Source: Paenibacillus riograndensis SBR5
Lineage (GTDB): Bacteria; Bacillota; Bacilli; Paenibacillales; Paenibacillaceae
Direction: 5' to 3'
Assembly: GCF_000981585.1 (NCBI RefSeq)
Contig: NZ_LN831776.1
Location: 7,383,216 to 7,447,215 of the forward strand
DNA: 64,000 nucleotides
Under the pieces are notes generated by a model. The model was not told where the DNA came from and made no database searches. It was given only the letters and a program-made list of their open reading frames with translations. Both the position numbers and the translations under genes were made by a program. Of the stretch, positions 1 through 64,000 are shown in pieces. Numbering within the stretch: position 1 is the first letter of the stretch; every line of letters begins with the position of its first letter.

Positions 1-454
1 TGACAATCAGGAACGGCAGCAGGGTAAGCAGTCCCAAAGGAACTACGTCCTGCCAGAACTGCAGCTTGTTTTTGTGCTTACGCACCAGTACGGCCGCCAG
101 GAACAGGATCAGGATCAGCTTGAACAGCTCCGCCGGCTGCAGACTGAAGCCTCCGAATTTAATCCAGCCCTGTGCGCCGTTCTGCTCCTTGCCGATAAAG
201 CTGACCAGCACCAGAATTCCAATTCCTGTAACATAAATGTACAGCGCGTACTTCACGAGCAGCCTATAATCCACAAAGGTCAATCCGAAAAAAGCGATGA
301 TGCCCAGCACATAGAACTTGATCATCCGCAGATGCGCCCCATCCAGCTTATCCCGGCCATGCGTGACGCTGTATATGGAAAAAATACTGACGACCATCAG
401 CAGCAGTAAAATGATTACGATGACGCCGTCGATCTTTTTAATCTTCTGAAGCAT
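1..454 (-). CDS. FtsW/RodA/SpoVE family (SEDS) cell-wall polymerase, partial
   Basis: This is the N-terminal 151 codons of a polytopic membrane protein whose 3' end lies outside the window. It starts at an ATG (452-454) behind an AAGGAGA site. Several hydrophobic segments are visible, and the stretch around residues 105-125 reads GWIKFGGFSLQPAELFK, the conserved Q-P-[AS]-E-x-x-K loop of SEDS proteins. SEDS proteins polymerise lipid II into glycan strands with a partner class B PBP during elongation, division or sporulation. The short N-terminus without a cytoplasmic extension fits a RodA/FtsW-like member, but which paralogue it is cannot be decided from this fragment. Confidence 0.85.
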   Translation of the reverse strand, partial: MLQKIKKIDGVIVIILLLLMVVSIFSIYSVTHGRDKLDGAHLRMIKFYVLGIIAFFGLTFVDYRLLVKYALYIYVTGIGILVLVSFIGKEQNGAQGWIKFGGFSLQPAELFKLILILFLAAVLVRKHKNKLQFWQDVVPLGLLTLLPFLIV

Positions 455-680
455 ATTCTGTCTCCTTACTCTGTACTGGGTCCTCCGAATTTCTTGTCTA
501 CGCTGAAGTCCCGTCAATTCCATTGTAAAGGAAGGGGCAGCAAAAATACAATTTTACACGAGAACAGTTCTGCCCCTACACGCGGATGCCTACTCATGCC
601 GCTAGTTCATAATAGCACGCAGCTTATCCGGCAGGCAGCAGGTAACTCGCATCCCTTACTTATGCGCACTCCATAGTTAT

Positions 681-864
681 AAGTGGAAAAAGTAGAACTA
701 AATCAGCGGTTACCGGGCTTCACATCGTCATTAGTGGGAAAAAGTAGAACTAATCCGGCTGTTTTGAGTAACTAGCCTTGATTTCTTTCGAAATAAGTGG
801 AGAAATTCCCACTAACTATCAATTTGGGCTGGACTCCTGCCGGATAGGTGGAGATATTCCACCC
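681..864. repeat. Composite of four 51-bp-phased intergenic motifs, copy 1
   Basis: Four related short motifs begin at about 681, 732, 795 and 846, giving steps of 51, 63 and 51 bp. The first two read AAGTGGAAAAAGTAGAACTA-like. The third is AAGTGGAGAAATTCCCACTA, an inverted repeat with AGTGG/CCACT arms. The fourth is GGTGGAGATATTCCACC, a near-perfect palindrome. The same four motifs in the same order, with steps 51, 62 and 51 bp, recur at 43641-43820. Stop codons in the motifs argue against coding. The rest of 455-680 shows no gene. Confidence 0.8.
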
Positions 865-934
865 CAGCTTCAGAGGTTCGGCCCCGAGCAGAAGCTCGTG
901 CCCCGAATTCCCTCCGGGCAGGAGAGGCCCGCTG

Positions 935-1110
935 CTTGTCCGGTTTGCCTTGTTGTCCGGCTTGCCTGGGTTGCCCGACTTGCCCGGTGTACCCGGATTG
1001 TCTGGTGTACCCGGTTTGTCCGGGTTACTCGGCGTTCCCGGCTTGTCTGGTGTACCCGGTTTGTCCAGCATGCCCGGCTCCCCGGCGTACCCGGCTTGTC
1101 CAACATACCT
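935..1110. repeat. 18-bp GC-rich minisatellite
   Basis: The region is made of degenerate copies of an 18-bp unit like GGTGTACCCGGTTTGTCC and its 12-bp sub-units. On the minus strand one frame reads as collagen-like DKPGTP repeats (about 99 codons), but there is no convincing ribosome binding site, the frame breaks between copies and other frames are also open. I treat it as a non-coding or decayed minisatellite downstream of prmC rather than a gene. Nothing recognisable lies between it and the prmC stop at 1234. Confidence 0.6.
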
Positions 1111-1233
1111 GAATATGCCCGGCGTACTGACTTAGCCGCTTGCCCGACTATGTCCGGGCAGTCTCTGTCGGCGCTAACTGGCCGCGCTTAACGGGCAATC
1201 ATCGCCAGCAATTAACAGCACTTGGCCGCCTCC

Positions 1234-2148
1234 CTATCGAGCTATGCCCAACACATGGCGGGGAATCCCCGCGAGATCGTCAATGGTGACAATCTCGCTC
1301 CAATGGCCTGCTGCCCGCAGCAGCTTGGCCACCTGCCCGGCCTGACCTTGGCCGAGTTCGAAGCCGACCAGCCGCGGGGGGGCCGGGAGCAGCGGCAGCT
1401 GCTCCATCATGCGGCGGTACGGGTCCAGCCCGTCATCGCCGCCATCCAGCGCGGTGCGCGGCTCATGGTCGCGCACTTCGCGCTGCAGCCCGGCGATATC
1501 CCCGCCGGGAATATACGGCGGGTTGGAGACGAGAATATCCGTCTCCATCCCCGCAAACGGCTCGAGCAGGTCGCCGAGCCGCAGGTCCACTGCCGTGCCG
1601 TGCCGCTGCGCATTGCGCCCGGCCACGGCCAGCGCGCCGGGCGAGATGTCGCCGGCGCAGACCCGCCACGCCGGCGCTTCCGCCGCCAGCGTGACGGAGA
1701 TCGCTCCGCTGCCGGCGCCGATGTCGACGGCGGTCAGCGGACGCGCCGCTCCACCCGGCGCAGCAACCAAGCCGTCCGGCCACAGCTCCGCGCCGTACTT
1801 CAGAATCGCCTCGACGAGCAGCTCCGTCTCGGGCCGGGGAATCAGCACATCGGGCGTTACTTCAAACACCCGCCCGTAGAACTCCTGCTCGCCGATGATA
1901 TATTGCACCGGCTCACCGGCTGCCCGGCGGGTAACCCCGGCCTCCCAAGCCGACCGCGCTTCTGGCGGAAAAGGATCAGCCAACGCCATATAATAGGCCG
2001 CCCCGGACAAGCCCAGCACATGCTCCAGCAGAAGCTGGCTGCTGCGCTGCGGCTCATTGCACCCGGATTTGTCCAAAAAAGAAGAAGCCTCCGCAAAGGC
2101 TTCCCGGATGCTTTGCACGTCAGGCATGACATAAGAGTCGTGATTCAA
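1234..2148 (-). CDS. prmC: Release factor glutamine methyltransferase PrmC
   Basis: PrmC N5-methylates the glutamine of the GGQ motif of release factors RF1 and RF2 using S-adenosylmethionine, in the cytoplasm. The 304-residue protein has an N-terminal helical domain, the SAM-binding glycine loop VDIGAGSGAIS near residue 140 and the catalytic NPPYIP motif near residue 210. The start is a TTG (2146-2148) nine bases after GGAG; no in-frame ATG fits the site better. The site lies in the last codons of prfA, only 4 bp separate the prfA stop from this start, and translation is probably coupled. Its substrate gene is immediately upstream, the usual order in Firmicutes. Confidence 0.95.
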   Translation of the reverse strand: MNHDSYVMPDVQSIREAFAEASSFLDKSGCNEPQRSSQLLLEHVLGLSGAAYYMALADPFPPEARSAWEAGVTRRAAGEPVQYIIGEQEFYGRVFEVTPDVLIPRPETELLVEAILKYGAELWPDGLVAAPGGAARPLTAVDIGAGSGAISVTLAAEAPAWRVCAGDISPGALAVAGRNAQRHGTAVDLRLGDLLEPFAGMETDILVSNPPYIPGGDIAGLQREVRDHEPRTALDGGDDGLDPYRRMMEQLPLLPAPPRLVGFELGQGQAGQVAKLLRAAGHWSEIVTIDDLAGIPRHVLGIAR

Positions 2149-2152
2149 AGCA

Positions 2153-3220
2153 TTATTCTCCTTTTTCCATCAATTCCGCCTGCTCTGCAATCGACAAGGC
2201 CGAAATAATTTCCGTAATATCACCGTTCATGACCTGATCCAGACGGTGCAGCGTAAGGCCGATACGATGGTCAGTCACACGGCTCTGCGGGAAGTTATAG
2301 GTGCGGATACGCTCACTGCGGTCACCAGTGCCGACCTTGCTCTTGCGTTCTCCGGCATATTTCGCTTCTTCCTCCTGGCGCTTCATATCCGAGATCCGGG
2401 CACGGAGCACCTGCAGGGCTTTCTCTTTGTTGGAGTTCTGAGACTTACCGTCCTGGCACGTAGCCACGATGCCGGTAGGCACGTGAGTCACGCGAACCGC
2501 AGATTTGGTCGTATTAACCGACTGTCCGCCCGCTCCGCTGGAGCAGAAGGTATCTACGCGGATATCTTTATCGAGAATTTCAATTTCGAACTCTTCCGCT
2601 TCCGGCATAACCGATACGGTAGAAGTAGAGGTATGAATACGTCCTCCCGATTCTGTGGTCGGGATACGCTGCACGCGGTGTGCGCCGCTTTCGAATTTCA
2701 TTTTGCTGTACGCGCCGCGTCCGTTGATCATGAAGATAACCTCTTTGAAGCCGCCGAGGTCATTCGTATTGACATCCATCAGCTCCACACGCCAGCCCTG
2801 GGCATCCGCATAGCGGGTATACATCCGGTACAGATCTGATGCGAACAATGCCGCCTCATCCCCACCGGCTGCCCCGCGGATTTCCACAATCACGTTTTTG
2901 TCGTCATTAGGGTCCTTCGGCAGCAGCAGGAGACGGATTTTCTCCTCCAGCGCAGTCTGGCGCGAGGACAGGTCTTCAATCTCCATTTTGACCATTTCTT
3001 TCATTTCATCATCAAGCTTTTCGCCCTGCATCATTTTAGCGGCTTCAAGCTCTTCCATTACATTTTTATATTCGGCATACGCCTCAAAGGCGGGCTGCAA
3101 ATCGGATTGTTCTTTGGAATAGTCCCTCAGTTTCTTACTGTCGCTTGCAACATCCGGGTCACAAAGCAGTTCACTGAGTTTCTCATAGCGGTCCGCCAGG
3201 GATTGCAATCGGTCCAACAA
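2153..3220 (-). CDS. prfA: Peptide chain release factor 1
   Basis: RF1 recognises UAA and UAG stop codons in the ribosomal A site and triggers hydrolysis of peptidyl-tRNA. The 355 residues match the usual length. The catalytic loop GAGGQSVN lies near residue 230, within the typical S-S-G-A-G-G-Q context, and the anticodon-like PxT loop is represented by [14 protein letters not shown] around residue 185. The first Met is at 3220, behind AGGAGAGG. It forms a two-gene unit with prmC, whose product methylates the Gln of this GGQ. Confidence 0.97.
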
Positions 3221-3497
3221 GGGAATTCACCTCTCCTGATTCAATTTCAGATTCAATATGGGAAACTTTAAATTAATACTTTAAATTGTTGGTACAATAA
3301 AAATAGATATACGACTTTATATTATACTACCGAACCCGCCGATTGGCTACAGTGCCTGTGTACAGCCTTAAATATTTTTAAAGCCGGTGAAACTCCACTC
3401 CTTATGATGTGATCCGGCAGAAAAGTTATTCATAACACGGAAGTTCGATTGAAATAAATATGAAAGCCGGGAGCAAAAGTTTTATTTCGTTATAATT

Positions 3498-3523
3498 AGA
3501 AAAAATCACCCTACGGGTGATAA
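3498..3523 (-). terminator. Orphan intrinsic terminator, minus strand
   Basis: A 7-bp perfect stem ATCACCC/GGGTGAT (3505-3521) with a 3-nt loop is followed on the minus strand by six U residues. It lies about 400 bp beyond the ychF terminator, with no minus-strand gene in between, so it may end a short untranslated transcript. Confidence 0.55.
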
Positions 3524-3900
3524 GGCTGCTCACTAAAGTTAGGCCTAACGGACTTAGCCAGTTATACCGCCTCTCAACCCATTTAGCCTGCTTCCGCAAA
3601 ATTCAAAGACACTTTTACCTCTCATTTCCACCTGCAGCGAGTCTCCTTGTTTACTTATCATCCGGTTCTCATCATCCGCTATTTTTCACATTATATAGCT
3701 TCAACAAACCACCATTTGTTACTTCAACAACAGCATTTCTGCCGTTATTTCAGCACAACCAACCCTCTGCTCCTGAACAACAGCAGTTCTGCCGTTATTT
3801 AGATCCACATTCGTCTTCAGACGAGTTGATCAGAAAATTCGTATCCCCAATTTTATAAATATCTTATCCATAATGGAATGTAATCATTATTTCCGAAACG
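3524..3900. other. Gene-free interval with decayed repeats
   Basis: No credible gene is present between the terminators at 3498-3523 and 3905-3949. Position 3602-3630 (TCAAAGACACTTTTACCTCT) resembles a single unit of the 58-kb 51-bp array. Two copies of CAGCATTTCTGCCGTTATTT/CAGCAGTTCTGCCGTTATTT begin at 3731 and 3781, 50 bp apart. A plus-strand open frame of 113 codons here has no ribosome binding site and no family resemblance. Confidence 0.5.
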
Positions 3901-3902
3901 AT

Positions 3903-3949
3903 AAAAAAGTCATCCGGTTGCAGAGATTTTCTACAAGCAGATGACTTTT
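3903..3949 (-). terminator. ychF intrinsic terminator
   Basis: Arms AAAAGTCATC (3905-3914) and GATGACTTTT (3940-3949) form a stem that ends in a run of U on the minus strand, 28 bp after the ychF stop. Confidence 0.8.
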
Positions 3950-3976
3950 GGTATTCCTTGATTAGACGGTTACGGC

Positions 3977-5077
3977 CTATACGTTGAAACGGAAATGCAT
4001 GACATCGCCGTCCTGCACCAGATATTCCTTGCCTTCCAGACGCAGCTGTCCGCGTTCCTTGGCACCGTTCATCGAACCGGCTGCCAGCAGATCGTCATAA
4101 GCTACGACCTCCGCACGAATGAAGCCGCGTTCGAAGTCCGTATGAATGACACCGGCTGCACCTGGTGCTTTGGTTCCCTTGCGGATGGTCCAGGCGCGAA
4201 CCTCCTGCACACCTGCAGTAAAGTAAGTGTAGAGACCCAGCAGCTTATAGGCTGCCTTGATCAGGCGGTTCAGACCGGATTCCTGCAGGCCCAGCTCTTC
4301 CAGGAACATCGCTTTGTCTTCGCCTTCCAGTTCGGCAATCTCCGCTTCCACCTTGGCGCTGATCGGCACCACTTCGGCATTCTCGGCAATAGCAAATTCA
4401 CGGACCTGCTGAACGTAAGGGTTCTCGTCGGCAGCAGCCACTTCGTCTTCTCCTACGTTAGCCGCATACAGCACTGGCTTCAGGGTCAGCAGATGAAGAT
4501 CGCGCACAATCAGACGTTCATCATCGGTCAATTCTACGCTGCGCGCAGGTTTGTCTTCGTACAGAGCTTCCTTGATGCGCTCAAGCACTTCTACTTCCTG
4601 GACGTATTTTTTGTCGCCGCCCTTGATGTTTTTGCGGGAGCGTTCGATGCGCTTCTCCAGGCTCTCCAGATCGGCCAGAATCAACTCCAGGTTAATCGTC
4701 TGAATGTCACTGACCGGGTTTACTTTGCCATCGACATGGGTCACGTTCTCATCCACGAAGCAGCGCACCACATGAACAATCGCATCCACTTCACGGATAT
4801 GCGCCAGGAACTTGTTGCCCAGGCCTTCGCCCTTGCTCGCCCCGCGTACGAGACCGGCAATATCCACGAATTCAAAGGCAGTCGGAACCGTCTTGTTCGG
4901 CTGCACCAGCTCTGTCAGCTTATCCAAGCGCTCATCCGGCACTTCCACGACACCCACGTTCGGGTCAATTGTGCAAAAAGGATAGTTGGCGGATTCTGCT
5001 CCCGCCTGCGTAATTGCATTGAATAATGTGGATTTCCCCACGTTGGGAAGTCCTACGATACCAGCTTTCAAAGCCAT
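3977..5077 (-). CDS. ychF: Redox-regulated ATPase YchF (Obg-like)
   Basis: YchF/OLA1 is a universally conserved P-loop NTPase of the Obg family that prefers ATP and associates with ribosomes and the stress response. The 366 residues are the standard length. Visible motifs are the P-loop GLPNVGKST at the N-terminus, [20 protein letters not shown] (G3 and switch region) near residue 70, and NVGE in place of the GTP-specific NKxD near residue 200, which explains ATP use in this family. The C-terminal TGS domain ends with the conserved [10 protein letters not shown]. The start follows GGAG, and the gene stands alone with its own terminator. Confidence 0.96.
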
Positions 5078-5325
5078 TTATATGACAACTCCTATTTTCG
5101 GTTGGATTGATCACCGCATAATTTCCAGGTTTGATCTCAACCATTATATATTAGAACAAAACCGCCAGCAACAGCGGATGTCCGGCGGATGTGTCAGATA
5201 AAGGGCGGTGGTCCGCCCCGTGATGCAGCCCGCAGCGGCTCCGCCGGCCCCTGCAAAGGGGCGTCTTCATTCTCAGCAAGAATAGAAGGAGACTTGATAG
5301 CTTCAATTCTACGATTTTCTCCAGG

Positions 5326-5796
5326 TTATAGATCCTTCGACATGGTGATATCGGTGACGGCAAAACCCGCTTTTTTGTAAAGCTCAAAAGCACGGTTGTT
5401 CTGGCCGAATACATGCAGGCCGATTCTGGTTATCTTCAGCTTACGGGCTTCCTCATCCAGTGCAAGCAGCGTCTGTTTGCCGTACCCTTTTCCCTGGAAC
5501 GCTTCAAAAACATAAAAATCATAAATAAAAGCTTCACGCCCGTTGCGTCCCTCGCTTACGTTGAACCAGATATATCCGGCCTGAGTATCGGTCTCCGTCT
5601 CTACTATAGAATAAAGATAAGCCCCTTCCGTGTTGAGCCCCTCAGGCAAAAATCGGGTCATCTCATCTTGGGACAGCTGCATAGCCGTCTCGACATCCCA
5701 TGAACCGGCTTTGATTTTGTCCTCCGCATAATCACGGGTGGACTGGCTTAAAAAAAATTGAAATGTAGTTTCGTCCATCTGGACCAGTCTAATCAT
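5326..5796 (-). CDS. GNAT family N-acetyltransferase
   Basis: This 156-residue protein carries the acetyl-CoA pyrophosphate-binding loop EAFQGKGYGKQTL (R/Q-x-x-G-x-G/A) near residue 100, preceded by the strand IYDFYVFEAF and followed by the C-terminal signature LHVFGQNNRAFELYKKAGFAVTD. It transfers acetyl groups to an amine on an unknown substrate. It begins at an ATG behind GGAAGGG, reads in the same direction as its neighbours, and is about 45 bp from the fni stop. The 250-bp gap to ychF shows no further gene. Confidence 0.9.
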   Translation of the reverse strand: MIRLVQMDETTFQFFLSQSTRDYAEDKIKAGSWDVETAMQLSQDEMTRFLPEGLNTEGAYLYSIVETETDTQAGYIWFNVSEGRNGREAFIYDFYVFEAFQGKGYGKQTLLALDEEARKLKITRIGLHVFGQNNRAFELYKKAGFAVTDITMSKDL

Positions 5797-5842
5797 GGTT
5801 TTGTGCCCTTCCTTATTCCTTATTCCTTATTCTCTAATCATG

Positions 5843-6970
5843 TCAACATCTAATCAGGCGGTGAGTCCCGCGGAGTGCCGCCAGGTCCGGGGCGCCGATG
5901 CCGAACATCGCGGTCCGCAGCTCCAGCTCCACCTGGGCCAGCGCCTGATCCAGCGTCTCCTCGGACGCTACAGCCGGACCCAGCAGATTCCGGCCGAAGC
6001 CGGCCAGATCCGCGCCGAGCGCCAGTGCCTTCGCAGCATCCACACCGTGCCGCAGCCCGCCGCTGCCGATCAGCGCTCCGTGCTTCGAGGCCGCCCGCAC
6101 CTCTGCAATGCACTGCGCGGTGGGAATTCCCCAATCCGCGAAGGCCTCAGCGGCAGCCCGCCGGACCGGATCGCTGCTGCGGAATTTCTCGACTTGGCTC
6201 CAGGAGGTGCCGCCAGCGCCCGCCACATCGACAAAGGCGACCCCGGCACCGTACAGCCTTATTGCCGTTTCTCCATCAATGCCCCAGCCGACCTCTTTGA
6301 CGCCGACGGGAATTTCCAGCTCTCTGCACACGCGCTCGATCCGGGTTAACAAGTCAGCAAATCCGGTATTCCCTTCGGGCTGAAAAACCTCCTGAATCCC
6401 GTTCAAATGCAGAACCAGCCAATCCGCACCTGCGATCTCTACAGCCCGGCGGCATTCTTCCACGCCAAAGCCGTAAGACAATTGGACCGCTCCGATATTG
6501 GCGATGACAGGAATGCCCGGGGCCTTATCGCGGACCCGGAAAGACGCCGCCAGCTCGGACCGCTCAATTGCCGCCCGGATGGAGCCTACCCCGAGCGCCC
6601 AGCCCCGGCGCTCGGCGGCCTCCGCCAGCCTGGCATTAATAGCGCCGGTAGCAGCACTGCCACCGGTCATGGAGCTGATCAGCAGCGGTGTGCGCAGCTC
6701 ACGCCCCAGGAAGACTGTCCGCAGGGAAATGTCATCGTAATTCAGCTCGGGGAGCGCATTATGGCGGAAGCGGTAATGCTCAAAGCCAGCCGTAATGCCG
6801 CTGGCCCCGACCTCCTCGTTCAAGCACAGCCTTACATGTTCAATCTTGCGTTCTCCCGTCGTGGGTGAAGGCAGCAGAGACTGATGCCCGGCAGGTTTTG
6901 CCGCCTGCGGTGCGATGCCCGTTGTTTTTGATATTTTATGCGTTGACTCTTCCTGCGGTATCTGGCCCAT
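5843..6970 (-). CDS. fni: Type 2 isopentenyl-diphosphate delta-isomerase
   Basis: The FMN- and NAD(P)H-dependent IDI-2 interconverts isopentenyl and dimethylallyl diphosphate for isoprenoid synthesis. The TIM-barrel motifs are all present: SSMTGG, VIANIGAVQL, LHLNGIQEVFQPEGNT, VGVKEVGWGI, DVAGAGGTSW and the phosphate-binding SGGLRHGVDAAKALALGA. The usual family start RKxEH appears only at residue 41, so the protein has about 40 extra N-terminal residues. The start at 6970 is nevertheless favoured because it follows a strong AAGGGGGGA site and no in-frame ATG is closer. Presence of IDI-2 fits Gram-positive bacteria. The 364 bp upstream (6971-7334) hold no other gene. Confidence 0.95.
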   Translation of the reverse strand: MGQIPQEESTHKISKTTGIAPQAAKPAGHQSLLPSPTTGERKIEHVRLCLNEEVGASGITAGFEHYRFRHNALPELNYDDISLRTVFLGRELRTPLLISSMTGGSAATGAINARLAEAAERRGWALGVGSIRAAIERSELAASFRVRDKAPGIPVIANIGAVQLSYGFGVEECRRAVEIAGADWLVLHLNGIQEVFQPEGNTGFADLLTRIERVCRELEIPVGVKEVGWGIDGETAIRLYGAGVAFVDVAGAGGTSWSQVEKFRSSDPVRRAAAEAFADWGIPTAQCIAEVRAASKHGALIGSGGLRHGVDAAKALALGADLAGFGRNLLGPAVASEETLDQALAQVELELRTAMFGIGAPDLAALRGTHRLIRC

Positions 6971-7334
6971 GCTGTAATCCCCCCTTCCAAATGATCTATG
7001 TATACACGGCGGGGCCGATCTCCCGCATTGATTTTTACATCAGAAGGTTAAAGAAACCTTATTTAGTCTGCTAAGTTGGAATTGTATCAATTGACTGCCA
7101 GCACGCTTCATTATAGCATATCCGCATCCCACAACCACGCGCGGCCATTTACGGGACCCATGTGTCCATTGTTTCAGGTGTGATCAGCAATGGATGGACC
7201 GCTTATATTCCTCATTCCTGTCATCAGGCGTTGCTGCTGCTTCAGTTTCCCTCTGCGGGTGTTAAATAGTTGGATACCCTGCCGGAGCATACTAATAGTA
7301 CAAGTTTACTCCGCATTACATTCAGGAGGAACCC

Positions 7335-8876
7335 ATGCATCCACATAACTACACTGCCCCGCCGGAGGCACCGGAATCCACAAATGCCAACGGCCATAAT
7401 CCGGTCCCGCATTACCGTAAACGTTCGCACCACCGGCGCCGCAAATGGATCTTATGGATGATTGGGCTCCTTATGCTCTGGCTGGCCGGGGTGATGGTAT
7501 ACCAGACCCATAAGCCCCTTCCAGCGGGGATTTCTTATGAGAGCCCTGTCTATACAGCGGACCGCGTTTATTTTTGGCATGATCTCACTTATCAGGACCA
7601 GAACGGGAACCAGCAGCGGGAAGAGCAGATTCTGCCCCGTATTCTGCAGATTATCGCGGAGTCCCGGCAGTTTTTGGTAATCGATCTGTTCCTGTTCAAT
7701 AATTACACCCATAAAGACCAGCAGTTTCCTGCGGTAAGCCAGGAGCTGACCGATAGGCTGGTCGCACAGCAGGCGGCCTATCCCGATATGGAGATCGTCT
7801 TCATTACGGATGAAGTGAACACCAATTACGGATCTGCTCCGAATCCGCTTCTGGAACAAATGAAAGCGGCTGGAATCAAGGTAATCCTGACCGATGTAGA
7901 TCCGCTGCGTGATTCAACTCCTGTCTACTCCGCCGTGTGGCGGACCTTCATCCAGTGGTTCGGGCAGTCGGGAGTAGGCTGGATTCCCAACCTTATGGCC
8001 AGCGGCGGACCGGACATTACCGCCCGTTCTTATTTGAAGCTGCTCAATGTAAAAGCCAATCACCGCAAAGTGGTGGTCAGCGAGAAAACCGCTTTGATCT
8101 CTTCGGGCAATGTGCATGATGCCAGTGCCTATCATTCCAACATCGCACTGGAAGTGCAGGGCCCCATCATCGCGGATATCCTGAAAACTGAACAGGCGGC
8201 GGCCGATCTGTCTGCAGCAGGCCCGATCCTCAGCAAGCTGCCCGAAGTGACCGGTGAGAACACCGCGCAGACCGGAAGCCCGCTGGAGATGCGTTATTTA
8301 ACCGAGGGCAAAATCTATAAATATGCACTTCAGGGCATCCGCTCTGCGGGGCAGGGCGATACATTATGGATGGGCATGTTCTATCTGGCCGACGACAGGA
8401 TTCTGGATGAGCTGGTGAAGGCATCCGCACGCGGAGCCGATATCCGGCTCTTAATGGACCCGAACCAAAACGCCTTCGGGCGGGATAAAATCGGGATCCC
8501 CAACCGTCCGGCAGCCATGGATCTGAATAAACGCACGGGCGGAAAGATCGCCATCCGCTGGTATAATACCGGCAAGGAGCAGTACCATACCAAGCTGATG
8601 TTCATTGCCAAGGCCAGCGGACCTTCAATCGTTCTGGGCGGCTCAACCAATTACACCGCACGTAATCTGGATGATTATAATCTGGAAAATAATCTCTGGA
8701 TTGCCCTGCCGAAGACCCAGCCGCTTTATGCGGAAATGGAAAGCTACTTCAACCGGCTGTGGGGCAACAAGGATGCACAATACAGCCTGCCGCTTGAAGC
8801 CTACCAAAGTGATGTGACCTGGATGAAGTATGTCCTGTTCCGGATGCAGAAAAACCTGGGCTTCACTACCTTTTAA
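7335..8876 (+). CDS. Membrane-anchored phospholipase D-like protein
   Basis: The 513-residue product has a cationic N-terminus, one transmembrane segment at about residues 38-58, and an extracytoplasmic region with two phospholipase D repeats. The repeats are seen as NHRKVVVSEKTALISSGN (near residue 245) and QYHTKLMFIAKASGPSIVLGGSTNYT (near 420). Both keep H-x-K, but the Asp four residues further, standard in HKD enzymes, is Glu in the first copy and not obvious in the second. Known HKD proteins cleave or transfer phosphodiester bonds in phospholipids or DNA; the substrate here is unknown. The ATG follows AGGAGG, and the gene is convergent with cardiolipin synthase. Confidence 0.85.
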   Translation: MHPHNYTAPPEAPESTNANGHNPVPHYRKRSHHRRRKWILWMIGLLMLWLAGVMVYQTHKPLPAGISYESPVYTADRVYFWHDLTYQDQNGNQQREEQILPRILQIIAESRQFLVIDLFLFNNYTHKDQQFPAVSQELTDRLVAQQAAYPDMEIVFITDEVNTNYGSAPNPLLEQMKAAGIKVILTDVDPLRDSTPVYSAVWRTFIQWFGQSGVGWIPNLMASGGPDITARSYLKLLNVKANHRKVVVSEKTALISSGNVHDASAYHSNIALEVQGPIIADILKTEQAAADLSAAGPILSKLPEVTGENTAQTGSPLEMRYLTEGKIYKYALQGIRSAGQGDTLWMGMFYLADDRILDELVKASARGADIRLLMDPNQNAFGRDKIGIPNRPAAMDLNKRTGGKIAIRWYNTGKEQYHTKLMFIAKASGPSIVLGGSTNYTARNLDDYNLENNLWIALPKTQPLYAEMESYFNRLWGNKDAQYSLPLEAYQSDVTWMKYVLFRMQKNLGFTTF

Positions 8877-8911
8877 GGGCAGAATCCCCGCTTGGCTCGC
8901 AAGCCCAATGC

Positions 8912-8957
8912 AAAAGACCGCTAGACACCTGCACCCAGCAGGGTCTGACGGTCTTTT
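8912..8957 (+). terminator. Terminator between PLD-like gene and cls
   Basis: Arms AAAAGACCG and CGGTCTTTT flank an inner AGAC/CCTG-containing stem. The hairpin ends in TTTT on the plus strand and AAAA-derived U on the minus strand, so it can serve both convergent genes. Confidence 0.75.
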
Positions 8958-9024
8958 CTAATATCACGCGCGCATCTGGAGATGCACGATTGGCAGCCGT
9001 ATGCCCCTCATAGCTCAGGTCTTA

Positions 9025-10533
9025 CTACAGCAGTGGAGACATCAGCCTTGCCGCCGATTCCAGCACCCGCTCCAGCAGCCGTTTGTTCATAAACGTCTCA
9101 TGCACAATCTGGCGGGTCGACAGCAGGTCGCGCTCAAAGTCGGCCACAATCCGGGAGACACTTTCCGTCTGCAGCAGCAGCGCATTGACCTCAAAGTTCA
9201 AATGGAAGCTGCGCATGTCCATGTTCGCTGTGCCTATGGTTGCAATTTCGCCATCGGTGATCAGCAGCTTGGAGTGAATGAAGCCCTTCTCATACTCATA
9301 GATCTTCACACCGGATTCCAGCAGCGCCGGGAAATAGGAGTGTGAGGCCAGAAAAGGAAGCCATTTATCCGGTTTGGCCGGGAACAGCAGCCGCACATCC
9401 AGCCCGGACATCGCGGCTACCCGCAGCGCCGTTAAAATATCTTCATCCGGGATAAAGTATGGGGTAGCGATCCATACCGACTTTTCCGCCGAGGTGATCA
9501 TCGAGAAGAAAATATTTTTCAGCGCACGGCGCTCGTTATCCGGCCCGCTGGCGATAATCTGTACCGCCCCGTCGCCATTCGTGAACCGCAGCTGCGGGGA
9601 GAGGTAGTCCTGCTCGAGAATTTTTTCGCCTGTTGTGTGCATCCAGTCCTGCAGGAAAATAATCTGCATCGTCCGCACCGCTTCACCCCGGAGCAGCATA
9701 TGGGTATCGCGCCAGAATCCGTAGGTCTTGCTGCGGCTGAGATATTCATCGCCAACATTCAGCCCGCCCATGAAGCCGACATCTCCGTCAATCACGACAA
9801 TTTTGCGGTGGTTGCGGTAGTTGACCCGGCTGGAGAAAAAAGAAGTGGAATTGCCGTAGGCCGCCACCTGAACTCCGGCATCGCTTAATTCCTTCAGAAA
9901 GGCGCGGGACAGCTGAATGCTTCCTACCGCGTCATACATAAATCTGACGGCAACGCCCGCACGGGCTTTTTCAATCAGAATCTGCTGAATGCGGGTCCCG
10001 ATATGATCGGCCCGAAAAATATAATATTCCATATGGATATGGTGCTGCGCCTGACGCAGCTCCAGCAGCAGTGTGCCGAACGTTTCCTCACCATTGGTCA
10101 GGATGCGTGTCTCGGAATTGAATGAAATCGGGGTTCGTGCCAGCCTCTGCGACAAGCCCAGCAGCTTCTGCCGGGTGGTGTCAAAGATCGACCAGTCCTG
10201 ATGCATGCGCAAAGCATCATTCTCAATCCGCTCATAGGCCATCTGGTCACGTTGAGCTTTTTTATCATATTTGCGCCGTTTGAACACATTTTGTCCGAAC
10301 AGGAAATAAAGAATGAGTCCCACCACCGGAATCAAGGCCAGCAGCAGAATCCATGACATCGTAGTGGAGGGATTACGGTTCTCCATAAAAATACCGAGGC
10401 CAATGGAAATGACAGTCAATGTAGAGAAAACACTGACAATGGTCCCGACGGTGCTGCCCAACAAGCCGAAGCCAAAGTAATAAAATGCCAATAAAGCTGC
10501 AATAATGACTATAGCTTGCAATCCTCTTCTCAT
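9025..10533 (-). CDS. cls: Cardiolipin synthase
   Basis: Cardiolipin synthase condenses two phosphatidylglycerols to cardiolipin and glycerol at the membrane. The 502-residue protein has two N-terminal transmembrane segments (about residues 8-28 and 35-60), a PLDc_N domain, and two canonical HKD motifs: NHRKIVVIDGDVGFMGGLNV near residue 240 and FIHSKLLITDGEIATIGTAN near 420, each with the following GxxN. The start lies just upstream of the first hydrophobic segment behind an AAGGTAGG-like site. It lies tail to tail with another PLD-superfamily gene. Confidence 0.95.
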   Translation of the reverse strand: MRRGLQAIVIIAALLAFYYFGFGLLGSTVGTIVSVFSTLTVISIGLGIFMENRNPSTTMSWILLLALIPVVGLILYFLFGQNVFKRRKYDKKAQRDQMAYERIENDALRMHQDWSIFDTTRQKLLGLSQRLARTPISFNSETRILTNGEETFGTLLLELRQAQHHIHMEYYIFRADHIGTRIQQILIEKARAGVAVRFMYDAVGSIQLSRAFLKELSDAGVQVAAYGNSTSFFSSRVNYRNHRKIVVIDGDVGFMGGLNVGDEYLSRSKTYGFWRDTHMLLRGEAVRTMQIIFLQDWMHTTGEKILEQDYLSPQLRFTNGDGAVQIIASGPDNERRALKNIFFSMITSAEKSVWIATPYFIPDEDILTALRVAAMSGLDVRLLFPAKPDKWLPFLASHSYFPALLESGVKIYEYEKGFIHSKLLITDGEIATIGTANMDMRSFHLNFEVNALLLQTESVSRIVADFERDLLSTRQIVHETFMNKRLLERVLESAARLMSPLL

Positions 10534-10684
10534 AGATAACCTACCTTCTCTTTCTGCCTTTCATCACGAAAATGACACATTTATATATTACATGAAGAAT
10601 CTATTTCTTCCTAGCCAGTATCCGCTGCAAAACAGTAATTTCAACAATAATGTAACCTCTCGGCCGCCTTCAACGTAGCAACAT

Positions 10685-10713
10685 TTGAAATGGCTCCCGT
10701 TCTATACTATAAT
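10685..10713 (+). promoter_or_regulatory. Sigma-A-type promoter of the TetR/RND unit
   Basis: TTGAAA (10685-10690) and a perfect TATAAT (10708-10713) are separated by 17 bp, 57 bp upstream of the TetR start. Confidence 0.7.
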
Positions 10714-10724
10714 CGGTTTGACTA

Positions 10725-10746
10725 AGGAGTCAATTACAGAACTCCT
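10725..10746. promoter_or_regulatory. Candidate TetR operator
   Basis: Inverted repeat AGGAGT-N10-ACTCCT immediately downstream of the -10 box, between promoter and start codon. The position would allow repression by the TetR-type protein encoded next. Confidence 0.45.
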
Positions 10747-10769
10747 GGGTCAGAGAGGAGTCGCTTTCT

Positions 10770-11699
10770 TTGGCAGCTGATAAAACTACGGATAAAAAGG
10801 AGCAAATTATCAAAACAGCCATGCAGCTATTCGCTGTGAAAGGCTCGTCCTCCACTTCCATGCAGGAGATTGCCGAGTTATGCGGGATATCCAAGGGCAG
10901 TCTCTATCTGGTATTCAAATCCAAGGAGGAGCTGGAGCGCAGCATTTATATATATTGCTTTCGCATGATCCGCGATCCCTTGCAGCAGGAAGAACAGAAC
11001 AGCTCAAGAACGCCGCGCGAGAAGCTGCGCAACCAGATTGAGATTCTGCTTCACCATGTGTACGAGCTGCGCGAGTTTTTCCAGCGGCAATTTCAGGAGC
11101 TGGCCGGAAAAGGAATGACAGATGCGCCCGAATGGCTGCGCAAGATTAATGGTCCATTGCTGAAGTGGAGCCAGAATAAGCTGGAAACCCTATATGGAAA
11201 GGAGGTCCTGCCTTATACAGGAGAATTGTTCCTGCTCGGGCATGGAATGATTCATTCCTATATTTTTTTGCTGTTCAACCACGAGTCTTTCGTTTCCATT
11301 CCGCGTCTTGCCAACCATCTGGTGGATGTATTGGACATCGTGGTAGCAGGTCTGCACGCCGGCCGGCCGGCCCCCCTGTTCTCCTCCATAGCCCTGGAGA
11401 GCTGGATGGAGAATTATGAAGCCGGCAGCCACCGTAATCCTTTGCAGCTCCTCAAAGAAATGAAGGAACGGTTGCATGCCGGCTCCGGGGCAGACCCGCA
11501 CAGTACAGAGGATGCCTTGGAATCGATAGCCATTCTGGAAAGCGAAATTCTCATGCCTCATCCGCGCAAGGCGATTATCCTGGGGATGATTGGCAACCTC
11601 CAGAGCTATCCTGCGGTTCATCCGCAGCTGGAGGATCTGAAGAAACTATGTTCGTTTCACATGCAGGGTGTATGCGGTTTTCATGAACCCGGCATATAG
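10770..11699 (+). CDS. TetR/AcrR family regulator of the RND pump
   Basis: An N-terminal TetR DNA-binding domain (residues 8-55; the recognition helix region reads SMQEIAELCGISKGSLYLVFKSKEEL) is followed by a long ligand-binding part. At 309 residues it is about 100 longer than a typical TetR protein, and the C-terminal third matches nothing I recognise. Translation starts at a TTG (10770-10772) nine bases after AGAGGAG. The gene lies 96 bp before an RND transporter in the same direction, the classic arrangement for a local repressor of an efflux pump. Confidence 0.88.
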   Translation: MAADKTTDKKEQIIKTAMQLFAVKGSSSTSMQEIAELCGISKGSLYLVFKSKEELERSIYIYCFRMIRDPLQQEEQNSSRTPREKLRNQIEILLHHVYELREFFQRQFQELAGKGMTDAPEWLRKINGPLLKWSQNKLETLYGKEVLPYTGELFLLGHGMIHSYIFLLFNHESFVSIPRLANHLVDVLDIVVAGLHAGRPAPLFSSIALESWMENYEAGSHRNPLQLLKEMKERLHAGSGADPHSTEDALESIAILESEILMPHPRKAIILGMIGNLQSYPAVHPQLEDLKKLCSFHMQGVCGFHEPGI

Positions 11700-11795
11700 C
11701 GGCAGCAGAGAGAGAAAGACGGATAGGCAGTACATGCAGATTTTATACTGGAGGCGTTCCCTACGGAAGGCCCGAGAGGAGCAGAAACGTAACTT

Positions 11796-14700
11796 ATGAA
11801 AAGCCTCATTAACTTTTCGCTCAGAAACAAATTCGCTATTTGGCTTCTGACCATTATTATTGTGTTCGCCGGTCTGTACAGCGGCCTGACCATGAAGCAG
11901 GAAACACTGCCTAATATCAGCATCCCTTATCTCAGTATCACAACCATTTACCCGGGAGCTGCACCTGAGGGCGTGGTGAACGATGTCAGCAAGCCGCTGG
12001 AGCAGAAGCTCCGCAATGTGGACGGCGTGAAGACATTGACCTCGAACTCGCTCGAAAACGCCTCAAGCATCACCATTGAATTTGATTACGGCACAAATCT
12101 GGATAATGCTACGGCAGCCGTGCGCGAGGCGCTGAATGAAGTTGCCCTGCCGGATAATGTGCAGAAACCGCAGATTTCACGGTTCAGCCTGAGCTCTCTG
12201 CCGGTGATTTCACTCAGTTTGTCCGACAACAGCTCCTCCGATCTGGAGAGCCTGACCCGCATCGCCGAGAATGATATCCGTCCGGCTCTGGAAGATATCG
12301 AAGGGGTAGCCTCCGTGCAGATTGCCGGACAATATGTCAAAGAAGTCACGCTGAAGTTCAACCAGGATAAGCTGAAACAGTACGGGCTGACCGAGGATAC
12401 CATTAAAGGAATCGTCCAAGGCTCTTCCCTGCGCGTGCCGCTTGGACTCTTCACAATGGAGGAGTCGCAGAAAGCCGTTGTTGTGGATGGCAATGTTACG
12501 ACCGTTGATGATCTGAAAAACCTGAGCATCCCCGTTGTGCCCTCCGGCGCAGCAGGTGCGGGTGCAGCTGGCGGAGCCCCGGCAAGTGCAGGCACACCTG
12601 CAGGTACAGGTGCAGCCGGTGGAGCCGGAGCAACGGGCGCACCCGGTAATGCCGCTGGCAATGCAGCCGGCGGAGCAGCTATGACCGGACTGCCGACCGT
12701 CAAGCTGGGAGAGCTGGCCAATATCGAGGTTACAGGGAAATCGGAGTCCATATCCCGCACCAACGGCAAGGAATCCATCGGGATTCAGATCGTAAAAGCC
12801 AATGATGCCAACACAGTAGATGTGGTTAACGGCGTCAAGGACAAGACGGATGAACTGAAGAAGCAATACAAATCGATGGATCTTACCGTTCTGCTGGACC
12901 AAGGAAAGCCGATTGAGGATTCCGTAAACACCATGCTGTCCAAGGCTGCCTTTGGCGCCCTGTTCGCCGTGCTGATCATTCTGCTCTTCCTGCGGAATAT
13001 CCGCTCGACGATTATTTCCATCATCTCTATTCCATTGTCCCTGCTGATCGCAGTTCTCTGCCTGCGCCAGATGGACATTACCCTGAATATGATGACTCTG
13101 GGAGCAATGACCGTCGCCATTGGGCGTGTCGTCGATGACTCGATTGTCGTCATTGAGAACATCTACCGGCGCCTGAGTCTATCCGGTGAGAAGCTGCGGG
13201 GCCGGGAGCTGATCAGCGCGGCCACACGTGAAATGTTCGTGCCGATCATGTCCTCCACGATCGTTACCATCGCTGTGTTCCTACCGCTCGCTTTTGTCAG
13301 CGGTATGGTGGGCGAGCTGTTCCTGCCTTTTGCCCTCACGATGGTATTCGCTCTGCTGGCTTCACTGATCGTGGCGATTACCCTGGTGCCCGCACTCGCA
13401 CACTCGCTGTTCCGCAACGGCCTGAAGAAAGGCAAGAACAGCCACAGCGAAAAGCCGGGCAGAATGGCTGCCGGCTATCAGAAAATTCTGGACTGGTCCC
13501 TCTCCCATAAGCTGATTACCTTCGGGGTAGCCGTGCTTCTGCTGGTGGGCAGCTTGTTCCTGATCAAACCGATCGGTGTGAGCTTCATGCCTTCCCAGGA
13601 AGAGAAAAACGTAATGCTCACCTTCTCTCCAAAAGCCGGACAAACGCTGGAAGACGTGAAGGAGCAAGGCCTGAAAGCCGAGAAATACATTCTGGCTCAA
13701 AAGCATTTGGATAAAATGCAGTATTCCATCGGCGGCGGCGGCCCGTTCGGTATGGGCTCCGGCAATTCCGGGCTGTTCTATGTAACCTATGACAGTGATA
13801 CTCCGGATTTTGATACCGTCAAAGAAAACCTGATTGAAGGTCTGACCAAAGAGGTGCCGGATGGGGTCTGGGGCGATATGTCCGGCATGTCAGGCGGGGG
13901 TCTTGGCGGCAATACGCTGACCGTGAACATTTTTGGAGACAGTCTGGATCAGCTTAAGCCGGTAGCCGACGAAATTGCCGGCATTGTGCAGGCGGACACC
14001 GGCAACTTCAAGGATGGAAAGACCAGCCTCTCCGAAGCCTACGATCAATACACCATCGTTGCCGATCAGGCGAAGCTTAGTTCTCTCGGCCTTACCGCCG
14101 GACAAATAGCCATGAAGCTTAGTCCTGCCGGTACCCGCCCAGTGCTGACTGAGGTAGCGATGGACGGTAAAAATTATAATGTCTATATTGAAACTGACAA
14201 GGATACGTACAGCAGCATTCAGGAAATGGAAAAGGCTACGCTGACCTCCCCGCTGGGCATTACGGTGCCGATTGGCGAGGTAGCCAAGATTGAGAATGGC
14301 ACTTCGCCGGACTCCATTACACGCGAAGACGGTAAAATGAAGGTTGATGTCACCGCTGAGATTATCTCGAGTGACGTGAACAGTGCTTCGAACAGCGTCA
14401 AGGAAAAAATCGACGCGCTCGATCTGCCGGATGGCGTGACCGTCACCTTCGGCGGTGTAACCGAGCAGATTAACGATACGTTCGGACAGCTTGGAGTTGC
14501 CATGGCGGCTGCCATTGCCATCGTGTACTTCGTGCTCGTGGTTACCTTCGGCGGCGGTCTGGCCCCGTTCGCTATCCTGTTCTCCCTGCCGTTCACCGTC
14601 ATCGGTGCACTGGTTGCCCTGCTGCTGGCCGGAGAAACCCTCAACGTCTCGGCGCTCATGGGCGCACTGATGCTGATCGGGATCGTCGTCACCAATGCGA

Positions 14701-14993
14701 TTGTCTTGATCGACCGTGTAATCCACAAGGAAAAAGAAGGGATGTCTACACGCCAAGCCTTGCTTGAAGCCGGAGCCACCCGCTTGCGTCCGATCCTGAT
14801 GACCGCACTGGCGACCATCGGCGCATTGCTGCCGCTCGTATCCGGTCTCGAAAACAGCGCCGGCATCATCTCCAAGGGCCTCGGTGTAACAGTAATCGGC
14901 GGTCTGGTCAGTTCCACCCTGCTGACCTTGGTTGTTGTGCCGGTAGTGTATGAGTTCCTGATGAAATTCCGCAGCAAAAAAGTGTATGAATAA
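11796..14993 (+). CDS. RND family efflux transporter, AcrB/SwrC type
   Basis: A 1065-residue proton-driven transporter with twelve membrane segments in the RND pattern (one at the N-terminus, blocks at about 390-560 and 900-1060) and two large extracytoplasmic loops. Conserved parts include the N-terminal NKFAIWLLTIIIVFAGLYSG and GRVVDDSIVVIENIYR in TM4, with Asp residues of the proton relay. There is no adaptor or outer-membrane gene, as in Bacillus SwrC/YerP, which exports surfactin and other amphipathic compounds. A Gly/Ala/Pro-rich insert of about 55 residues (nt 12540-12690) lies in the first extracytoplasmic loop. The substrate is unknown. Confidence 0.93.
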   Translation: MKSLINFSLRNKFAIWLLTIIIVFAGLYSGLTMKQETLPNISIPYLSITTIYPGAAPEGVVNDVSKPLEQKLRNVDGVKTLTSNSLENASSITIEFDYGTNLDNATAAVREALNEVALPDNVQKPQISRFSLSSLPVISLSLSDNSSSDLESLTRIAENDIRPALEDIEGVASVQIAGQYVKEVTLKFNQDKLKQYGLTEDTIKGIVQGSSLRVPLGLFTMEESQKAVVVDGNVTTVDDLKNLSIPVVPSGAAGAGAAGGAPASAGTPAGTGAAGGAGATGAPGNAAGNAAGGAAMTGLPTVKLGELANIEVTGKSESISRTNGKESIGIQIVKANDANTVDVVNGVKDKTDELKKQYKSMDLTVLLDQGKPIEDSVNTMLSKAAFGALFAVLIILLFLRNIRSTIISIISIPLSLLIAVLCLRQMDITLNMMTLGAMTVAIGRVVDDSIVVIENIYRRLSLSGEKLRGRELISAATREMFVPIMSSTIVTIAVFLPLAFVSGMVGELFLPFALTMVFALLASLIVAITLVPALAHSLFRNGLKKGKNSHSEKPGRMAAGYQKILDWSLSHKLITFGVAVLLLVGSLFLIKPIGVSFMPSQEEKNVMLTFSPKAGQTLEDVKEQGLKAEKYILAQKHLDKMQYSIGGGGPFGMGSGNSGLFYVTYDSDTPDFDTVKENLIEGLTKEVPDGVWGDMSGMSGGGLGGNTLTVNIFGDSLDQLKPVADEIAGIVQADTGNFKDGKTSLSEAYDQYTIVADQAKLSSLGLTAGQIAMKLSPAGTRPVLTEVAMDGKNYNVYIETDKDTYSSIQEMEKATLTSPLGITVPIGEVAKIENGTSPDSITREDGKMKVDVTAEIISSDVNSASNSVKEKIDALDLPDGVTVTFGGVTEQINDTFGQLGVAMAAAIAIVYFVLVVTFGGGLAPFAILFSLPFTVIGALVALLLAGETLNVSALMGALMLIGIVVTNAIVLIDRVIHKEKEGMSTRQALLEAGATRLRPILMTALATIGALLPLVSGLENSAGIISKGLGVTVIGGLVSSTLLTLVVVPVVYEFLMKFRSKKVYE

Positions 14994-15024
14994 GGCTTGA
15001 TGACCAATTGAAATAATAAAAAAC

Positions 15025-15061
15025 AAGGCGCTCTTCCTTATGTGGAAGGGTGCCTTATTTT
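15025..15061 (+). terminator. RND gene terminator
   Basis: Stem AAGGCGCTCTTCC/GGAAGGGTGCCTT with a 6-nt loop, followed by ATTTTT, about 30 bp after the transporter stop. Confidence 0.9.
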
Positions 15062-15095
15062 TGGAGAAATGTTATATCCTACCTATGAATATTCG

Positions 15096-15254
15096 TGGTA
15101 TAATCACACAAGCACTGCTAAACTACCTCAAAAGAAATAGACCGCCCTACCCAAAGGAAACGGTCTATTTCTTGACTATTTTTCCGAAAGCCACCGCCCT
15201 TAAAAGCGGCTGTTGCACCAGAGAACCGTGTTAGCGCACGGTTCTCTTTTTTTT
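15096..15254 (+). ncRNA. Candidate small RNA with promoter and terminator
   Basis: Downstream of the RND terminator there is an extended -10 promoter TGGTATAAT (15096-15104), followed by two clear hairpins and a U8 terminator. Hairpin one has arms AAATAGACCG (15135-15144) and CGGTCTATTT (15161-15170), with a C-rich loop containing CCCTACCC. A smaller CCGC/GCGG hairpin follows near 15193-15210. The terminator stem is AGAGAACCGTG/CACGGTTCTCT (15220-15247). Any open frame inside lacks a ribosome binding site. C-rich loops are typical of Gram-positive small RNAs that pair with Shine-Dalgarno sequences. This is inference; it could also be a stacked terminator region. Confidence 0.45.
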
Positions 15255-15334
15255 ACGCTTGTTCTGGCTCTATGATAACATGCTGATCCTGTATTTCAAT
15301 CGCTCACGCTAGATAATTCCCAGCCCAGCTCCGT

Positions 15335-16030
15335 TTACGCCATTGTAGCCGCGCTGCTCTCCAGCGAAGTCTTCCAGGCGCGCAGCATCTGCAGATCCTG
15401 CGGCAGGAATTCCTCCAGCATATGGCTGAGTCCAAGGTAGAGCGGACTATCCGTTGCGGCATTCAGCCGCTCGCAGAACTGTGGTGTCCATCTCAGCAGA
15501 TGCTCTTCCAGGAAACGCTCCTGAATCTCCAGCAGCTCCATAGCACTGCGGATGGAGAAGCTGTTGTACAGCATCCGCTCATGCATTACTGCCATGAATT
15601 CCAGCTCTATGGAAATATGATCATCGGCTTCACCGCCGCATTTCTTGAAGACAATTCCTGCCGAAGCATATACATCGGAGAGCACGTTGCAGAATTCTTC
15701 CTCACGGCCCAGCTCGGCTGCTTCACGTGCCACAATAGTGCTGGCTGCACGCTCATTCATAAGGCGCATATATTCATGGGTCTCCCGCTCGCAGATCTGT
15801 GGGAGCGCTGAAGGCTCCTGGCTGCAAAGGTACCGTTTCAGTTCACGTCCGCCTTCCGTCATCTCCGCTGCGACACCAAGCTGGCGGTTTCGAATCCACT
15901 GGGCGACCAGTGACAGACTAGGCTTGCGCCCATAAAAATCCACTAATAATTGATATATTAATCCCCGGCTCTCCAACCAACGGCTGAATGCCTCCGGCAC
16001 GACGAGCGATGGAACAGTTGGTATAGTCAT
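15335..16030 (-). CDS. TorD/DmsD/NarJ-like molybdoenzyme chaperone
   Basis: This all-helical, 231-residue protein has the features of redox-enzyme maturation chaperones: the LSDVYASAGI segment, ISIELEFMAVMHERML in the middle (E-L-x-F-x-x-L motif) and FLEEHLLRWTPQFCERL with later SPLYLGLSHMLEEFL. Such proteins bind the twin-arginine leader or apo form of a molybdopterin enzyme and hold it until cofactor is inserted. It is divergent from moaA, which makes the cofactor, supporting the call. No molybdoenzyme is adjacent; the closest in the window begins at 48947. It starts at an ATG behind GGGAGGA. Confidence 0.75.
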   Translation of the reverse strand: MTIPTVPSLVVPEAFSRWLESRGLIYQLLVDFYGRKPSLSLVAQWIRNRQLGVAAEMTEGGRELKRYLCSQEPSALPQICERETHEYMRLMNERAASTIVAREAAELGREEEFCNVLSDVYASAGIVFKKCGGEADDHISIELEFMAVMHERMLYNSFSIRSAMELLEIQERFLEEHLLRWTPQFCERLNAATDSPLYLGLSHMLEEFLPQDLQMLRAWKTSLESSAATMA

Positions 16031-16359
16031 TTTGCAAATCCTCCCTATTGGTTTGCCGGGCGCTTATCGCTTGTCTCTTGCAAGGCGGGCGTTATCCGGT
16101 CTAATCAAAGCTGTGCTCTTCGCAAAAGTGAGTGGAATGTAAACTGATAATACTTCCGCACCTAAATTATATCGGAAAAGTGAAACGCTTTCGGTGAGCA
16201 TTCTATGACCATTCCCCGAAATTGTCGCACTTCTGTCAAAATTGGCCTTTGCCATTTCGGTTTCATCACATATTATTTAGGTTGTCTTGTTTCTATCCGT
16301 TATAGCCTGTGTTCACCCCCTTTCCATTTCATTACGTGCACACTGCCATAACTATCGCA

Positions 16360-16388
16360 TTGACGGGGCTGTCAACAATCTTTAAAAT
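16360..16388 (+). promoter_or_regulatory. moaA promoter with overlapping inverted repeat
   Basis: TTGACG (16360-16365) and TAAAAT (16383-16388) are spaced by 17 bp, 33 bp before moaA. An inverted repeat TTGAC-N6-GTCAA overlaps the -35 box and may be an operator. The remaining 16031-16359 divergent region shows no gene. Confidence 0.55.
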
Positions 16389-16420
16389 TTAAAATAAATA
16401 CATGCTGAAGGGAGCACAAC

Positions 16421-17422
16421 ATGGAACCCTTGACGGACCCTTTTGGACGACTGCATGATTACATGCGCATATCGGTTACAGACCGCTGCAACCTGCGCTG
16501 CATTTATTGTATGCCTGCGGAAGGAATGCAATTCCAGCCCCAGGACGAGATTATGAGCTATGAAGAAATTACCGCTGTTGTGAAGGCGCTCGCCCCTCTG
16601 GGGCTGAGCAAAATCCGTCTGACCGGAGGCGAGCCCCTGGTGCGCAAGGATTTGGACAAGCTTGTCTCCATGATTGCCGCCATCCCGGGCATTGAGGACA
16701 TCTCCCTTACTACCAACGGCCTGATGCTTCCCGCCAAAGCCGCCCTGCTCAAGCAGGCGGGCCTGTCACGGGTGAACATCAGCCTGGATTCCCTGCGCCA
16801 GGACCGTTTTGCCATGATCACCCGCGGCGGGGAAGTCGCCAAAGTGCTGAAGGGGATTGAAGCCGCTGAGGCGGCGGGCCTCTCCCCGATCAAGCTCAAT
16901 GTTGTGCTCATGAAGGGCATCAACGATGATGAGATCAAGGACTTCATCTCGCTGACCCTGAACAGCCCGCTGAATGTGCGGTTCATTGAATATATGCCCA
17001 TTGGCAGCGCAAGCGATGCCTGGCGCCAGACGTATCTGCCGCTGGAAACCGTAGTTGAAGCCTGCCATGAAGCAGGCTGGGCCACGGAAGAGGCAGACAT
17101 GCCGTCCGGCAACGGCCCTTCCCAGAACCGGCGGGTGGTCGGTGCGCGCGGAACCTTCGGGCTGATCCATCCCGTAAGCGAGCATTTCTGCGACAATTGC
17201 AACCGGCTGCGCCTAACGGCAGACGGGCACATCAAGGCCTGCCTCTACTGGGCGGACGAATACAATGTCCGTCCTCTGACCAGCGATCCCGCAGCCGTGC
17301 AGGCCTTATTCCGCCAAGCCTTGGGCAACAAGCCGCATAACCACGAAATGGCGCTCGCCCTGGAGCGTAAAGCGCAGAGTCATACCCCGACCGTGCGGCG
17401 CATGTCGCAAATCGGGGGTTAG
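16421..17422 (+). CDS. moaA: GTP 3',8-cyclase MoaA
   Basis: MoaA is a radical-SAM enzyme that, with MoaC, converts GTP to cyclic pyranopterin monophosphate, the first step of molybdenum cofactor synthesis. The radical-SAM cluster C-x3-C-x2-C is at residues 23, 27 and 30 ([10 protein letters not shown]). The second 4Fe-4S site is [20 protein letters not shown] near residue 260. LTGGEPL, the SAM-binding GGE, is near residue 68. The C-terminal GG is replaced by a final IGG, as usual. The 333 residues are full length. The start ATG follows AAGGGAG. Confidence 0.97.
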
Positions 17423-17440
17423 GCGGTCACGAAACATCAA

Positions 17441-17483
17441 ATAAACGGCAGGGCCATCCTTATCGGATCGCGCTGCCGTTTAT
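17441..17483. terminator. Hairpin between convergent moaA and receptor gene
   Basis: Perfect 11-bp arms ATAAACGGCAG (17441-17451) and CTGCCGTTTAT (17473-17483), placed between converging genes. The U-run is weak on both strands. Confidence 0.6.
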
Positions 17484-17585
17484 CGGATTCTGTGTCCGCA
17501 TAGCCATAAAAGTGACCTGTTTTTGCAAAATAACGCTTCTCCTGTCCGCATTAAGCTGCCTTCAGCTTACTTGGCATTAAGTCCC

Positions 17586-18896
17586 CTAGGTGCTTGCTAT
17601 ATTGATCTCAAAATCCACCGATATCGTGCCTTTAATCACATTGCGGTCATGATCGACTTCAGCAGAAAGATCTACGCTGCGCATGGCGATTTCTTTGGCC
17701 CCAAAGCGCCTGCGGGCTAAGTAATAGGTAGCCAGTTCGCTGCGGAACCGGGCGTGGTGATCATCGGTGACGTGTTTATCGCGTTTGGTAAATATACCTG
17801 AGTATCTACGATAAGGAATGTACGATGAAAAGCGCTTTAATATGTGGTCCACATCCCAATGATAGCGGTTAGCTGTCTCTACAATTTTATATAAGGCTGT
17901 GAAAATCTCATTTTCCCTTTTCGAGACGAAATCGACATACTCGTCCAACACCTCTTTTTGTCCATCCATCAAGCGATTTAAATAAGTATTGGCCGTCCCC
18001 CACTCTTTAAATTGAGCTACAATTCGATTTACCTCCTCTCCCTCCTCCTGTATCCAGCTTCCATCTGTGTAGAGTGGCACAATTTCCAGAGCAGTCTTGT
18101 AATCCCCACGTTCCTCGTAGGTACATGAACGCATAAGTTGTGCGTATAGAATATAAAAATATAACGGCCTTTCTAATGCTGTGGTGTTGTTATGCTTGTG
18201 GTTTGCCCGACTGCGTAAATTATATTGAATAGAAGCGAGTCGGTGCAATTCCTGTGTCAGTTCTTCTGCCTTCTCCCAATGATGTAATGAATAATATACA
18301 TGTACCAATTTCTTTATGGCATCCAACTGATGGGCCTCGTCGAGTCGATTCACATAGTTTTCAAATAGAGTAGCCTCTATCAAGTTCTGTTGAGGGTCAT
18401 CTCCCAAAGAAATCATAAATAAACGGTACTGACAAAGCGCCAGACGTTCAGAATGCTGATACTTCTCGCTGGCAGCCACATTCTCATATATGATTGCAGC
18501 AGCCTGATGCTTATCCTGCTGGAAGAGTTCTTCCGCCAGATCAAACAACAGCGGCGCATAGACCAGATTGTCCAGCAGACCATGGACCAGTTGCTCAATG
18601 CAATCCAGACGTTCAAGCTGTGCAGAACGCAGAATAAAAGGCCGTAGTCGCCGCCAAGTTGGTGCCGAATCATACAAACATTCATTTACATATTTACTGT
18701 AAAAATAGTCCTCTGCCAGTCCCATAGTCTGGGTGATTCGTTCCAAGTGGCTCATAGCCATCGCCTGCCGGCCTTTCATGATCCGGCTCAGTGTTCCGGA
18801 ATGAATACCGCTGAGTGCAGCAAATCTGTTAATTGACAGCTCCTCTTGTGCTAAGTACGCCCATAGCTCATCGCGAATTGTGACTGTATGCTCCAA
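17586..18896 (-). CDS. RRNPP-type HTH-TPR peptide receptor, orphan paralogue
   Basis: A Cro/C1-type helix-turn-helix (residues 10-60; INRFAALSGIHSGTLSRIMKG) is followed by a long all-helical TPR-like region, the plan of RRNPP regulators (Rap, NprR, PlcR, PrgX, AimR, Alo receptors), which bind imported signal peptides. It is clearly paralogous to the protein at 19459-20856, sharing for example SAPTWRRLRPF, ASEKYQHSERLALCQYRLF and RGDYKTALEIVPLYTDGSW. I chose the TTG at 18894-18896 because AAAGGTGGT directly abuts an upstream ATG (18902) and because the paralogue starts with the matching TTG-GAG. Its C-terminus is about 40 residues shorter than the paralogue, and no propeptide follows. Confidence 0.82.
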   Translation of the reverse strand: MEHTVTIRDELWAYLAQEELSINRFAALSGIHSGTLSRIMKGRQAMAMSHLERITQTMGLAEDYFYSKYVNECLYDSAPTWRRLRPFILRSAQLERLDCIEQLVHGLLDNLVYAPLLFDLAEELFQQDKHQAAAIIYENVAASEKYQHSERLALCQYRLFMISLGDDPQQNLIEATLFENYVNRLDEAHQLDAIKKLVHVYYSLHHWEKAEELTQELHRLASIQYNLRSRANHKHNNTTALERPLYFYILYAQLMRSCTYEERGDYKTALEIVPLYTDGSWIQEEGEEVNRIVAQFKEWGTANTYLNRLMDGQKEVLDEYVDFVSKRENEIFTALYKIVETANRYHWDVDHILKRFSSYIPYRRYSGIFTKRDKHVTDDHHARFRSELATYYLARRRFGAKEIAMRSVDLSAEVDHDRNVIKGTISVDFEINIAST

Positions 18897-18982
18897 GTCC
18901 ATACCACCTTTATTCGTACTTATAATCAGGACACTATATCCTTTATTTGAAAGCCTATTTCTTACATAGTGAAAAATTCCAC

Positions 18983-19162
18983 TTATGCGGGTGCGCGTCT
19001 CTGATTCATATGAATATTACTGTAATTGTTCAGCAACTTGTCCAGTTCTACCGATTGTCTGAGTACCTTGGGGTGGCTGAAACCACCATACTGCATTTGC
19101 ATTTGATAAAGTTTACGTCTTACCCAATCAATACGAATTCTAATGAGTACTGCATTATTCAT
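18983..19162 (-). CDS. Spo0E-like aspartyl-phosphate phosphatase
   Basis: A 59-residue open frame starts at an ATG (19160-19162), ten bases after GAGGAGA. It contains an N-terminal helix IRIRIDWVRRKLYQMQ, then PKVLRQSVELDKLLNNY. The latter matches the Spo0E family signature S-x-E-L-D-K-L-I-x-x-Y. Spo0E, YisI and YnzD are small helical proteins that dephosphorylate Spo0A~P and so delay sporulation. Here the first residue of SQELD is kept and Q is replaced by V. The gene lies 86 bp upstream of the orphan receptor in the same direction, between two peptide receptors, suggesting that peptide signalling controls phosphatase levels. It is too short for a usual length filter. Confidence 0.8.
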   Translation of the reverse strand: MNNAVLIRIRIDWVRRKLYQMQMQYGGFSHPKVLRQSVELDKLLNNYSNIHMNQRRAPA

Positions 19163-19243
19163 ATCAGTTTTGTCTCCTCATGCAATATTTTAGATAATTA
19201 TGTAAAATTGTGAAGTGTCATCATGGTTGCAGCGCCCTAATAA

Positions 19244-19257
19244 TTTACCGTGGTAAA
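19244..19257. promoter_or_regulatory. Perfect palindrome upstream of the Spo0E-like gene
   Basis: TTTACC-GT-GGTAAA is a perfect 14-bp inverted repeat about 80 bp before the Spo0E-like start, between it and the propeptide terminator. It may be a binding site for one of the flanking HTH receptors; this is inference from position and symmetry. Confidence 0.4.
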
Positions 19258-19269
19258 GGAATGCACATA

Positions 19270-19302
19270 AAAATACGCCTCCGGTTAACGGAGACGTCAA
19301 AA
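19270..19302 (-). terminator. Propeptide/receptor unit terminator
   Basis: On the minus strand ACGTCTCCG and CGGAGGCGT form a stem with a TTAAC loop, followed by ATTTTTA. It ends the receptor-propeptide transcript before the Spo0E-like gene. Confidence 0.75.
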
Positions 19303-19346
19303 TAATTTATACATTTATTATGATGATCGAGCGGTCTCCTCAAAAC

Positions 19347-19490
19347 TTAAACACCCCAACCATGGCTTAACGACTGAACTAATGTCTGCGTATTATCAGC
19401 CTCAAGTACACCATTAACTTTGGAAATTTCGACCGAAATAAAAATTAAAATCGTTAAGCTACAAAAAGCTAATAGTAGTTTTTTTCCCAT
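19347..19490 (-). CDS. Phr/AloP-like signal propeptide (47 aa)
   Basis: This 47-residue frame begins at ATG 19488-19490, inside the last codons of the receptor gene (32-bp overlap, other frame), with AGGA five bases before. The N-terminus MGKKLLLAFC is positively charged, followed by a hydrophobic stretch to about residue 23 (signal sequence). A short polar part (EADNTQTLVQ) and a C-terminal tail SLSHGWGV follow. This is the plan of exported RRNPP propeptides such as Phr, NprX, AimP and the Alo peptides of Paenibacillus polymyxa: secretion, cleavage, reimport of a C-terminal 5-10-residue peptide, binding to the receptor encoded upstream. The exact mature form is unknown; the last 6-8 residues are the natural guess. 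Confidence 0.82.
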   Translation of the reverse strand: MGKKLLLAFCSLTILIFISVEISKVNGVLEADNTQTLVQSLSHGWGV

Positions 19491-20856
19491 TTGATTCCTG
19501 CACCTCTCTTATTAGACTTTTGTATTTCCTTTTCTCGTCATCCTCTGCAATAGAGCGGTATTGTTCGAATAAATCGACACATTTAATGATATTACTCTCG
19601 TTATTTATTTTGGTAGATGATTCTAAACTTTCTAGTATGTAACGAATGCCTTCCTTTCTCTTATGTTGCAAAGAATAGGCAGCCAATTCAGTAAGAAACC
19701 TCGCATATTGATCAGACATAATCTGCTGGTTGTAATCACCTAATTCCGTAACATATGTTTGATGGGAAATAAGAGGTATATATCCAGAGAATCGTTCCAG
19801 TATGTGATCAACCTTCCAATGAAAACAGTTTGCCGATTTGATAATATTGTACAAAGCTATAAATATCTCGCCCGATTGTGAAGAGATATATTCCACATAT
19901 TCATCCAGTACCTCTGCCTGCCCCTCTAACAAACGGTATAGATAGGTATTTGCTTTTCCCCATTCTCGGAATTGTAATAAGGTTCGCTGCACTTCTTCAT
20001 CATTTTCCTTTATCCAACTTCCATCCGTGTAGAACGGTACCAATTCTAAAGCGGTTTTATAATCCCCACGTTCCTTATACACATTTGAACGCATTAAATA
20101 TGCGTAAAGAATATAAAAATATAATGGTCTTTCAGAAGTTTTCTCGTTATCGTATTTCTGAGCAGAATGGCCCTTTAAATCATAACGAATCTTGGCAAGA
20201 TGAAGCATTTCTTGGGCTAATTCCTCCACCTTACACCACTTATGTAGAGAACCATAAACATGTGCAAGGTGCCTCAAAGCATCCAACTGATCCGCCTCAT
20301 CCAACCGGGGCACATAAGGTTCGAACAGCGTCGCCGCCCGCAGGTTCTCGCTCTGGTCGTCACCAAGCGCAATACGGAACAAGCGGTACTGACACATGGC
20401 AAGGCGTTCGGAATACTGGTATTTCTCGCTGGCGCTCACATTCTCGTATAACAATGCTGCCGCCTGCCATTGCCCTTGCTTGAATAATCCTTCAGCCACC
20501 TCAAACAGCGTAGGCACATTGTTCAGATTATCAAGCAGAATTTGCACCATGCGTTCGATACAATCCATGCGCCCAAGCTCAGCGCAGCGGATCATAAACG
20601 GCCGCAGCCGCCGCCAGGTGGGTGCCGAATAATAGAAGCACTCATCTACATACAAGCTGAAAAAGTGATCTTCCCCCTTCCCCATACCCTTGGTCAATAA
20701 CTCCAGGTGACTCATGGCTATCGGCTGATTGCCTTTTACAATCCGGCTGAGTGTCCCGGAATTAATGCCGCATCTGTCTGCGAACTGATTAATGGACATG
20801 CACTGTTCAGATAAATAATCCGCTAGCTGATCTCGAATCGTGGCTGTAGACTCCAA
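19459..20856 (-). CDS. RRNPP-type HTH-TPR peptide receptor with cognate propeptide
   Basis: A helix-turn-helix domain (residues 10-60; INQFADRCGINSGTLSRIVKG) is joined to a helical TPR-type region of about 400 residues. The start is a TTG at 20854-20856 after AAGGAGGTGATT, a near-perfect ribosome binding site. The open frame continues 25 codons further upstream but without such a site. Such receptors are cytoplasmic transcription factors switched by a reimported peptide. The propeptide gene overlaps its 3' end, as in other Rap-Phr and Alo pairs, so the two are probably co-translated. The closest paralogue is the protein at 17586-18896. The pair is probably Alo-like. Confidence 0.88.
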   Translation of the reverse strand: MESTATIRDQLADYLSEQCMSINQFADRCGINSGTLSRIVKGNQPIAMSHLELLTKGMGKGEDHFFSLYVDECFYYSAPTWRRLRPFMIRCAELGRMDCIERMVQILLDNLNNVPTLFEVAEGLFKQGQWQAAALLYENVSASEKYQYSERLAMCQYRLFRIALGDDQSENLRAATLFEPYVPRLDEADQLDALRHLAHVYGSLHKWCKVEELAQEMLHLAKIRYDLKGHSAQKYDNEKTSERPLYFYILYAYLMRSNVYKERGDYKTALELVPFYTDGSWIKENDEEVQRTLLQFREWGKANTYLYRLLEGQAEVLDEYVEYISSQSGEIFIALYNIIKSANCFHWKVDHILERFSGYIPLISHQTYVTELGDYNQQIMSDQYARFLTELAAYSLQHKRKEGIRYILESLESSTKINNESNIIKCVDLFEQYRSIAEDDEKRKYKSLIREVQESNGKKTTISFL

Positions 20857-20909
20857 GGAATCACCTCCTTTTGAATCCCAGAAAATAGGTTGTTGCCTGT
20901 ATAACTGTA

Positions 20910-20938
20910 ATCCTATGTGATAATATTCCAATGGTCAA
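20910..20938 (-). promoter_or_regulatory. Receptor promoter, candidate
   Basis: On the minus strand TTGACC (20933-20938) and TAGGAT (20910-20915) are spaced by 17 bp, 54 bp before the TTG start. CCATTGG symmetry straddles the -35 box and could be an autoregulatory site. Confidence 0.4.
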
Positions 20939-21031
20939 TATACTAGATTAGTCTAAAAAGTGAACACGGCAAATTATTTTAAAATTTAGGCAATAGGGTT
21001 GCCATTTCCTTATGAAACAAGGAGATTCACG

Positions 21032-21649
21032 TCAAAATGACCGCCAGAGCCGTACTCCCATGTACACCGCAATGCCCCAAATCAGCAGCGCTGAAACTGT
21101 GTTCAGCAGCCGGATCACTCTGCCGGAGGAATCCAGTCTGCCCAGCACCCGGCCGGCTGCTGCAAGGCTCAAAAACCACATCCAGGAGATCCCCGCCGCC
21201 GCAGCCGCAAACGCCCAGCGTTCAGCACCGGTATACTGCAGAGAATTGGTGCCGATGACACCCACTGTATCCAGCAGCGCATGCGGGTTCAGCAGAGACA
21301 CAGAAAGGGCATAGCCTACCTGGCCTTTTAGCGAGAGTACCCGCGCCTCCCTGTCCCTCTCTCCCGGTGCTGCGTTCCATATTTTCCAGCCCATGATGCA
21401 CAGAAATAAGATTCCCGCACCGTACACGATGGGTGTTACCCATTCCACGGAGAGCAGCACGAGCGAAATTCCACCGACAGCCGCAGCAATCAGCAGCGTA
21501 TCACATACAGCCGCCGTAAGAACTACAGGCACCACTCTGCGGAACCGGGGCTGAAGCGCCCCTTGGTTAAAAACAAATATATTCTGTACGCCCAGCGGCA
21601 AAATAAGCCCAAAGGCCAATAAGATTCCATGCACAATAGCTTCCAGCAT
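21032..21649 (-). CDS. LysE/ArgO family amino-acid exporter
   Basis: A 205-residue membrane protein with about six hydrophobic segments. The N-terminus FGLILPLGVQNIFVFNQGAL carries the LysE-family G-P-x-x-x signature in the form LPLGVQN, and the second half has SLLNPHALLDTVGVIG, the other conserved NPxAxLD motif. Members export lysine, arginine or other basic amino acids. I start at the ATG at 21647-21649 behind GGAGGAGC; the frame runs 52 codons further upstream without family resemblance. It is divergent from a MocR-type regulator, which probably controls it. Confidence 0.92.
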   Translation of the reverse strand: MLEAIVHGILLAFGLILPLGVQNIFVFNQGALQPRFRRVVPVVLTAAVCDTLLIAAAVGGISLVLLSVEWVTPIVYGAGILFLCIMGWKIWNAAPGERDREARVLSLKGQVGYALSVSLLNPHALLDTVGVIGTNSLQYTGAERWAFAAAAAGISWMWFLSLAAAGRVLGRLDSSGRVIRLLNTVSALLIWGIAVYMGVRLWRSF

Positions 21650-21917
21650 TCGTCTGCTCCTCCTCTCAGTATGCTTGCGGACGATTGAATTTGGTGAACA
21701 GCGGGACCAGATTTGAACGCTATAACCACTCCCACTTTTCGCCGCATGACTGATCTTACACCGCAACGGCAGAGCTCGTAACCAGCCAAATTCTCCAATT
21801 GCCACCCAACCAAACTAATGAGCACAGGCCAAAGGTGGTATACTCCAGATAAAAGAACTCCTGCCAGATCCGGCCTCGCTGTTCTTAACAAAAGACCTTC
21901 ACAAAGGAGTTGGCATT

Positions 21918-23516
21918 TTGACCAACCAACATCAAAAGGAACAGGCACCGGGCAGATCATGGGCACCGGACCCGGCATCAGCGCTGCCGCTGCACAGGCA
22001 AATCTCCAATTATTTTATGGACAAAATCAGAAGTGGCGCTTGGCCGCCCGGAATGCGGCTGGCCCCTCAGCGCGAGCTGTGCCGCCAGCTGGGTGTGAAC
22101 CGCAGCACAGTGGTAACTGCGCTGGGAGAACTGTCGGCGCTGGGACTCATCGAGGGCAGGCGGGGCGGCGGGACCCGGGTGGCCGATTTACGGGCCGCCG
22201 CAGCAGACGGGGCGGTTTCGTACGGTGACGGGGTGGCTACATCCGGTAGCCGAGCGGCTTCATACGGTAACGGGATGGCTACATCCGGTGACGGCGCAGG
22301 GACGGATATATTGCCGGTCCAGCCTGCCGGAAGCTGGAATTCTTATGTCGAAGAGGGCGTCCACTATCCCAATCTGCCTACGGTGCAGGACATCAACCGG
22401 CTGGAATATGAGCAGGGGCTGATCCGTCTAGGCACAGGAGAGCCGTCGCCCGGGCTGCTGCCCGGTGAGGCCATGACCCGTGTGCTGGCCGAGCTCTCCC
22501 GGCAGACGTTGCCACCGCTCTCCTATGAAGCGCCCCTCGGCAGCCTGGGACTGCGGAGAGCAGTAAGCTCCGAACTGGCGAAGAATGGCATACAGGCTGA
22601 TCCAGACTCCATTCTGATTACCTCTGGAGCGCTCCAGGGCCTGCAGCTGATAGCGGTTGGCCTTTTGCCGCGCGGCTCTACCATTCTGCTGGAAAAGCCC
22701 TCCTATCTCTATTCCATTCATGCCTTCCAATCCGCCGGAGTGAAGTTCAACGGCCTGCCCATGGATGAGCATGGGCTGCTGACGGACCGGCTGGCCCGGG
22801 AAGCCCGCCGGACCAAGGCGGCTATGCTGTACAGCATCCCGTCGTTCCATAATCCGACGGGAATTCTGATGGACGCCCAGCGGCGGCAAAAGCTTATGGG
22901 TGTGACCGGCGGGCTTGGCCTGCCCATCCTGGAGGATGGAGCCTATCAGGAGCTCTGGCTCGACACGCCGCCTCCCCTCCCGCTGAAGGCGCTCGACCGC
23001 GAAGGCAGAGTGCTGCATCTCGGCACACTGTCGAAATCCGCCAGTCCGGGGCTGCGCATCGGCTGGATCGTTGGCCCGGAGCCTGTCGTGCGGCGGCTGG
23101 CCGACATTAAGATGCAGACCGACTACGGGGCAAGCTCGCTCTCGCAGCTTGCAGCCGCCCGATGGCTGGAGGGCGGGTATCATGAAGAGCATCTGCAGCG
23201 CCTGCGGGCCAGACTGCGGCAGCGGCGGGATGCTGCGCTTGCGCTGCTGCAGCGCCATTTTGCCGGACTGGCTGCATGGAACGTTCCGGCAGGCGGCTTC
23301 TACATCTGGCTGGCCCTGGACAAGCCGGTGCCGCTGCGGACGCTATTCCGCGCGGCCCATAAGGCCGGGCTGCTGCTGAACACAGGCGATCTGTACGACC
23401 GGAGCGACAGCCGCCATCTGCGGCTGTCCTACGTCTACGCCTCGCCTGCCGAACTGGAAACCGGCCTCCCCATATTGGCCGGACTGATCCGCAAGCTCCA
23501 GCGGCCCGGTTCCTGA
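21918..23516 (+). CDS. MocR/PdxR-like GntR-aminotransferase regulator
   Basis: The 532-residue fusion has an N-terminal GntR winged helix (residues 20-90; PPGMRLAPQRELCRQLGVNRSTVVTAL) and a C-terminal fold type I aminotransferase-like domain. The PLP lysine lies in LGTLSKSASPGLRIGW near residue 375. MocR proteins sense PLP or amino compounds and commonly regulate a divergent neighbour, here the LysE-type exporter. The start is TTG behind AAAGGAG. The linker between domains holds a short internal duplication (SYGDGVATSG / SYGNGMATSG, nt 22218-22300). Confidence 0.9.
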   Translation: MTNQHQKEQAPGRSWAPDPASALPLHRQISNYFMDKIRSGAWPPGMRLAPQRELCRQLGVNRSTVVTALGELSALGLIEGRRGGGTRVADLRAAAADGAVSYGDGVATSGSRAASYGNGMATSGDGAGTDILPVQPAGSWNSYVEEGVHYPNLPTVQDINRLEYEQGLIRLGTGEPSPGLLPGEAMTRVLAELSRQTLPPLSYEAPLGSLGLRRAVSSELAKNGIQADPDSILITSGALQGLQLIAVGLLPRGSTILLEKPSYLYSIHAFQSAGVKFNGLPMDEHGLLTDRLAREARRTKAAMLYSIPSFHNPTGILMDAQRRQKLMGVTGGLGLPILEDGAYQELWLDTPPPLPLKALDREGRVLHLGTLSKSASPGLRIGWIVGPEPVVRRLADIKMQTDYGASSLSQLAAARWLEGGYHEEHLQRLRARLRQRRDAALALLQRHFAGLAAWNVPAGGFYIWLALDKPVPLRTLFRAAHKAGLLLNTGDLYDRSDSRHLRLSYVYASPAELETGLPILAGLIRKLQRPGS

Positions 23517-23561
23517 ACCGGTCTGCCGGCTAAATTCACTATATGTGTTATTATATCCCCC

Positions 23562-23633
23562 AATTAAGTTTCCTTTTTCCATTTAAATCTCAAGATTATT
23601 GATTCTGAGGAGAAATAGGTTCCCTTATTCCAA
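23562..23633. repeat. Two-motif intergenic repeat, copy 1
   Basis: AAGTTTCCTTTTTCCATTT begins near 23566 and AGGTTCCCTTATTCCA near 23617, a 51-bp step. The intervening text (TTGATTCTGAGGAGAAATA) closely matches that between the corresponding motifs at 29757 and 29808, so the whole 70-bp block is shared between two loci. Confidence 0.7.
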
Positions 23634-23716
23634 CAAGCGCTGCTAGCAGCTATCCAACAGAATATCCTTCAGGGATTCCTGGTCATCGTTCTTGAGCATT
23701 ATGTAATCTCTCTATA

Positions 23717-23750
23717 ATCAAATGACAAAAAATAATATTTGTCATTTGAT
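23717..23750. promoter_or_regulatory. TetR operator with 13-bp perfect arms
   Basis: ATCAAATGACAAA (23717-23729) and its exact complement TTTGTCATTTGAT (23738-23750), with an 8-bp spacer, overlap the -35 box of the following promoter. This is a textbook autoregulatory TetR operator. Confidence 0.75.
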
Positions 23751-23767
23751 TGTCTTAGTGATATGCT
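23739..23767 (+). promoter_or_regulatory. Promoter of the TetR/SDR unit
   Basis: TTGTCA (23739-23744) and TATGCT (23762-23767) spaced by 17 bp, 25 bp ahead of the start codon. Confidence 0.6.
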
Positions 23768-23791
23768 GTGTACACAGAGGAGGTCGAACCC

Positions 23792-24397
23792 GTGAGCAAA
23801 TCAAGCTCCTTTTTGAGTAAAACAGAAATTATGGATGCCGCCGAGCAGACGCTGCGCCGATTCGGGCCTGACAAGACCTCGGTAACCGATGTGGCCAAGC
23901 TCCTGGGTGTCAGCCATGGCACGCTTTATCGCCATTTTCCCAGCAAAGCCGCTCTGAGGGAGGCGGTAACGGAGCGCTGGCTGGAAGAGCAGATCGTTGT
24001 CCCGCTGGAACAGATTGTGAAGGCCCCGGCAGACAATGCGCTGGCGCAGCTAAAGGTATATATTGCCCGGCTGATTGAGCTGAAGCGTCACTATGCCGAA
24101 CAGGATCGTGAAATGTTCAAGATGTACACGGACGTTACCATGGAAGCCGCTGAGTTGATTGAGGTGCATATCCAGCGGATTATGGAGCAGATGGGCATTC
24201 TGATTGACAGAGGAATTCAACAGAAGCGGATTGCACAAAGCGCAGCGACTAGCTCGCTTGCCCGTTCGCTTTTTCATGCCACCTCCAGATTTCACCATCC
24301 GGTTCATGCCCATGAATGGCGGAGTGCCAGCATAGAGCAGGAATTCGAGCAGCTCTGGCAGCTTCTGGAACAGGGGCTTACCGCTTCAATTCATTAG
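23792..24397 (+). CDS. TetR family transcriptional regulator
   Basis: This 201-residue protein has the TetR helix-turn-helix at residues 10-55 (TSVTDVAKLLGVSHGTLYRHFPSKAAL) and a C-terminal helical domain (YAEQDREMFKMYTDV). The start is the GTG at 23792, eight bases after GAGGAGG; an upstream in-frame GTG at 23768 overlaps the -10 box and is unlikely. It precedes an SDR oxidoreductase by 33 bp and probably represses both genes through the palindrome at 23717-23750. Confidence 0.92.
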   Translation: MSKSSSFLSKTEIMDAAEQTLRRFGPDKTSVTDVAKLLGVSHGTLYRHFPSKAALREAVTERWLEEQIVVPLEQIVKAPADNALAQLKVYIARLIELKRHYAEQDREMFKMYTDVTMEAAELIEVHIQRIMEQMGILIDRGIQQKRIAQSAATSSLARSLFHATSRFHHPVHAHEWRSASIEQEFEQLWQLLEQGLTASIH

Positions 24398-24430
24398 TAA
24401 AAATCCATAACATTTCAGGAGGAATATCAA

Positions 24431-25174
24431 ATGAGTCAATCCCTGCAAGGTAAGGTTGCCATAGTTACCGGGTCATCGAGAGGCATTGGTCGGAGTGTCG
24501 CGGAGAGATTAGCGCAAGAGGGAGCTTCGGTAGTCATTAACTATTCAAGCAGCCCGAAGCAAGCGGAAGAGGTGGTCCAGGGCATTCAAGCCCAAGGCGG
24601 AAGCGCTGCTGCGCTTCAGGCCGACATCAGCAAGCCTGCACAGATTGAGCAGCTGTACAAGGATACCAAGGCATTGTTCGGAAAAATCGATATTGTGGTC
24701 AACAACGCGGGAATTATGATCAACAGCCTGATTGGAGAAGCCACCGAAGAACAGTTCGACAAGCAGTTCGCGATTAACGTCAAAGGAACCTACTTCTCCT
24801 GCCAGCAGGCCTTCTTTCACCTGGAACAGGGCGGGCGCATCATTAACTTCTCCACTTCGGTCAATGGGCAGATGTTCCCGGCTTACAGTATTTATGCCGG
24901 TACCAAAGGTGCAGTGGAGCAGTTCACCCGCCAGCTCGCCAAGGAGTTCGGCAGCAAAGGCATCACCATCAACGCGGTTGCTCCCGGTCCTGTTGCTACC
25001 GACCTGTTCCTGGAGGGCAAATCGGAAGCACAGCTTGAGGGGCTGAAGAAGACCAATGCCTTCGGACGGCTGGGCCAGCCGGAGGATATTGCCGGAGTGG
25101 TCAGCTTCCTCGCTGCAGAACAATCGGGATGGATCACCGGCCAGACACTGCGCGTGAATGGCGGATTTATCTAA
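24431..25174 (+). CDS. SDR family NAD(P)-dependent oxidoreductase
   Basis: A classical short-chain dehydrogenase of 247 residues. The cofactor glycine motif TGSSRGIGR is at residues 14-22, NNAG near 90, the catalytic Ser in the NFSTSVNG segment near 138, and Y-x-x-x-K (YAGTKGAVE) near 155. The ending ITGQTLRVNGGF is typical of FabG-like enzymes. The substrate is not predictable. It follows AGGAGG and a TetR regulator, suggesting an inducible detoxification or carbonyl-reducing role. Confidence 0.93.
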   Translation: MSQSLQGKVAIVTGSSRGIGRSVAERLAQEGASVVINYSSSPKQAEEVVQGIQAQGGSAAALQADISKPAQIEQLYKDTKALFGKIDIVVNNAGIMINSLIGEATEEQFDKQFAINVKGTYFSCQQAFFHLEQGGRIINFSTSVNGQMFPAYSIYAGTKGAVEQFTRQLAKEFGSKGITINAVAPGPVATDLFLEGKSEAQLEGLKKTNAFGRLGQPEDIAGVVSFLAAEQSGWITGQTLRVNGGFI

Positions 25175-26232
25175 GGCTGCATAGGCAAAACCACTACACA
25201 AGCCGTCCCTTCCCCGGGGCGGCTTGTGATGGTTATGCTGCCTTCATGGATGTCCACGATTTTTTTGACCAGCGACAAGCCAAGCCCGCTGCCGCCTCCG
25301 CTGGTGCTTCTGGCTTTGTCCACCTTATAGAAACGCTCGAAGATGCGGGGCAGGTCGTCCTCGGCAATCCCGATGCCGTTATCCTTGATTTCGACTTCCA
25401 CCCGGTTATCCAGAGTCCGCAGACGGACCGTAATCATCCCGTCCTGGGGAGTGAATTTGATGCTGTTATGCAGCAGGTTGGTCCATACCTGACTCAGCAG
25501 GTCTTTTACCGCTTGGACAGTTACCTCCTCCAGTTCAGCCTCGACGTCGATATTCTTGTCCAGCCACTGCGGCTCACAAGCCAGAATCATCTCCTGGAGC
25601 TGCTTATCCAGCCGGTAGGCTGTGCGCTCGAACGGAAAGCTCTCCGCCTCCAGCGCCGACAGCTTCAGCAGATTGTCGCTGAGGCCGGAGAGGCGGCTGC
25701 CCTCTGCCTCAATAATATCGAGATAATGAGCCCTGCTCTCCGCACTCAGCCCTTCATCCCTCAGGGCGCGGGCGAAGCCGCGAATCGAGGTGAGCGGGGA
25801 CTGAATCTCATGTGAGACGTTGGAGATAAAGTCCTGGCGCATCGTTTCCATCCGGCTCAGCTCGCTGGCCATTTCGTTGATGCCTTCGACGATACTGCCA
25901 AATTGCCCGTAGCGCCGGTCGTTCTCCAGCTCGACCTTGAAGTTCCCCTTGGAGATTTGCCGCATCGCTGTAATAATGGGGATATAAAAGGCCCGTTCAT
26001 CTCCTCTCAGGCGTCCGACCAGCCCCGCGATCCCGGCCAGCAGAAACAGAATGAGAAACTGCAGCATCATCGTCAGCAATTGGGACTTATAGGGCGTAAG
26101 GGACCAGTTAAAGTGCTTCTCGAGCAGCTTTAGCCCGAAATACCCGCCGTTCCAGGAAAAATAGAAGCCTGCGATGACTATGGTTATCCCCATGACCCTT
26201 TTCACAATCTCTCCGGCTCTGCTTCTGCCCAT
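25171..26232 (-). CDS. Sensor histidine kinase
   Basis: A membrane-bound two-component kinase of 353 residues with two transmembrane segments (about 12-34 and 50-72), a very short external loop, a HAMP region around 75-130, the phosphoacceptor H141 in FISNVSHEIQSPLTSIRG, and ATPase boxes N (LLHNSIKF), G1 (DNGIGI) and G2 (GGGSGLGLSLVKKI). The small external part suggests it senses the membrane or a transporter. The ATG at 26232 directly follows the stop of the response regulator gene. Its 3' end overlaps the SDR stop by 4 bp on the opposite strand. Confidence 0.93.
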   Translation of the reverse strand: MGRSRAGEIVKRVMGITIVIAGFYFSWNGGYFGLKLLEKHFNWSLTPYKSQLLTMMLQFLILFLLAGIAGLVGRLRGDERAFYIPIITAMRQISKGNFKVELENDRRYGQFGSIVEGINEMASELSRMETMRQDFISNVSHEIQSPLTSIRGFARALRDEGLSAESRAHYLDIIEAEGSRLSGLSDNLLKLSALEAESFPFERTAYRLDKQLQEMILACEPQWLDKNIDVEAELEEVTVQAVKDLLSQVWTNLLHNSIKFTPQDGMITVRLRTLDNRVEVEIKDNGIGIAEDDLPRIFERFYKVDKARSTSGGGSGLGLSLVKKIVDIHEGSITITSRPGEGTACVVVLPMQP

Positions 26233-26910
26233 CTATTTACCCACCTCCAGGCGGTAGCCCAGACCCCGGACCGTACGGATGGCAAAACCATAGTCCTCCC
26301 GGGGAAAACGGTCACGCAAACGGCCCACATGCACATCCAGCGTACGTTCATTTCCTTCAAAATCATATCCCCAGACCTCTTCAATCAGCCGGTCACGCGT
26401 CAGCGTCTGCCCCGGATAGCTGGCCAGTTTGAACAGCAGCTCAAACTCCTTCAGCGGCAGCGTAATGCTTCCCTGGTCTGCAGTCACCTCATAGGTTTTG
26501 CGGTTCATGCGCAAACCGCCGACATTGACGCTCTGTGCAGCAGAAATCTGGTACCGCTTCAGCAGGGCTTTGACCCTGGCGATCAGCACCGGAGGCTCGA
26601 ACGGCTTGACCAGATAATCGTCGGTGCCCAGCTCGAAGCCTTTGACGATCTGCGAGGTTTCGCCTTTGGCCGTCAGCATCAGAATCGGAATATCATAGCT
26701 CCGGCGCAGTTCCTTGCACAGCTCCCAGCCATCCATATTCGGCATCATGACATCAATGACTGCAAGGTCGACTCCATTATCCTCAAGCAGCCGCAGCGCC
26801 TCGATGCCATCCGAAGCACCGAATACCTCCTCCATGCCTTCAGCTCTCAAAAAGACTTCCACCAATTCGCGGATGTGCGGATCGTCGTCCACTACCAGGA
26901 TTTTGGCCAT
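26233..26910 (-). CDS. OmpR/PhoB-type response regulator
   Basis: The receiver domain has acidic residues DDD (8-10), the phospho-acceptor D53 (LAVIDVMMPNMDGW) and Lys in YLVKPFEP. The C-terminal winged helix ends with GNERTLDVHVGRLRDRF and IRTVRGLGYRLE. The start is the ATG at 26908-26910 (MAKILVVDDD) behind GGGGGAGG. The start lies inside the 3' end of the ABC exporter gene (about 70 bp overlap), so exporter, regulator and kinase appear to form one transcript. Confidence 0.93.
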   Translation of the reverse strand: MAKILVVDDDPHIRELVEVFLRAEGMEEVFGASDGIEALRLLEDNGVDLAVIDVMMPNMDGWELCKELRRSYDIPILMLTAKGETSQIVKGFELGTDDYLVKPFEPPVLIARVKALLKRYQISAAQSVNVGGLRMNRKTYEVTADQGSITLPLKEFELLFKLASYPGQTLTRDRLIEEVWGYDFEGNERTLDVHVGRLRDRFPREDYGFAIRTVRGLGYRLEVGK

Positions 26911-28705
26911 TCTTCGCCTCCCCCTTCTCTTCACCTCCGCCGGAAAGCACCGGTGAATTCAATTGCAGCTGCTGTTCGGCAAACTCCCGGTACAGCTCAT
27001 GCTCCCGCAGCAGTTCTTCATGTGTTCCCCTGCCGGTAATCCGGCCCTTCTCCATAAAGATAATCTGATCCGCATTTACAACTGTCGCCAGCCGGTGCGC
27101 AATGACAATCGTCGTCCGTCCCTTCATCAGGTTGGACAGGGCTTTCTGCACCACTGCCTCCGACTGGCTGTCAAGGCTTGCGGTCGCTTCGTCGAGCATT
27201 AGAATCTTCGGATCACGCAGCAGCGCCCGGGCAATGGCGATCCGCTGGCGCTGTCCGCCGGACAGCTTCACTCCGCGTTCACCGACATCGGTATCATAGC
27301 CGTGCGGAAGCTCGCTGATGAAGCCGTCGGCATAAGCCATCGCCGCAGCACGGCGCAGTTCCTCCACGCCAACCTCACGGTTCAGGCCATAAGCGAGGTT
27401 GTCGGCAATCGTGCCGGAGAGCAGCGGGCTTTCCTGGGAAACATAGCCGATCAGCTTGCGCCAGGAACGCAGAGAGAAGGTCGATATCGGCTTCGCTCCC
27501 AGCTTAATCCCCCCGCTCTGCGGTTCATAAAACCTTTCCAGCAGCGAGAAAAGCGTCGTTTTGCCGCCGCCGCTCGGTCCGACAATTGCCGTCACCTGTC
27601 CCGGCAGCATGGAGAAGCTTACTCTGCTGAGCACCGGGTCGCCTGTTGTGTAGCCAAAGCTTAAATCATCGATCACAATAGGCTCTTCCGCACTCTTGGC
27701 TTCCTCCACCCCCTCGTAAATCTCCTCATCGGCCGCAAGAGTCTCTATGATCCGTTCGGAAGCGCCTTTGGCCTTTTGAATCTGGGTGAAGAACTGGGTC
27801 AGCTGGGTCAGCGGCATCACGATCTGAATCAAATACAGGATGAACGCGACCAGTTCCCCGGCCGTCAGCGCGCCGGAAGACACCTGCATTCCGCCGTAGC
27901 CGATAACGACCACCAGCAGCATCATGAATACGAAGGAGACCAGCGGACTGATCATGGCGCTGATTTTGCCCTCACGGATGCCGAAGGATAACAGGTTCAT
28001 GATTCCGGTACGTCCGGCTTCATATTCCTTCTGTTCTGCACCGGAGGATTTCACCAGCCGGATCTCGGACAAAACGCCGCTGAGCGTAGCGGTGAAGGAT
28101 GCGGTTTCGTCCTGCGTACCCTTGGAGATTTTGTACATCTGCCGGCCCAGCGGCACCAGAATCAGCGCGGACAACGGGAGTACGGTGAACAGCACCAGCG
28201 TCATTTGCCAGTTCAGATAGAGCAGCACGGCAATTGAGCCGACGATAGAGATCACCCCGGTGAACAGGCTCGCTAAATGTTCTGAGATCAGGGTTTTGAT
28301 AATCCCTGTGTCGTTCGTCATCCGGCTGACACTCTCTCCGGTGCGGTTGTCGTTGTAGTAAGCTACCGGCAGTACGAGAAATTTACGCCACAACCGGTCC
28401 CGCAGTCCCGCTACAGCCTTCTGTCCGACATAATTCAGCAGGTAGATCGAGACTCCTCCGGCAATCGTCTGGGCAATAAAAGCACCGGCAATCCCGGCAA
28501 TCTGCAGCTTGCTGACCGAAGCCAGGGAGAAGCCGTCGACCAGATTCTTGGTGAACATGGGAATCACAAGACCCACCAGGGTCGATATCATGCTAAGCGC
28601 AACAGCAAACGCCAATAGCCCATAGGAAGGCTTGGTACTGTGCAGGAGCTTCAAAAAAGACTTCAAGGACGCCCCCTGCTTCTTGTCAGATTGTTTATTA
28701 TTCAT
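26840..28705 (-). CDS. ABC exporter, fused membrane and ATPase domains
   Basis: A half-transporter of the LmrA/BmrA/MsbA type, about 621 residues, with six transmembrane segments (about 30-320) and a nucleotide-binding domain. Walker A is VGPSGGGKTT near 400, the signature LSGGQRQRIAIARALL near 500, Walker B ILMLDEATASLD, and the H-loop IAHRLATV. Such dimers export lipophilic drugs, peptides or lipids. I start at the ATG at 28703-28705 (MNNKQSD) after AAAAGGGG; the frame extends 11 codons upstream. The last 40 residues are polar (SGGGEEKGEAKNG) and overlap the following regulator gene. The two-component system behind may respond to the exported substrate. Confidence 0.92.
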   Translation of the reverse strand: MNNKQSDKKQGASLKSFLKLLHSTKPSYGLLAFAVALSMISTLVGLVIPMFTKNLVDGFSLASVSKLQIAGIAGAFIAQTIAGGVSIYLLNYVGQKAVAGLRDRLWRKFLVLPVAYYNDNRTGESVSRMTNDTGIIKTLISEHLASLFTGVISIVGSIAVLLYLNWQMTLVLFTVLPLSALILVPLGRQMYKISKGTQDETASFTATLSGVLSEIRLVKSSGAEQKEYEAGRTGIMNLLSFGIREGKISAMISPLVSFVFMMLLVVVIGYGGMQVSSGALTAGELVAFILYLIQIVMPLTQLTQFFTQIQKAKGASERIIETLAADEEIYEGVEEAKSAEEPIVIDDLSFGYTTGDPVLSRVSFSMLPGQVTAIVGPSGGGKTTLFSLLERFYEPQSGGIKLGAKPISTFSLRSWRKLIGYVSQESPLLSGTIADNLAYGLNREVGVEELRRAAAMAYADGFISELPHGYDTDVGERGVKLSGGQRQRIAIARALLRDPKILMLDEATASLDSQSEAVVQKALSNLMKGRTTIVIAHRLATVVNADQIIFMEKGRITGRGTHEELLREHELYREFAEQQLQLNSPVLSGGGEEKGEAKNGQNPGSGRRSAHPRIGGSLFES

Positions 28706-28797
28706 GGATGTTCCCCTTTTCCAGCGGATCAATTTCAAGGACGTCTGTGGTCCCCTTCCGCCTTAAATCTACTGTAACCCGGCAATGTAAACTGGAA

Positions 28798-29460
28798 TTA
28801 AACAGAGGAATCATCCGCCGGTGTGGAAACCAGCTCCAGGGCCGCTGCATAATCCTCCGGTGTGTTCATGTTGTATAAAGGTGAAGGCTCCGGACCGCCC
28901 GTGAAGCCTGCTTCCGGAATATAGAGCACCTCCAGAGCGTCCAGGCATTCCATGACTCTGAACCGCCGCCCGTGCAGCGCTTCTTCCAGAACCGGCAGCA
29001 CACGTTTATGGTAGAGCCCCAGCAGGGGCTGAACACGGCCGGTGATGGACTCTGGAACCGCAGCGTCTATCTGCAGGCTGCCCCCGCTATAATTGCGGAT
29101 CAGATCCCGGCCGGGCTCCGCAGCCGAACTCATCATATACCGCATAAATTCCGCTGAAGCAAACGGCAGATCACAGGCAGCCACTACGCTCCATTCCGTG
29201 GGCGATTGGAGCAGCGCCGCATGAAGCCCGGCCAGCGGGCCGCAGCCCGGATAAAGGTCCGGCACCTGGGTCAGCCCCAAAAACCGGTATTCCTCCCGCT
29301 CCTGCTCCCCGCAGGCTATGACCGGGCCTGCAGCCACCTTGGACAGCTCATCCGCCAGGCGGGCAATGACCGGTCTGCCGCCGAGACCGAGCAGCGCCTT
29401 ATCGCGCCCCATACGTCTGGAATATCCCCCCGACAGCAAAATCCCCGAAAACTGAGGCAT
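28798..29460 (-). CDS. mobA: Molybdenum cofactor guanylyltransferase
   Basis: MobA attaches GMP to molybdopterin to form the bis-MGD cofactor used by the DMSO-reductase superfamily, which includes the enzyme at 46842-48947. The N-terminal nucleotide-binding signature LSGGYSRRMGRDKALL is at residues 9-24. VPDLYPGCGPLAGLHAAL is near 68 and CDLPFAS near 100; both are MobA hallmarks. The 220 residues are full length. It lies 93 bp upstream of the ABC exporter on the same strand. Confidence 0.93.
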   Translation of the reverse strand: MPQFSGILLSGGYSRRMGRDKALLGLGGRPVIARLADELSKVAAGPVIACGEQEREEYRFLGLTQVPDLYPGCGPLAGLHAALLQSPTEWSVVAACDLPFASAEFMRYMMSSAAEPGRDLIRNYSGGSLQIDAAVPESITGRVQPLLGLYHKRVLPVLEEALHGRRFRVMECLDALEVLYIPEAGFTGGPEPSPLYNMNTPEDYAAALELVSTPADDSSV

Positions 29461-29643
29461 CTTTTCCCCTCCAGGCTCTCATATTTATAGCATTCTGAAG
29501 TTATCGTATCAGACTTCACAGCAGGAGAACAGCGGCAGACCTTTGCAGCAGAACAGGAACCAACCGGCTGTGCCCTCCTTGACTGGATAGATTTCAGTTT
29601 AGCGTTGCCTGTTAGAACCTTTTTTGAATCCTTGGACAATTCC

Positions 29644-29827
29644 AAGTGGAAAAAGGGTAACTAATTTGCCCAAGCACCCTGTTGTCCGCAGGTTAAGTGG
29701 AAAAAGGGTAACTAATTCAGCTCATTTCACCCCTGACTAAGCAATATGGCCCAATTAAGTTCCCTTTTTCCACCTAAAACTCCTAATTGTTGATTTTGGG
29801 GAGAAATAAGTTCCCTTTTTCCACCTA
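29644..29827. repeat. Four 51-bp-phased motifs, two in each orientation
   Basis: AAGTGGAAAAAGGGTAACTA starts at 29644 and 29695 (51 bp). Reverse-oriented copies AAGTTCCCTTTTTCCACCTA start at 29757 and 29808 (51 bp). The second pair with its spacer is also found at 23566-23633. The remaining 29461-29640 and 29830-30090 show no gene. Confidence 0.8.
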
Positions 29828-30095
29828 GTACTGCTCATCTGCTTCTTCGCAAGCGTTCGTTGGATAACGGCTATCGAATCCGGCTGGTTTCCACCCGTTC
29901 GAGTGAATTCGCTTTATTCACACCTGCTACTCCCCAACTTCGTACCTATTTTATCCACAAAGACGGTCATCGTAATTTCCTATGTAACAAAACAGACTGT
30001 TGATTTTGCAGAGGTCTGTGCTACTCTATGTTCGGAGGGGACGCTGTTCTCCGGCAGCCGGGACGGCTGGCAAACCAATCACACCCGTGCAAAAA

Positions 30096-30109
30096 TGTTA
30101 ACGTAAACA
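30096..30109. promoter_or_regulatory. Candidate CcpA cre site
   Basis: TGTTAACGTAAACA fits the cre consensus TGWNANCGNTNWCA with one mismatch and lies within a longer palindrome AAATGTT/AACATTT, 36 bp before the YesM-type kinase of a sugar operon. Confidence 0.5.
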
Positions 30110-30144
30110 TTTCTTAAGATCTTCCCTGACAAAGGAGTCATTTC

Positions 30145-31947
30145 ATGAAGCGCTATCTCGTCGACAGGCCTATTCAATCCAAATTGCTGATCTGCTTCCT
30201 GCCCATCCTGGTTTTATCCGTTGTTCTAACCGGCTTCTTCTCATATCTGTCCTCAAGCCGGCAATTAAAAGAAAACGCTTTCTATGCGCTGTCTGACACC
30301 ACCCATCAAACCGCCCTGTTCATGAACGATAAATTCATGACCATATTCGAGCAGTTAGTCAGGCTTGAGCGCAATGATGCCCTGGGCAATATTCTCTCCG
30401 GGGAAGGGCAGACAGCAGAGCAGCACCGGTATGATGATCTGATCGAGCTGCACAAGCAGCTTGACGATGTATACCATTCCTATTTTCAAATGATTGATTC
30501 CATCTTCGTGGCCTTCAATAACGGGAGGTCCTTCAATTTGCAGCAGGAATACGTCCCCCGGAAGGTACATATTGATCTGGGCGACTGGCTGAAACGCTAT
30601 AACACTTCGAAGAAGGGGTACTACTGGCTGAACAGCCATAAAGACACCGTCTTCGAAACCGTGGAACAGCGAAAGGTAATGAGCAGCTTCAAAATCATCG
30701 GCACCGAAAGCTCTCCGGTCAGCGGCATTGTGCTGATTAATTTACGGGAGAGCTATTTTCTCGACATTATGGAGAATGTGAATATCTCTCCTGGCGGGAC
30801 ACTGGTGCTGATCAGTCCGGAAGGCGCTTTATTCTCCAAAGAGCTGGATAAGGGGTATGAGCTGAGCGGAGACACGATCACCGCGCTAAGAAACAGCACT
30901 GCCAGCAGCGGCAGCTTCTCGACGGACAGCAAAGAAGGCCGTAAAATGGCTATCGCCTACAATACCCTTCCGCTTAACCATTGGGTGCTTGCGGCTGTTG
31001 TTCCCGAGAAGGACATTCTGGAGGGTGCCAACCGGATCAAGTATATCACTCTGGTGATTATGGTCTTCATTCTTATCGTGGTCAGTCTGGCGGCCGCAGT
31101 GGTCGCACGCAACCTCAGCAACCCCCTCCGCTACCTGTCCAAGCAGGTTAAGCGCTTCGAACGGGGCGATTTCACCGTCAGCTTCGCTCTGGACCAGCAT
31201 AATGAAATGGGTGTTCTGGCCCGCGGGCTCTCCGGGCTGCTGGCTTCGGTTGTCCAACTGCTGGATAAGGTGCGCAGCGAGCAGGAGAAAAAGCGCCAGA
31301 TTGAGCTTCAGGCCATGCAGGCGCAGATTCAGCCGCATTTTCTCTACAACACGCTTAGTTCGATTAAGCATCTGATCGATATGAATGAGCGGCAGCGGGC
31401 CTCGACGATGGTTAGCGCACTAACCTCCTATTTTCGGATCAGCATCAGCAAAGGCCGGGAGATCATTCCCGTCCGGGAGGAGATGGAGCATGTGCGCAGC
31501 TACCTGATGATTCTGAACATCCGCTACAGCCAGGAGTTTGACTACGAAATCAATGTGGCGGACGAGCTTCTGGAGCTTCCCATTCTCAAGCTGACGCTCC
31601 AGCCCATCGTCGAAAATGCCATTTACCACGGCATCAAAAACAAACACGGCCAGGGCCATCTTTCCGTTACCGGCTACCGCGAGGGGGATAACGCCGTTTT
31701 TGAAGTATACGACAATGGACATGGCATCAGTGAGGCCAAGCTCTCGCAGCTTCGGGCGTCACTGCAATCGGATACGGCCGCATATGAGGCCATCACTTAC
31801 GGGCTATGGAACGCGCATATGCGCATTGTGCTGCATTTCGGGAGCAGCTACGGATTACAGCTGGACAGCGAAGAAGGAGTATACACACGGGTGAAGGTAT
31901 ACCTTCCCTATGCCAACGAGGCGAAAGGAGAGAGTACCGATGCTTAA
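30145..31947 (+). CDS. YesM-family sensor histidine kinase
   Basis: A 600-residue kinase with transmembrane segments at about 12-32 and 299-322 enclosing a dCache-like extracellular sensor. HAMP (NPLRYLSKQVKRFERGDF) and the HisKA_7TM-type phospho-acceptor QAQIQPHFLYNTLSSIKHL (His about 398) follow. The ATPase domain shows QPIVENAIYHGI and YDNGHGISE. This LytS/YesM family pairs with AraC-type regulators to control carbohydrate ABC transporters. It begins behind AAAGGAG, and its last codons overlap the regulator start by 8 bp. The ligand is probably an oligosaccharide or the substrate-loaded binding protein. Confidence 0.94.
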   Translation: MKRYLVDRPIQSKLLICFLPILVLSVVLTGFFSYLSSSRQLKENAFYALSDTTHQTALFMNDKFMTIFEQLVRLERNDALGNILSGEGQTAEQHRYDDLIELHKQLDDVYHSYFQMIDSIFVAFNNGRSFNLQQEYVPRKVHIDLGDWLKRYNTSKKGYYWLNSHKDTVFETVEQRKVMSSFKIIGTESSPVSGIVLINLRESYFLDIMENVNISPGGTLVLISPEGALFSKELDKGYELSGDTITALRNSTASSGSFSTDSKEGRKMAIAYNTLPLNHWVLAAVVPEKDILEGANRIKYITLVIMVFILIVVSLAAAVVARNLSNPLRYLSKQVKRFERGDFTVSFALDQHNEMGVLARGLSGLLASVVQLLDKVRSEQEKKRQIELQAMQAQIQPHFLYNTLSSIKHLIDMNERQRASTMVSALTSYFRISISKGREIIPVREEMEHVRSYLMILNIRYSQEFDYEINVADELLELPILKLTLQPIVENAIYHGIKNKHGQGHLSVTGYREGDNAVFEVYDNGHGISEAKLSQLRASLQSDTAAYEAITYGLWNAHMRIVLHFGSSYGLQLDSEEGVYTRVKVYLPYANEAKGESTDA

Positions 31948-33232
31948 ACTGCTGATTGTGGACGATGACAAGTGGATTCGGGAAGGCCTGCGGGCCAACG
32001 TAAACTGGAGCCGGGAAGGCATTGAAGTAGTTGCAACCGCTGCCAACGGCGAGGAGGGCTGGGAGCTGGTGCAGAAGCTCCGGCCGGACATCCTACTGAC
32101 GGATATTCAAATGCCGCTGCTGGACGGCCTGCAGCTTGCCGAGAAGGTTAATGAGCGTTACGCCTTGACCAAGATTATTTTCCTGACCGGCTACGACGAT
32201 TTCTCCTATGCCAAGAAGGCTCTGGACCTGCAGGCTTCCGGTTATATTCTGAAATACGAGGACAATGAGGTTATCCTGCAATCCGTTGCCGGGACAGGGA
32301 ACAATCTGCGGAGGGAGAAGCGTGAACTGGAAAAGGCCAGAAAGAGCCAGAGCCTGATTGAGAATAAATTTTTTGCCGACCTGCTGTCGGGGGTTCCCAG
32401 TGTGGATTGGGCCCGCCGGGAGATGGAGCTTCTGGGAATCCAATCGGAAGGCCCCTATTTCCGGGTCGCGGTGATCCAGCCTGAAGATCTGCAGCGCTTC
32501 TCCCGGCCCGGAATAATGGAGAACACCGAGCTGCTGCTGTTCTCCATTCAGAACATATGTGCAGAGCTGTTCACAAGCCGCCTGCCCAAGCCTTTTTTTG
32601 TCCCTTATAACCACCGGATCAATATTATCTTTAACCTGGCAGACACAGACGGGGCATCATCATCGGGCTGCTCACTGGCCACACTTTTGGAGGACATCCG
32701 CCATACGATTGAGACCTGTCTGAAGATCCCTGTCAGCATCGGTGTGGGTACAGTCTGCGAAGGCTTCGGGCAAATCCCCCAATCCTACAACAAGGCCCTG
32801 ACTGCGGCCCATATGAAGGATGTCGCGGGCAGACCCGGACTTTTTTTCTGTGACGAGCTGAGCCATTCCCAGCATTCCCACCATACCCTGCTGAAGCAGA
32901 TGGAGAGCTATATTCACAAAAATTATGCCGACGAGAACCTCAGCCTTGCAGCCATCGCCGGTGAAATTCACATTTCTCCGTCGTATGTAAGCACATTGTT
33001 CAAAAAATACAGGGAAATCAACGTCATTGAATACGTAATCCGCATCCGGATGGAAAAAGCCGCTGAGCTGCTGAAGCAGACGGATTGCAAATCCTATGAG
33101 ATCAGTGAAAAGGTAGGATACGGCAATCCCCAATATTTCAGCGTGCTGTTCAAAAAGCATTTTGGCATGTCCCCGTCCGATTACCGGAAATCACAGCGGG
33201 ATGAACTGTCAAAGAAAACAAACAACCTTTGA
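31940..33232 (+). CDS. YesN-family response regulator with AraC domain
   Basis: The 430-residue protein has a receiver domain (DDD at 8-10, D55 in ILLTDIQMPLLDG, K in ILKYED), a middle region of about 170 residues, and a C-terminal AraC HTH pair (LSLAAIAGEIHISPSYVSTLFKKY, then YEISEKVGYGNPQYFSVLFKKHFGMSPSDYR). I start at the ATG at 31940 after AAAGGAGAG. It presumably activates the downstream ABC transporter and glycosidase genes when phosphorylated by the overlapping kinase. Confidence 0.94.
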   Translation: MLKLLIVDDDKWIREGLRANVNWSREGIEVVATAANGEEGWELVQKLRPDILLTDIQMPLLDGLQLAEKVNERYALTKIIFLTGYDDFSYAKKALDLQASGYILKYEDNEVILQSVAGTGNNLRREKRELEKARKSQSLIENKFFADLLSGVPSVDWARREMELLGIQSEGPYFRVAVIQPEDLQRFSRPGIMENTELLLFSIQNICAELFTSRLPKPFFVPYNHRINIIFNLADTDGASSSGCSLATLLEDIRHTIETCLKIPVSIGVGTVCEGFGQIPQSYNKALTAAHMKDVAGRPGLFFCDELSHSQHSHHTLLKQMESYIHKNYADENLSLAAIAGEIHISPSYVSTLFKKYREINVIEYVIRIRMEKAAELLKQTDCKSYEISEKVGYGNPQYFSVLFKKHFGMSPSDYRKSQRDELSKKTNNL

Positions 33233-33290
33233 AATATATCTTATTCAGTGCATGCGCCTTCTGGATTACGATTGTTCTGGAGGTGCGGTT

Positions 33291-34202
33291 ATGGAAATTA
33301 CGCGACAAAGAAAACGAAAGAAAGGGGAGGCCTGGATTCCTTACCTGCTGATTGCCCCCACGGTGCTGCTGATTGCAGGTATCCTCATATTTCCGATTTT
33401 CAGGGTATTCGACCTGAGTGTTCAAAGCTATGATTTCACCCGTCTGCAGGATGCGGGCTATATCGGACTGGAGAATTTCCGCCATATTTTTACGGAGGAT
33501 GACCTCTTCTACTCCACGCTCGTCACTACGCTGAAATGGGTATTTTCCGAGGTGGCCCTTCAGCTGGTATTCGGACTGATTGTGGCTCTGCTGCTTAACC
33601 AGTCTTTCCGGCTGCGCGGTCTGGTCCGTTCGCTGGTGCTGGTCCCCTGGGCCGTGTCGGGAGTGCTGACCACAATGCTGTGGTCGCTGATGTTCAACCA
33701 GCATATCGGGATCATCAACGACATCCTGCTGAAGCTTGGCATCATTCACGAAAAGATTGCCTGGCTCGCCAATCCGGACACCGTATTCGGTTCCGTGGTC
33801 TTCGCTGAGCTGTGGCGGGGTATTCCCTTCTTTGCCATCACGCTGCTTGCAGCCTTGCAGACTATACCGCATGAGGTGTATGAATCCTGTGAGGTGGACG
33901 GGGCCGGAAAGCTGAAGAAGCTGTTCCATATTACGCTCCCTTATCTGAAGGAGAGCATTATCTTCGCCACGCTGCTCCGGGCGATCTGGGAGTTCAACTC
34001 GATTGACATGATTTTTACGATGACTAATGGCGGACCGATGGATATGACAACGACACTGCCGATTTACATGATGAAGACCTCGATCCTGGAGGGCAACTAC
34101 GGTTACGGATCGGCGCTTGGCGTGGTGACCTTCCTGTTCCTGATGATCTTTGTCATTCTGTATCTGAAGCTTAACCGGGCAGGAGGTATGCAGGATGAGT
34201 AG
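33291..34202 (+). CDS. CUT1 sugar ABC transporter permease (MalF/UgpA-like)
   Basis: A 303-residue inner-membrane permease with six predicted segments. The cytoplasmic EAA loop reads YESCEVDGAGKLKKLFHITLPYLK near residue 215, matching the E-A-A-x3-G-x9-I-x-L-P contact for the ATPase. I start at the ATG at 33291 (MEITRQRKRK) behind CTGGAGGTG. No ATPase gene is in the cluster; CUT1 systems of this type share a common MsmX-like ATPase encoded elsewhere. It overlaps the next permease by 8 bp. Confidence 0.94.
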   Translation: MEITRQRKRKKGEAWIPYLLIAPTVLLIAGILIFPIFRVFDLSVQSYDFTRLQDAGYIGLENFRHIFTEDDLFYSTLVTTLKWVFSEVALQLVFGLIVALLLNQSFRLRGLVRSLVLVPWAVSGVLTTMLWSLMFNQHIGIINDILLKLGIIHEKIAWLANPDTVFGSVVFAELWRGIPFFAITLLAALQTIPHEVYESCEVDGAGKLKKLFHITLPYLKESIIFATLLRAIWEFNSIDMIFTMTNGGPMDMTTTLPIYMMKTSILEGNYGYGSALGVVTFLFLMIFVILYLKLNRAGGMQDE

Positions 34203-35034
34203 CAAAACCGCCCGCCGGATCGGGAGCAAGCTGCTTTTTTACATTCCGCTGGCCTTGACGCTGATCCTTGTGCTCGTGCCGTTTCTGTGGGCCATTTCCA
34301 CTTCTCTAAAAAAAGAAACGGATATCATGAGCCCGGTGATTCATTATCTGCCGCAGCCCTTTACCTTTGAGAATTATATCAGCGTGTGGAACGAAAATAA
34401 CTTCTCGCAGTATTTTCTGAACAGTCTGCTGGTATCGGTCATGTCGGTCGTAGTGATTACCCTGCTGTCCGTGATGAACGGGTACGCGATGAGCCGGTTT
34501 AAGTTCAAGGGGAAAAGCGCGTTTATGCTGATCCTGCTCGCTACCCAAATGATGCCCGTGATCCTGTTCGTGATTCCGCTGTTTCTGATTTTCAAGAATC
34601 TCGGGCTGATCAACACTCCTTACTCGCTGGTCCTTTTCTATATTGTGCTACAGGTACCGTTTAACACGATACTGATGCAGGGCTTCATCTCTTCCACACC
34701 GAAGGAAATTGACGAAGCGGGCATGGTGGATGGAGCAGGCCGATTCCGCATCATCTTTGCCATTATCGCACCGATTGTGCTTCCGGGCATTGTGGCGACC
34801 AGCGCCTTTGCATTCATTGGGGTGTGGAATGAGTTCCTGGTCGCCTTCTCCTTCATTACAACCCCGGACCGCTTCACCATCCCGATCGGGCTTAAGTTCA
34901 TGATTGGGGAGTTCAGCGTGCAGTACGCTTCATTGGCGGCGGGCAGCATCATCGGCCTTATCCCGCCTGTGCTGCTGTTCATGTACATCCAGCGTTATCT
35001 GGTGGAAGGTCTCGGCGGTGCCGTCAAAGGCTGA
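34195..35034 (+). CDS. CUT1 sugar ABC transporter permease (MalG/UgpE-like)
   Basis: The second permease (279 residues) has an N-terminal membrane helix (LLFYIPLALTLILVLVPFLWA), five further segments and the EAA loop KEIDEAGMVDGAGRFRIIFAIIAPIVLP near residue 175. The N-terminal SKKETDI region is typical of MalG partners. It is translationally coupled to the previous gene and followed by the binding protein. Confidence 0.94.
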   Translation: MSSKTARRIGSKLLFYIPLALTLILVLVPFLWAISTSLKKETDIMSPVIHYLPQPFTFENYISVWNENNFSQYFLNSLLVSVMSVVVITLLSVMNGYAMSRFKFKGKSAFMLILLATQMMPVILFVIPLFLIFKNLGLINTPYSLVLFYIVLQVPFNTILMQGFISSTPKEIDEAGMVDGAGRFRIIFAIIAPIVLPGIVATSAFAFIGVWNEFLVAFSFITTPDRFTIPIGLKFMIGEFSVQYASLAAGSIIGLIPPVLLFMYIQRYLVEGLGGAVKG

Positions 35035-35098
35035 ACTCCGGCCAAGAGGTTCACAACTGTACCAATCTCAACAACATTACAGGGAGGTCTATTCGTTC

Positions 35099-36451
35099 AT
35101 GACTAGAAAATTACGGGGAACAGCCCTTGTGGCCGCTTCACTGCTGCTGGTATTGTCCGGCTGCGGGTCTAACAAATCATCCGGTTCAAGTTCATCTGCA
35201 GCGGACGGGAGCGCGAACAGCAGCGGCAAAGGCGAACCCGCAACGATCAGCTTCTGGGCGGCTGCGGTAACGACAGAGCGCAATGCTTTTTTCGAAAAAA
35301 TCATCAAGCAGTTCGAAGAGGAGAACCCGGATATCAAAGTGGACTATCTGGGGGTTCCGGGGGACCTGTCCGCCTACGAGCAAAAGGTTAACGTAGCAAT
35401 CTCCGCTGAGCAGGCGCCGGATATCATGAATGATTTCAAAGCCGATCTGCTCTCCAGAGATGTGCTGGAGCCTTTGGATACGTATTTTGACAGCTGGGCC
35501 GATAAGGATCTGATCTCTTCGGAGCTGATTGCCAGCAACCGCAAGCTGGATACGAAAGAAGGTAAATTGTATGCGCTGCCATACAGCTCGCAGACCTGGA
35601 ATCTCTGGCTGCGGCCCGACTGGTTCAAAGAGGCCGGCCTCCAACTGCCCGATACCTGGGATCAATTCTTTGAGGATATTGCCAAGCTCACGGATAAATC
35701 CAAAGACCGCTATGGTCTGAGCATCCGCGGCGGTGCCGGCAGCGCCAATACGCTTGAAATGCTGATGTATTCCTACTCCGGGATTACCGATTATTTTACG
35801 CCGGAAGGAAAGTCGACCATTAACGATCCGCTGCATGCAGAATTCCTGGAGAAATATTTGGGCGCGTATAACGTATACACCCCGGAGGATGATCTTAACA
35901 AGGGCTGGACTGAACTGGCGGCTACCTTCCAATCCAATAAAGCAGCCATCGTGGTCCATAATCTGGGCTCGGCAAGCTCTCATGAAAAAGCCTTCGGCGG
36001 TGACTATACCAAATTCGAGGCTGTTCCGTTTCCAAAAAGTGTGAAGGGCTACCGTGAACATCCTGGTCTTGCTCCGCTTGGCCTGACCATGAGTAAAACG
36101 GCGAAGAATAAAGAAGCCGTATGGAAATTCATGACTTTCTATTTATCCCATGATATCAACAGCCAATATGCGAAGCTGTATGGTGAAATTCCGGCCAACA
36201 AGGATGCCGCGTCCGATGCCTGGGTCCAGGATATTCCATATATGAAATCCGCCTCCGATCTGCTGAATTCTGCGGATACTCATTTTGCCGATAACCCGTA
36301 TTATTTACCGGGGTACAGCAACATTCAGAAGAAGGCCGAATCCATGATTCAGAAGGTAATGGCCAAAAAAATGACCGGAACCGAAATGCTGAACGAGTGG
36401 GCCAAGCTGCTGGAAGCGGAGAAGCAGTCTTATGATCAAGCCCAAAAGTAA
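35099..36451 (+). CDS. Extracellular sugar-binding lipoprotein
   Basis: A 450-residue family 1 solute-binding protein. The signal peptide ends with the lipobox LVLSGC (Cys about residue 21). A Ser-rich linker and the substrate-binding domain (TISFWAAAVTTERNAFFEKIIKQFEEENPDIKVDYLG) follow. The ATG at 35099 follows AGGGAGG. It delivers a sugar, presumably an arabinose- or xylose-containing oligosaccharide given the GH43 enzyme that follows, to the two upstream permeases. Confidence 0.94.
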   Translation: MTRKLRGTALVAASLLLVLSGCGSNKSSGSSSSAADGSANSSGKGEPATISFWAAAVTTERNAFFEKIIKQFEEENPDIKVDYLGVPGDLSAYEQKVNVAISAEQAPDIMNDFKADLLSRDVLEPLDTYFDSWADKDLISSELIASNRKLDTKEGKLYALPYSSQTWNLWLRPDWFKEAGLQLPDTWDQFFEDIAKLTDKSKDRYGLSIRGGAGSANTLEMLMYSYSGITDYFTPEGKSTINDPLHAEFLEKYLGAYNVYTPEDDLNKGWTELAATFQSNKAAIVVHNLGSASSHEKAFGGDYTKFEAVPFPKSVKGYREHPGLAPLGLTMSKTAKNKEAVWKFMTFYLSHDINSQYAKLYGEIPANKDAASDAWVQDIPYMKSASDLLNSADTHFADNPYYLPGYSNIQKKAESMIQKVMAKKMTGTEMLNEWAKLLEAEKQSYDQAQK

Positions 36452-36478
36452 CTTACAGCCACAAATATGGAGGTCATA

Positions 36479-38047
36479 ATGAATACACCTGCTGCTACAG
36501 ATTCCGGACACTGGATTCCCGATCAGGGGAACGGAACCTACATCAACCCGATTATCTACGCCGATTACTCTGATCCGGATGTCATCCGTGTGGGAGAAGA
36601 CTTTTTCATGACGGCTTCGAGCTTTACGCATATACCGGGTCTGCCGATTCTGCACTCCCGTGATTTGGTGAACTGGCGCATCGTTAATCATGCCCTGCCC
36701 CGGCTGGAGCTTCCGGGCTACGACAAGGTGCAGCATGGCAAAGGTGTATGGGCTCCCAGCCTGCGGTATCATGAGGGCCAGTTCTGGATCTTCTACGCCA
36801 CACCTGACGAGGGCATCTTCATGACCAAGACGGACGACCCGTTCGGGGCCTGGGAACCGCCGCATTTGCTGAAGGCGGCCAAAGGCTGGATTGATCCCTG
36901 CCCCTTCTGGGATGAAGACGGGCAAGCCTATCTGGTCCATGCCTACGCCCACAGCCGTTCCGGGCTGAAGCATATTCTGAACCTGTGCAGGATGTCCCCT
37001 GACGGCACAACCTTGCTTGATGACGGTACAATCATTGTGGACGGGACGGTAAAGCATCCCACGCTGGAAGGCCCGAAAATGTATAAAAGAAACGGCTATT
37101 ATTATATCTTTGCACCGGCAGGAGGGGTTCCTACAGGCTGGCAGGCGGTTTTCCGCTCCAAATCCATTTATGGTCCCTATGAGGATAAAATTGTCCTCCA
37201 GCAAGGAGAGACTCCGGTGAACGGCCCTCATCAGGGCGGATGGGTCGAGCTGGCCTCCGGCGAGTCCTGGTTCGTTCATTTTCAGGATAAAGGCGCTTAC
37301 GGGCGGATCACCCATCTGCAGCCCATGGAATGGCGCGGAGATTGGCCCGTGATGGGCCGTCTTGCACCGGACCGGGAGGCCGGGGAGCCTGTAGAGCGCT
37401 GGAAGAAGCCGGACACCGCAGCGGGAGAAGTATGCATTCCGCAGACTTCGGATGATTTCTGCGGGGCCGCGCTTGGCTTGCAGTGGCAATGGCAAGCCAA
37501 TCCCGCTTCCAATTGGCACCGCCTGCTTCCCGGCGGCGGCTTGAGGCTGAATTCAGCCCCGCTTCCCGGGGACTGCCGGACGCTGTATGACACGCCGCAG
37601 CTGCTTATGCAGAAGCTGGCCGCGCCTGTTTTTACAGCAACCGTCAAAATCACTCCACGCTTCTCCTCCTGCGCCGAACGTGCGGGACTGGTCGTCTTGG
37701 GACATCGGGCGTTCTGCATCGCGCTGTCTCTTGACCCGGCCGGAGATCTCTGGCTGGCCCAATACGAGAGCGGCGCTGCGGATGATCCCAGCCGGAAGGA
37801 CCTGGGTGTCAAAGCCGCCGGGATTCTCATCCAGGCAGAGTCCCTGTATCTCAGGGCCAGCTTTGAAGAAGCTAACGGCTGCCGGTTCAGCTTCAGCCGG
37901 GAGGGTTCGGATTATATCGAGTTTGGCAGCCCCTTCAGGTTAGAGGAAGGACAATGGGTTGGAGCCAAGGTTGGCTTATTTGCCCTGTCCCTGACGCCGG
38001 GTGAGGATCTGGGCTATGCAGACTTTGAGAGATTTACGATTTCATAA
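36479..38047 (+). CDS. Glycoside hydrolase family 43, beta-xylosidase/arabinofuranosidase-like
   Basis: The 522-residue enzyme has an N-terminal five-bladed propeller with the GH43 catalytic triad context: Asp base in YADYSDPDVIRVG, Asp in GWIDPCPFWDEDG, Glu acid in TLEGPKMYKRNGYYY. A C-terminal beta-sandwich of about 200 residues (from DDFCGAALGLQWQW) is typical of xylosidase-type members. No signal peptide is present, so it probably cleaves imported oligosaccharides in the cytoplasm. ATG 36479 follows GGAGGT; the frame starts four codons earlier at an ATG that contains that site. Confidence 0.93.
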   Translation: MNTPAATDSGHWIPDQGNGTYINPIIYADYSDPDVIRVGEDFFMTASSFTHIPGLPILHSRDLVNWRIVNHALPRLELPGYDKVQHGKGVWAPSLRYHEGQFWIFYATPDEGIFMTKTDDPFGAWEPPHLLKAAKGWIDPCPFWDEDGQAYLVHAYAHSRSGLKHILNLCRMSPDGTTLLDDGTIIVDGTVKHPTLEGPKMYKRNGYYYIFAPAGGVPTGWQAVFRSKSIYGPYEDKIVLQQGETPVNGPHQGGWVELASGESWFVHFQDKGAYGRITHLQPMEWRGDWPVMGRLAPDREAGEPVERWKKPDTAAGEVCIPQTSDDFCGAALGLQWQWQANPASNWHRLLPGGGLRLNSAPLPGDCRTLYDTPQLLMQKLAAPVFTATVKITPRFSSCAERAGLVVLGHRAFCIALSLDPAGDLWLAQYESGAADDPSRKDLGVKAAGILIQAESLYLRASFEEANGCRFSFSREGSDYIEFGSPFRLEEGQWVGAKVGLFALSLTPGEDLGYADFERFTIS

Positions 38048-38112
38048 TGGAAATTCAAATTGGAGGTTTTGGGCAAGATAACGGAATAATGAATTAAGCC
38101 GCAGCCCATCAT

Positions 38113-38168
38113 AAGCAGCAGCGCAGCGATTCTCCAATGGAGGGGAATCCCTGCGCTGCTGTCTTTTC
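38113..38168 (+). terminator. Terminator of the sugar operon
   Basis: A strong stem formed by AGCAGCAGCGCAG and CTGCGCTGCTG with an inner GATT/AATC pairing, then TCTTTTC, 65 bp after the GH43 stop. The rest of the 362-bp gap to the MFS gene shows no gene. Confidence 0.85.
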
Positions 38169-38409
38169 GCTTTTAGCGCTGATTGAGTAGCAAGGTAAGG
38201 GCAGCTTCTTCGGATATAACCCGCTTACCGGACAGACCCCATTCAGGCAGGAAAATGCCATGCCCGCAGCAGAAATCATTGAGCAGCTGGAAATGTAATC
38301 AAAAGTTGGTTTGTATCCCTTTTCAACAAGTGTTACAGTGGTAGAAGCAGCCGCTTTAATGCTGCCATGAATACATGCAAGGCATATAGCAGGAAAGGAG
38401 TGCCCAATT

Positions 38410-39642
38410 TTGCGGGAGAACCTTGATAAGCAGTTTTCCTTCACCTCATTGAAGTGGTTCAACTTCTTCTTGTATGGAACAGTCGTTCTCTTCTCCAGCT
38501 TCTTTCCCCTATATCTGCAGGAAGTGGGAATGAACAAGCTGGAGATCGGAAGCTTAATGTCGGTTGGGGCACTTGTGTCCATTATTGCCAATCCCTTCTG
38601 GGGCATCTGGACCGACCGGTATCAGAATATCCGGCGGATTGTCCTGCTGATGCTCACAGGCACGCTGGTATTGTCCCAGGTCGTATTCCAGGCAAATACA
38701 TATGAAATGATCTATGTCTCCATATTGTTTTTTTATTTCTTTCAGGGTCCGCTGTTTGCCGAGAGCAATACCATGATCCTGAGCTACATTGACGGTACCA
38801 GGCACCGCTTCAGCTCTTTCCGGCTGTGGGGATCGCTGGGCTGGGCTTTTACCGCCATCCTGGCCGGACCTGTGATTGAGTGGGCCGGTGTATCGGTGCT
38901 TTCCTATCTTTTTGCCGCGCTGCTCTGCGCAGCCATGATCTCGCTGATTGCCCTGCCCAGGCTTGACCATTCCATCGGTATTGCGCCGCTGCCATTCAAG
39001 GGCTTCCGCCAGATCTTTTATCACCCGTTTTTTCTGAGCTTTATCTTTTTCGGGATTCTGGTTTCGATCCCTAATACAATGAACAATACCTTCGTCTCCC
39101 TGTACATTACAGAGCTCGGGGGCAGCAAGACCATGATCGGCCTGGCGGTGTTTCTCTCCTCGATTCTGGAGGTGGCTGTTCTTGTCCTGTGCGACCGTTA
39201 CCTGAAACGCAGCATTCCGGTGCTGCTCGGCTGGCTCGCACTGGTCAGCGCACTATTCGTCTTGCGCTGGTGGCTGATGGCCGATGCGACAACTCCGCTG
39301 CAGGTGGCTTTTATTCAAATTCTGCATTGCGTTACGTTCGGCGGCTTCTTCTATGTCGGCACCCGGCTGACTATGCTGCTCGTTCCAAAGCCTTACCGTT
39401 CCTCGGGACAAGCGCTGTATACCCTGACCTGGAGCGGGATTTCGGGGATTATGGGCGGCGTTCTCGGCGGCTGGCTGTACCAGTATCTCGGCGCGCAGAA
39501 CATGTACCAGTCCGGTGTCTTTCTATCGCTGATCGGAACTCTGGGGTTCGCCGCCATGCGGCTGCTGGCCAGCCGTGGCGGCTATCACCCTCAGGACGGG
39601 CATCCGGAAGAAGACTGGAACGAAATTGAGCTGAACCGTTGA
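38410..39642 (+). CDS. MFS transporter (LacY/nucleoside-proton symporter-like)
   Basis: A 410-residue protein with twelve hydrophobic segments. KWFNFFLYGTVVLFSSFFPLYLQEVGMNKLEIGSL at the start and FRLWGSLGWAFTAILAGPVIE in the fifth segment are characteristic of the MFS_1_like group of sugar or nucleoside symporters (YwbF/YqgE-like in Firmicutes). The start is TTG (38410-38412) after AAAGGAG. It is separated from the sugar operon by a strong terminator, so the link to it is only positional. Confidence 0.88.
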   Translation: MRENLDKQFSFTSLKWFNFFLYGTVVLFSSFFPLYLQEVGMNKLEIGSLMSVGALVSIIANPFWGIWTDRYQNIRRIVLLMLTGTLVLSQVVFQANTYEMIYVSILFFYFFQGPLFAESNTMILSYIDGTRHRFSSFRLWGSLGWAFTAILAGPVIEWAGVSVLSYLFAALLCAAMISLIALPRLDHSIGIAPLPFKGFRQIFYHPFFLSFIFFGILVSIPNTMNNTFVSLYITELGGSKTMIGLAVFLSSILEVAVLVLCDRYLKRSIPVLLGWLALVSALFVLRWWLMADATTPLQVAFIQILHCVTFGGFFYVGTRLTMLLVPKPYRSSGQALYTLTWSGISGIMGGVLGGWLYQYLGAQNMYQSGVFLSLIGTLGFAAMRLLASRGGYHPQDGHPEEDWNEIELNR

Positions 39643-39682
39643 TGCTCGAAGCACCCTATAAAGAAAAGCCTATAGTAAAATG

Positions 39683-39721
39683 AAAGCAGCGATTCTCCCA
39701 TGAGTGGAGAATCGCTGCTTT
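39683..39721. terminator. Hairpin downstream of MFS gene
   Basis: Perfect 16-bp arms AAAGCAGCGATTCTCC/GGAGAATCGCTGCTTT with a 7-nt loop. The U-run is poor, so function as a terminator is inferred from position. Confidence 0.6.
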
Positions 39722-39804
39722 GGGTCCAATGCCGCGTGCACCGGCAGATACACCTGCAGCTGGTGCCGCTGGTAAAAAGAGTCTCGGCCCCGGCGGCCCC
39801 GGCG

Positions 39805-40139
39805 GCTTATTCAAAGGTATTTTTACCTTTGATTCTGCCACTTCCAGCCCTGGCGGCCCATTCAAAGGTATTTTTACCTTTGATTCTGCCACTTCCGGCC
39901 CAGGCGGCCCATTCAAAGGTATTTTTACCTTTGATTTTGCCACTTCCAGCCCTGGCGGCCCATTCAAAGGTATTTTTACCTTTGATTCTGCCGCTTCCAG
40001 CCCAGGCGGCTTATTCAAAGGTATTTTTACCTTTGATTCTGCCGCTTCCGGCCCCTGCGGCCCATTCAAAGGTATTTTTACCTTTGATTCTGCCACTTCC
40101 GGCCCAGGCGGCCCATTCAAAGGTATTTTTACCTTTGAT
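39805..40139. repeat. 51-bp tandem array A, seven copies
   Basis: The core TCAAAGGTATTTTTACCTTT recurs seven times with first bases at about 39810, 39861, 39912, 39963, 40014, 40065 and 40116, exactly 51 bp apart. Its inner part CAAAGGTA-TTTT-TACCTTTG is a perfect inverted repeat. The 28-bp inter-core text (CTGCCACTTCCGGCCCAGGC-like) is also nearly identical between units. Because 51 is a multiple of three, open frames cross the array on both strands, encoding a 17-residue repeat, but neither has a convincing start. It lies between the MFS gene and the glnS terminator. Confidence 0.9.
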
Positions 40140-40147
40140 TTGTCCCG

Positions 40148-40191
40148 CGCAAAGAGGCTGCCCCGTCATATGATGACTCGGACAGCCTCTT
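40148..40191 (-). terminator. glnS intrinsic terminator
   Basis: On the minus strand AGAGGCTGTCC pairs with GGGCAGCCTCT, followed by TT and GCGC. It starts about 20 bp after the glnS stop. Confidence 0.7.
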
Positions 40192-40207
40192 GCTGCATTC
40201 AGAAGCT

Positions 40208-41923
40208 TCAGCCTTGTTTGGCAGGCTGGAATGAGCTTTTTAGCGAAACGATGAGATTGAACACCGGATGTCCCGGTGTGGAGTATCTGCTGTCCACGTT
40301 GAAGTATCCATGGCGGAAGAACTGGAACTTGTCCTGCGGCACGCTGTCCTTCAGTCCCGGTTCCACAAAACCATGCAGAATATCGATTGATTTCGGATTC
40401 AACTGGTCCAGGAAGCTAGGCTCGGGCTTATCGGCGGCAGGCTCCATGCCTTCGACCTCAGCCTCCTGGTCAGCTTCCTCGGCTGAAATCAGCGGCTCAT
40501 AGAGACGGAATTCCGCCGGTACGGCCTGGCCGGCATCCACCCAGTGCAGTGTCCCCTTAACCTTGCGGCCGGTGAAGCCGCTGCCGCTTTTGGTCTCCGG
40601 ATCATAGGTGCAATGGAGCTCCACAACCTCGCCGTTCTCGTCCTTGATGAAATCCGTACACTTGATGAAATAGGCATTCTTCAGGCGCACCTCATTGCCG
40701 GGGAACAGACGGAAATATTTGTTCGGCGGGTTCTCCATGAAGTCGTCGCGCTCAATATAGATTTCCCGGGAAAACGGAATCTGGCGGGTGCCCATCGCTT
40801 CATTCTCCACATTATTCTCAATTTCGAACCATTCAGTCTGGCCTTCCGGATAGTTGGTGATGACCACCTTCAGCGGCCGCAGCACCGACATTGTCCGGGG
40901 AACCGTCAGCTTAAGGTCCTCACGGATAAAATGCTCCAGCATCTGCAGGTCTACCAGCCCCTGGCTTTTGGAAATGCCCGTCTCATGCACGAAGCTGCGA
41001 ATCGCCTCCGGTGTATATCCACGGCGGCGAAGCCCGGAGATCGTCGGCATGCGCGGATCATCCCAGCCGTCGACATGGCCTTCATCCACGAGCAGCTTCA
41101 GCTTGCGTTTGCTGGTGACCGTCTGGGCGAGATTGAGGCGCCCGAATTCATATTGATGAGGCGAAGCCGGCATTTCACATTCGGCTACCACCCAGTCGTA
41201 GAACGGACGCTGATCCTCGAACTCCAGGGAACAGAGCGAATGCGTCACGTGTTCAATGGCATCCTCAAGCGGATGAGCAAAAGCATACATCGGATAGATG
41301 CACCAAGCATCGCCCGTATTATGATGATGGGAATGGGAAATCCGGTAAATGACCGGATCACGCAGGTTGATGTTCGGGGAGGACATGTCGATTTTGGCGC
41401 GCAGCACCTTTTCGCCATCCTTGAATTCTCCTGCCCGCATCCGGCGGAACAGATCCAGATTCTCTTCGATGGTGCGCTCCCGGTATGGGCTGTTCACCCC
41501 CGGCTCGGTCAGCGTACCGCGATGTTCACGGATTTGGTCAGCCGTCAGGTCATCGACGTACGCTTTTCCTTTTTGAATCAGCAGCTCTGCCCGTTCGTAC
41601 ATTTCCCCAAAATAATCCGAAGCAAACCGCAGCTCATCCCATTCATAGCCGAGCCACTTTACATCCTCCTGTATAGAGTTCACATATTCCGTATCCTCTT
41701 TGAGCGGATTGGTATCGTCGAATCTGAGGTGTGTCTTGCCGCCGAATTCATCTGCCAGGGTGAAATTAATCCAGATCGCTTTGGCATGACCGATATGTAA
41801 ATAACCGTTAGGCTCCGGTGGAAAGCGGGTAACCACTTCCTTTACTTTTCCCGAGCTCAGATCTTCGGTAATGACATTCTTGATGAAATTGGAGGGTGTT
41901 CCACGGTTCTCCACAGTTATCAA
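40208..41923 (-). CDS. glnS: Glutaminyl-tRNA synthetase
   Basis: GlnRS charges tRNA-Gln directly with glutamine. The 571-residue protein has the class I signature HIGH at 43-46 ([15 protein letters not shown]), the GlnRS-specific [18 protein letters not shown] near 270, the KMSKS counterpart SKRKL, and the C-terminal beta-barrel anticodon-binding domains. Similarity to Escherichia coli GlnRS is visible throughout, with an acidic insert ([20 protein letters not shown]) near 500. Most Firmicutes lack GlnRS and use GatCAB transamidation, so this gene was probably acquired by transfer in an ancestor. No T-box is recognisable in the 200-bp leader. Confidence 0.96.
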
Positions 41924-42144
41924 CCTTTCATTCTGTAATATTACTACTTCCTTGTATGAACATGTTTCCTACTAATATACCCGTTAAGCGGGGAATGTTC
42001 AATAAAAGTCAAGAGAAACGGCGCGAAAATCCAGCTTCACAGGCTGGTTCGTTCATGGTGTTTTGACTTATTTCCCGGCTATGGAGTAGCATGGGGATTA
42101 TAGTGTATGTATCTGTATAAATGCTATACGAGGGGGACTTATTC

Positions 42145-42390
42145 ATGAAGCCAATCAAGCTGCCCAAAGAGCAGCGGGAGATTATCACCGAGAATATCCG
42201 GGCCTACTTCGAAGCCGAACGGGGAGAGAGCATCGGCCATCTGGCTGCGGACAACCTGCTGGAATTTTTCCTGCAGGAGCTCGGACCGGCGATTTATAAC
42301 GGAGCGCTGGGCGACTGCCGCACGCTGGTAGGCCAACGGATGCAATCACTGGAGGACGACATTTACGCATTGGAATGGAAGAAACGTTAA
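42145..42390 (+). CDS. DUF2164 family protein
   Basis: A small 81-residue protein, MKPIKLPKEQREI at its start, then GHLAADNLLEFFLQELGPAIYNGALGD, which is the DUF2164 signature (family of unknown function, common in Bacilli and Proteobacteria). It starts at the ATG at 42145 behind GAGGGGGA; the open frame extends eight codons upstream without a better site. It is followed 28 bp later by a GNAT gene in the same direction. Confidence 0.85.
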   Translation: MKPIKLPKEQREIITENIRAYFEAERGESIGHLAADNLLEFFLQELGPAIYNGALGDCRTLVGQRMQSLEDDIYALEWKKR

Positions 42391-42418
42391 TCTTTGAACC
42401 GCAGAGGGGGGCAGCCTC

Positions 42419-42967
42419 ATGTTTAATTATGTCATTGACGAAGAGCTTAAGCTGAAGCTGTTAATGCCTGAGCACGCACGCCCTATGTTCGCGCTGGTAG
42501 AGCGCTCGCGCGCCCGGCTCAGACAGTGGCTGCCTTGGGTGGACGGTGTTACGGAGCAGGCTCATTTGGAGACTTTTATCAAAAATTCGGTCAGACAAGG
42601 CAGCGAAAATGGCGGCTTCTCTGCCGGAATATGGGTCCGGGAAGAACTGGCCGGCATCATCGGATACCACGAGATTGACTGGCACAACCGCTCAGTAGGC
42701 ATAGGTTACTGGCTCGGTGAAGGCTATGAGGGTAAAGGCTACATGACCAGCGCCTGCCGGGTCTTCGTGGACTACGCACTGCTTGAAATGGATCTCAACC
42801 GTGTTGAGATCCGCTGCGCTACCGGCAACCGGACGAGCCGGGCGATACCTGAGCGCCTGGGCTTCGTGTTCGAAGGCGTGATCCGCCAGGCAGAAAAGCT
42901 TCCGTCCGGCTACGTGAATCACGCTGTCTACGGGCTGCTGCGCAGTGAGTGGAAGCTCCTGGGCTAA
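42419..42967 (+). CDS. GNAT acetyltransferase, RimL/YdaF type
   Basis: A 182-residue acetyltransferase with RLRQWLPWVDGV near residue 35, IGYWLGEGYEGKGYMTSAC (acetyl-CoA loop, about 95-113) and NRVEIRCATGNRTSRAIPERLGFVFEGVIR near 130, the signature of the RimJ/RimL group that acetylates ribosomal protein N-termini or small molecules. The ATG at 42419 follows AGAGGGGGG. A long repeat region follows. Confidence 0.92.
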   Translation: MFNYVIDEELKLKLLMPEHARPMFALVERSRARLRQWLPWVDGVTEQAHLETFIKNSVRQGSENGGFSAGIWVREELAGIIGYHEIDWHNRSVGIGYWLGEGYEGKGYMTSACRVFVDYALLEMDLNRVEIRCATGNRTSRAIPERLGFVFEGVIRQAEKLPSGYVNHAVYGLLRSEWKLLG

Positions 42968-43069
42968 TTGGTTATATAGCTTGAGGGCAGAATAGGCTGC
43001 TGCCTGAAGGCTGATACAGAGAAAGTACAGGCTGCGGGCTTGCCGCGGCAGCATCACGGATTTCATTAT

Positions 43070-43430
43070 AGATGTGCAAGCCCGTTAAGGCGGAAGGCAG
43101 CACATTTCCGTATGTGCAAGCTCATTGAGATGGAAGGCAGCACACTTTCCGTATGTACAAGCTCATCAGATGCAAGGCAGCACACTTTCCGTATGTACAA
43201 GCTCATCGAGATGCAAGGCAGCACGCTTTCCGTATGTACAAGCTCATCAGATGCAAGGCAGCACGCTTTCCGTATGTACAAGCTCATCAGATGCAAGGCA
43301 GCACGCTTTCCGTATGTACAAGCTCATCAGATGCAAGGCAGCACACTTTCCGTATGTACAAGCTCATCAGATGCAAGGCAGCACGCTTTCCGTATGTACA
43401 AGCTCATCAGATGCAAGGCAGCACGCTTAT
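43070..43430. repeat. 40-bp tandem repeat array, about nine copies
   Basis: The unit contains AAGCTCATCAGATGCAAGGC then AGCACGCTTTCCGTATGTAC (40 bp). GGCAGCAC occurs nine times at 39-42-bp steps between 43097 and 43426. The first two units are diverged and the last six nearly identical, as in an expanding minisatellite. The 40-bp period shifts the frame each copy, so the open frames here are not genes. Confidence 0.85.
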
Positions 43431-43437
43431 CCAAACC

Positions 43438-43496
43438 ATTTGCAGCGGTCAAAACCCCGGAGGAATGATTCCTCCGGGGCTTTGACCGCTGCAAAT
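43438..43496. other. 59-nt near-perfect hairpin
   Basis: Two 28-nt arms, 43438-43465 and 43469-43496, are complementary apart from one A/C position and separated by only TGA. The arms contain GCAGCGGTCAAA and CCCCGGAGGAA. No U-run follows on either strand. It sits directly behind the 40-bp array. Confidence 0.8.
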
Positions 43497-43640
43497 TATA
43501 ATATAGATGGAATCCTTCTGTACGTCGTGCAGCTCCAGCAGCAGTTGACAGCAGCAGTTGGAACTATTTAACAGCAGGTACCCCACGGAGACTTGAAATT
43601 ACCTTGAACGGGGCCGTGCGCCGAGATAAACCCAGACACT

Positions 43641-43820
43641 AAGTGGAAAAAGTACCACTAATCCAAAATTCTAGGCTCCTCCGCCAACATTAAGTGGAAA
43701 AAGTATGACTAATCTGAACCCATCGGCCTTCCAGCACTGGATTTGCCGAAATTAAGTGGAGAAATTCCCACTAAATCTCTGTTGTGGCACGAATATCGGC
43801 AAATTAGTGGTAGAAAATCC
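43641..43820. repeat. Composite of four 51-bp-phased motifs, copy 2
   Basis: Motifs start at 43641 (AAGTGGAAAAAGTACCACTA), 43692 (AAGTGGAAAAAGTATGACTA), 43754 (AAGTGGAGAAATTCCCACTA) and 43805 (TAGTGGTAGAAAATCCACTT), steps 51, 62 and 51 bp. Order and spacing match 681-864. The last two motifs are inverted repeats with AGTGG/CCACT arms. Confidence 0.8.
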
Positions 43821-43859
43821 ACTTACCATCTTAAGGGACCTGGCGCAAGCAACTTCAGC

Positions 43860-44279
43860 GGCGGCAGACAGTATCTCACAGCAGCACTCACACTTCACAA
43901 AGCATACATACAGCATTTAGACAGCGCTCACACAGCATTCCACACAACACTCAACAGCACTCACGCAGCACTCACACTTCAAACAGCACTCATACAGCAT
44001 TCCAACTACCCATACACTCAAACAGCGCTCTCCCTGCATACAGCATTCAATTTACCATGATTCCACGAACCGCCAACACTGCCCCGGTTCATTTTCGGCA
44101 TCAAAAGCCGCTTATAAAAAGGATGTTATACCTACCTGTAAGTTTCGGGAGGTCCTTGCTAGCCCAGGGGTCCTTGCTAACTCAGGAAGTACTCGCTAGC
44201 CAAGGAGGTCCCGACTCTTCCGGGGGGCCCTTTCTGATGGCCCCCATTCTCTCAGGAGGTCCGAGCCCTCCCGAACCCC
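43860..44279. repeat. Low-complexity spacer with degenerate short repeats
   Basis: 43870-44050 is built of ACAGCACTCACAC/ACAGCATTC-like 10-11-mers. 44150-44275 has degenerate copies of a 20-bp unit like GGTCCTTGCTAGCCCAGGGG with GC-rich ends. I see no gene. Confidence 0.6.
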
Positions 44280-44924
44280 TTATCTCCCCGCCGTATCCAG
44301 CCAGCCCTGAAACTTCTCCCGGGTGTCGGCAGACAAGGTCTCAAGCGCGGCCAGCTCCGCCAAGCCCGTCTGGTCCTTGCGTCCGTGCTCCATCAGATAG
44401 AGCACCTGCTTGATGGGGAAGCTTCCCTTGCCGCTTTCCTGCTTGATGATTGGGTCGCCAGCGGCAATCTGACCCTCGCGCAGTACACGGAAATAGAAAC
44501 CGCTGTACCCGGTTTTCAGCACCTGGGCCGGCATATCGGCGGGGCCGTGTTTTTGCGCCAGCTTAAAACATGGAAAACGCGGCTGGCTGACCTGCAGCAG
44601 TGTTGTGCCTACCTCGTACACATCTCCGATGCACACTTCCGTCTCCAGCAGGCCGTTGGCCGTGATATTCTCGCCGAAGGCCGAATACTCCAGTTTTTTG
44701 CCCAGCCATTGCTCCCAAAAAGGATAATGCTCAATGGGATATACACACACTGCCTTGTCAGCGCCGCCGTGGTTCACAAGGTCCGCTTGACCGTCCCCGT
44801 CGAACCCTTCCAGATGAAGCTGCACCTTACCGGGTGCCGGCATTTTGTAGATGCCTGTCTCCAGCGGCTTGCCCCGGTAATCGACGGTTTTGGGTTTGCC
44901 TACATTAAGCGAGATGACTTCCAT
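44280..44924 (-). CDS. MOSC domain protein (YiiM-like)
   Basis: A 214-residue MOSC (molybdenum cofactor sulfurase C-terminal) protein. GGADKAVCVYPIEHYPFWE and FGENITANGL (the E-N-x-T motif) lie near 55 and 83. The invariant Cys is in QPRFPCFKLA near 117, followed by GYSGFYFRVLREG. MOSC proteins such as YiiM and YcbX bind molybdenum cofactor and reduce N-hydroxylated compounds. It overlaps the upstream GNAT gene by 20 bp and ends in a repeat-rich spacer. Confidence 0.9.
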   Translation of the reverse strand: MEVISLNVGKPKTVDYRGKPLETGIYKMPAPGKVQLHLEGFDGDGQADLVNHGGADKAVCVYPIEHYPFWEQWLGKKLEYSAFGENITANGLLETEVCIGDVYEVGTTLLQVSQPRFPCFKLAQKHGPADMPAQVLKTGYSGFYFRVLREGQIAAGDPIIKQESGKGSFPIKQVLYLMEHGRKDQTGLAELAALETLSADTREKFQGWLDTAGR

Positions 44925-45435
44925 CCTCTTTCCCTCCTGTCAGCATGCAGCTCATAAATACCTCATCTACGTAGCGCCCGCCAAGAAAAAACTCCTCACG
45001 CAGACGGCCCTCTTCCACAAAGCCGCATTTGCGGTAGAATGCAAGCGCAGGTTCGTTGCAGGACAGCACACGCAGCCGCAGTTTGCGGATACGGTTCTCC
45101 GCCGCATGGCTTTTGATCGCTTCGATCAGCTGTCCGCCGATGCCCATTCGCTGAAACTTCGGGTGAACCGCGATGTTGACCTCACATACATGACGGTTGC
45201 TCTCCATCCCGCTGGGACAGCCAAAGCCGACATACCCGCACAGTTCACCATCCTTCAGAGCGACCAGCTGAGAACCGGGAGGGGCATGCATTAGATAATC
45301 TTCCCGTGAGCGCCACATTAACGGACCGGGTGATGTATCCTCAGTCCAGATCATATTATCAAGTACGATCAGCTCCCGGACATCCCTGATTTCCGAGGGC
45401 CGGATCGTTAAGGCATCCCAGTTCAGTTGTGGCAT
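44905..45435 (-). CDS. GNAT family acetyltransferase
   Basis: The 176-residue protein has the acetyl-CoA loop HPKFQRMGIGGQLIEA near residue 110 and the C-terminal strand-helix CNEPALAFYRKCGFVEEGRLREEF typical of small-molecule GNATs. I start at the ATG at 45433-45435 (MPQLNW) because AAGGAG lies eight bases upstream; the longer frame starting at 45462 lacks a site. The 20-bp overlap with the MOSC gene indicates co-translation. Confidence 0.9.
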   Translation of the reverse strand: MPQLNWDALTIRPSEIRDVRELIVLDNMIWTEDTSPGPLMWRSREDYLMHAPPGSQLVALKDGELCGYVGFGCPSGMESNRHVCEVNIAVHPKFQRMGIGGQLIEAIKSHAAENRIRKLRLRVLSCNEPALAFYRKCGFVEEGRLREEFFLGGRYVDEVFMSCMLTGGKEDGSHLA

Positions 45436-45511
45436 TGCTTCTACACTCCTTGCCATACTCAAATCACGCGGAAGACCGCAGCTGCCTTAACAGCATGCTC
45501 CCGCTGCAATT

Positions 45512-46723
45512 TTATGCCGCATTTCGTCCCAGTGTACGGGCGGTGCGGTTCATGTATGCATGTAATCCAAAGAATCCCACCGACAGCACAGCCATCCCGC
45601 AAGCCAGCCACCCCGTCGGCGCAAGACCTCCATTGTCGAACTGGACGCCCATCAGATAAGGCCCGACCACTCTGCCGACTGCGCCGATGCCGCCGCTCAG
45701 CCCCAGATAGAACGGCGCATTGCGGTCTGCATGGTCCGAAATAAATGACGGCATTGCCGGGGAGATCAGCATCTCCCCCAGCGTCGCCAGCAGCATCGCC
45801 AGAAACAGGCCGGCATAGCTCGGCATGAGCAGAATCACCGCATAACCGCTCAAATAAAACACGGCACTGGCCGTCATTTGCGCCGTTGAGGTCGCTGCAA
45901 ACCAGCGTTTGATCAGACTGACCAGCGGCTGCGCGGCAAAGATCAGAATCCCGTTCAGCGTCCACAGAAACCCGTAAGTCTGCTTAGGCCAGCCTTCGGA
46001 GATAATAAACGGCGACACGCCGGTGTTCCAGATTGAATTGCCGATCAGCAGAAACATGGAACCGACAGACATGAATAGATAGATCCTTATCTGACCCATA
46101 AGCCTCCAGCCGGATTGTGCGGGCTGCGGCTGCTTTTTCCGGGTCTGTTCGTGAGGTGAGGCTGTCCCTACTTTGCGCAGATAAAAAAAGAAAAAGACGG
46201 CAAACACAGCCGAAGTCACACCGTTCAGCACAAAGCTCAGCATATAATTGCCCAAAAACCCGCTCAGCGATGTTCCCAGTGCTACCCCTATATTATTGCA
46301 AACATAAATGATGTTAAACAGCTCCGCACGCTGCTCGGCAAACCGGAATCCGACAAATGCCTGGATCGCCGGCAGCGACAGCGAATTGAACAATCCGAAC
46401 AATCCCATCAAAACGATAAATAAATGCCAGTTGCTGCTTGCCGCCGGAATGGAGAACAAGGACAAGGCCGTTAGGGCCAAGGCCCCTACAATCAGCCGGT
46501 TGACACCGACCTTGTGATACAGCGAACCGCCCAGCAGCTGGCCGGCAATCCCCCCGAGAGCCTGAATTAACAGGACGAGGCCGGCATCCTTCATACTCCG
46601 TCCCAGCTCATCGAATACGTACATGGTCACGAGCGGCCACATCAGCGCACTGCCGGTTGCGTTAATCAAGCTGGCAATCAGAAATACTTTGATTTCTTTA
46701 GGATAGGCTTGCAAAAACTTCAT
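45512..46723 (-). CDS. MFS multidrug-type transporter
   Basis: A 403-residue protein with twelve hydrophobic segments and the MFS loop motif GGSLYHKVGVNRLI between segments two and three. A charged central loop (RKVGTASPHEQTRKKQPQP) divides the halves. The substrate is unknown; similar Firmicute proteins are annotated as drug or multidrug efflux transporters. It starts at an ATG, and the 110 bp upstream hold no further gene. Confidence 0.9.
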   Translation of the reverse strand: MKFLQAYPKEIKVFLIASLINATGSALMWPLVTMYVFDELGRSMKDAGLVLLIQALGGIAGQLLGGSLYHKVGVNRLIVGALALTALSLFSIPAASSNWHLFIVLMGLFGLFNSLSLPAIQAFVGFRFAEQRAELFNIIYVCNNIGVALGTSLSGFLGNYMLSFVLNGVTSAVFAVFFFFYLRKVGTASPHEQTRKKQPQPAQSGWRLMGQIRIYLFMSVGSMFLLIGNSIWNTGVSPFIISEGWPKQTYGFLWTLNGILIFAAQPLVSLIKRWFAATSTAQMTASAVFYLSGYAVILLMPSYAGLFLAMLLATLGEMLISPAMPSFISDHADRNAPFYLGLSGGIGAVGRVVGPYLMGVQFDNGGLAPTGWLACGMAVLSVGFFGLHAYMNRTARTLGRNAA

Positions 46724-46841
46724 ATCTTGTCTTTCATCCCCTGTAAACTATGAGTCATTAATTCATCCAGTATCAGCCTAAAACAGGGTCAAGGGCAAGC
46801 ATATGAATTGACGCTTTATCGCGTCACTCAAATAAAACACA

Positions 46842-48947
46842 TCATTTAAACCCAACAGATTCTCCGTTGGACTGTGTTTCTTCCCTACGCTTCACTTCTA
46901 CAGTAGTTGAGAAAAAAGTCGCCCCGTTCCCCATATCGGCGAGCCGGTCCGGCGTCAACACATTGACTCTCTGTTTGTGTCCTTTGCCTTCCCACCACAG
47001 ACCTTGGCTGATGACAGTGCCGGGCAGCATCTTGTCCGTTACCATCGCCCACAGCTCGATACTGCCTCTGCCGTTATATACGGTGAGCCCGTCGCCTTCC
47101 CCGATTCCCCTCACCGCAGCATCTTCGGGGTGAATCTGCAGTGTCGGCCGCTTCTCCATCCGCTGGTGCTTCTCCACATTGGAGAAGGTGGAGTTCAGGA
47201 AATTATGGTTCGGCGGTGAAACGAACATGAGCGGGTACGCCGTTCCAGGCTGCGGCCGCTGCTGACCGTCATAGCCTTCCTTAAGCGGCGTGTATGTCGG
47301 CAGTGGCGGCAGTCCTGCCAGCTCCATAGCTTTTGAATACAGCTCGATTTTGCCGGAGGGAGTCGGCAGGTTGTCCAGATAATCCGCTTGCGGCGACATA
47401 TCCAGCTTCACGAACCGCTCGGCTGTCAGCCGCTCCAGCGTTACCCCGTTCAGATAAGGGTTGCGCGGATAATCCAGCGCCTGACGGATCATATCATATG
47501 GGGACTCGCTGAACGCCTCCGCATCCAAGCCCATCGCCTTGCCAAGCAGCGAGAAGACCTCCACATTGCTCTTGCATTCCCCGGGCGCATCCAGCACAGG
47601 CTCCTGAAGCTGGATATAGTGATGCCAATAGGAAGTATACAGATCCACATTCTCAAACGTGGATGTTGCCGGCAGCACGATGTCGGCATAGAGAGCCGTG
47701 TCGGTCATGAACAGATCATGCACAACCGTGAACAAATCCTCGCGGGCAAATCCCTTGCGTACCCGCTCCGCATCGGGGGCTACCACCACAGGATTGCTGC
47801 AGTAGACGAACATCCCCATCACCGGCTGCTCCTTCAGCTCCAGCGCTTCACCGATCCGGTTCATATTAATTGTACGTGTCCGGCGGTTCGGGCGCAGATC
47901 AGGGCGGGTCAGTGCCCGGTCATTCGTGGAGCTATAGCCGCCGTTCCCCTTGATCGCTCCGCCGCCGGTCTTCAGCCAGGCACCGGTAAGTGCCGGAAGA
48001 CAGGCGATCGTGCGCACATTCATGCCGCCGTTATCGTGATGCTGGAGGCCGTTGCCGATGTGGATATGCGAGACCTTGGCTTCCCCATACAGCTTGGCCA
48101 GCTTCTCGATATCCGCTGCCGCAATGCCTGTGATCTCCGCGACCCGCTCGGGCGGGTAGGCGAGCACATGGCTGCGTAATTCCTCATGGCCGATTGTATA
48201 ACGCTCAAGAAAAGCGTCATCCGTCATTCCGTCACGGAACAGGATATGCATCAGCCCGAGCGCGAGCGCTGTATCCGTGCCGGGATACAGCGGCAGGAAC
48301 CAGTCCGCCCACTGGGCCGTGCGGTTGCGGTGCACATCGATTACAACTACCTTCGCCCCCCGTTTGCGGGCCTGCTCGGCATAGACGACCTGATGCATGC
48401 TCGTGCTGACAATATTGCCGCCCCAGACGATGATCAGGTCGGCGTTCACCGTATCCTCAGGGCTGGTCCCGCCGTTGAAGCCCATTGTATATTTCCAGCC
48501 TGCGCTGCCGGCAGCGTTGCAGATGCTCTGCTCCAAACGGCTTGCACCAAGCGCATTAAAAAACCGCCGGTCCATCCCGTCAACGCTGAGCACCCCCATA
48601 TTTCCGTAGAAACTGTAGGGAAGGATGCTCTCCGGCCCGTAATCCGCCGACAGCTCCTTAAAACGCCCGGTAATTTCGCCTATGGCCTCTTCCCAGCTGA
48701 TCGGCGTGAAAGAACCGCTTCCCTTCGGCCCTGTACGGCGAAGGGGCTGCAGCAGCCGCTCGGGATGATGCACCCGTTCGGCCATATGCCGCACCTTGTT
48801 GCAGATCGCCCCTTTAGTCACCGGATGCTCGGGGTTGCCCTCCACTTTAATGATTTTGCCATTCTGCTTATGCACTAGAAGTCCGCATGTGTCGGGGCAA
48901 TCCAGCGGGCATACCGCCGGGAAAACCCCATCTCCGCTGTAACTCAT
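46842..48947 (-). CDS. Molybdopterin-dependent oxidoreductase, formate dehydrogenase-like
   Basis: The 701-residue member of the DMSO-reductase superfamily begins with the 4Fe-4S motif CPLDCPDTC then C at GAICNK. The molybdenum ligand position is probably Cys in SICNAAGSAGW (about 148), matching the selenocysteine or cysteine of formate dehydrogenases. The MGD-binding segments include ADLIIVWGGN, VVVIDVHRNRTA and the C-terminal MFVSPPNHNFLNSTF. It resembles Bacillus YoaE. There is no Tat leader, so it is cytoplasmic; electron partners are not adjacent. The ATG at 48947 follows AAAGGAGG; the open frame runs 73 codons upstream without merit. Formate channel and fhs lie nearby, suggesting formate as substrate, but this is inference. 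Confidence 0.9.
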   Translation of the reverse strand: MSYSGDGVFPAVCPLDCPDTCGLLVHKQNGKIIKVEGNPEHPVTKGAICNKVRHMAERVHHPERLLQPLRRTGPKGSGSFTPISWEEAIGEITGRFKELSADYGPESILPYSFYGNMGVLSVDGMDRRFFNALGASRLEQSICNAAGSAGWKYTMGFNGGTSPEDTVNADLIIVWGGNIVSTSMHQVVYAEQARKRGAKVVVIDVHRNRTAQWADWFLPLYPGTDTALALGLMHILFRDGMTDDAFLERYTIGHEELRSHVLAYPPERVAEITGIAAADIEKLAKLYGEAKVSHIHIGNGLQHHDNGGMNVRTIACLPALTGAWLKTGGGAIKGNGGYSSTNDRALTRPDLRPNRRTRTINMNRIGEALELKEQPVMGMFVYCSNPVVVAPDAERVRKGFAREDLFTVVHDLFMTDTALYADIVLPATSTFENVDLYTSYWHHYIQLQEPVLDAPGECKSNVEVFSLLGKAMGLDAEAFSESPYDMIRQALDYPRNPYLNGVTLERLTAERFVKLDMSPQADYLDNLPTPSGKIELYSKAMELAGLPPLPTYTPLKEGYDGQQRPQPGTAYPLMFVSPPNHNFLNSTFSNVEKHQRMEKRPTLQIHPEDAAVRGIGEGDGLTVYNGRGSIELWAMVTDKMLPGTVISQGLWWEGKGHKQRVNVLTPDRLADMGNGATFFSTTVEVKRREETQSNGESVGFK

Positions 48948-49083
48948 GGGCTGCAGTCCTCCTTTGCGGCTTGAATATGTATATTCTATAACCGCATTTG
49001 CTCCACGTAAAGAAAATAGGCGGGAACAAACTGATTCGTTCCAAGTATGCCTGGGTAATAGAGCATATGAAACACTCCCTATG

Positions 49084-49136
49084 AATTCGCCGTGAGCCCG
49101 ATTTCGTTCCCCCGAGTCGGATATGCACGGCGAATT
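49084..49136. promoter_or_regulatory. Leader hairpin upstream of the molybdoenzyme
   Basis: AATTCGCCGTG (49084-49094) and CACGGCGAATT (49126-49136) form a perfect 11-bp stem enclosing an inner CCGA/TCGG stem. It lies between the focA terminator and the molybdoenzyme start, in what would be its promoter or 5' leader. It matches no riboswitch I know. Confidence 0.5.
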
Positions 49137-49153
49137 TTGTTGTAGCCGGAATA

Positions 49154-49190
49154 ACAAAAAAAACACCCCCCGGAGATTTCCGGAGAGTGC
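49154..49190 (-). terminator. focA intrinsic terminator
   Basis: Minus strand: CACTCTCCGG pairs with CCGGGGGGTG (with G-U pairs) around an AAATCT loop, followed by U9. It is 34 bp past the focA stop. Confidence 0.85.
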
Positions 49191-49223
49191 TGATGGTCCG
49201 CCAGACCTGGGCAGGCCAGGAGG

Positions 49224-50051
49224 TTATGCGTGTTTTTTTACACCGGCAGCAGAAATGCCTTCCACCGGTTGAACAGCCGCCGGCGCTTTGCGCAGGTAAG
49301 CCATCCAGTAAGCGAATGCCACGAAGATTGCACCGCCTGTGAGGTTCCCGAGCCAGACCGGGACAAAATTGCTGAAGTACTGGGACCAGGTGAAATGTCC
49401 TTCAAATATGGCAGCAGGGATAAGGAACATGTTGGCTACAACGTGCTGGAAGCCGATGGCTACAAAGGCCATGGTCGGAAACCAGATTCCGAGGATTTTA
49501 CCGCTGAAGTTATCCGCTCCGTAAGAGAGCCATACGGCCAGAGCAACGAGCCAGTTACAACCGATACCGGAAACAAACGCCTGCAAAAAGGTGGCATCGA
49601 TCTTGTGTCCGGCCATATCCACCAGTTTATCCAGATACACGCCGTCTGCGGTGAGGCCGACAACGTGGCCGAAGAAATATGCGACGAACAAGGCGCCTGC
49701 GAAGTTACTGATGGTAATCAGCACCAGGTTCTTAATCGTTTCCCAGAATGAAATCTTCTTGGACATAAATGCCAGCGGCACCGCCATCATATTGCCTGTC
49801 AGCAGTTCCCCTCCGGCCAGCAGCACCATGATCAGACCTACCGGGAATACGGAAGCCCCGATAAAATTCGCAATGGAGCCCCATTCCTTCGGTGCGCCTG
49901 CAATTACGCGAATGTCCAGCAAAAATCCGAGCGCGATAAACGCTCCCCCCAAGAAGCCAAGAATAAGTACAGTGCTGAGCGGATTATGTGCTTTCTTAAT
50001 TCCGTTCTCCACCGTGACTTCGGCAATCCCCTGCGGTTTGTTATAAGCCAT
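49224..50051 (-). CDS. focA: Formate/nitrite transporter (FNT family)
   Basis: FNT proteins form pentameric membrane channels for formate, nitrite or hydrosulfide. The 275-residue protein has six transmembrane helices. The FNT signatures are GASVFPVGLIMVLLAGGELLTGNMM near 95, and GNLTGGAIFVAFAYW in the last helix. The GC(N)W segment IGCNWLVALAVWL is in helix four. No pflB is in this window, but two Fnr-like boxes precede the gene and fhs and a formate dehydrogenase-like enzyme are close, favouring formate over nitrite. Confidence 0.9.
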   Translation of the reverse strand: MAYNKPQGIAEVTVENGIKKAHNPLSTVLILGFLGGAFIALGFLLDIRVIAGAPKEWGSIANFIGASVFPVGLIMVLLAGGELLTGNMMAVPLAFMSKKISFWETIKNLVLITISNFAGALFVAYFFGHVVGLTADGVYLDKLVDMAGHKIDATFLQAFVSGIGCNWLVALAVWLSYGADNFSGKILGIWFPTMAFVAIGFQHVVANMFLIPAAIFEGHFTWSQYFSNFVPVWLGNLTGGAIFVAFAYWMAYLRKAPAAVQPVEGISAAGVKKHA

Positions 50052-50122
50052 GATTCCTATCCCCTTTTAATACTTAAAATTTGTTCCTTTATGTCATTGT
50101 AGCGTGTCGACTAAGACAATTA

Positions 50123-50167
50123 CGTGATAAAAATCACTTATGTAAAAACTAAGTGAAACTTTTCACT
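50123..50167. promoter_or_regulatory. Two Fnr/CRP-like boxes before focA
   Basis: CGTGA-TAAAAA-TCACT (50123-50138) and AGTGA-AACTTT-TCACT (50152-50167) match the Bacillus Fnr consensus TGTGA-N6-TCACA closely and start 29 bp apart, 70-115 bp upstream of focA. Confidence 0.65.
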
Positions 50168-50266
50168 GACATGTCAAATTTACCACAAAAGTATCCAATG
50201 CGGAATGTTTTTATTCAAGTGGAAGCGGCCAGTCCGCCAAAAAGATACATTTGTGCCGGGGCGCAT

Positions 50267-50298
50267 CAAAAAACCGGAGCCTTCATTCGGCTCCGGTT
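50267..50298 (-). terminator. NADH oxidase gene terminator
   Basis: AACCGGAGCC and GGCTCCGGTT form a 10-bp perfect stem followed by TTTT on the minus strand, 20 bp after the stop. Confidence 0.9.
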
Positions 50299-50316
50299 AT
50301 GGGGCAGGCTGCAGGG

Positions 50317-51681
50317 TTAGACCGTTACAGTTTCTTTATGGGGAACTGTTGCGGGTAAGGCCTGAAGGCCTGCGCTATTCAGGAAATTCCATGGTTTGTT
50401 GTAATTCGGCTGGAAGAAGAAATCGATAAATGCCAGCTGGTCTACTGTCATTTTATTTTGTATGCATACCGACACGGTATTGATCGACTGCGTCAGATCC
50501 ATCTTGGACATAATCTGAGCGCCGAGTATGCGGCGGGTCAGGCGGTCATATACCACCTTTAACTGCACCTGCTCAAAGGTTGGCATAAATTCAGGACGGT
50601 AGTTGTCGGTCAGCAGGACACTTTCAATATCCATGCCTTCCGCTTTGGCCGCATCTTCCGTCAGCCCGGTTCCGGCGATATTGTCTTCATAAATTTTGAT
50701 CCCCGAAGTGCCCTGTGTGCCCATGTAGGCAATGGTTGGTGACACCAGATTCCGGGCTACCAGCGTTCCCATGCGCACTGCGTTGGTTGCCAGGGGGATG
50801 TAAGCATTTTTGCCGGTCGGATTATAGTGAATTGCGCAGCTGTCGCCCGCAGCATAGATATCCGGAAGGCTGGTCTGCATGTAGTCGTTGACGATAATTG
50901 CACCGTTAGGAAGCATATCCACTTTGCCCTTCAGCAGCTCGGTATTCGGACGGAATCCGATGCAGAGGATCACCAGGTCTGTCTCATGCTCGCCTTTGCT
51001 GGTAATGACCTTGGTTACTTTACCGTTCTCTCCTGCAAAAGAGCTGACCTTCTCGCCAAGCGCCAGAGTGATTCCGTGATCCTCCAGTGATTTTTGAATA
51101 GGTGCAGTGAATTCTTCATCCAGGTATTTGCTCAGGATACGATCCTCGCCATCGATCAGCGTAACCTGCTTGCCGTTCATTTGAAAAGCTTCTACCAGCT
51201 CGACTCCGATATATCCGGCGCCGACAACAGTGATTCTGTCCACCTGCTGTGCTCTTTCGATGATGGTGTTGGAATGGCTGTAGTTCTTCGACAGGAGGAT
51301 ACCGTCAAGCTCCATGCCCTCCAGCTTCGGAACAATTGGCCATGAGCCGGTGGTCATAATCAGCTTGTCATAGGAGTCATCGAATTCCTGGCCTGTTGCC
51401 AGATTGCGGGCACGCAGGGTTTTGCGGTCCGTATCGATCCGGGTAACTTCATGGCGCATGTTCGTCTTGACACCAAGCTCAGCCAGCTTTTCCGGCGAAG
51501 AATAGAACAGCCCCTGCGGGTCCTTGATTACTCCCCCTACATAAAGCGCGATCCCGCACGACAGGAAAGAAATATTATCATTGCGTTCATATACTGTAAT
51601 CTCGGCTTCAGGATAAAGCTGGGCGGTGTTAACAATTGCGGCGGTTCCGGCATGGGTACATCCAATGACTGCTACTTTCAT
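50317..51681 (-). CDS. NADH oxidase (CoA-disulfide reductase family, water-forming)
   Basis: A flavin disulfide-reductase-type enzyme of 454 residues. The FAD motif VAVIGCTHAGTAA is at the N-terminus, and the redox-active C42 in SFLSCGIALYVGG. The NADH motif TVVGAGYIGVELVEAF is near 160, and YAAGDSCAI near 280 binds FAD. The single catalytic Cys and length match H2O-forming Nox of lactic bacteria, which regenerates NAD+ at low oxygen. The ATG at 51681 follows GGAGGAGG; six extra codons upstream are ignored. Three Fnr-like boxes precede it, consistent with oxygen-dependent control. Confidence 0.9.
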   Translation of the reverse strand: MKVAVIGCTHAGTAAIVNTAQLYPEAEITVYERNDNISFLSCGIALYVGGVIKDPQGLFYSSPEKLAELGVKTNMRHEVTRIDTDRKTLRARNLATGQEFDDSYDKLIMTTGSWPIVPKLEGMELDGILLSKNYSHSNTIIERAQQVDRITVVGAGYIGVELVEAFQMNGKQVTLIDGEDRILSKYLDEEFTAPIQKSLEDHGITLALGEKVSSFAGENGKVTKVITSKGEHETDLVILCIGFRPNTELLKGKVDMLPNGAIIVNDYMQTSLPDIYAAGDSCAIHYNPTGKNAYIPLATNAVRMGTLVARNLVSPTIAYMGTQGTSGIKIYEDNIAGTGLTEDAAKAEGMDIESVLLTDNYRPEFMPTFEQVQLKVVYDRLTRRILGAQIMSKMDLTQSINTVSVCIQNKMTVDQLAFIDFFFQPNYNKPWNFLNSAGLQALPATVPHKETVTV

Positions 51682-51729
51682 GGTTTCTTCCTCCTCCAAA
51701 TGTGGGCATTCATTTATTTTCTCTATAGT

Positions 51730-51807
51730 TGTGATTTATTTCACTTTATGAGTTGATTATATTGTGATTTTTCTCACATTACAAGCCTTTTTGTGATTTT
51801 TCTCACA
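51730..51807. promoter_or_regulatory. Three Fnr-like boxes before NADH oxidase
   Basis: TGTGATTTATTTCACT (51730-51745), TGTGATTTTTCTCACA (51763-51778) and TGTGATTTTTCTCACA (51792-51807). The last two are identical, perfect TGTGA-N6-TCACA sites 29 bp apart. Confidence 0.75.
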
Positions 51808-51933
51808 ACGTTCACAACTTTTGCGGATTTTAGTCCTTCAGGTCCACCCTGCAGCTGCATTAGTTTTCCCCGGAACGGGTACATTATGTCTGCTGTACAG
51901 CAGGAAGGAGCAGGGAACCTTCAACGCAGACGC

Positions 51934-51980
51934 AGCAAAGCCCCCTTACCTCTGCATCAGTCGCAGAAATACGGGGGCTT
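51934..51980 (-). terminator. fhs intrinsic terminator
   Basis: Minus strand: AAGCCCCC pairs with GGGGGCTT over a loop of about 26 nt, 26 bp after the fhs stop. The U-run is short. Confidence 0.65.
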
Positions 51981-52005
51981 AAGCCTGTGAATTTATATAA
52001 CCTAG

Positions 52006-53646
52006 TTACTCTAAACCGTTAATGACACCGTCCAGGTCTACCTGAATGCCTTCTGCCGCCGGTTGGGCCGGGAGTCCAGGCATCGTAACGATATTGCCGG
52101 TGATGACTACAGCGAAGCCTGCGCCCAGCGACAACGTAATATCGCGGACACCCATAGTGAAGCCCTCGGGGGCTCCCAGCAGTCTTGGCTGGTCCGAGAA
52201 GGAGTACGGAGTCTTAGCCATGCAGACCTGAAGCTGGTGGAGGCCAAGCTTCTCAATCATGCCCAGGCTGCGCTTTGCTGCCGGCGAGAAGGCCACCTCA
52301 GCGCCACGGTAAATTTCGGTGACGATTTTTTTGATTTTGGCCGGGATGTCCAGATTGTCCTCATACAAGGGAGCAAATGCCGCGGGTTGGCCTTCTCCCT
52401 GCTCCAAGAGCTTCTTCAGCTCCATGGCAAGCTCCAGCCCTCCGGCGCCGCCTTCCGCCCATACCCTGGAAACGGCTGCGGGTACGCCGAGACGGCGGCA
52501 GGCCTCCAGGACATCGTTAATCTCCGAGGGGGCATCTCCTTCGAAGTGATTAAGCGCCACCAGCACCGGAACGCCGAATTTGCCCAAATTCTCAATATGG
52601 CGCTCCATGTTGGAAATGCCGGAGAGCAGGGCGGCCTGGTTCGTCTGATGCAACTCATCTTTGCGCACACCGCCGTTGTATTTCAGCGATTTCACGGTCA
52701 CCACCAGCACGGCAGCGGCGGGAGTAAGCCCGGCTTGACGGCATTTGATATCCATGAACTTCTCTGCGCCGAGATCCGCCCCGAAGCCTGCTTCCGTCAC
52801 CACCACATCACCCAGCTTCAGCGCATAACGGGTACCGATTACACTGCTGCAGCCATGGGCGATATTAGCAAAAGGCCCGCCATGCACAATTACCGGTGTC
52901 CCCTCCAGTGTCTGCACCAGATTGGGCTTCACAGCTTCCTTCAGCAGCGCAGTCATGGCTTCCACTGCCCCGATATCCTTTGCCGTGACCGGCTGGCCCG
53001 ACTGGTCATATCCGACCAGCATGCGGCTGAGGCGTTTTTTGAGATCGGCAAGACCGTCGCACAGGCACAGCACCGCCATAATCTCGGAGGCAGTTGTAAT
53101 CTGGAAACCGCTCTCCCGCACCGTACCGTTGCCATCGCCGAGACCCGTCACAATGCTGCGCAGGCTGCGGTCATTCATATCCATTACACGTTTCCAAACA
53201 ATGCGCTGAGGGTCCAATCCGAGAAGGTTGCCCTGAAAAAGATGATTGTCGATCATGGCCGACAGCAGATTATGCGCCGAAGTTACCGCATGTATATCGC
53301 CTGTAAAATGCAGGTTGATCTCATCCGCCGGAACAATCTGCGCCTTGCCACCGCCAGTGGCTCCGCCTTTCATTCCTAAGGTCGGACCAAGCGAAGGCTC
53401 GCGCAGCGCCGCTACGGTCTTAACCCCCGCTGCATTCAGCGCCTGGGACAGTCCGATGGTCGTCAGCGTTTTGCCTTCGCCGGCCGGAGTCGGATTCATC
53501 GCGGTGACCAGCACCAGCTTTCCGTCCTGATTGTGCTTAAGCTCATCCCAAAGGGATGGCGACAGCTTGCTTTTATATTTGCCGTACAGCTCCAGATGCT
53601 CCTCATGAATTCCTGCTGCCGATGCCACCTCTGTAATTAACCTCAT
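52006..53646 (-). CDS. fhs: Formate-tetrahydrofolate ligase
   Basis: Fhs makes 10-formyl-tetrahydrofolate from formate, ATP and tetrahydrofolate, feeding purine and one-carbon metabolism. The 546 residues match the monofunctional bacterial enzyme. The P-loop is TPAGEGKTLTTIGL (about 52-65), with LREPSLGPTLGMKGGATGGG near 83, and HGGPFANIAHGCSS near 255. The start at 53646 follows GGAGGG. It sits next to genes for a formate channel and a formate dehydrogenase-like enzyme, marking this part as formate-related. Confidence 0.97.
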   Translation of the reverse strand: MRLITEVASAAGIHEEHLELYGKYKSKLSPSLWDELKHNQDGKLVLVTAMNPTPAGEGKTLTTIGLSQALNAAGVKTVAALREPSLGPTLGMKGGATGGGKAQIVPADEINLHFTGDIHAVTSAHNLLSAMIDNHLFQGNLLGLDPQRIVWKRVMDMNDRSLRSIVTGLGDGNGTVRESGFQITTASEIMAVLCLCDGLADLKKRLSRMLVGYDQSGQPVTAKDIGAVEAMTALLKEAVKPNLVQTLEGTPVIVHGGPFANIAHGCSSVIGTRYALKLGDVVVTEAGFGADLGAEKFMDIKCRQAGLTPAAAVLVVTVKSLKYNGGVRKDELHQTNQAALLSGISNMERHIENLGKFGVPVLVALNHFEGDAPSEINDVLEACRRLGVPAAVSRVWAEGGAGGLELAMELKKLLEQGEGQPAAFAPLYEDNLDIPAKIKKIVTEIYRGAEVAFSPAAKRSLGMIEKLGLHQLQVCMAKTPYSFSDQPRLLGAPEGFTMGVRDITLSLGAGFAVVITGNIVTMPGLPAQPAAEGIQVDLDGVINGLE

Positions 53647-53781
53647 GCCGTTTTAAAACCCTCCTGCCGTTATTATCCTGCTTCACCATTCACTCTATGC
53701 ACTTCTCCAAGATCTACATTCCTCTTCAAAGGATACAGTGTCCCTGAAAAGCGTCAAGGATAATTTTCATAGATCCCCATA

Positions 53782-53826
53782 CGAAAAATCCTCCCAAACC
53801 CGGCAAAGGCCGCTATTCGGGAGGAA
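53782..53826 (-). terminator. Gpx gene terminator
   Basis: Minus strand: CCTCCCGAATA pairs with the distal GTTTGGGAGG, followed by ATTTTTC, 50 bp after the stop. Confidence 0.75.
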
Positions 53827-53878
53827 AACTCAAGTTAAGTCGGCACACAGAAACGGCTTCGCCGTCTCCTTAATTGTT

Positions 53879-54355
53879 CTAAAGCAATGCTTCTATCTGT
53901 TCCTTCATGCTTTCAGGTGATTCCTTTGGTTCCACACGGGCTACCACGTTGCCGCTCCGGTCGACGAGGAACTTCGTGAAGTTCCACTGAATGTCACTGC
54001 TCCCGCCTTCTCCCGGCTGCTGGCCCTTCAAGTATTGAAAAAGCAGACTGGCATCCGGCCCGTTCACATCCACTTTGGCAAAAATGGGGAACGTAACGCC
54101 ATAATTAATCTGGCAGAACTCCTCTGCTTCTTCACTGGTGCCCGGCTCCTGTCCGGCAAACTGGTTGCAGGGAAAACCCAATACCACAAGTCCCTTGTCG
54201 CCGTACTGCTCATACAGCTTCTGCAAATCCCCGTACTGTGGTGTAAGTCCGCATTTGCTGGCCGTGTTGGCAATCAGCAGCACCTTGCCTTCATAATCCT
54301 TGAAAGGCACCTCTGCACCCGAAGGCTTCACGCCTGCAAAACTGTAAATAGACAT
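53879..54355 (-). CDS. Glutathione peroxidase family protein (Cys type)
   Basis: A 158-residue thioredoxin-fold peroxidase. The peroxidatic Cys is residue 35 in NTASKCGLTPQY. The conserved FPCNQFAGQEPG supplies a second Cys and the Gln of the catalytic tetrad, and WNFTKFLVDRSG the Trp and Asn. Bacterial Cys-type members usually use thioredoxin rather than glutathione to reduce hydroperoxides. The ATG at 54355 is preferred (AAGGGGAG upstream) over one six codons earlier. It is a single-gene unit. Confidence 0.94.
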   Translation of the reverse strand: MSIYSFAGVKPSGAEVPFKDYEGKVLLIANTASKCGLTPQYGDLQKLYEQYGDKGLVVLGFPCNQFAGQEPGTSEEAEEFCQINYGVTFPIFAKVDVNGPDASLLFQYLKGQQPGEGGSSDIQWNFTKFLVDRSGNVVARVEPKESPESMKEQIEALL

Positions 54356-54467
54356 CCTGCTTCTCCCCTTCATCCGTGGATTTTTCTAACGGCGATGCGC
54401 TGTCCAGCCATTCTTCATCTTAACTCATTGCCGCAGAAATCCAAAATTCACGGCACCGTGGCTGCGG

Positions 54468-55493
54468 CTAATTCACCCCGGCCCCTCCGCGCAATCCGCA
54501 GACTTCGGCTATCAGCCGCAAGGATCTCAGCTTGTCCTCATAGCGGTGCATAAGCGTAGCGAACATAATTTCCTCACACTGGTATTCCTCCATGAGCGCT
54601 GTAAACTGCCGCCGCACTTCGTCCGGTGATCCAAGTACCATTCGCCGGCGGTTATCCTCGATCCGGAACCGGTCATACGGCGTATACTTGTAGCCCAGTG
54701 CCGTCTCCACAGAAGGCGTGCCTGTCGAGACATGGCCCTTCTCCAGCTGAACCAGGGACAAATCCATACTGGCAGCCAGCCGGTCCGCTTCTGCGGAAGT
54801 CTCGGCGCATACGGCAAACACCGATACCAGCGCCTGGGGCGCAGAAGCTGCAGGAGACGGGCGGAAGCTGCTCCGGAAAGAGCGGACCGCCATGCTGCCC
54901 CCTGCACTGTTAATAAACCTGGCGTATGCATAGCCGGTCCCCAGTCTGGCGGCAAGGGCAGCACTTTCCCTGCTGGACCCGAGCAGCCAGAGCTCCGGCG
55001 CAGTGCTGATCTGCGGGCTGGTCTCCAGCCCGGCAAAACGGTGCGACTGATCCGGAGCGCCATACAGATAGCTGAGCAGATCTTGAATCTGCAATTCGTA
55101 CAGCTCAGCGCTGCCGCCGGTCCGGTTCTCCTGGAGCGCTCTTGCGGCGAGCGCCCCGCCTCCTGCAGCTCTGCCCAGCCCAAGATCGATCCGGCCGGGG
55201 TACAGGGCTTCGAGAACGCGAAAGTTCTCGGCCACTTTATACGCGCTGTAATGGGGAAGCAGCACAGCTCCCGAACCGATGCGGATTCTTGAGGTTACCG
55301 CAGCCAGATGTGCCATAAGCACCTCAGGGCTCGAACCGGCCAGCCCGCGTGCCGCATGATGCTCGGAGACCCAGAAGCGGTGATAGCCCAGCCGGTCCGC
55401 CTCTATGGCTAGACTTGCGGTTTCAGCCAAAGCCTCCGCCGGCGTGCTGCCCTCCGAGACCGGCGATTGATCCAGTATGCTTAATTTCATCAT
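54468..55493 (-). CDS. LLM class flavin-dependent oxidoreductase
   Basis: A luciferase-like monooxygenase of 341 residues with LSILDQSPVSEG at the start, GYHRFWVSEHH near 40, and LPHYSAYKVAENFRVLEALYPGRIDLGLGRA near 85-110, the pattern of the group that includes YhbW/YvbT-type proteins. It uses reduced FMN and oxygen on an unknown substrate. A GCCGCAG/CTGCGGC hairpin follows its stop. An alternative first Met is residue 2. Confidence 0.92.
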   Translation of the reverse strand: MMKLSILDQSPVSEGSTPAEALAETASLAIEADRLGYHRFWVSEHHAARGLAGSSPEVLMAHLAAVTSRIRIGSGAVLLPHYSAYKVAENFRVLEALYPGRIDLGLGRAAGGGALAARALQENRTGGSAELYELQIQDLLSYLYGAPDQSHRFAGLETSPQISTAPELWLLGSSRESAALAARLGTGYAYARFINSAGGSMAVRSFRSSFRPSPAASAPQALVSVFAVCAETSAEADRLAASMDLSLVQLEKGHVSTGTPSVETALGYKYTPYDRFRIEDNRRRMVLGSPDEVRRQFTALMEEYQCEEIMFATLMHRYEDKLRSLRLIAEVCGLRGGAGVN

Positions 55494-55570
55494 CAGCGCA
55501 TCTCCAAGTCAATTTTCTCCCCATTATAACATTCGGGTACCTGGCATTTCCTGCTCTGCCTTCTTTACGG

Positions 55571-55608
55571 CAAAAAATCCTCCCCCAGCCACCCGAAGAA
55601 GGATCTTT
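55571..55608 (-). terminator. DUF3243 gene terminator
   Basis: Minus strand: AAAGATCCT pairs imperfectly with AGGATTTTTT, giving a U6 tail, about 50 bp after the stop. Confidence 0.6.
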
Positions 55609-55655
55609 GTCCAGCCTATGCACTTTAGATAAGCGCTAGCGCAAAACAGCTCTAT

Positions 55656-55994
55656 TCAATTCCGGGCCAGCTTAACCAGCATATGCGCCAGCCGTTGGCG
55701 CTCTTCCTTGCTGCCGACCTTCCACAGCTCCAGCAGCAGCTTCTCCTCGCTGTTGCGAGGTTCCTCATGCGCGGCCAAATAGTCGGCGATTTTCTCCGCC
55801 GCTGCGGCCAGCTGTTCTTCGCCCAACCCAATTTTTTGCGCCAATTGGATACGCTTTCTGAGATAAGATCTGAAATCTTCGAAATTCTTCAGGATAACGT
55901 CTTTTTGTTCGGGCTCTATCCGGTCAAGGGCGTCACTCACTTTAGCCATCGTCACATTTCCATCCTTGTTCACCACATGATTATGTTCGGACAT
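55656..55994 (-). CDS. DUF3243 family protein (YmfJ-like)
   Basis: A 112-residue all-helical cytoplasmic protein. FEDFRSYLRKRIQLAQKIGLGEEQLAAAAEKIADYLA is the DUF3243 core, seen in Bacillus YmfJ, whose function is not known to me. The ATG at 55994 follows GAGGGGAGC; the open frame extends ten codons further upstream. It lies about 190 bp behind the FAD oxidoreductase stop in the same direction; 55995-56180 shows no other gene. Confidence 0.87.
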   Translation of the reverse strand: MSEHNHVVNKDGNVTMAKVSDALDRIEPEQKDVILKNFEDFRSYLRKRIQLAQKIGLGEEQLAAAAEKIADYLAAHEEPRNSEEKLLLELWKVGSKEERQRLAHMLVKLARN

Positions 55995-56180
55995 CTGAAG
56001 CTCCCCTCTCACTGGTAATTTCATGGTTTCCCACTACTTAACCAGGGGCCGGGGAGATGAACCATCAGAACCGGCGGCTGCAGCTGTAAGACACACCTGC
56101 ACGGACTGCCGTAGCCTGCCCGCAGAAGATCTCTTCGGTATCCTGATTCATCATACCGATTATGCACGCCCTGACCCTGC

Positions 56181-57752
56181 CTAGACCGCACCAATAGACG
56201 GCCATTCCAGCTCAAACCCGTTATTGCGCAGGCGGGTCTGGAAGCTGCTCAGCTGTTGCGGGGAATTTCGCACCCCACGGGGAGTAGTCCCGTTATCCAG
56301 ACAATAGGCCGCCAGCATGCCTGCAGCCTCTCCAATGTTCCATTCCACCGGGTGAAGCCGGTAGCAGCCATTGGTGATATGCGTGGTCCCAATGTTTTTG
56401 GCAGCAGCGATCAGGTTGTTCACCCGAACCGGGATCAGCGCCCCCAGCGGGATCTGGAACGGCAGCGAAGGAATGTCGATGAAGGTCCGCAGCGCCGTGC
56501 TGGGATGAAGATCAATCCGGTAGCTGCCGATGCCAACAGTATCCGGGTATTTCTCGGCTTTGCCGCCGGGACGGCCGGCCGGGCTGAGATGCTGCTCCAG
56601 AATCGTATATTCCGCGCGGATACGGCGTCCTTCACGGATATACGGAGCCTGTGCAAGTCCATGCGGCGCTCCCGTCGCATCCGGCCGCGGACGAAGGCCA
56701 GGGTAACCTATGCCGCCATCTTTGCGGGGAGCCTCTGTCTGCATCCAATACAACAGGGAAAGACTGAGCTGCTTCGCTCTCTCCAGATGGCGGTGCCTTT
56801 CCTCCGGAGCAACGTCAACAATCGGTCCGAGCCAGTAGTCATTCTGCGGCCAGTTGACCACGCTGAGGTCCGTCTTGTAGGTCCCGGGCTGAAAATTATT
56901 GCGGTCCGCCAATCTCCGGTAAGTAAACAGCGGATTTGCCCCCTCCTCCGGCAAAAGCACATAGGTCACAGGCGCAAGCGTTGAGGGGGAAGGAACGGTC
57001 CAGCTCAGCTGTGGAGCCGGCCAGAAATCAGCCTGATAGTTCTTCCAGAAGTCATATTCCCGCGGCTTGGCAATCGTATAATCTTCACCCTCGTTATAGT
57101 CGAGCGCCAGGCAATGCGTGAACGCCTGGATATCCCGGGGATTCGCCGGACCCGCAAGCGCGTGTCTCTCCCCGGTCTCGGCAACGGATTCTGCGCCGGT
57201 TACGTACTCCACGCCTGCAAGCGGCAGCACATCCCCTTCCTCGGTTGCATCCAAAAAATAGCTGCCTGTCAGCACCAGCCTATCTCCATCCTGCCCGCAC
57301 ACCGTTACTGAAATCACCTCATCCCCGTCTGTCTCGGCCTGCACGGGCTTATATCCGGTCCATATCTGCAGCCGCCCGCTGTGCACATAGGGGGCCAGCA
57401 TATCCCGGAGCACCGCCAGTGCGGTGCGCGGTTCATGTGAGAGACGGCTGACCCAGGCATTTCCGGGATTGAACCCCGCCCGGGCGCGCGCCTGCTCCGT
57501 GAGCGGGAAGAATCTGCGGTAATAGTCGCGTACTGCATTCCGGTAAGTCCGGTAGCTTGCCGTACAGCCAAACTGTTCAATCCAGCGGTTCTCATCAGGA
57601 GGCACCACCTGGCTGGTGAGCTGTCCGCCAATCCATTCATAGGCCTCGGTCATCACCACCGACCGTCCTGACCTTGCAGCACCAAGAGCGGCCGCACAGC
57701 CTCCGGTTCCACCGCCGATAATGATTACATCTGCCTGAATCTGTTTCGTCAT
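56181..57752 (-). CDS. FAD-dependent oxidoreductase (FAD_oxidored/glucose-inhibited-like)
   Basis: This 523-residue protein begins with the dinucleotide motif DVIIIGGGTGGCAAALGAARSG, followed by VVMTEAYEWIGGQLTSQVVPP, which marks the FAD-dependent oxidoreductase family often found beside carbohydrate genes. SYFLDATEEGDVLPLAGVEYVTGAES and the late IAAAKNIGTTHITNGCYRLHPVEWNIGEAAG complete the FAD site. The substrate is unknown. The ATG at 57752 follows GGAGGAG. It is monocistronic as far as seen. Confidence 0.9.
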   Translation of the reverse strand: MTKQIQADVIIIGGGTGGCAAALGAARSGRSVVMTEAYEWIGGQLTSQVVPPDENRWIEQFGCTASYRTYRNAVRDYYRRFFPLTEQARARAGFNPGNAWVSRLSHEPRTALAVLRDMLAPYVHSGRLQIWTGYKPVQAETDGDEVISVTVCGQDGDRLVLTGSYFLDATEEGDVLPLAGVEYVTGAESVAETGERHALAGPANPRDIQAFTHCLALDYNEGEDYTIAKPREYDFWKNYQADFWPAPQLSWTVPSPSTLAPVTYVLLPEEGANPLFTYRRLADRNNFQPGTYKTDLSVVNWPQNDYWLGPIVDVAPEERHRHLERAKQLSLSLLYWMQTEAPRKDGGIGYPGLRPRPDATGAPHGLAQAPYIREGRRIRAEYTILEQHLSPAGRPGGKAEKYPDTVGIGSYRIDLHPSTALRTFIDIPSLPFQIPLGALIPVRVNNLIAAAKNIGTTHITNGCYRLHPVEWNIGEAAGMLAAYCLDNGTTPRGVRNSPQQLSSFQTRLRNNGFELEWPSIGAV

Positions 57753-57964
57753 TTCATTATCTCCTCCATAATTGAACAAAATAAGTACTGCAACTGAACA
57801 AAATAAGCACTGTTTCCCCCTGCCTTTACTTATATGTAATTTTTAGAGATGATTTTACAACTTAAAATTCTCAGGTAACCGAAAAAAAGGAACAATAGAG
57901 GTTTGGGCGATGTATAGCAGAGGTCCAGTGGCCTTGTTAGAACCACAAACCGCACTAGCCCCGC

Positions 57965-58370
57965 TTCTCGGCAGAATCAAAGGTATTTTTACCTCTCATT
58001 TCACTCAATTGCCCGCTTCTGGCTAAATCAAAGGTACTTTTACCTCTCATTTCACTCAGTCGCCCGCTTCTGGCCGAATCAAAGGTACTTTTACCTCTCA
58101 TTTCACTCAGTCGCCCGCTTCTGGCCGAATCAAAGGTACTTTTACCTCTCATTTCACTCAGTCGCCCGCTTCTCGGCCAAATCAAAGGTATTTTTACCTT
58201 TCATTTCACTTAGTTACCCATTTCTAGCCGAATCAAAGGTACTTTTACCTCTCATTTCACTCAGTTGCCCGCTTCTGGCCGAAACAAAGGTACTTTTACC
58301 TCTCATTTCACTCAATTGCCCACTTCTGGCCAAATCAAAGGTACTTTTACCTCTCATTTCAGGGATTCCC
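57965..58370. repeat. 51-bp tandem array B, eight copies
   Basis: AATCAAAGGTACTTTTACCT-like cores start at about 57975, 58026, 58077, 58128, 58181, 58231, 58282 and 58333, with steps of 51, 51, 51, 53, 50, 51 and 51. The inter-core text (TCATTTCACTCAGTCGCCCG) is shared by all. It is related to array A: both have CAAAGGTA followed by T-run and TACCT, and the same period. Frames are open on the minus strand until the indel units, but there is no start site. Confidence 0.9.
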
Positions 58371-58499
58371 CACCGCTCCAAAATAAACGGGGGCATGCTA
58401 AAGACGGATCGTTGTACTCCTTCACGATCGATCCGCAGCCGTTACGGACAGGAAAGCCGTTATGGATAGAAGATTTGGCTATTCCGCAGTAGGGACGGA

Positions 58500-58712
58500 C
58501 TGAGATACCCTTATTTGATCCCTTTCCCCTTGATTCCAGGCTCGATCGAACGATATAACGCCTCCTTAGTCCGTAACTGCTGAAAAAGTAAGCTTTTGGG
58601 CAAAATAAGGGCTCCTCTGTCCGCTTCAGTTCGCTGATGGAGCCCAATCCTTCTGCATCGCTTATATCCTGTGAGGCTGCCAAGATATCCGCACTTTTTT
58701 ACACTGTATATT
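58500..58712. repeat. Intergenic pair of 50-bp-phased motifs
   Basis: On the minus strand CGGACAGAGGAGCCCTTATT and CGGACTAAGGAGGCGTTATA start 50 bp apart (58623 and 58573). They differ in sequence from arrays A and B but have nearly the same period. No gene is visible from 58371 to the intron boundary. Confidence 0.45.
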
Positions 58713-58752
58713 TCTAGAGTAAAGGGCTGGTGCAACCCAGCCCCTCCTCATC

Positions 58753-58786
58753 AAACCGTACGTGAGGTTTTCCCTCATACGGCTTT
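58753..58786 (-). other. Group II intron domain V
   Basis: 34-nt hairpin with the catalytic-triad region near its base and a GAAA-containing loop, 30 bp downstream of the maturase stop. It is followed directly by domain VI. Confidence 0.8.
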
Positions 58787-58815
58787 CCGATGTTCGTCAT
58801 TCATGGGCATGCAGA

Positions 58816-60108
58816 TTACAATAGCGTTTTTAGTCCATATTGGATGGTCAAATATTTAACTTCTGACCTGGACCTCATCCATCTCCCGCGTTGTCTCTTC
58901 TTCGCGTACCACCGGGTTAATCTTTGCAAAATATACCAATCCAGTTTCGCTAATCTCTTTTGGCTGTAGTTCGTGTAGTAATAATTTCTCCATCCTTGAA
59001 TCTTTGGATTGAGCCATTCCACCTGTTCCGCCAACGTTCTTGAGCGCATGCTCGGAGGGGCTAATCTTTCTTTGACCACGCCTCGGATGCGCTCCTCTGC
59101 CTTTTTCGTTAGCCATTGCTGTGTGGTGTAATATACCTTCCCTTGGGAAGTTTCTGCTTTCGTTTTTCGATGGTGCATTCCTAAAAAGTCGAATCCTTCG
59201 TCTCCTGTCCACAGGCCTACAATGCGGGTTTTGGTCGGATGTAGAGTTAACTCCAGACGTTCCATGATTCTGCTTATGAGCTCATAGGCATGTTCGGCGT
59301 CCTTTTTCGTTTTACAGACTACGACGAAATCGTCTGCATACCTGGTCAGTTCCCCCAATCCACTTCCGTGTTTCTCCCATAGCCGGTCAAAGTAGTTCAA
59401 GTAGATATTCGCCAACAGCGGTGAGATGACGCCACCTTGTGGTGTCCCTAAATCGGAACGCCTCACGTTTCCTTCTTCCATAACTCCCGCCTGAAGCCAT
59501 TTCCGTATTAACTTCAAGATTCTCCTGTCATTGATACGCATCTGTACCAGTTTCATGAGCTTCTCTTGATTAATGTTGTCGAAGTAACCTTGGATATCGA
59601 CGTCGACTACCCAATTTCCTTTGCGGTTGCAGGCTTTCCGGATTCGTTCCAGCGCTCCTTTCGCACTTCGCTTCGGGCGAAATCCGAAGGATACTTCTTC
59701 GAAGTCTGCTTCGAAGATGGGCTCAATCACGAGTTTGGTTGCCATCTGTATGACTCGGTCGCGCACGGTGGGTATGCCCAGCGGCCTTGGCTTCCCGTCT
59801 TTCTTTGGGATATAGTGCCGCCGCACAGGCTGCGGATGGTAGCTGCCTTCTTTCAATTCTCGCTCACAGGTCTTAAGGAAGTTCGTTTCTCCTCGTTCCT
59901 CGATGTCTGCGAGCGTCACGGCATCTACTCCTGCTGCTCCCTTATTCGCTTTCACCCGTTTCCAGGCTTCACACAGCACATCCGGGCGGTAGACCTTGTC
60001 ATACAGCGCATGAAATTTACGCTTCTTGTTCTCCTTGGCCGCATGACCTAGCTTTTCTTGGAGTTCTTGAACTTTTTCCTTTGGTGTCGTTAGCCCTTTG
60101 GCATTCAC
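58816..60108 (-). CDS. ltrA: Group II intron reverse transcriptase/maturase
   Basis: The 430-residue intron-encoded protein has reverse-transcriptase blocks [53 protein letters not shown] and the active site RYADDFVV. A maturase X domain follows ([20 protein letters not shown]). It ends at [13 protein letters not shown] without an HNH endonuclease, typical of class C and related introns that use nicked or replicating DNA as primer. It seems intact. The start at 60108 is an ATG behind GGAGGTACGAGTGA. Confidence 0.95.
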
Positions 60109-60653
60109 TCACTCGTACCTCCTCCAAAAGCATAAACAAAGCAGGGCTCCTTCCCTCCCTAAGGTTATGTTGTCCTTAGGTTCTTCGGTATTATGAGCCC
60201 CTCGGACTCCCTTCCCACAGACGGTTCATTTCATCTTTTGGACTTATAGAGCGTCTCTTTACGGGTTTCTAAAAAAAAAATTCCTCCCGTGTGGGGGAGG
60301 GTCTCCCCAGTTCACTGCGTCTTCTTTCCTTCCATGCCGATCCCCATACGCCGGAGGATTCTTCACTGCCGTTCCAAGTTCTCTGCAGCTTCCGTGGTCT
60401 TCACCCGTATAGGCGAGGCTCGACTTCCTCTCTCCCCCCTTGCGGGGCCTTTGTGACGACGCGGCAGGATTCACTTCATGTTACGGCCTAGCAGGTTGCT
60501 CGCCCTGTCTCTGACCGGACTTTTGTCGATGCGCTTCTACGCACAGATTTCGCCGTACGCAGGCATCCCAGCTACACGGGGGCTTGGCCCCTCCCGTGAC
60601 CGGACTTTCACCGGCTAGAAGATACGTGCTTTCTGGGCACGCCCTAATACAAT

Positions 60654-60696
60654 AAAAAAGCACTGCCCTCCACCTTTCGGGGAATTGCAGTGCTTT
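60654..60696 (-). terminator. Terminator of VanY-like gene, group II intron target
   Basis: Minus strand: GCACTGCAATTCCCC pairs with GGAGGGCAGTGC, followed by U6. The intron 5' end lies 14 bp behind the U-run. Confidence 0.8.
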
Positions 60697-60724
60697 GCAG
60701 TGCTTTAATGATTCAGCAGACTTA

Positions 60725-61651
60725 TTATTTGGATACCGGAACAGCATCATAGTACTCTTCCAGCGTAATGCCCCGCTCCGCGATGGAGGCAGCAATATCT
60801 TTTCCTACATAGCGGACATGCCAAGGCTCATACATATACCCGGTGATCGCCTGTTTGCCCTCAGGGTAGCGGATAATGAAGCCATACTCAGCCGCGTGAG
60901 CTGCCAGCCAGTTGGCTTCCTCTGTTCCGGCAAAGCAGGTTTCTGCCGCGCATTTGCCATCCGTCCCGGACAGGTCGATCGCCAGCCCTGTCTGATGCTC
61001 GCTGTGTCCAGGCACGGCGCTATAGGTACGGGCTTTCTCTTCACCGTCTCTTTTGACATAGTTATTAAACAGCCGGGTCTGAGTAGCCTCGGAACGGTAG
61101 CCGGAAACCCCGGCCAGATGTACGCCGTCTTTCAGTGCACCTGCGAACATTTTCTCCAGTGCATCAGCAGCAGTCTTCCGCAGCATCCGTTTCTCAATCT
61201 TATCCGAGAAAATAAACGGCACGTCAGGATAGACCAGATCAGCCGGCTTATAGCCATCCGGCAGCTTGTACTGCTTATTGATCATAGCAGCCACACTATC
61301 TGGTTCGGCAGCGGTAAGCTCTGCTGCCGGATCGGCTGAACCGGAGCTGTCCGGATCAGAGGGCTTATCCGCTGGCGTTGGCGAAGGCTTCACGGCCGCC
61401 TCATTGCCGGAATTATCCGGCTCGGCAGAAGCCCCATCTCCAGTGGCCGTGTCTGATCCCTCTGGAGCGCCGCTGGCCACGGCTGAAGGCTCCGGTGCGG
61501 AGCCTGGCTGTCCCTGAAGCTCACCACCCGCGCTTGCGGAGGCTCCCTCCTCCTGTGAAGCCGAAGGCGACGGCGAGTTATATTTGCCTATCCCCCAGCC
61601 TACAGCAACTACAATAATGAGTAAAATGACGATTTTAGCAGTCTTAGACAT
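60725..61651 (-). CDS. VanY-like D-alanyl-D-alanine carboxypeptidase, membrane-anchored
   Basis: A 308-residue M15B peptidase that trims the terminal D-Ala from peptidoglycan stems. It has an N-terminal transmembrane anchor (about 7-24) and a long Pro/Ser/Ala/Glu-rich linker (to about 120). The catalytic domain has zinc ligands in SGYRSEATQ...GHSEHQTGLAIDLS (His, Asp) and EPWHVRYVG (catalytic Glu and zinc His). The start is the ATG at 61649-61651 behind GGGAGG. There are no VanA/B partner genes, so a housekeeping role rather than glycopeptide resistance is likely. Confidence 0.92.
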   Translation of the reverse strand: MSKTAKIVILLIIVVAVGWGIGKYNSPSPSASQEEGASASAGGELQGQPGSAPEPSAVASGAPEGSDTATGDGASAEPDNSGNEAAVKPSPTPADKPSDPDSSGSADPAAELTAAEPDSVAAMINKQYKLPDGYKPADLVYPDVPFIFSDKIEKRMLRKTAADALEKMFAGALKDGVHLAGVSGYRSEATQTRLFNNYVKRDGEEKARTYSAVPGHSEHQTGLAIDLSGTDGKCAAETCFAGTEEANWLAAHAAEYGFIIRYPEGKQAITGYMYEPWHVRYVGKDIAASIAERGITLEEYYDAVPVSK

Positions 61652-61870
61652 ATCCTGTGTTTCCTCCCAGAAAGTTAATGAATGCTCCAGACAAGCAGCC
61701 GATAAATGCACAGACGGAAATTTGGCTCCGGCTTCGTTTACCCGCTTAGAACCCGAAACACCCGCACCCTATTCGCTATAGGCAATACTCTATGACATCT
61801 GAAGTTCAAGTTATATTATAGACAAGCTTTGCGTCCAAAATGTTTCAAAACTTTAAAGATACACAAAGGC

Positions 61871-61926
61871 AAAAAAAATGTTACCACAGCATGCCAGCCT
61901 GAGCGGCTGGCCGTCCTATGGTAACA
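61871..61926 (-). terminator. DEAD-box helicase gene terminator
   Basis: Minus strand: TGTTACCATAG with GGCCAGCC pairs with GGCT/CTGTGGTAACA, followed by U8, about 30 bp after the helicase stop. Confidence 0.9.
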
Positions 61927-61953
61927 AGTTTCATAAAATGAAATCCAGCGCCT

Positions 61954-63828
61954 CTATCTGGAGGAGCCTCGGCCCCCGCGCGTGCCCCCGGAGCCGTTGC
62001 CCCGGCCGCCGCGCGATGAAGCTTTGCCTCCGCTGCTGCGCCCTCCCGGGCCGTAGCCGCCTTTGCCGCCTTTGGAGCCGCTGCGTGCGCCGCCCCCCTT
62101 GGCAGGCGCTGACGAACTCCAGCCCCCGGCGTCATTGCTGCGGGCTACATTCGCTCTATGTTTCGGGCTGGCCTGTGCGCCGCCCGGATTATATCCGCTG
62201 CCGGAGCCCGCTCCTTTGGAGGCTCCGTAGCTGAAGCCTCCGGCTTCCGCGCCACGGGAAACGTTGGCGCTGTAGCCGCTGCCCGGGCCGCCTTTGGAAC
62301 CGGCGGCCCCTTTGCCGCCGCGCTGGCCGGCGGCGCTTTCTCCGGCTGCATAGCCTGCAGCCGGGCTGCTGCTGCGGGCGTCGTAGCTGCCGTAGCCGCC
62401 GCCCGTTCTTGGCTTCGCCGCGCTTTTGCCGGCGTGCCCGCCGCCTCTTGGCGCAGCGTCGCCCCAGCCGCTGCGCTTGCCGCCAGCCGCTGCGCTGCGG
62501 CTGCGCCCTTCTGCAGGCGCGCCCCAGCCGCCTGCTTCCTTGCCGCGGCCGCGTCCGCCCGCACCCGGCCGCGCCCCGGCTTCGGCGCGCGGAGCTCCGC
62601 CGCTGCGCCCCTGGGCGCGCCCGCCGCGTCCATTGCGGGCGCCTTCCGGCACGGCGTTCTGGCGTCCGCCCTGCACGGAGATGAATTCGCCTACGCCGAA
62701 TTCATCCTTCTCGTACCGGCGGCGGTCCAGCCGCTGGGAGATGCCGTGCTCGATCAGCTCGAGCCCGGCGCGTTCGCGCGGCGAAGCGAACGTGATCGCC
62801 AGTCCCTTGCCGCCTGCGCGGCCGGTCCGGCCGATCCGGTGAATGTAGCTGTCCGCATCCAGCGGCAGATCATAGTTGAAGACATGCGTGATGCCCTCGA
62901 CGTCCAGACCGCGGGCAGCCACATCCGTGGCCACCAGCAGCTGCAGCTTCGCCTCGCGGAACCGTTTCATCACCGCTTCGCGTTTGCTCTGCGACAAGTC
63001 GCCGTGCAGCTCGTCGCAATCATAGCCGGCGGCCTGGAGTGCTTCATTCAGCTTGGACACACGGCGTTTCGTCCGGCAGAAGATCATCGCCAGGTAAGGA
63101 CGGTCCCGCTCGATCAGCGCGATCAAAGCTTCTTCCTTGTTGCGGTCCGAGCATTCCACCACCTGCTGGCGGATATTCTCCAGCGGAATAGGGGAACCGC
63201 TTTTAATAACGATATCCAGCGGCTCTTTCATGTATTTGCTGGCCAGCCGCTTGATCGGGTCCGGCATGGTCGCGGAGAACAGCATCGTCTGGCGGCGGTA
63301 AGGCACAGCCGTAATAATGGTTTCCACATCCTCCAGGAAGCCCATATGCAGCATTTGGTCCGCTTCATCCAGCACCAGCATCTTGACCCCGCCGAGATCC
63401 AGCGTTCCCCGGCGTATATGATCCAGCAGCCTGCCCGGCGTCCCGATAATCAGATGCCGGCCGCCTTCCAGCTTGCGCAGCTGCTTTTCCACATCCTGGC
63501 CGCCATATACGGCCAGAATTTTCACTCCGGTATGGCGCGCCAGCTTGCGGGCCTCCTCGGTAATCTGCAAAGCCAGCTCGCGGGTCGGTGCCATGATAAG
63601 CGCCTGCGGATATGCCTGCTCCACACGGATCTTGTCCATAATCGGCAGCAGGAAGGCCAGTGTTTTGCCTGTTCCCGTCTTGGCCCTTGCGATAACGTCC
63701 AATCCCTGCACCAGCGGAGGAATAGCTTCTTCCTGCACTGGTGTAGGCTTAGCAATCCCCTGACCCTGAAGCAGGCCGTTCAATAATTCCGATACTCCCA
63801 GTTCCTTAAAACCCGGCAAAGTCTCCAC
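61954..63828 (-). CDS. DEAD-box RNA helicase with long Gly/Arg-rich tail
   Basis: The helicase core (about residues 1-375) has motif Q (FKELG...PTPVQ), I AKTGTGKT, Ia PTRELALQ, GG, Ib TPGRLLD, II DEAD, III SAT, IV MIFCRTKRR, V ATDVAARGLD and VI HRIGRTGRAG. The remaining ~230 residues are a Gly/Ser/Ala/Arg-rich disordered tail with many GG, RGG and SRGG pieces, ending in RGSSR, much longer than in Bacillus CshA. Such tails bind RNA and can support condensates. The start is uncertain: GTG at 63828, or TTG three codons later, which has GAGGT at better spacing. It probably acts in cold-shock or ribosome/RNA turnover. Confidence 0.93.
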   Translation of the reverse strand: METLPGFKELGVSELLNGLLQGQGIAKPTPVQEEAIPPLVQGLDVIARAKTGTGKTLAFLLPIMDKIRVEQAYPQALIMAPTRELALQITEEARKLARHTGVKILAVYGGQDVEKQLRKLEGGRHLIIGTPGRLLDHIRRGTLDLGGVKMLVLDEADQMLHMGFLEDVETIITAVPYRRQTMLFSATMPDPIKRLASKYMKEPLDIVIKSGSPIPLENIRQQVVECSDRNKEEALIALIERDRPYLAMIFCRTKRRVSKLNEALQAAGYDCDELHGDLSQSKREAVMKRFREAKLQLLVATDVAARGLDVEGITHVFNYDLPLDADSYIHRIGRTGRAGGKGLAITFASPRERAGLELIEHGISQRLDRRRYEKDEFGVGEFISVQGGRQNAVPEGARNGRGGRAQGRSGGAPRAEAGARPGAGGRGRGKEAGGWGAPAEGRSRSAAAGGKRSGWGDAAPRGGGHAGKSAAKPRTGGGYGSYDARSSSPAAGYAAGESAAGQRGGKGAAGSKGGPGSGYSANVSRGAEAGGFSYGASKGAGSGSGYNPGGAQASPKHRANVARSNDAGGWSSSAPAKGGGARSGSKGGKGGYGPGGRSSGGKASSRGGRGNGSGGTRGGRGSSR

Positions 63829-63926
63829 CTCACATTTTTCTGTAATTTGTTCAATTCATATCACTATAGTTATCCAGTTCCTGGAGTAATGTAGGCAGGA
63901 TGCCGTTGCCGCATATTCAAAACAAA

Positions 63927-63954
63927 AGCGGAAGAACCCCGTCTCCGGAGCCCT
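63927..63954 (-). terminator. Terminator of a gene beyond the right edge
   Basis: Minus strand: CGGAAGGGCTCC and complementary CTTCCG with inner pairs, followed by CTTTTGTTTT. Confidence 0.5.
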
Positions 63955-63963
63955 TCCGTCTCA

Positions 63964-64000
63964 CTAGCCGCCCTTCAGCCCTGCAGATGCGCGGTCCAAA
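63964..64000 (-). CDS. C-terminal end of an unidentified minus-strand gene, partial
   Basis: The last codons read LDRASAGLKGG then TAG (63964-63966), 10 bp before a terminator-like hairpin. Only about 11 residues are inside the window, so no function can be given, and the frame itself is inferred from the terminator position. Confidence 0.3.
   Translation of the reverse strand, partial: LDRASAGLKGG

Follow-up and report, generated by a model that had tools for sequence, protein, structure and literature searches.

Our data show that the short motifs recurring at ~51-bp steps in this stretch of Paenibacillus riograndensis SBR5 DNA (64,000 nucleotides; hereafter the window) form a real repeat family, and that most of its units are parts of one composite array with a ++-- layout: a pair of palindromic sites 51-52 bp apart, a step of ~61 bp, and an inverted pair of sites again 51-52 bp apart. 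The three steps correspond to about 5, 6, and 5 helical turns. We consider it reasonably probable that this four-site element is a phased operator or docking array on double-stranded DNA for a putative, coevolving dimeric protein. A preliminary description of the window had recorded the motifs and their step but missed the four-site array, its orientation, which follows replication, and its occurrence beyond this genus, where the palindromes differ.

A repeat family with a 51-bp step

The preliminary description placed about 29 units at six intergenic places. On inspection, motifs were present at all of these positions and the total of 29 was confirmed (4+2+4+7+4+8); we found one further, diverged unit at 3605. 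With up to three mismatches, AAGTGGAAAAAGNNNNACTAA matches the window 10 times (mean 0.12 in 100 shuffles) and AAAGGTANTTTTACCTNT 24 times (mean 0.20 in 100 shuffles), 8 of these 24 being the same palindromes read on the reverse strand. Across the whole genome, the site motif has 524 matches (256+268) with at most two mismatches and 109+120 with at most one, versus 5 (1+4) and 1+0, respectively, for a reversed control.

For the distance test we scanned 1.264 Mb (16% of the genome) with a site matrix, combining the window with 60 stretches of 20 kb sampled at even intervals, and identified 224 sites. Site pairs up to 62 bp apart lie at 51 (88 pairs), 52 (26), 54 (1), 56 (1), 57 (1), 58 (19), 60 (1), and 62 bp (3), whereas distances of 50 and 53 bp do not occur; chance would give ~0.04 pairs per distance. 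When runs of at least three tandem units are set aside, the remaining 154 sites still form 55 pairs at 51/52 bp. The proposed ~51-bp step is borne out: the genome sample peaks at 51/52 bp rather than lacking a peak, and motif counts lie far above the level of shuffled sequence.

The occasional steps of 62 or 63 bp noted earlier proved to be the central ~61-bp step of the four-site array, not noise. In the matrix register, steps of 51|52-58-51|52 occur in 164 of 180 four-site hits, which represent 81 unique elements, each seen on its two strands as well as in loci that overlap. The finder permitted steps of 50-53, 54-65, and 50-53 bp, and unrestricted distance scans agree with its step lengths. 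Each palindrome has the core TGGA-N5-TCCA, with outer bases that vary by lineage: AAGTGGA..TCCACTT here, TAGATGGA/TAACTGGA in P. oryzisoli, and ATTGGA..TCCAAT in P. macerans. The array as a whole is nearly symmetric.

Arrays within the window

All arrays in the window are given on the + strand. Four-site arrays lie at 681..866 (sites 681-701, 733-753, 795-815, and 846-866; steps of 51-52, ~62, and 51 bp), 29644..29826 (sites 29644-29664, 29695-29715, 29755-29775, and 29806-29826), and 43641..43824 (sites 43641-43661, 43692-43712, 43754-43774, and 43804-43824); the first has an ortholog in the relative G026. A half array at 23564..23635 comprises the right-hand site pair only (23564-23584 and 23615-23635), and at this locus G030 carries all four sites, G026 three, and G052 has lost most.

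A second, tandem kind of array, with head-to-tail units at 51 bp, is present at 39813..40136 (seven 51-bp units; core AAAGGTATTTTTACCTTT) and 57979..58354 (eight 51-bp units with one 52-bp step; core AAAGGTACTTTTACCTCT), and a single diverged tandem-type unit lies at 3605..3622. G052 has one unit at the first of these loci and about one remaining at the second, and G026 has several at the first. One frame of the 39813 array (ORF 39700-40173) would encode repeats of 17 aa; we rejected protein coding because 52-bp steps elsewhere break any frame and because G052 retains one unit.

Sites are conserved and the layout recurs in other genera

At orthologous loci, sites change more slowly than their surroundings: seven pairs at three loci, a number of loci that tempers the phased-array reading, differ at 35 of 588 site positions, 115 of 695 spacer positions, and 163 of 815 flank positions (29644 versus G026 was left out, as site 1 is deleted there). 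The 43641 array and its G073 counterpart differ at 7/84 site, 32/99 spacer, and 63/120 flank positions, and in the comparison of 29644 with the very close G052, sites and spacers change alike (5/84 and 7/99).

Ten genomes that the tool assigns to other genera, among them P. macerans, P. oryzisoli, and P. contaminans, have the four-site layout built from other palindromes, and we identified it in Ammoniphilus as well. The test in other genomes was seeded solely on the first two sites, and TCCA offsets were then profiled. TCCA peaks at +71 and +122 (19 and 24 of 31 pairs) and, in a second seeded set, at +70 and +121 (16 and 16 of 23 pairs). Windows of 6-7 bp at the third and fourth sites both contain TCCA or TACA in 57 of 73 pairs, versus 0-0.19 for control windows; G213 has both outer sites in just 2 of 5 pairs. 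Among 19 diverged representatives, identity is 36% in spacers and 75% in sites, the latter value being partly circular because the matrix picked the sites.

Low-count genomes of the genus carry four sites at 7 of 9 loci, with two sites at L091 and one at L094. Among 20 loci drawn from an order-wide search, 10 have four sites (L212, L216-L220, L225, L227, L230, and L231) and 9 lack the four-site array (L213-L215, L222-L224, L226, L228, and L229); at L221 the contig ends after two sites. The strict motif has no matches in 62 of 100 genomes of the genus. The array is therefore patchy, a point against the phased-array reading, and either is dispensable or has a motif that moved out of reach. Of at least 80 matches from a broader scan, we inspected 15; the nine that lie outside the family (Bacillus sp., Bacteroidales, Sphingobacterium, Chitinophagaceae, Flavobacteriaceae, Clostridiaceae, Dependentiae, Betaproteobacteria, and Clostridia) have none of the palindromes and resemble chance or coding repeats.

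Array orientation follows replication

The units had been described as lying entirely between genes. By the calls of a purpose-made gene caller this holds in the window but not throughout the sample, where 12 of 224 matrix sites fall inside called genes. Arrays are almost all intergenic and located past gene 3' ends, and by the same calls at least two sites, of either array kind, are found in 18 of 46 convergent gaps versus 4 of 46 divergent ones.

With replichores assigned from GC skew (one of the 60 stretches, at 284 kb, has the opposite sign), all 40 recent copies (at least 90% identity) scored among 238 candidates are oriented by replichore; one further row, the 41st, matches only in part (69%) and in reverse, and falls inside one of these copies. 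The same holds for 19 of 20 arrays in the sample. In three diverged genomes (G008, G046, and G085) the count is 42 of 45, and 17 of 18 in G085 alone, under a P/Q orientation rule drawn up after the data were viewed; 4 of 49 rows were unclassifiable, a 50th match (G085 contig 2) was dropped, and the positions at 4.32 Mb in G008, 4.10 Mb in G046, and 0.43, 5.11, and 5.27 Mb in G085 fall between GC-skew sampling points. We rejected orientation as a by-product of gene direction: 74% of genes are leading (661/890) versus 95-100% of arrays, and arrays between convergent genes follow replication in 9 of 9 cases. This rejection is tempered by the small number of sampled elements, 3 of 21, whose upstream gene is non-leading.

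A translocase or segregation factor that reads array orientation toward the terminus, in the manner of KOPS or SRS, the motifs recognised by FtsK/SpoIIIE, would account for this polarity in four genomes and for its persistence between convergent genes, where gene direction cannot impose it. We regard such guidance as improbable: KOPS and SRS are replichore-polar single octamers rather than phased palindrome quartets, the four-site array is close to symmetric, and among the 40 recent-copy positions no obvious density rise toward the terminus was seen by eye.

Recent insertions in this clade

The genomes of this clade also contain recent insertions, located next to terminators, that carry the array. 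Relatives retain empty sites for array insertions: G052 and G030, for a ~677-bp insertion that carries an array, and G026. Target duplication is not clear, and composite insertions with nested modules mask the true ends. The earlier suggestion of a selfish repeat gains from these recently amplified insertions, as far as this clade is concerned.

The main rival to a phased protein array is a mobile element of the BIME or MITE sort, non-autonomous and purely selfish, with no gain to the host, whose palindromes would be subterminal sites of a transposase encoded elsewhere and which would insert beside terminators on a replication-defined strand. The uniform orientation of the 40 recent copies and the empty sites are what this predicts, and that recent amplification with empty sites also fits plain transposition is a point against the phased-array reading. 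Other elements behave similarly: a 157-aa IS200 of the same genome is replichore-oriented in 6 of 6 copies and lies directly after a terminator T-tract in 5 of 6 inspected, and a group II intron in the window sits some 12 bases after such a tract. Motif turnover between genera is typical for coevolution of an element with its transposase, and at 43641 the corresponding intergenic gap of G027 is free of the array, which also counts against the phased-array reading. Yet orthologous loci retain their sites while spacers diverge, low-copy genomes keep all four sites although their spacers are entirely different, and the elements inspected, a non-exhaustive set, have no gene between the array halves, IS110 insertions aside. 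The number of Y1 transposase genes is also uncoupled from that of sites: across 11 genomes, judged by eye with no statistic, the two do not track each other, with 258 sites and one broken Y1 match in G030 and six Y1 genes and no sites in G003. We view a purely selfish origin as possible but unlikely.

Candidates for the mover were also considered. No autonomous relative sharing the array ends was seen in the 16% sample or the other loci inspected, a non-exhaustive search. The IS200 was rejected: it is replichore-oriented and terminator-seeking, but we saw no ends in common with the arrays. In 10 of 11 junctions inspected, an IS110-family element (16 copies) has inserted between sites 2 and 3 at a single fixed position; L236 is an exception, and L243 yielded no readable junction. 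We rejected it as an autonomous version of the array, as it is a separate IS that targets the array centre. Y1 genes with sites on both sides numbered none among eight copies in this genome (of 12 matches) and five in relatives. Two copies, L201 and L206, have inserted into the end hairpin of an array and so border it on one side, and at L207 and L208 the only array is downstream of the gene.

Probable protein sites rather than RNA hairpins

RNA folding exceeds that of dinucleotide shuffles for a complete four-site element (z -6.3 on one strand and -5.4 on the other), the 43641 array (z -3.1), and the tandem arrays (z -3.9 and -12.8). These folds, and the placement of elements at gene 3' ends beside terminators, could be explained by hairpins that terminate or attenuate transcription or stabilise mRNA. 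For the four-site kind, however, folding on both strands is expected because the layout is inverted, and we found no spacer pairing within arrays (mean z -0.26, n=19) and no arm covariation within sites (44 of 116 pairs versus 54.2, sd 5.6, when permuted; for this genome and relatives, 224 against 220.8, P 0.13, and 922 against 918.8, P 0.07). At the gathering score, Rfam covariance models gave no matches at six loci examined, and in the window matched only group II intron pieces. We also rejected one long hairpin as the functional four-site form, as sites pair by construction and spacers do not. An RNA-level element is thus very improbable overall; the covariation evidence covers the four-site kind, for which the transcript hairpins proposed earlier are not supported, while the strongly folding tandem arrays may still form them.

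Diverged, non-pairing spacers, the lack of arm covariation, and slower-changing sites together make hairpins a less likely explanation than sites in double-stranded DNA for a dimeric protein. Of the three roles in the preliminary description, a helically phased protein array, with a putative binder, is the best supported because near-integral-turn spacing is kept, half-sites vary independently, and orthologous sites are conserved.

A model for the four-site array

The layout, its spacing and wide occurrence, the constraint on sites, the orientation, and the empty sites are direct observations, and from them we infer protein binding, a dimeric binder, and an architectural role. One dimer of the candidate protein would occupy each palindrome, and centre-to-centre distances of ~51.5, ~61, and ~51.5 bp, close to 5, 6, and 5 turns, would place four dimers on one DNA face, so that cooperative binding and DNA folding or bridging become possible. 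Because arrays lie beyond gene 3' ends, are densest between convergent genes, and are replication-polar, they may serve at the chromosome level, by marking domain boundaries or as signals for topology or segregation. Non-autonomous insertion beside intrinsic terminators would also have spread the array within this clade. More speculatively, the Paenibacillus/Ammoniphilus lineage might possess an undescribed chromosome-organising system. Four phased dimers of a coevolving protein would assemble on each polar array, chiefly where genes converge, and this protein would read or mark replication direction, with arrays of the P. jilunlii clade multiplied by hitch-hiking on terminator-seeking insertions.

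A 5-6-5-turn layout kept over genera amid change in sites and spacers is a strong sign of a predicted, conserved nucleoprotein machine. The array provides a defined DNA bait, and its species-specific motif versions make the candidate binder and a specificity switch testable. Its polarity in four genomes bears on which signals beyond KOPS and SRS make bacterial chromosomes directional.

Comparison with known systems

REP/BIME sequences with RAYT are described as high-copy intergenic palindromes in regularly spaced mosaics with a species-coevolving motif, and have been proposed as chromosome-organising binding sites with non-autonomous mobility (PMC2817692). The arrays are likewise many intergenic palindromes in regular composite structures, but unlike REP/BIME they form a fixed ++-- quartet of about 5-6-5 turns with strong replichore orientation, and their palindromes show no compensatory change, so are not kept as hairpins. 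They also differ from REP/BIME/RAYT in that none of the Y1 copies inspected (eight in this genome, five in relatives) lies between two inverted palindromes, and in the lack of correlation, judged by eye across 11 genomes, between Y1 presence and repeat number. IS elements are reported to target REP palindromes (PMC1525189), and the IS110-family element similarly inserts at a fixed point of a palindrome array, its target being the four-site array centre and not a REP hairpin. Group IIC introns prefer intrinsic terminators, and array insertions share with them and with IS200/IS605 elements a position beside such terminators and a replication strand bias, but arrays carry no protein gene and, on inspection, do not have the ends of the 157-aa IS200. 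IS200/IS605 elements are reported to target the lagging strand (PMC6006769). The ~677-bp insertion is MITE-like in its presence/absence polymorphism with a clean empty site.

We found no description of the four-site element in the open-access literature searched. KOPS, SRS, Noc sites, and parS are dispersed recognition sites, and we know of no dispersed polar or palindromic chromosome motif that forms a helically phased palindrome quartet; the arrays share with KOPS and SRS that they are dispersed and oriented by replichore.

The array family is built from palindromic sites at fixed spacing

The window belongs to a 7.92-Mb single-contig Paenibacillus genome (G000) close to P. jilunlii, and its relative G030 mostly matches the window at 92-95%. 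The motifs claimed in the preliminary description are present in the sequence at all six places in the window, and they are enriched: window counts are far above shuffles, and genome-wide searches with two forms of the motif gave 524 and 229 matches versus 5 and 1 for reversed controls. Unit alignment shows that the four-site array consists of two palindromic sites in the same orientation 51-52 bp apart, a ~61-bp centre-to-centre step, and two sites in the opposite orientation, again 51-52 bp apart. Complete arrays lie at 681, 29644, and 43641, and a half array at 23566 is complete in G030, with four sites, and retains three of them in a second close relative, G026. The 62- and 63-bp steps reported earlier exist, and are the central step of this layout. 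The second, tandem kind comprises 7 and 8 head-to-tail 51-bp units (at 39813 and 57979), and its unit number varies among close relatives. Compared by eye, the palindromes of both kinds (AGTGGAAAAAGTACCACT and AGAGGTAAAAGTACCTTT) have a common core in register.

A site matrix identified 224 sites over 1.264 Mb. The proposed 51-bp periodicity is clear among them, with 88 pairs at 51 bp, 26 at 52 bp, and none at 50 or 53 bp (0.04 expected per distance). The central step, 58 bp in the matrix register, accounts for 19 pairs against the same expectation, and 55 pairs at 51/52 bp are left when tandem runs are omitted. The sampled 16% of the genome contains 29 multi-site groups, from which we estimate about 180 four-site arrays per genome, partial ones included (a stricter finder gave 21 in the sample).

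The four-site layout is old and extends beyond the clade

Across 100 genomes of the genus, including G000, the motif with at most one mismatch gave no match in 62; 32 have 1-13 matches, one has 30, and five have 222-379. Of nine loci read in the low-count genomes, seven have the four-site layout too, and their spacers are unrelated. A search of the order for two cores 51/52 bp apart matched 66 of 392 genomes and 15 of 49 genera; of 20 loci read, ten are four-site arrays with other palindromes, nine are not, and one is cut off. Palindromes of the TAGATGGA/TAACTGGA types occur in G204 (P. oryzisoli), G281 (P. contaminans), and three further genomes (G259, G191, G239), and an ATTGGA..TCCAAT palindrome in G399 (P. 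macerans) and G395; genus and family labels are the tool's, and NCBI keeps these three named species in Paenibacillus. Pairs seeded on sites 1 and 2 alone had sites 3 and 4 both at their fixed offsets in 57 of 73 cases, compared to 0 to 0.19 in control windows. Among the matches listed in a scan of named genomes, two loci in Ammoniphilus (Paenibacillaceae) have the same layout with yet another palindrome, and all nine matches read from outside the family lack the palindromes. The four-site array is thus old and distributed more widely than the clade. Two genomes of another tool-defined genus in the family, G381 and G391 (loci L228 and L226), contain ~50-51 bp units in tandem, with cores of their own (TAGCGGAA..TTCCGCTA; TTGGTGGAAAA), that resemble the tandem kind.

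Sites are conserved, probably as double-stranded elements

Over seven ortholog pairs from three loci, sites have changed by 6.0%, spacers by 16.5%, and flanks by 20%. At the 43641 locus, comparison with G073 gave changes at 7/84 positions in sites, 32/99 in spacers, and 63/120 in flanks; the closest relative shows little difference in sites and spacers alike. In the gap between the same genes, the more distant G085 has four sites with different spacers, and G027 has no sites. Identity among 19 diverged representatives is 75% in sites, a partly circular figure, and 36% in spacers. Spacers that keep their length while losing their sequence, at near-integral helical turns, point to proteins that would bind double-stranded sites on one face of the DNA.

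A transcript-level hairpin array had also been suggested. For the four-site kind this role finds no support in pairing between the two flanking spacers (mean z -0.26, 19 diverged representatives) or in arm covariation: of 116 variable positions, 44 are paired, and shuffles of the arms inside each genome give 54.2 (sd 5.6). In G000 and its relatives the counts are 224 against 220.8 for 19 representatives (P 0.13) and 922 against 918.8 for 81 elements (P 0.07). The two arms of a site vary independently of each other within one half-site alphabet. A four-site element does fold better than shuffles on both strands (z -6.3 and -5.4), because its inverted layout must fold. Tandem arrays also fold beyond shuffles (z -3.9 and -12.8), so the tandem kind may form hairpins.

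Arrays are intergenic and follow replichore orientation

The multi-site elements are intergenic (0 of 49 inside a called gene), and 12 of 224 single matrix sites fall within genes. Pooling both array kinds, two or more sites occur in 18/46 convergent, 17/118 leading-leading, 4/46 divergent, and 4/27 lagging-lagging gaps of 250 bp or more. With replichores assigned by GC skew (one of 60 stretches had the other sign), orientation matched the replichore in 40/40 recent copies scored and in 19/20 sampled classifiable elements, including 9/9 between convergent genes. The sole exception, L080:2587-3094, is a four-site array beside a 125-bp tandem array of single sites. In three diverged genomes, under a rule written after the data were seen, 42/45 classified pairs agree (G008 14/15, G046 11/12, G085 17/18). 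The tandem kind is similarly biased, in 98 among 100 exact matches listed and 15/17 sampled groups.

Arrays reside in a mosaic of mobile DNA

Recent copies reach beyond the array, and most begin with a near-perfect hairpin. A ~677-bp stretch carrying one array is missing from the same place in the close relatives G052 and G030, and a second insertion place is nearly empty in G026; both insertions adjoin the A/T-tract of an intrinsic terminator. A group II intron with a reverse-transcriptase ORF (window 58711-60642, minus strand) is inserted about 12 bases beyond a terminator, and its site is empty in G052. An IS110-family element (16 copies in G000, e.g. L060:15991-17682 and L064:14610-16299) has the same insertion point, between sites 2 and 3, in 10 among 11 junctions listed; it likely has a sequence-specified target in the array centre. 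An IS200-like element encoding a 157-aa Y1 transposase (L199-L203, L206-L208) directly follows the terminator T-tract in five of six G000 copies read, the L199 copy following another hairpin, and its strand matches the replichore in 6/6.

Three other repeats were seen. A non-coding repeat of 100-150 bp (GTAGAAACGGC..GCCGTCC to ATAAATTCTTATATTT) lies beside terminators, once in tandem (in L203 after the IS200 element; L067:11155-11292; G052 6318307-6318454). A 40-bp unit repeated eight times in tandem (window 43094-43428) stands just ahead of a strong terminator-like hairpin (43438-43496), and a degenerate 9-bp GC-rich repeat (934-1098) is missing at that place in G026.

From the insertions, the intron, and the IS200 and IS110 elements, we conclude that the arrays live in a mobile, terminator-linked mosaic in which, at the orthologous loci compared, sites are better kept than their surroundings. 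The best rival reading, a selfish element in which the four sites would serve a transposase, agrees with the insertion and empty-site polymorphism in the clade but fits poorly with this preferential retention of sites, and we consider it rather unlikely. We lean toward the four-site array being an operator array, probably acting at the chromosome level, for a putative dimeric protein that would coevolve with its site.

We do not place the four-site array in the REP/RAYT family, because we found no hairpin covariation, no site-flanked Y1 gene among the 8 G000 and 5 relative copies read, and, judged by reading in 11 genomes, no correlation between Y1 presence and repeat number. Searches of the open-access literature turned up no description of the array. 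There is a real chance that it is a new kind of element, one that resembles BIMEs in being an intergenic palindromic mosaic.
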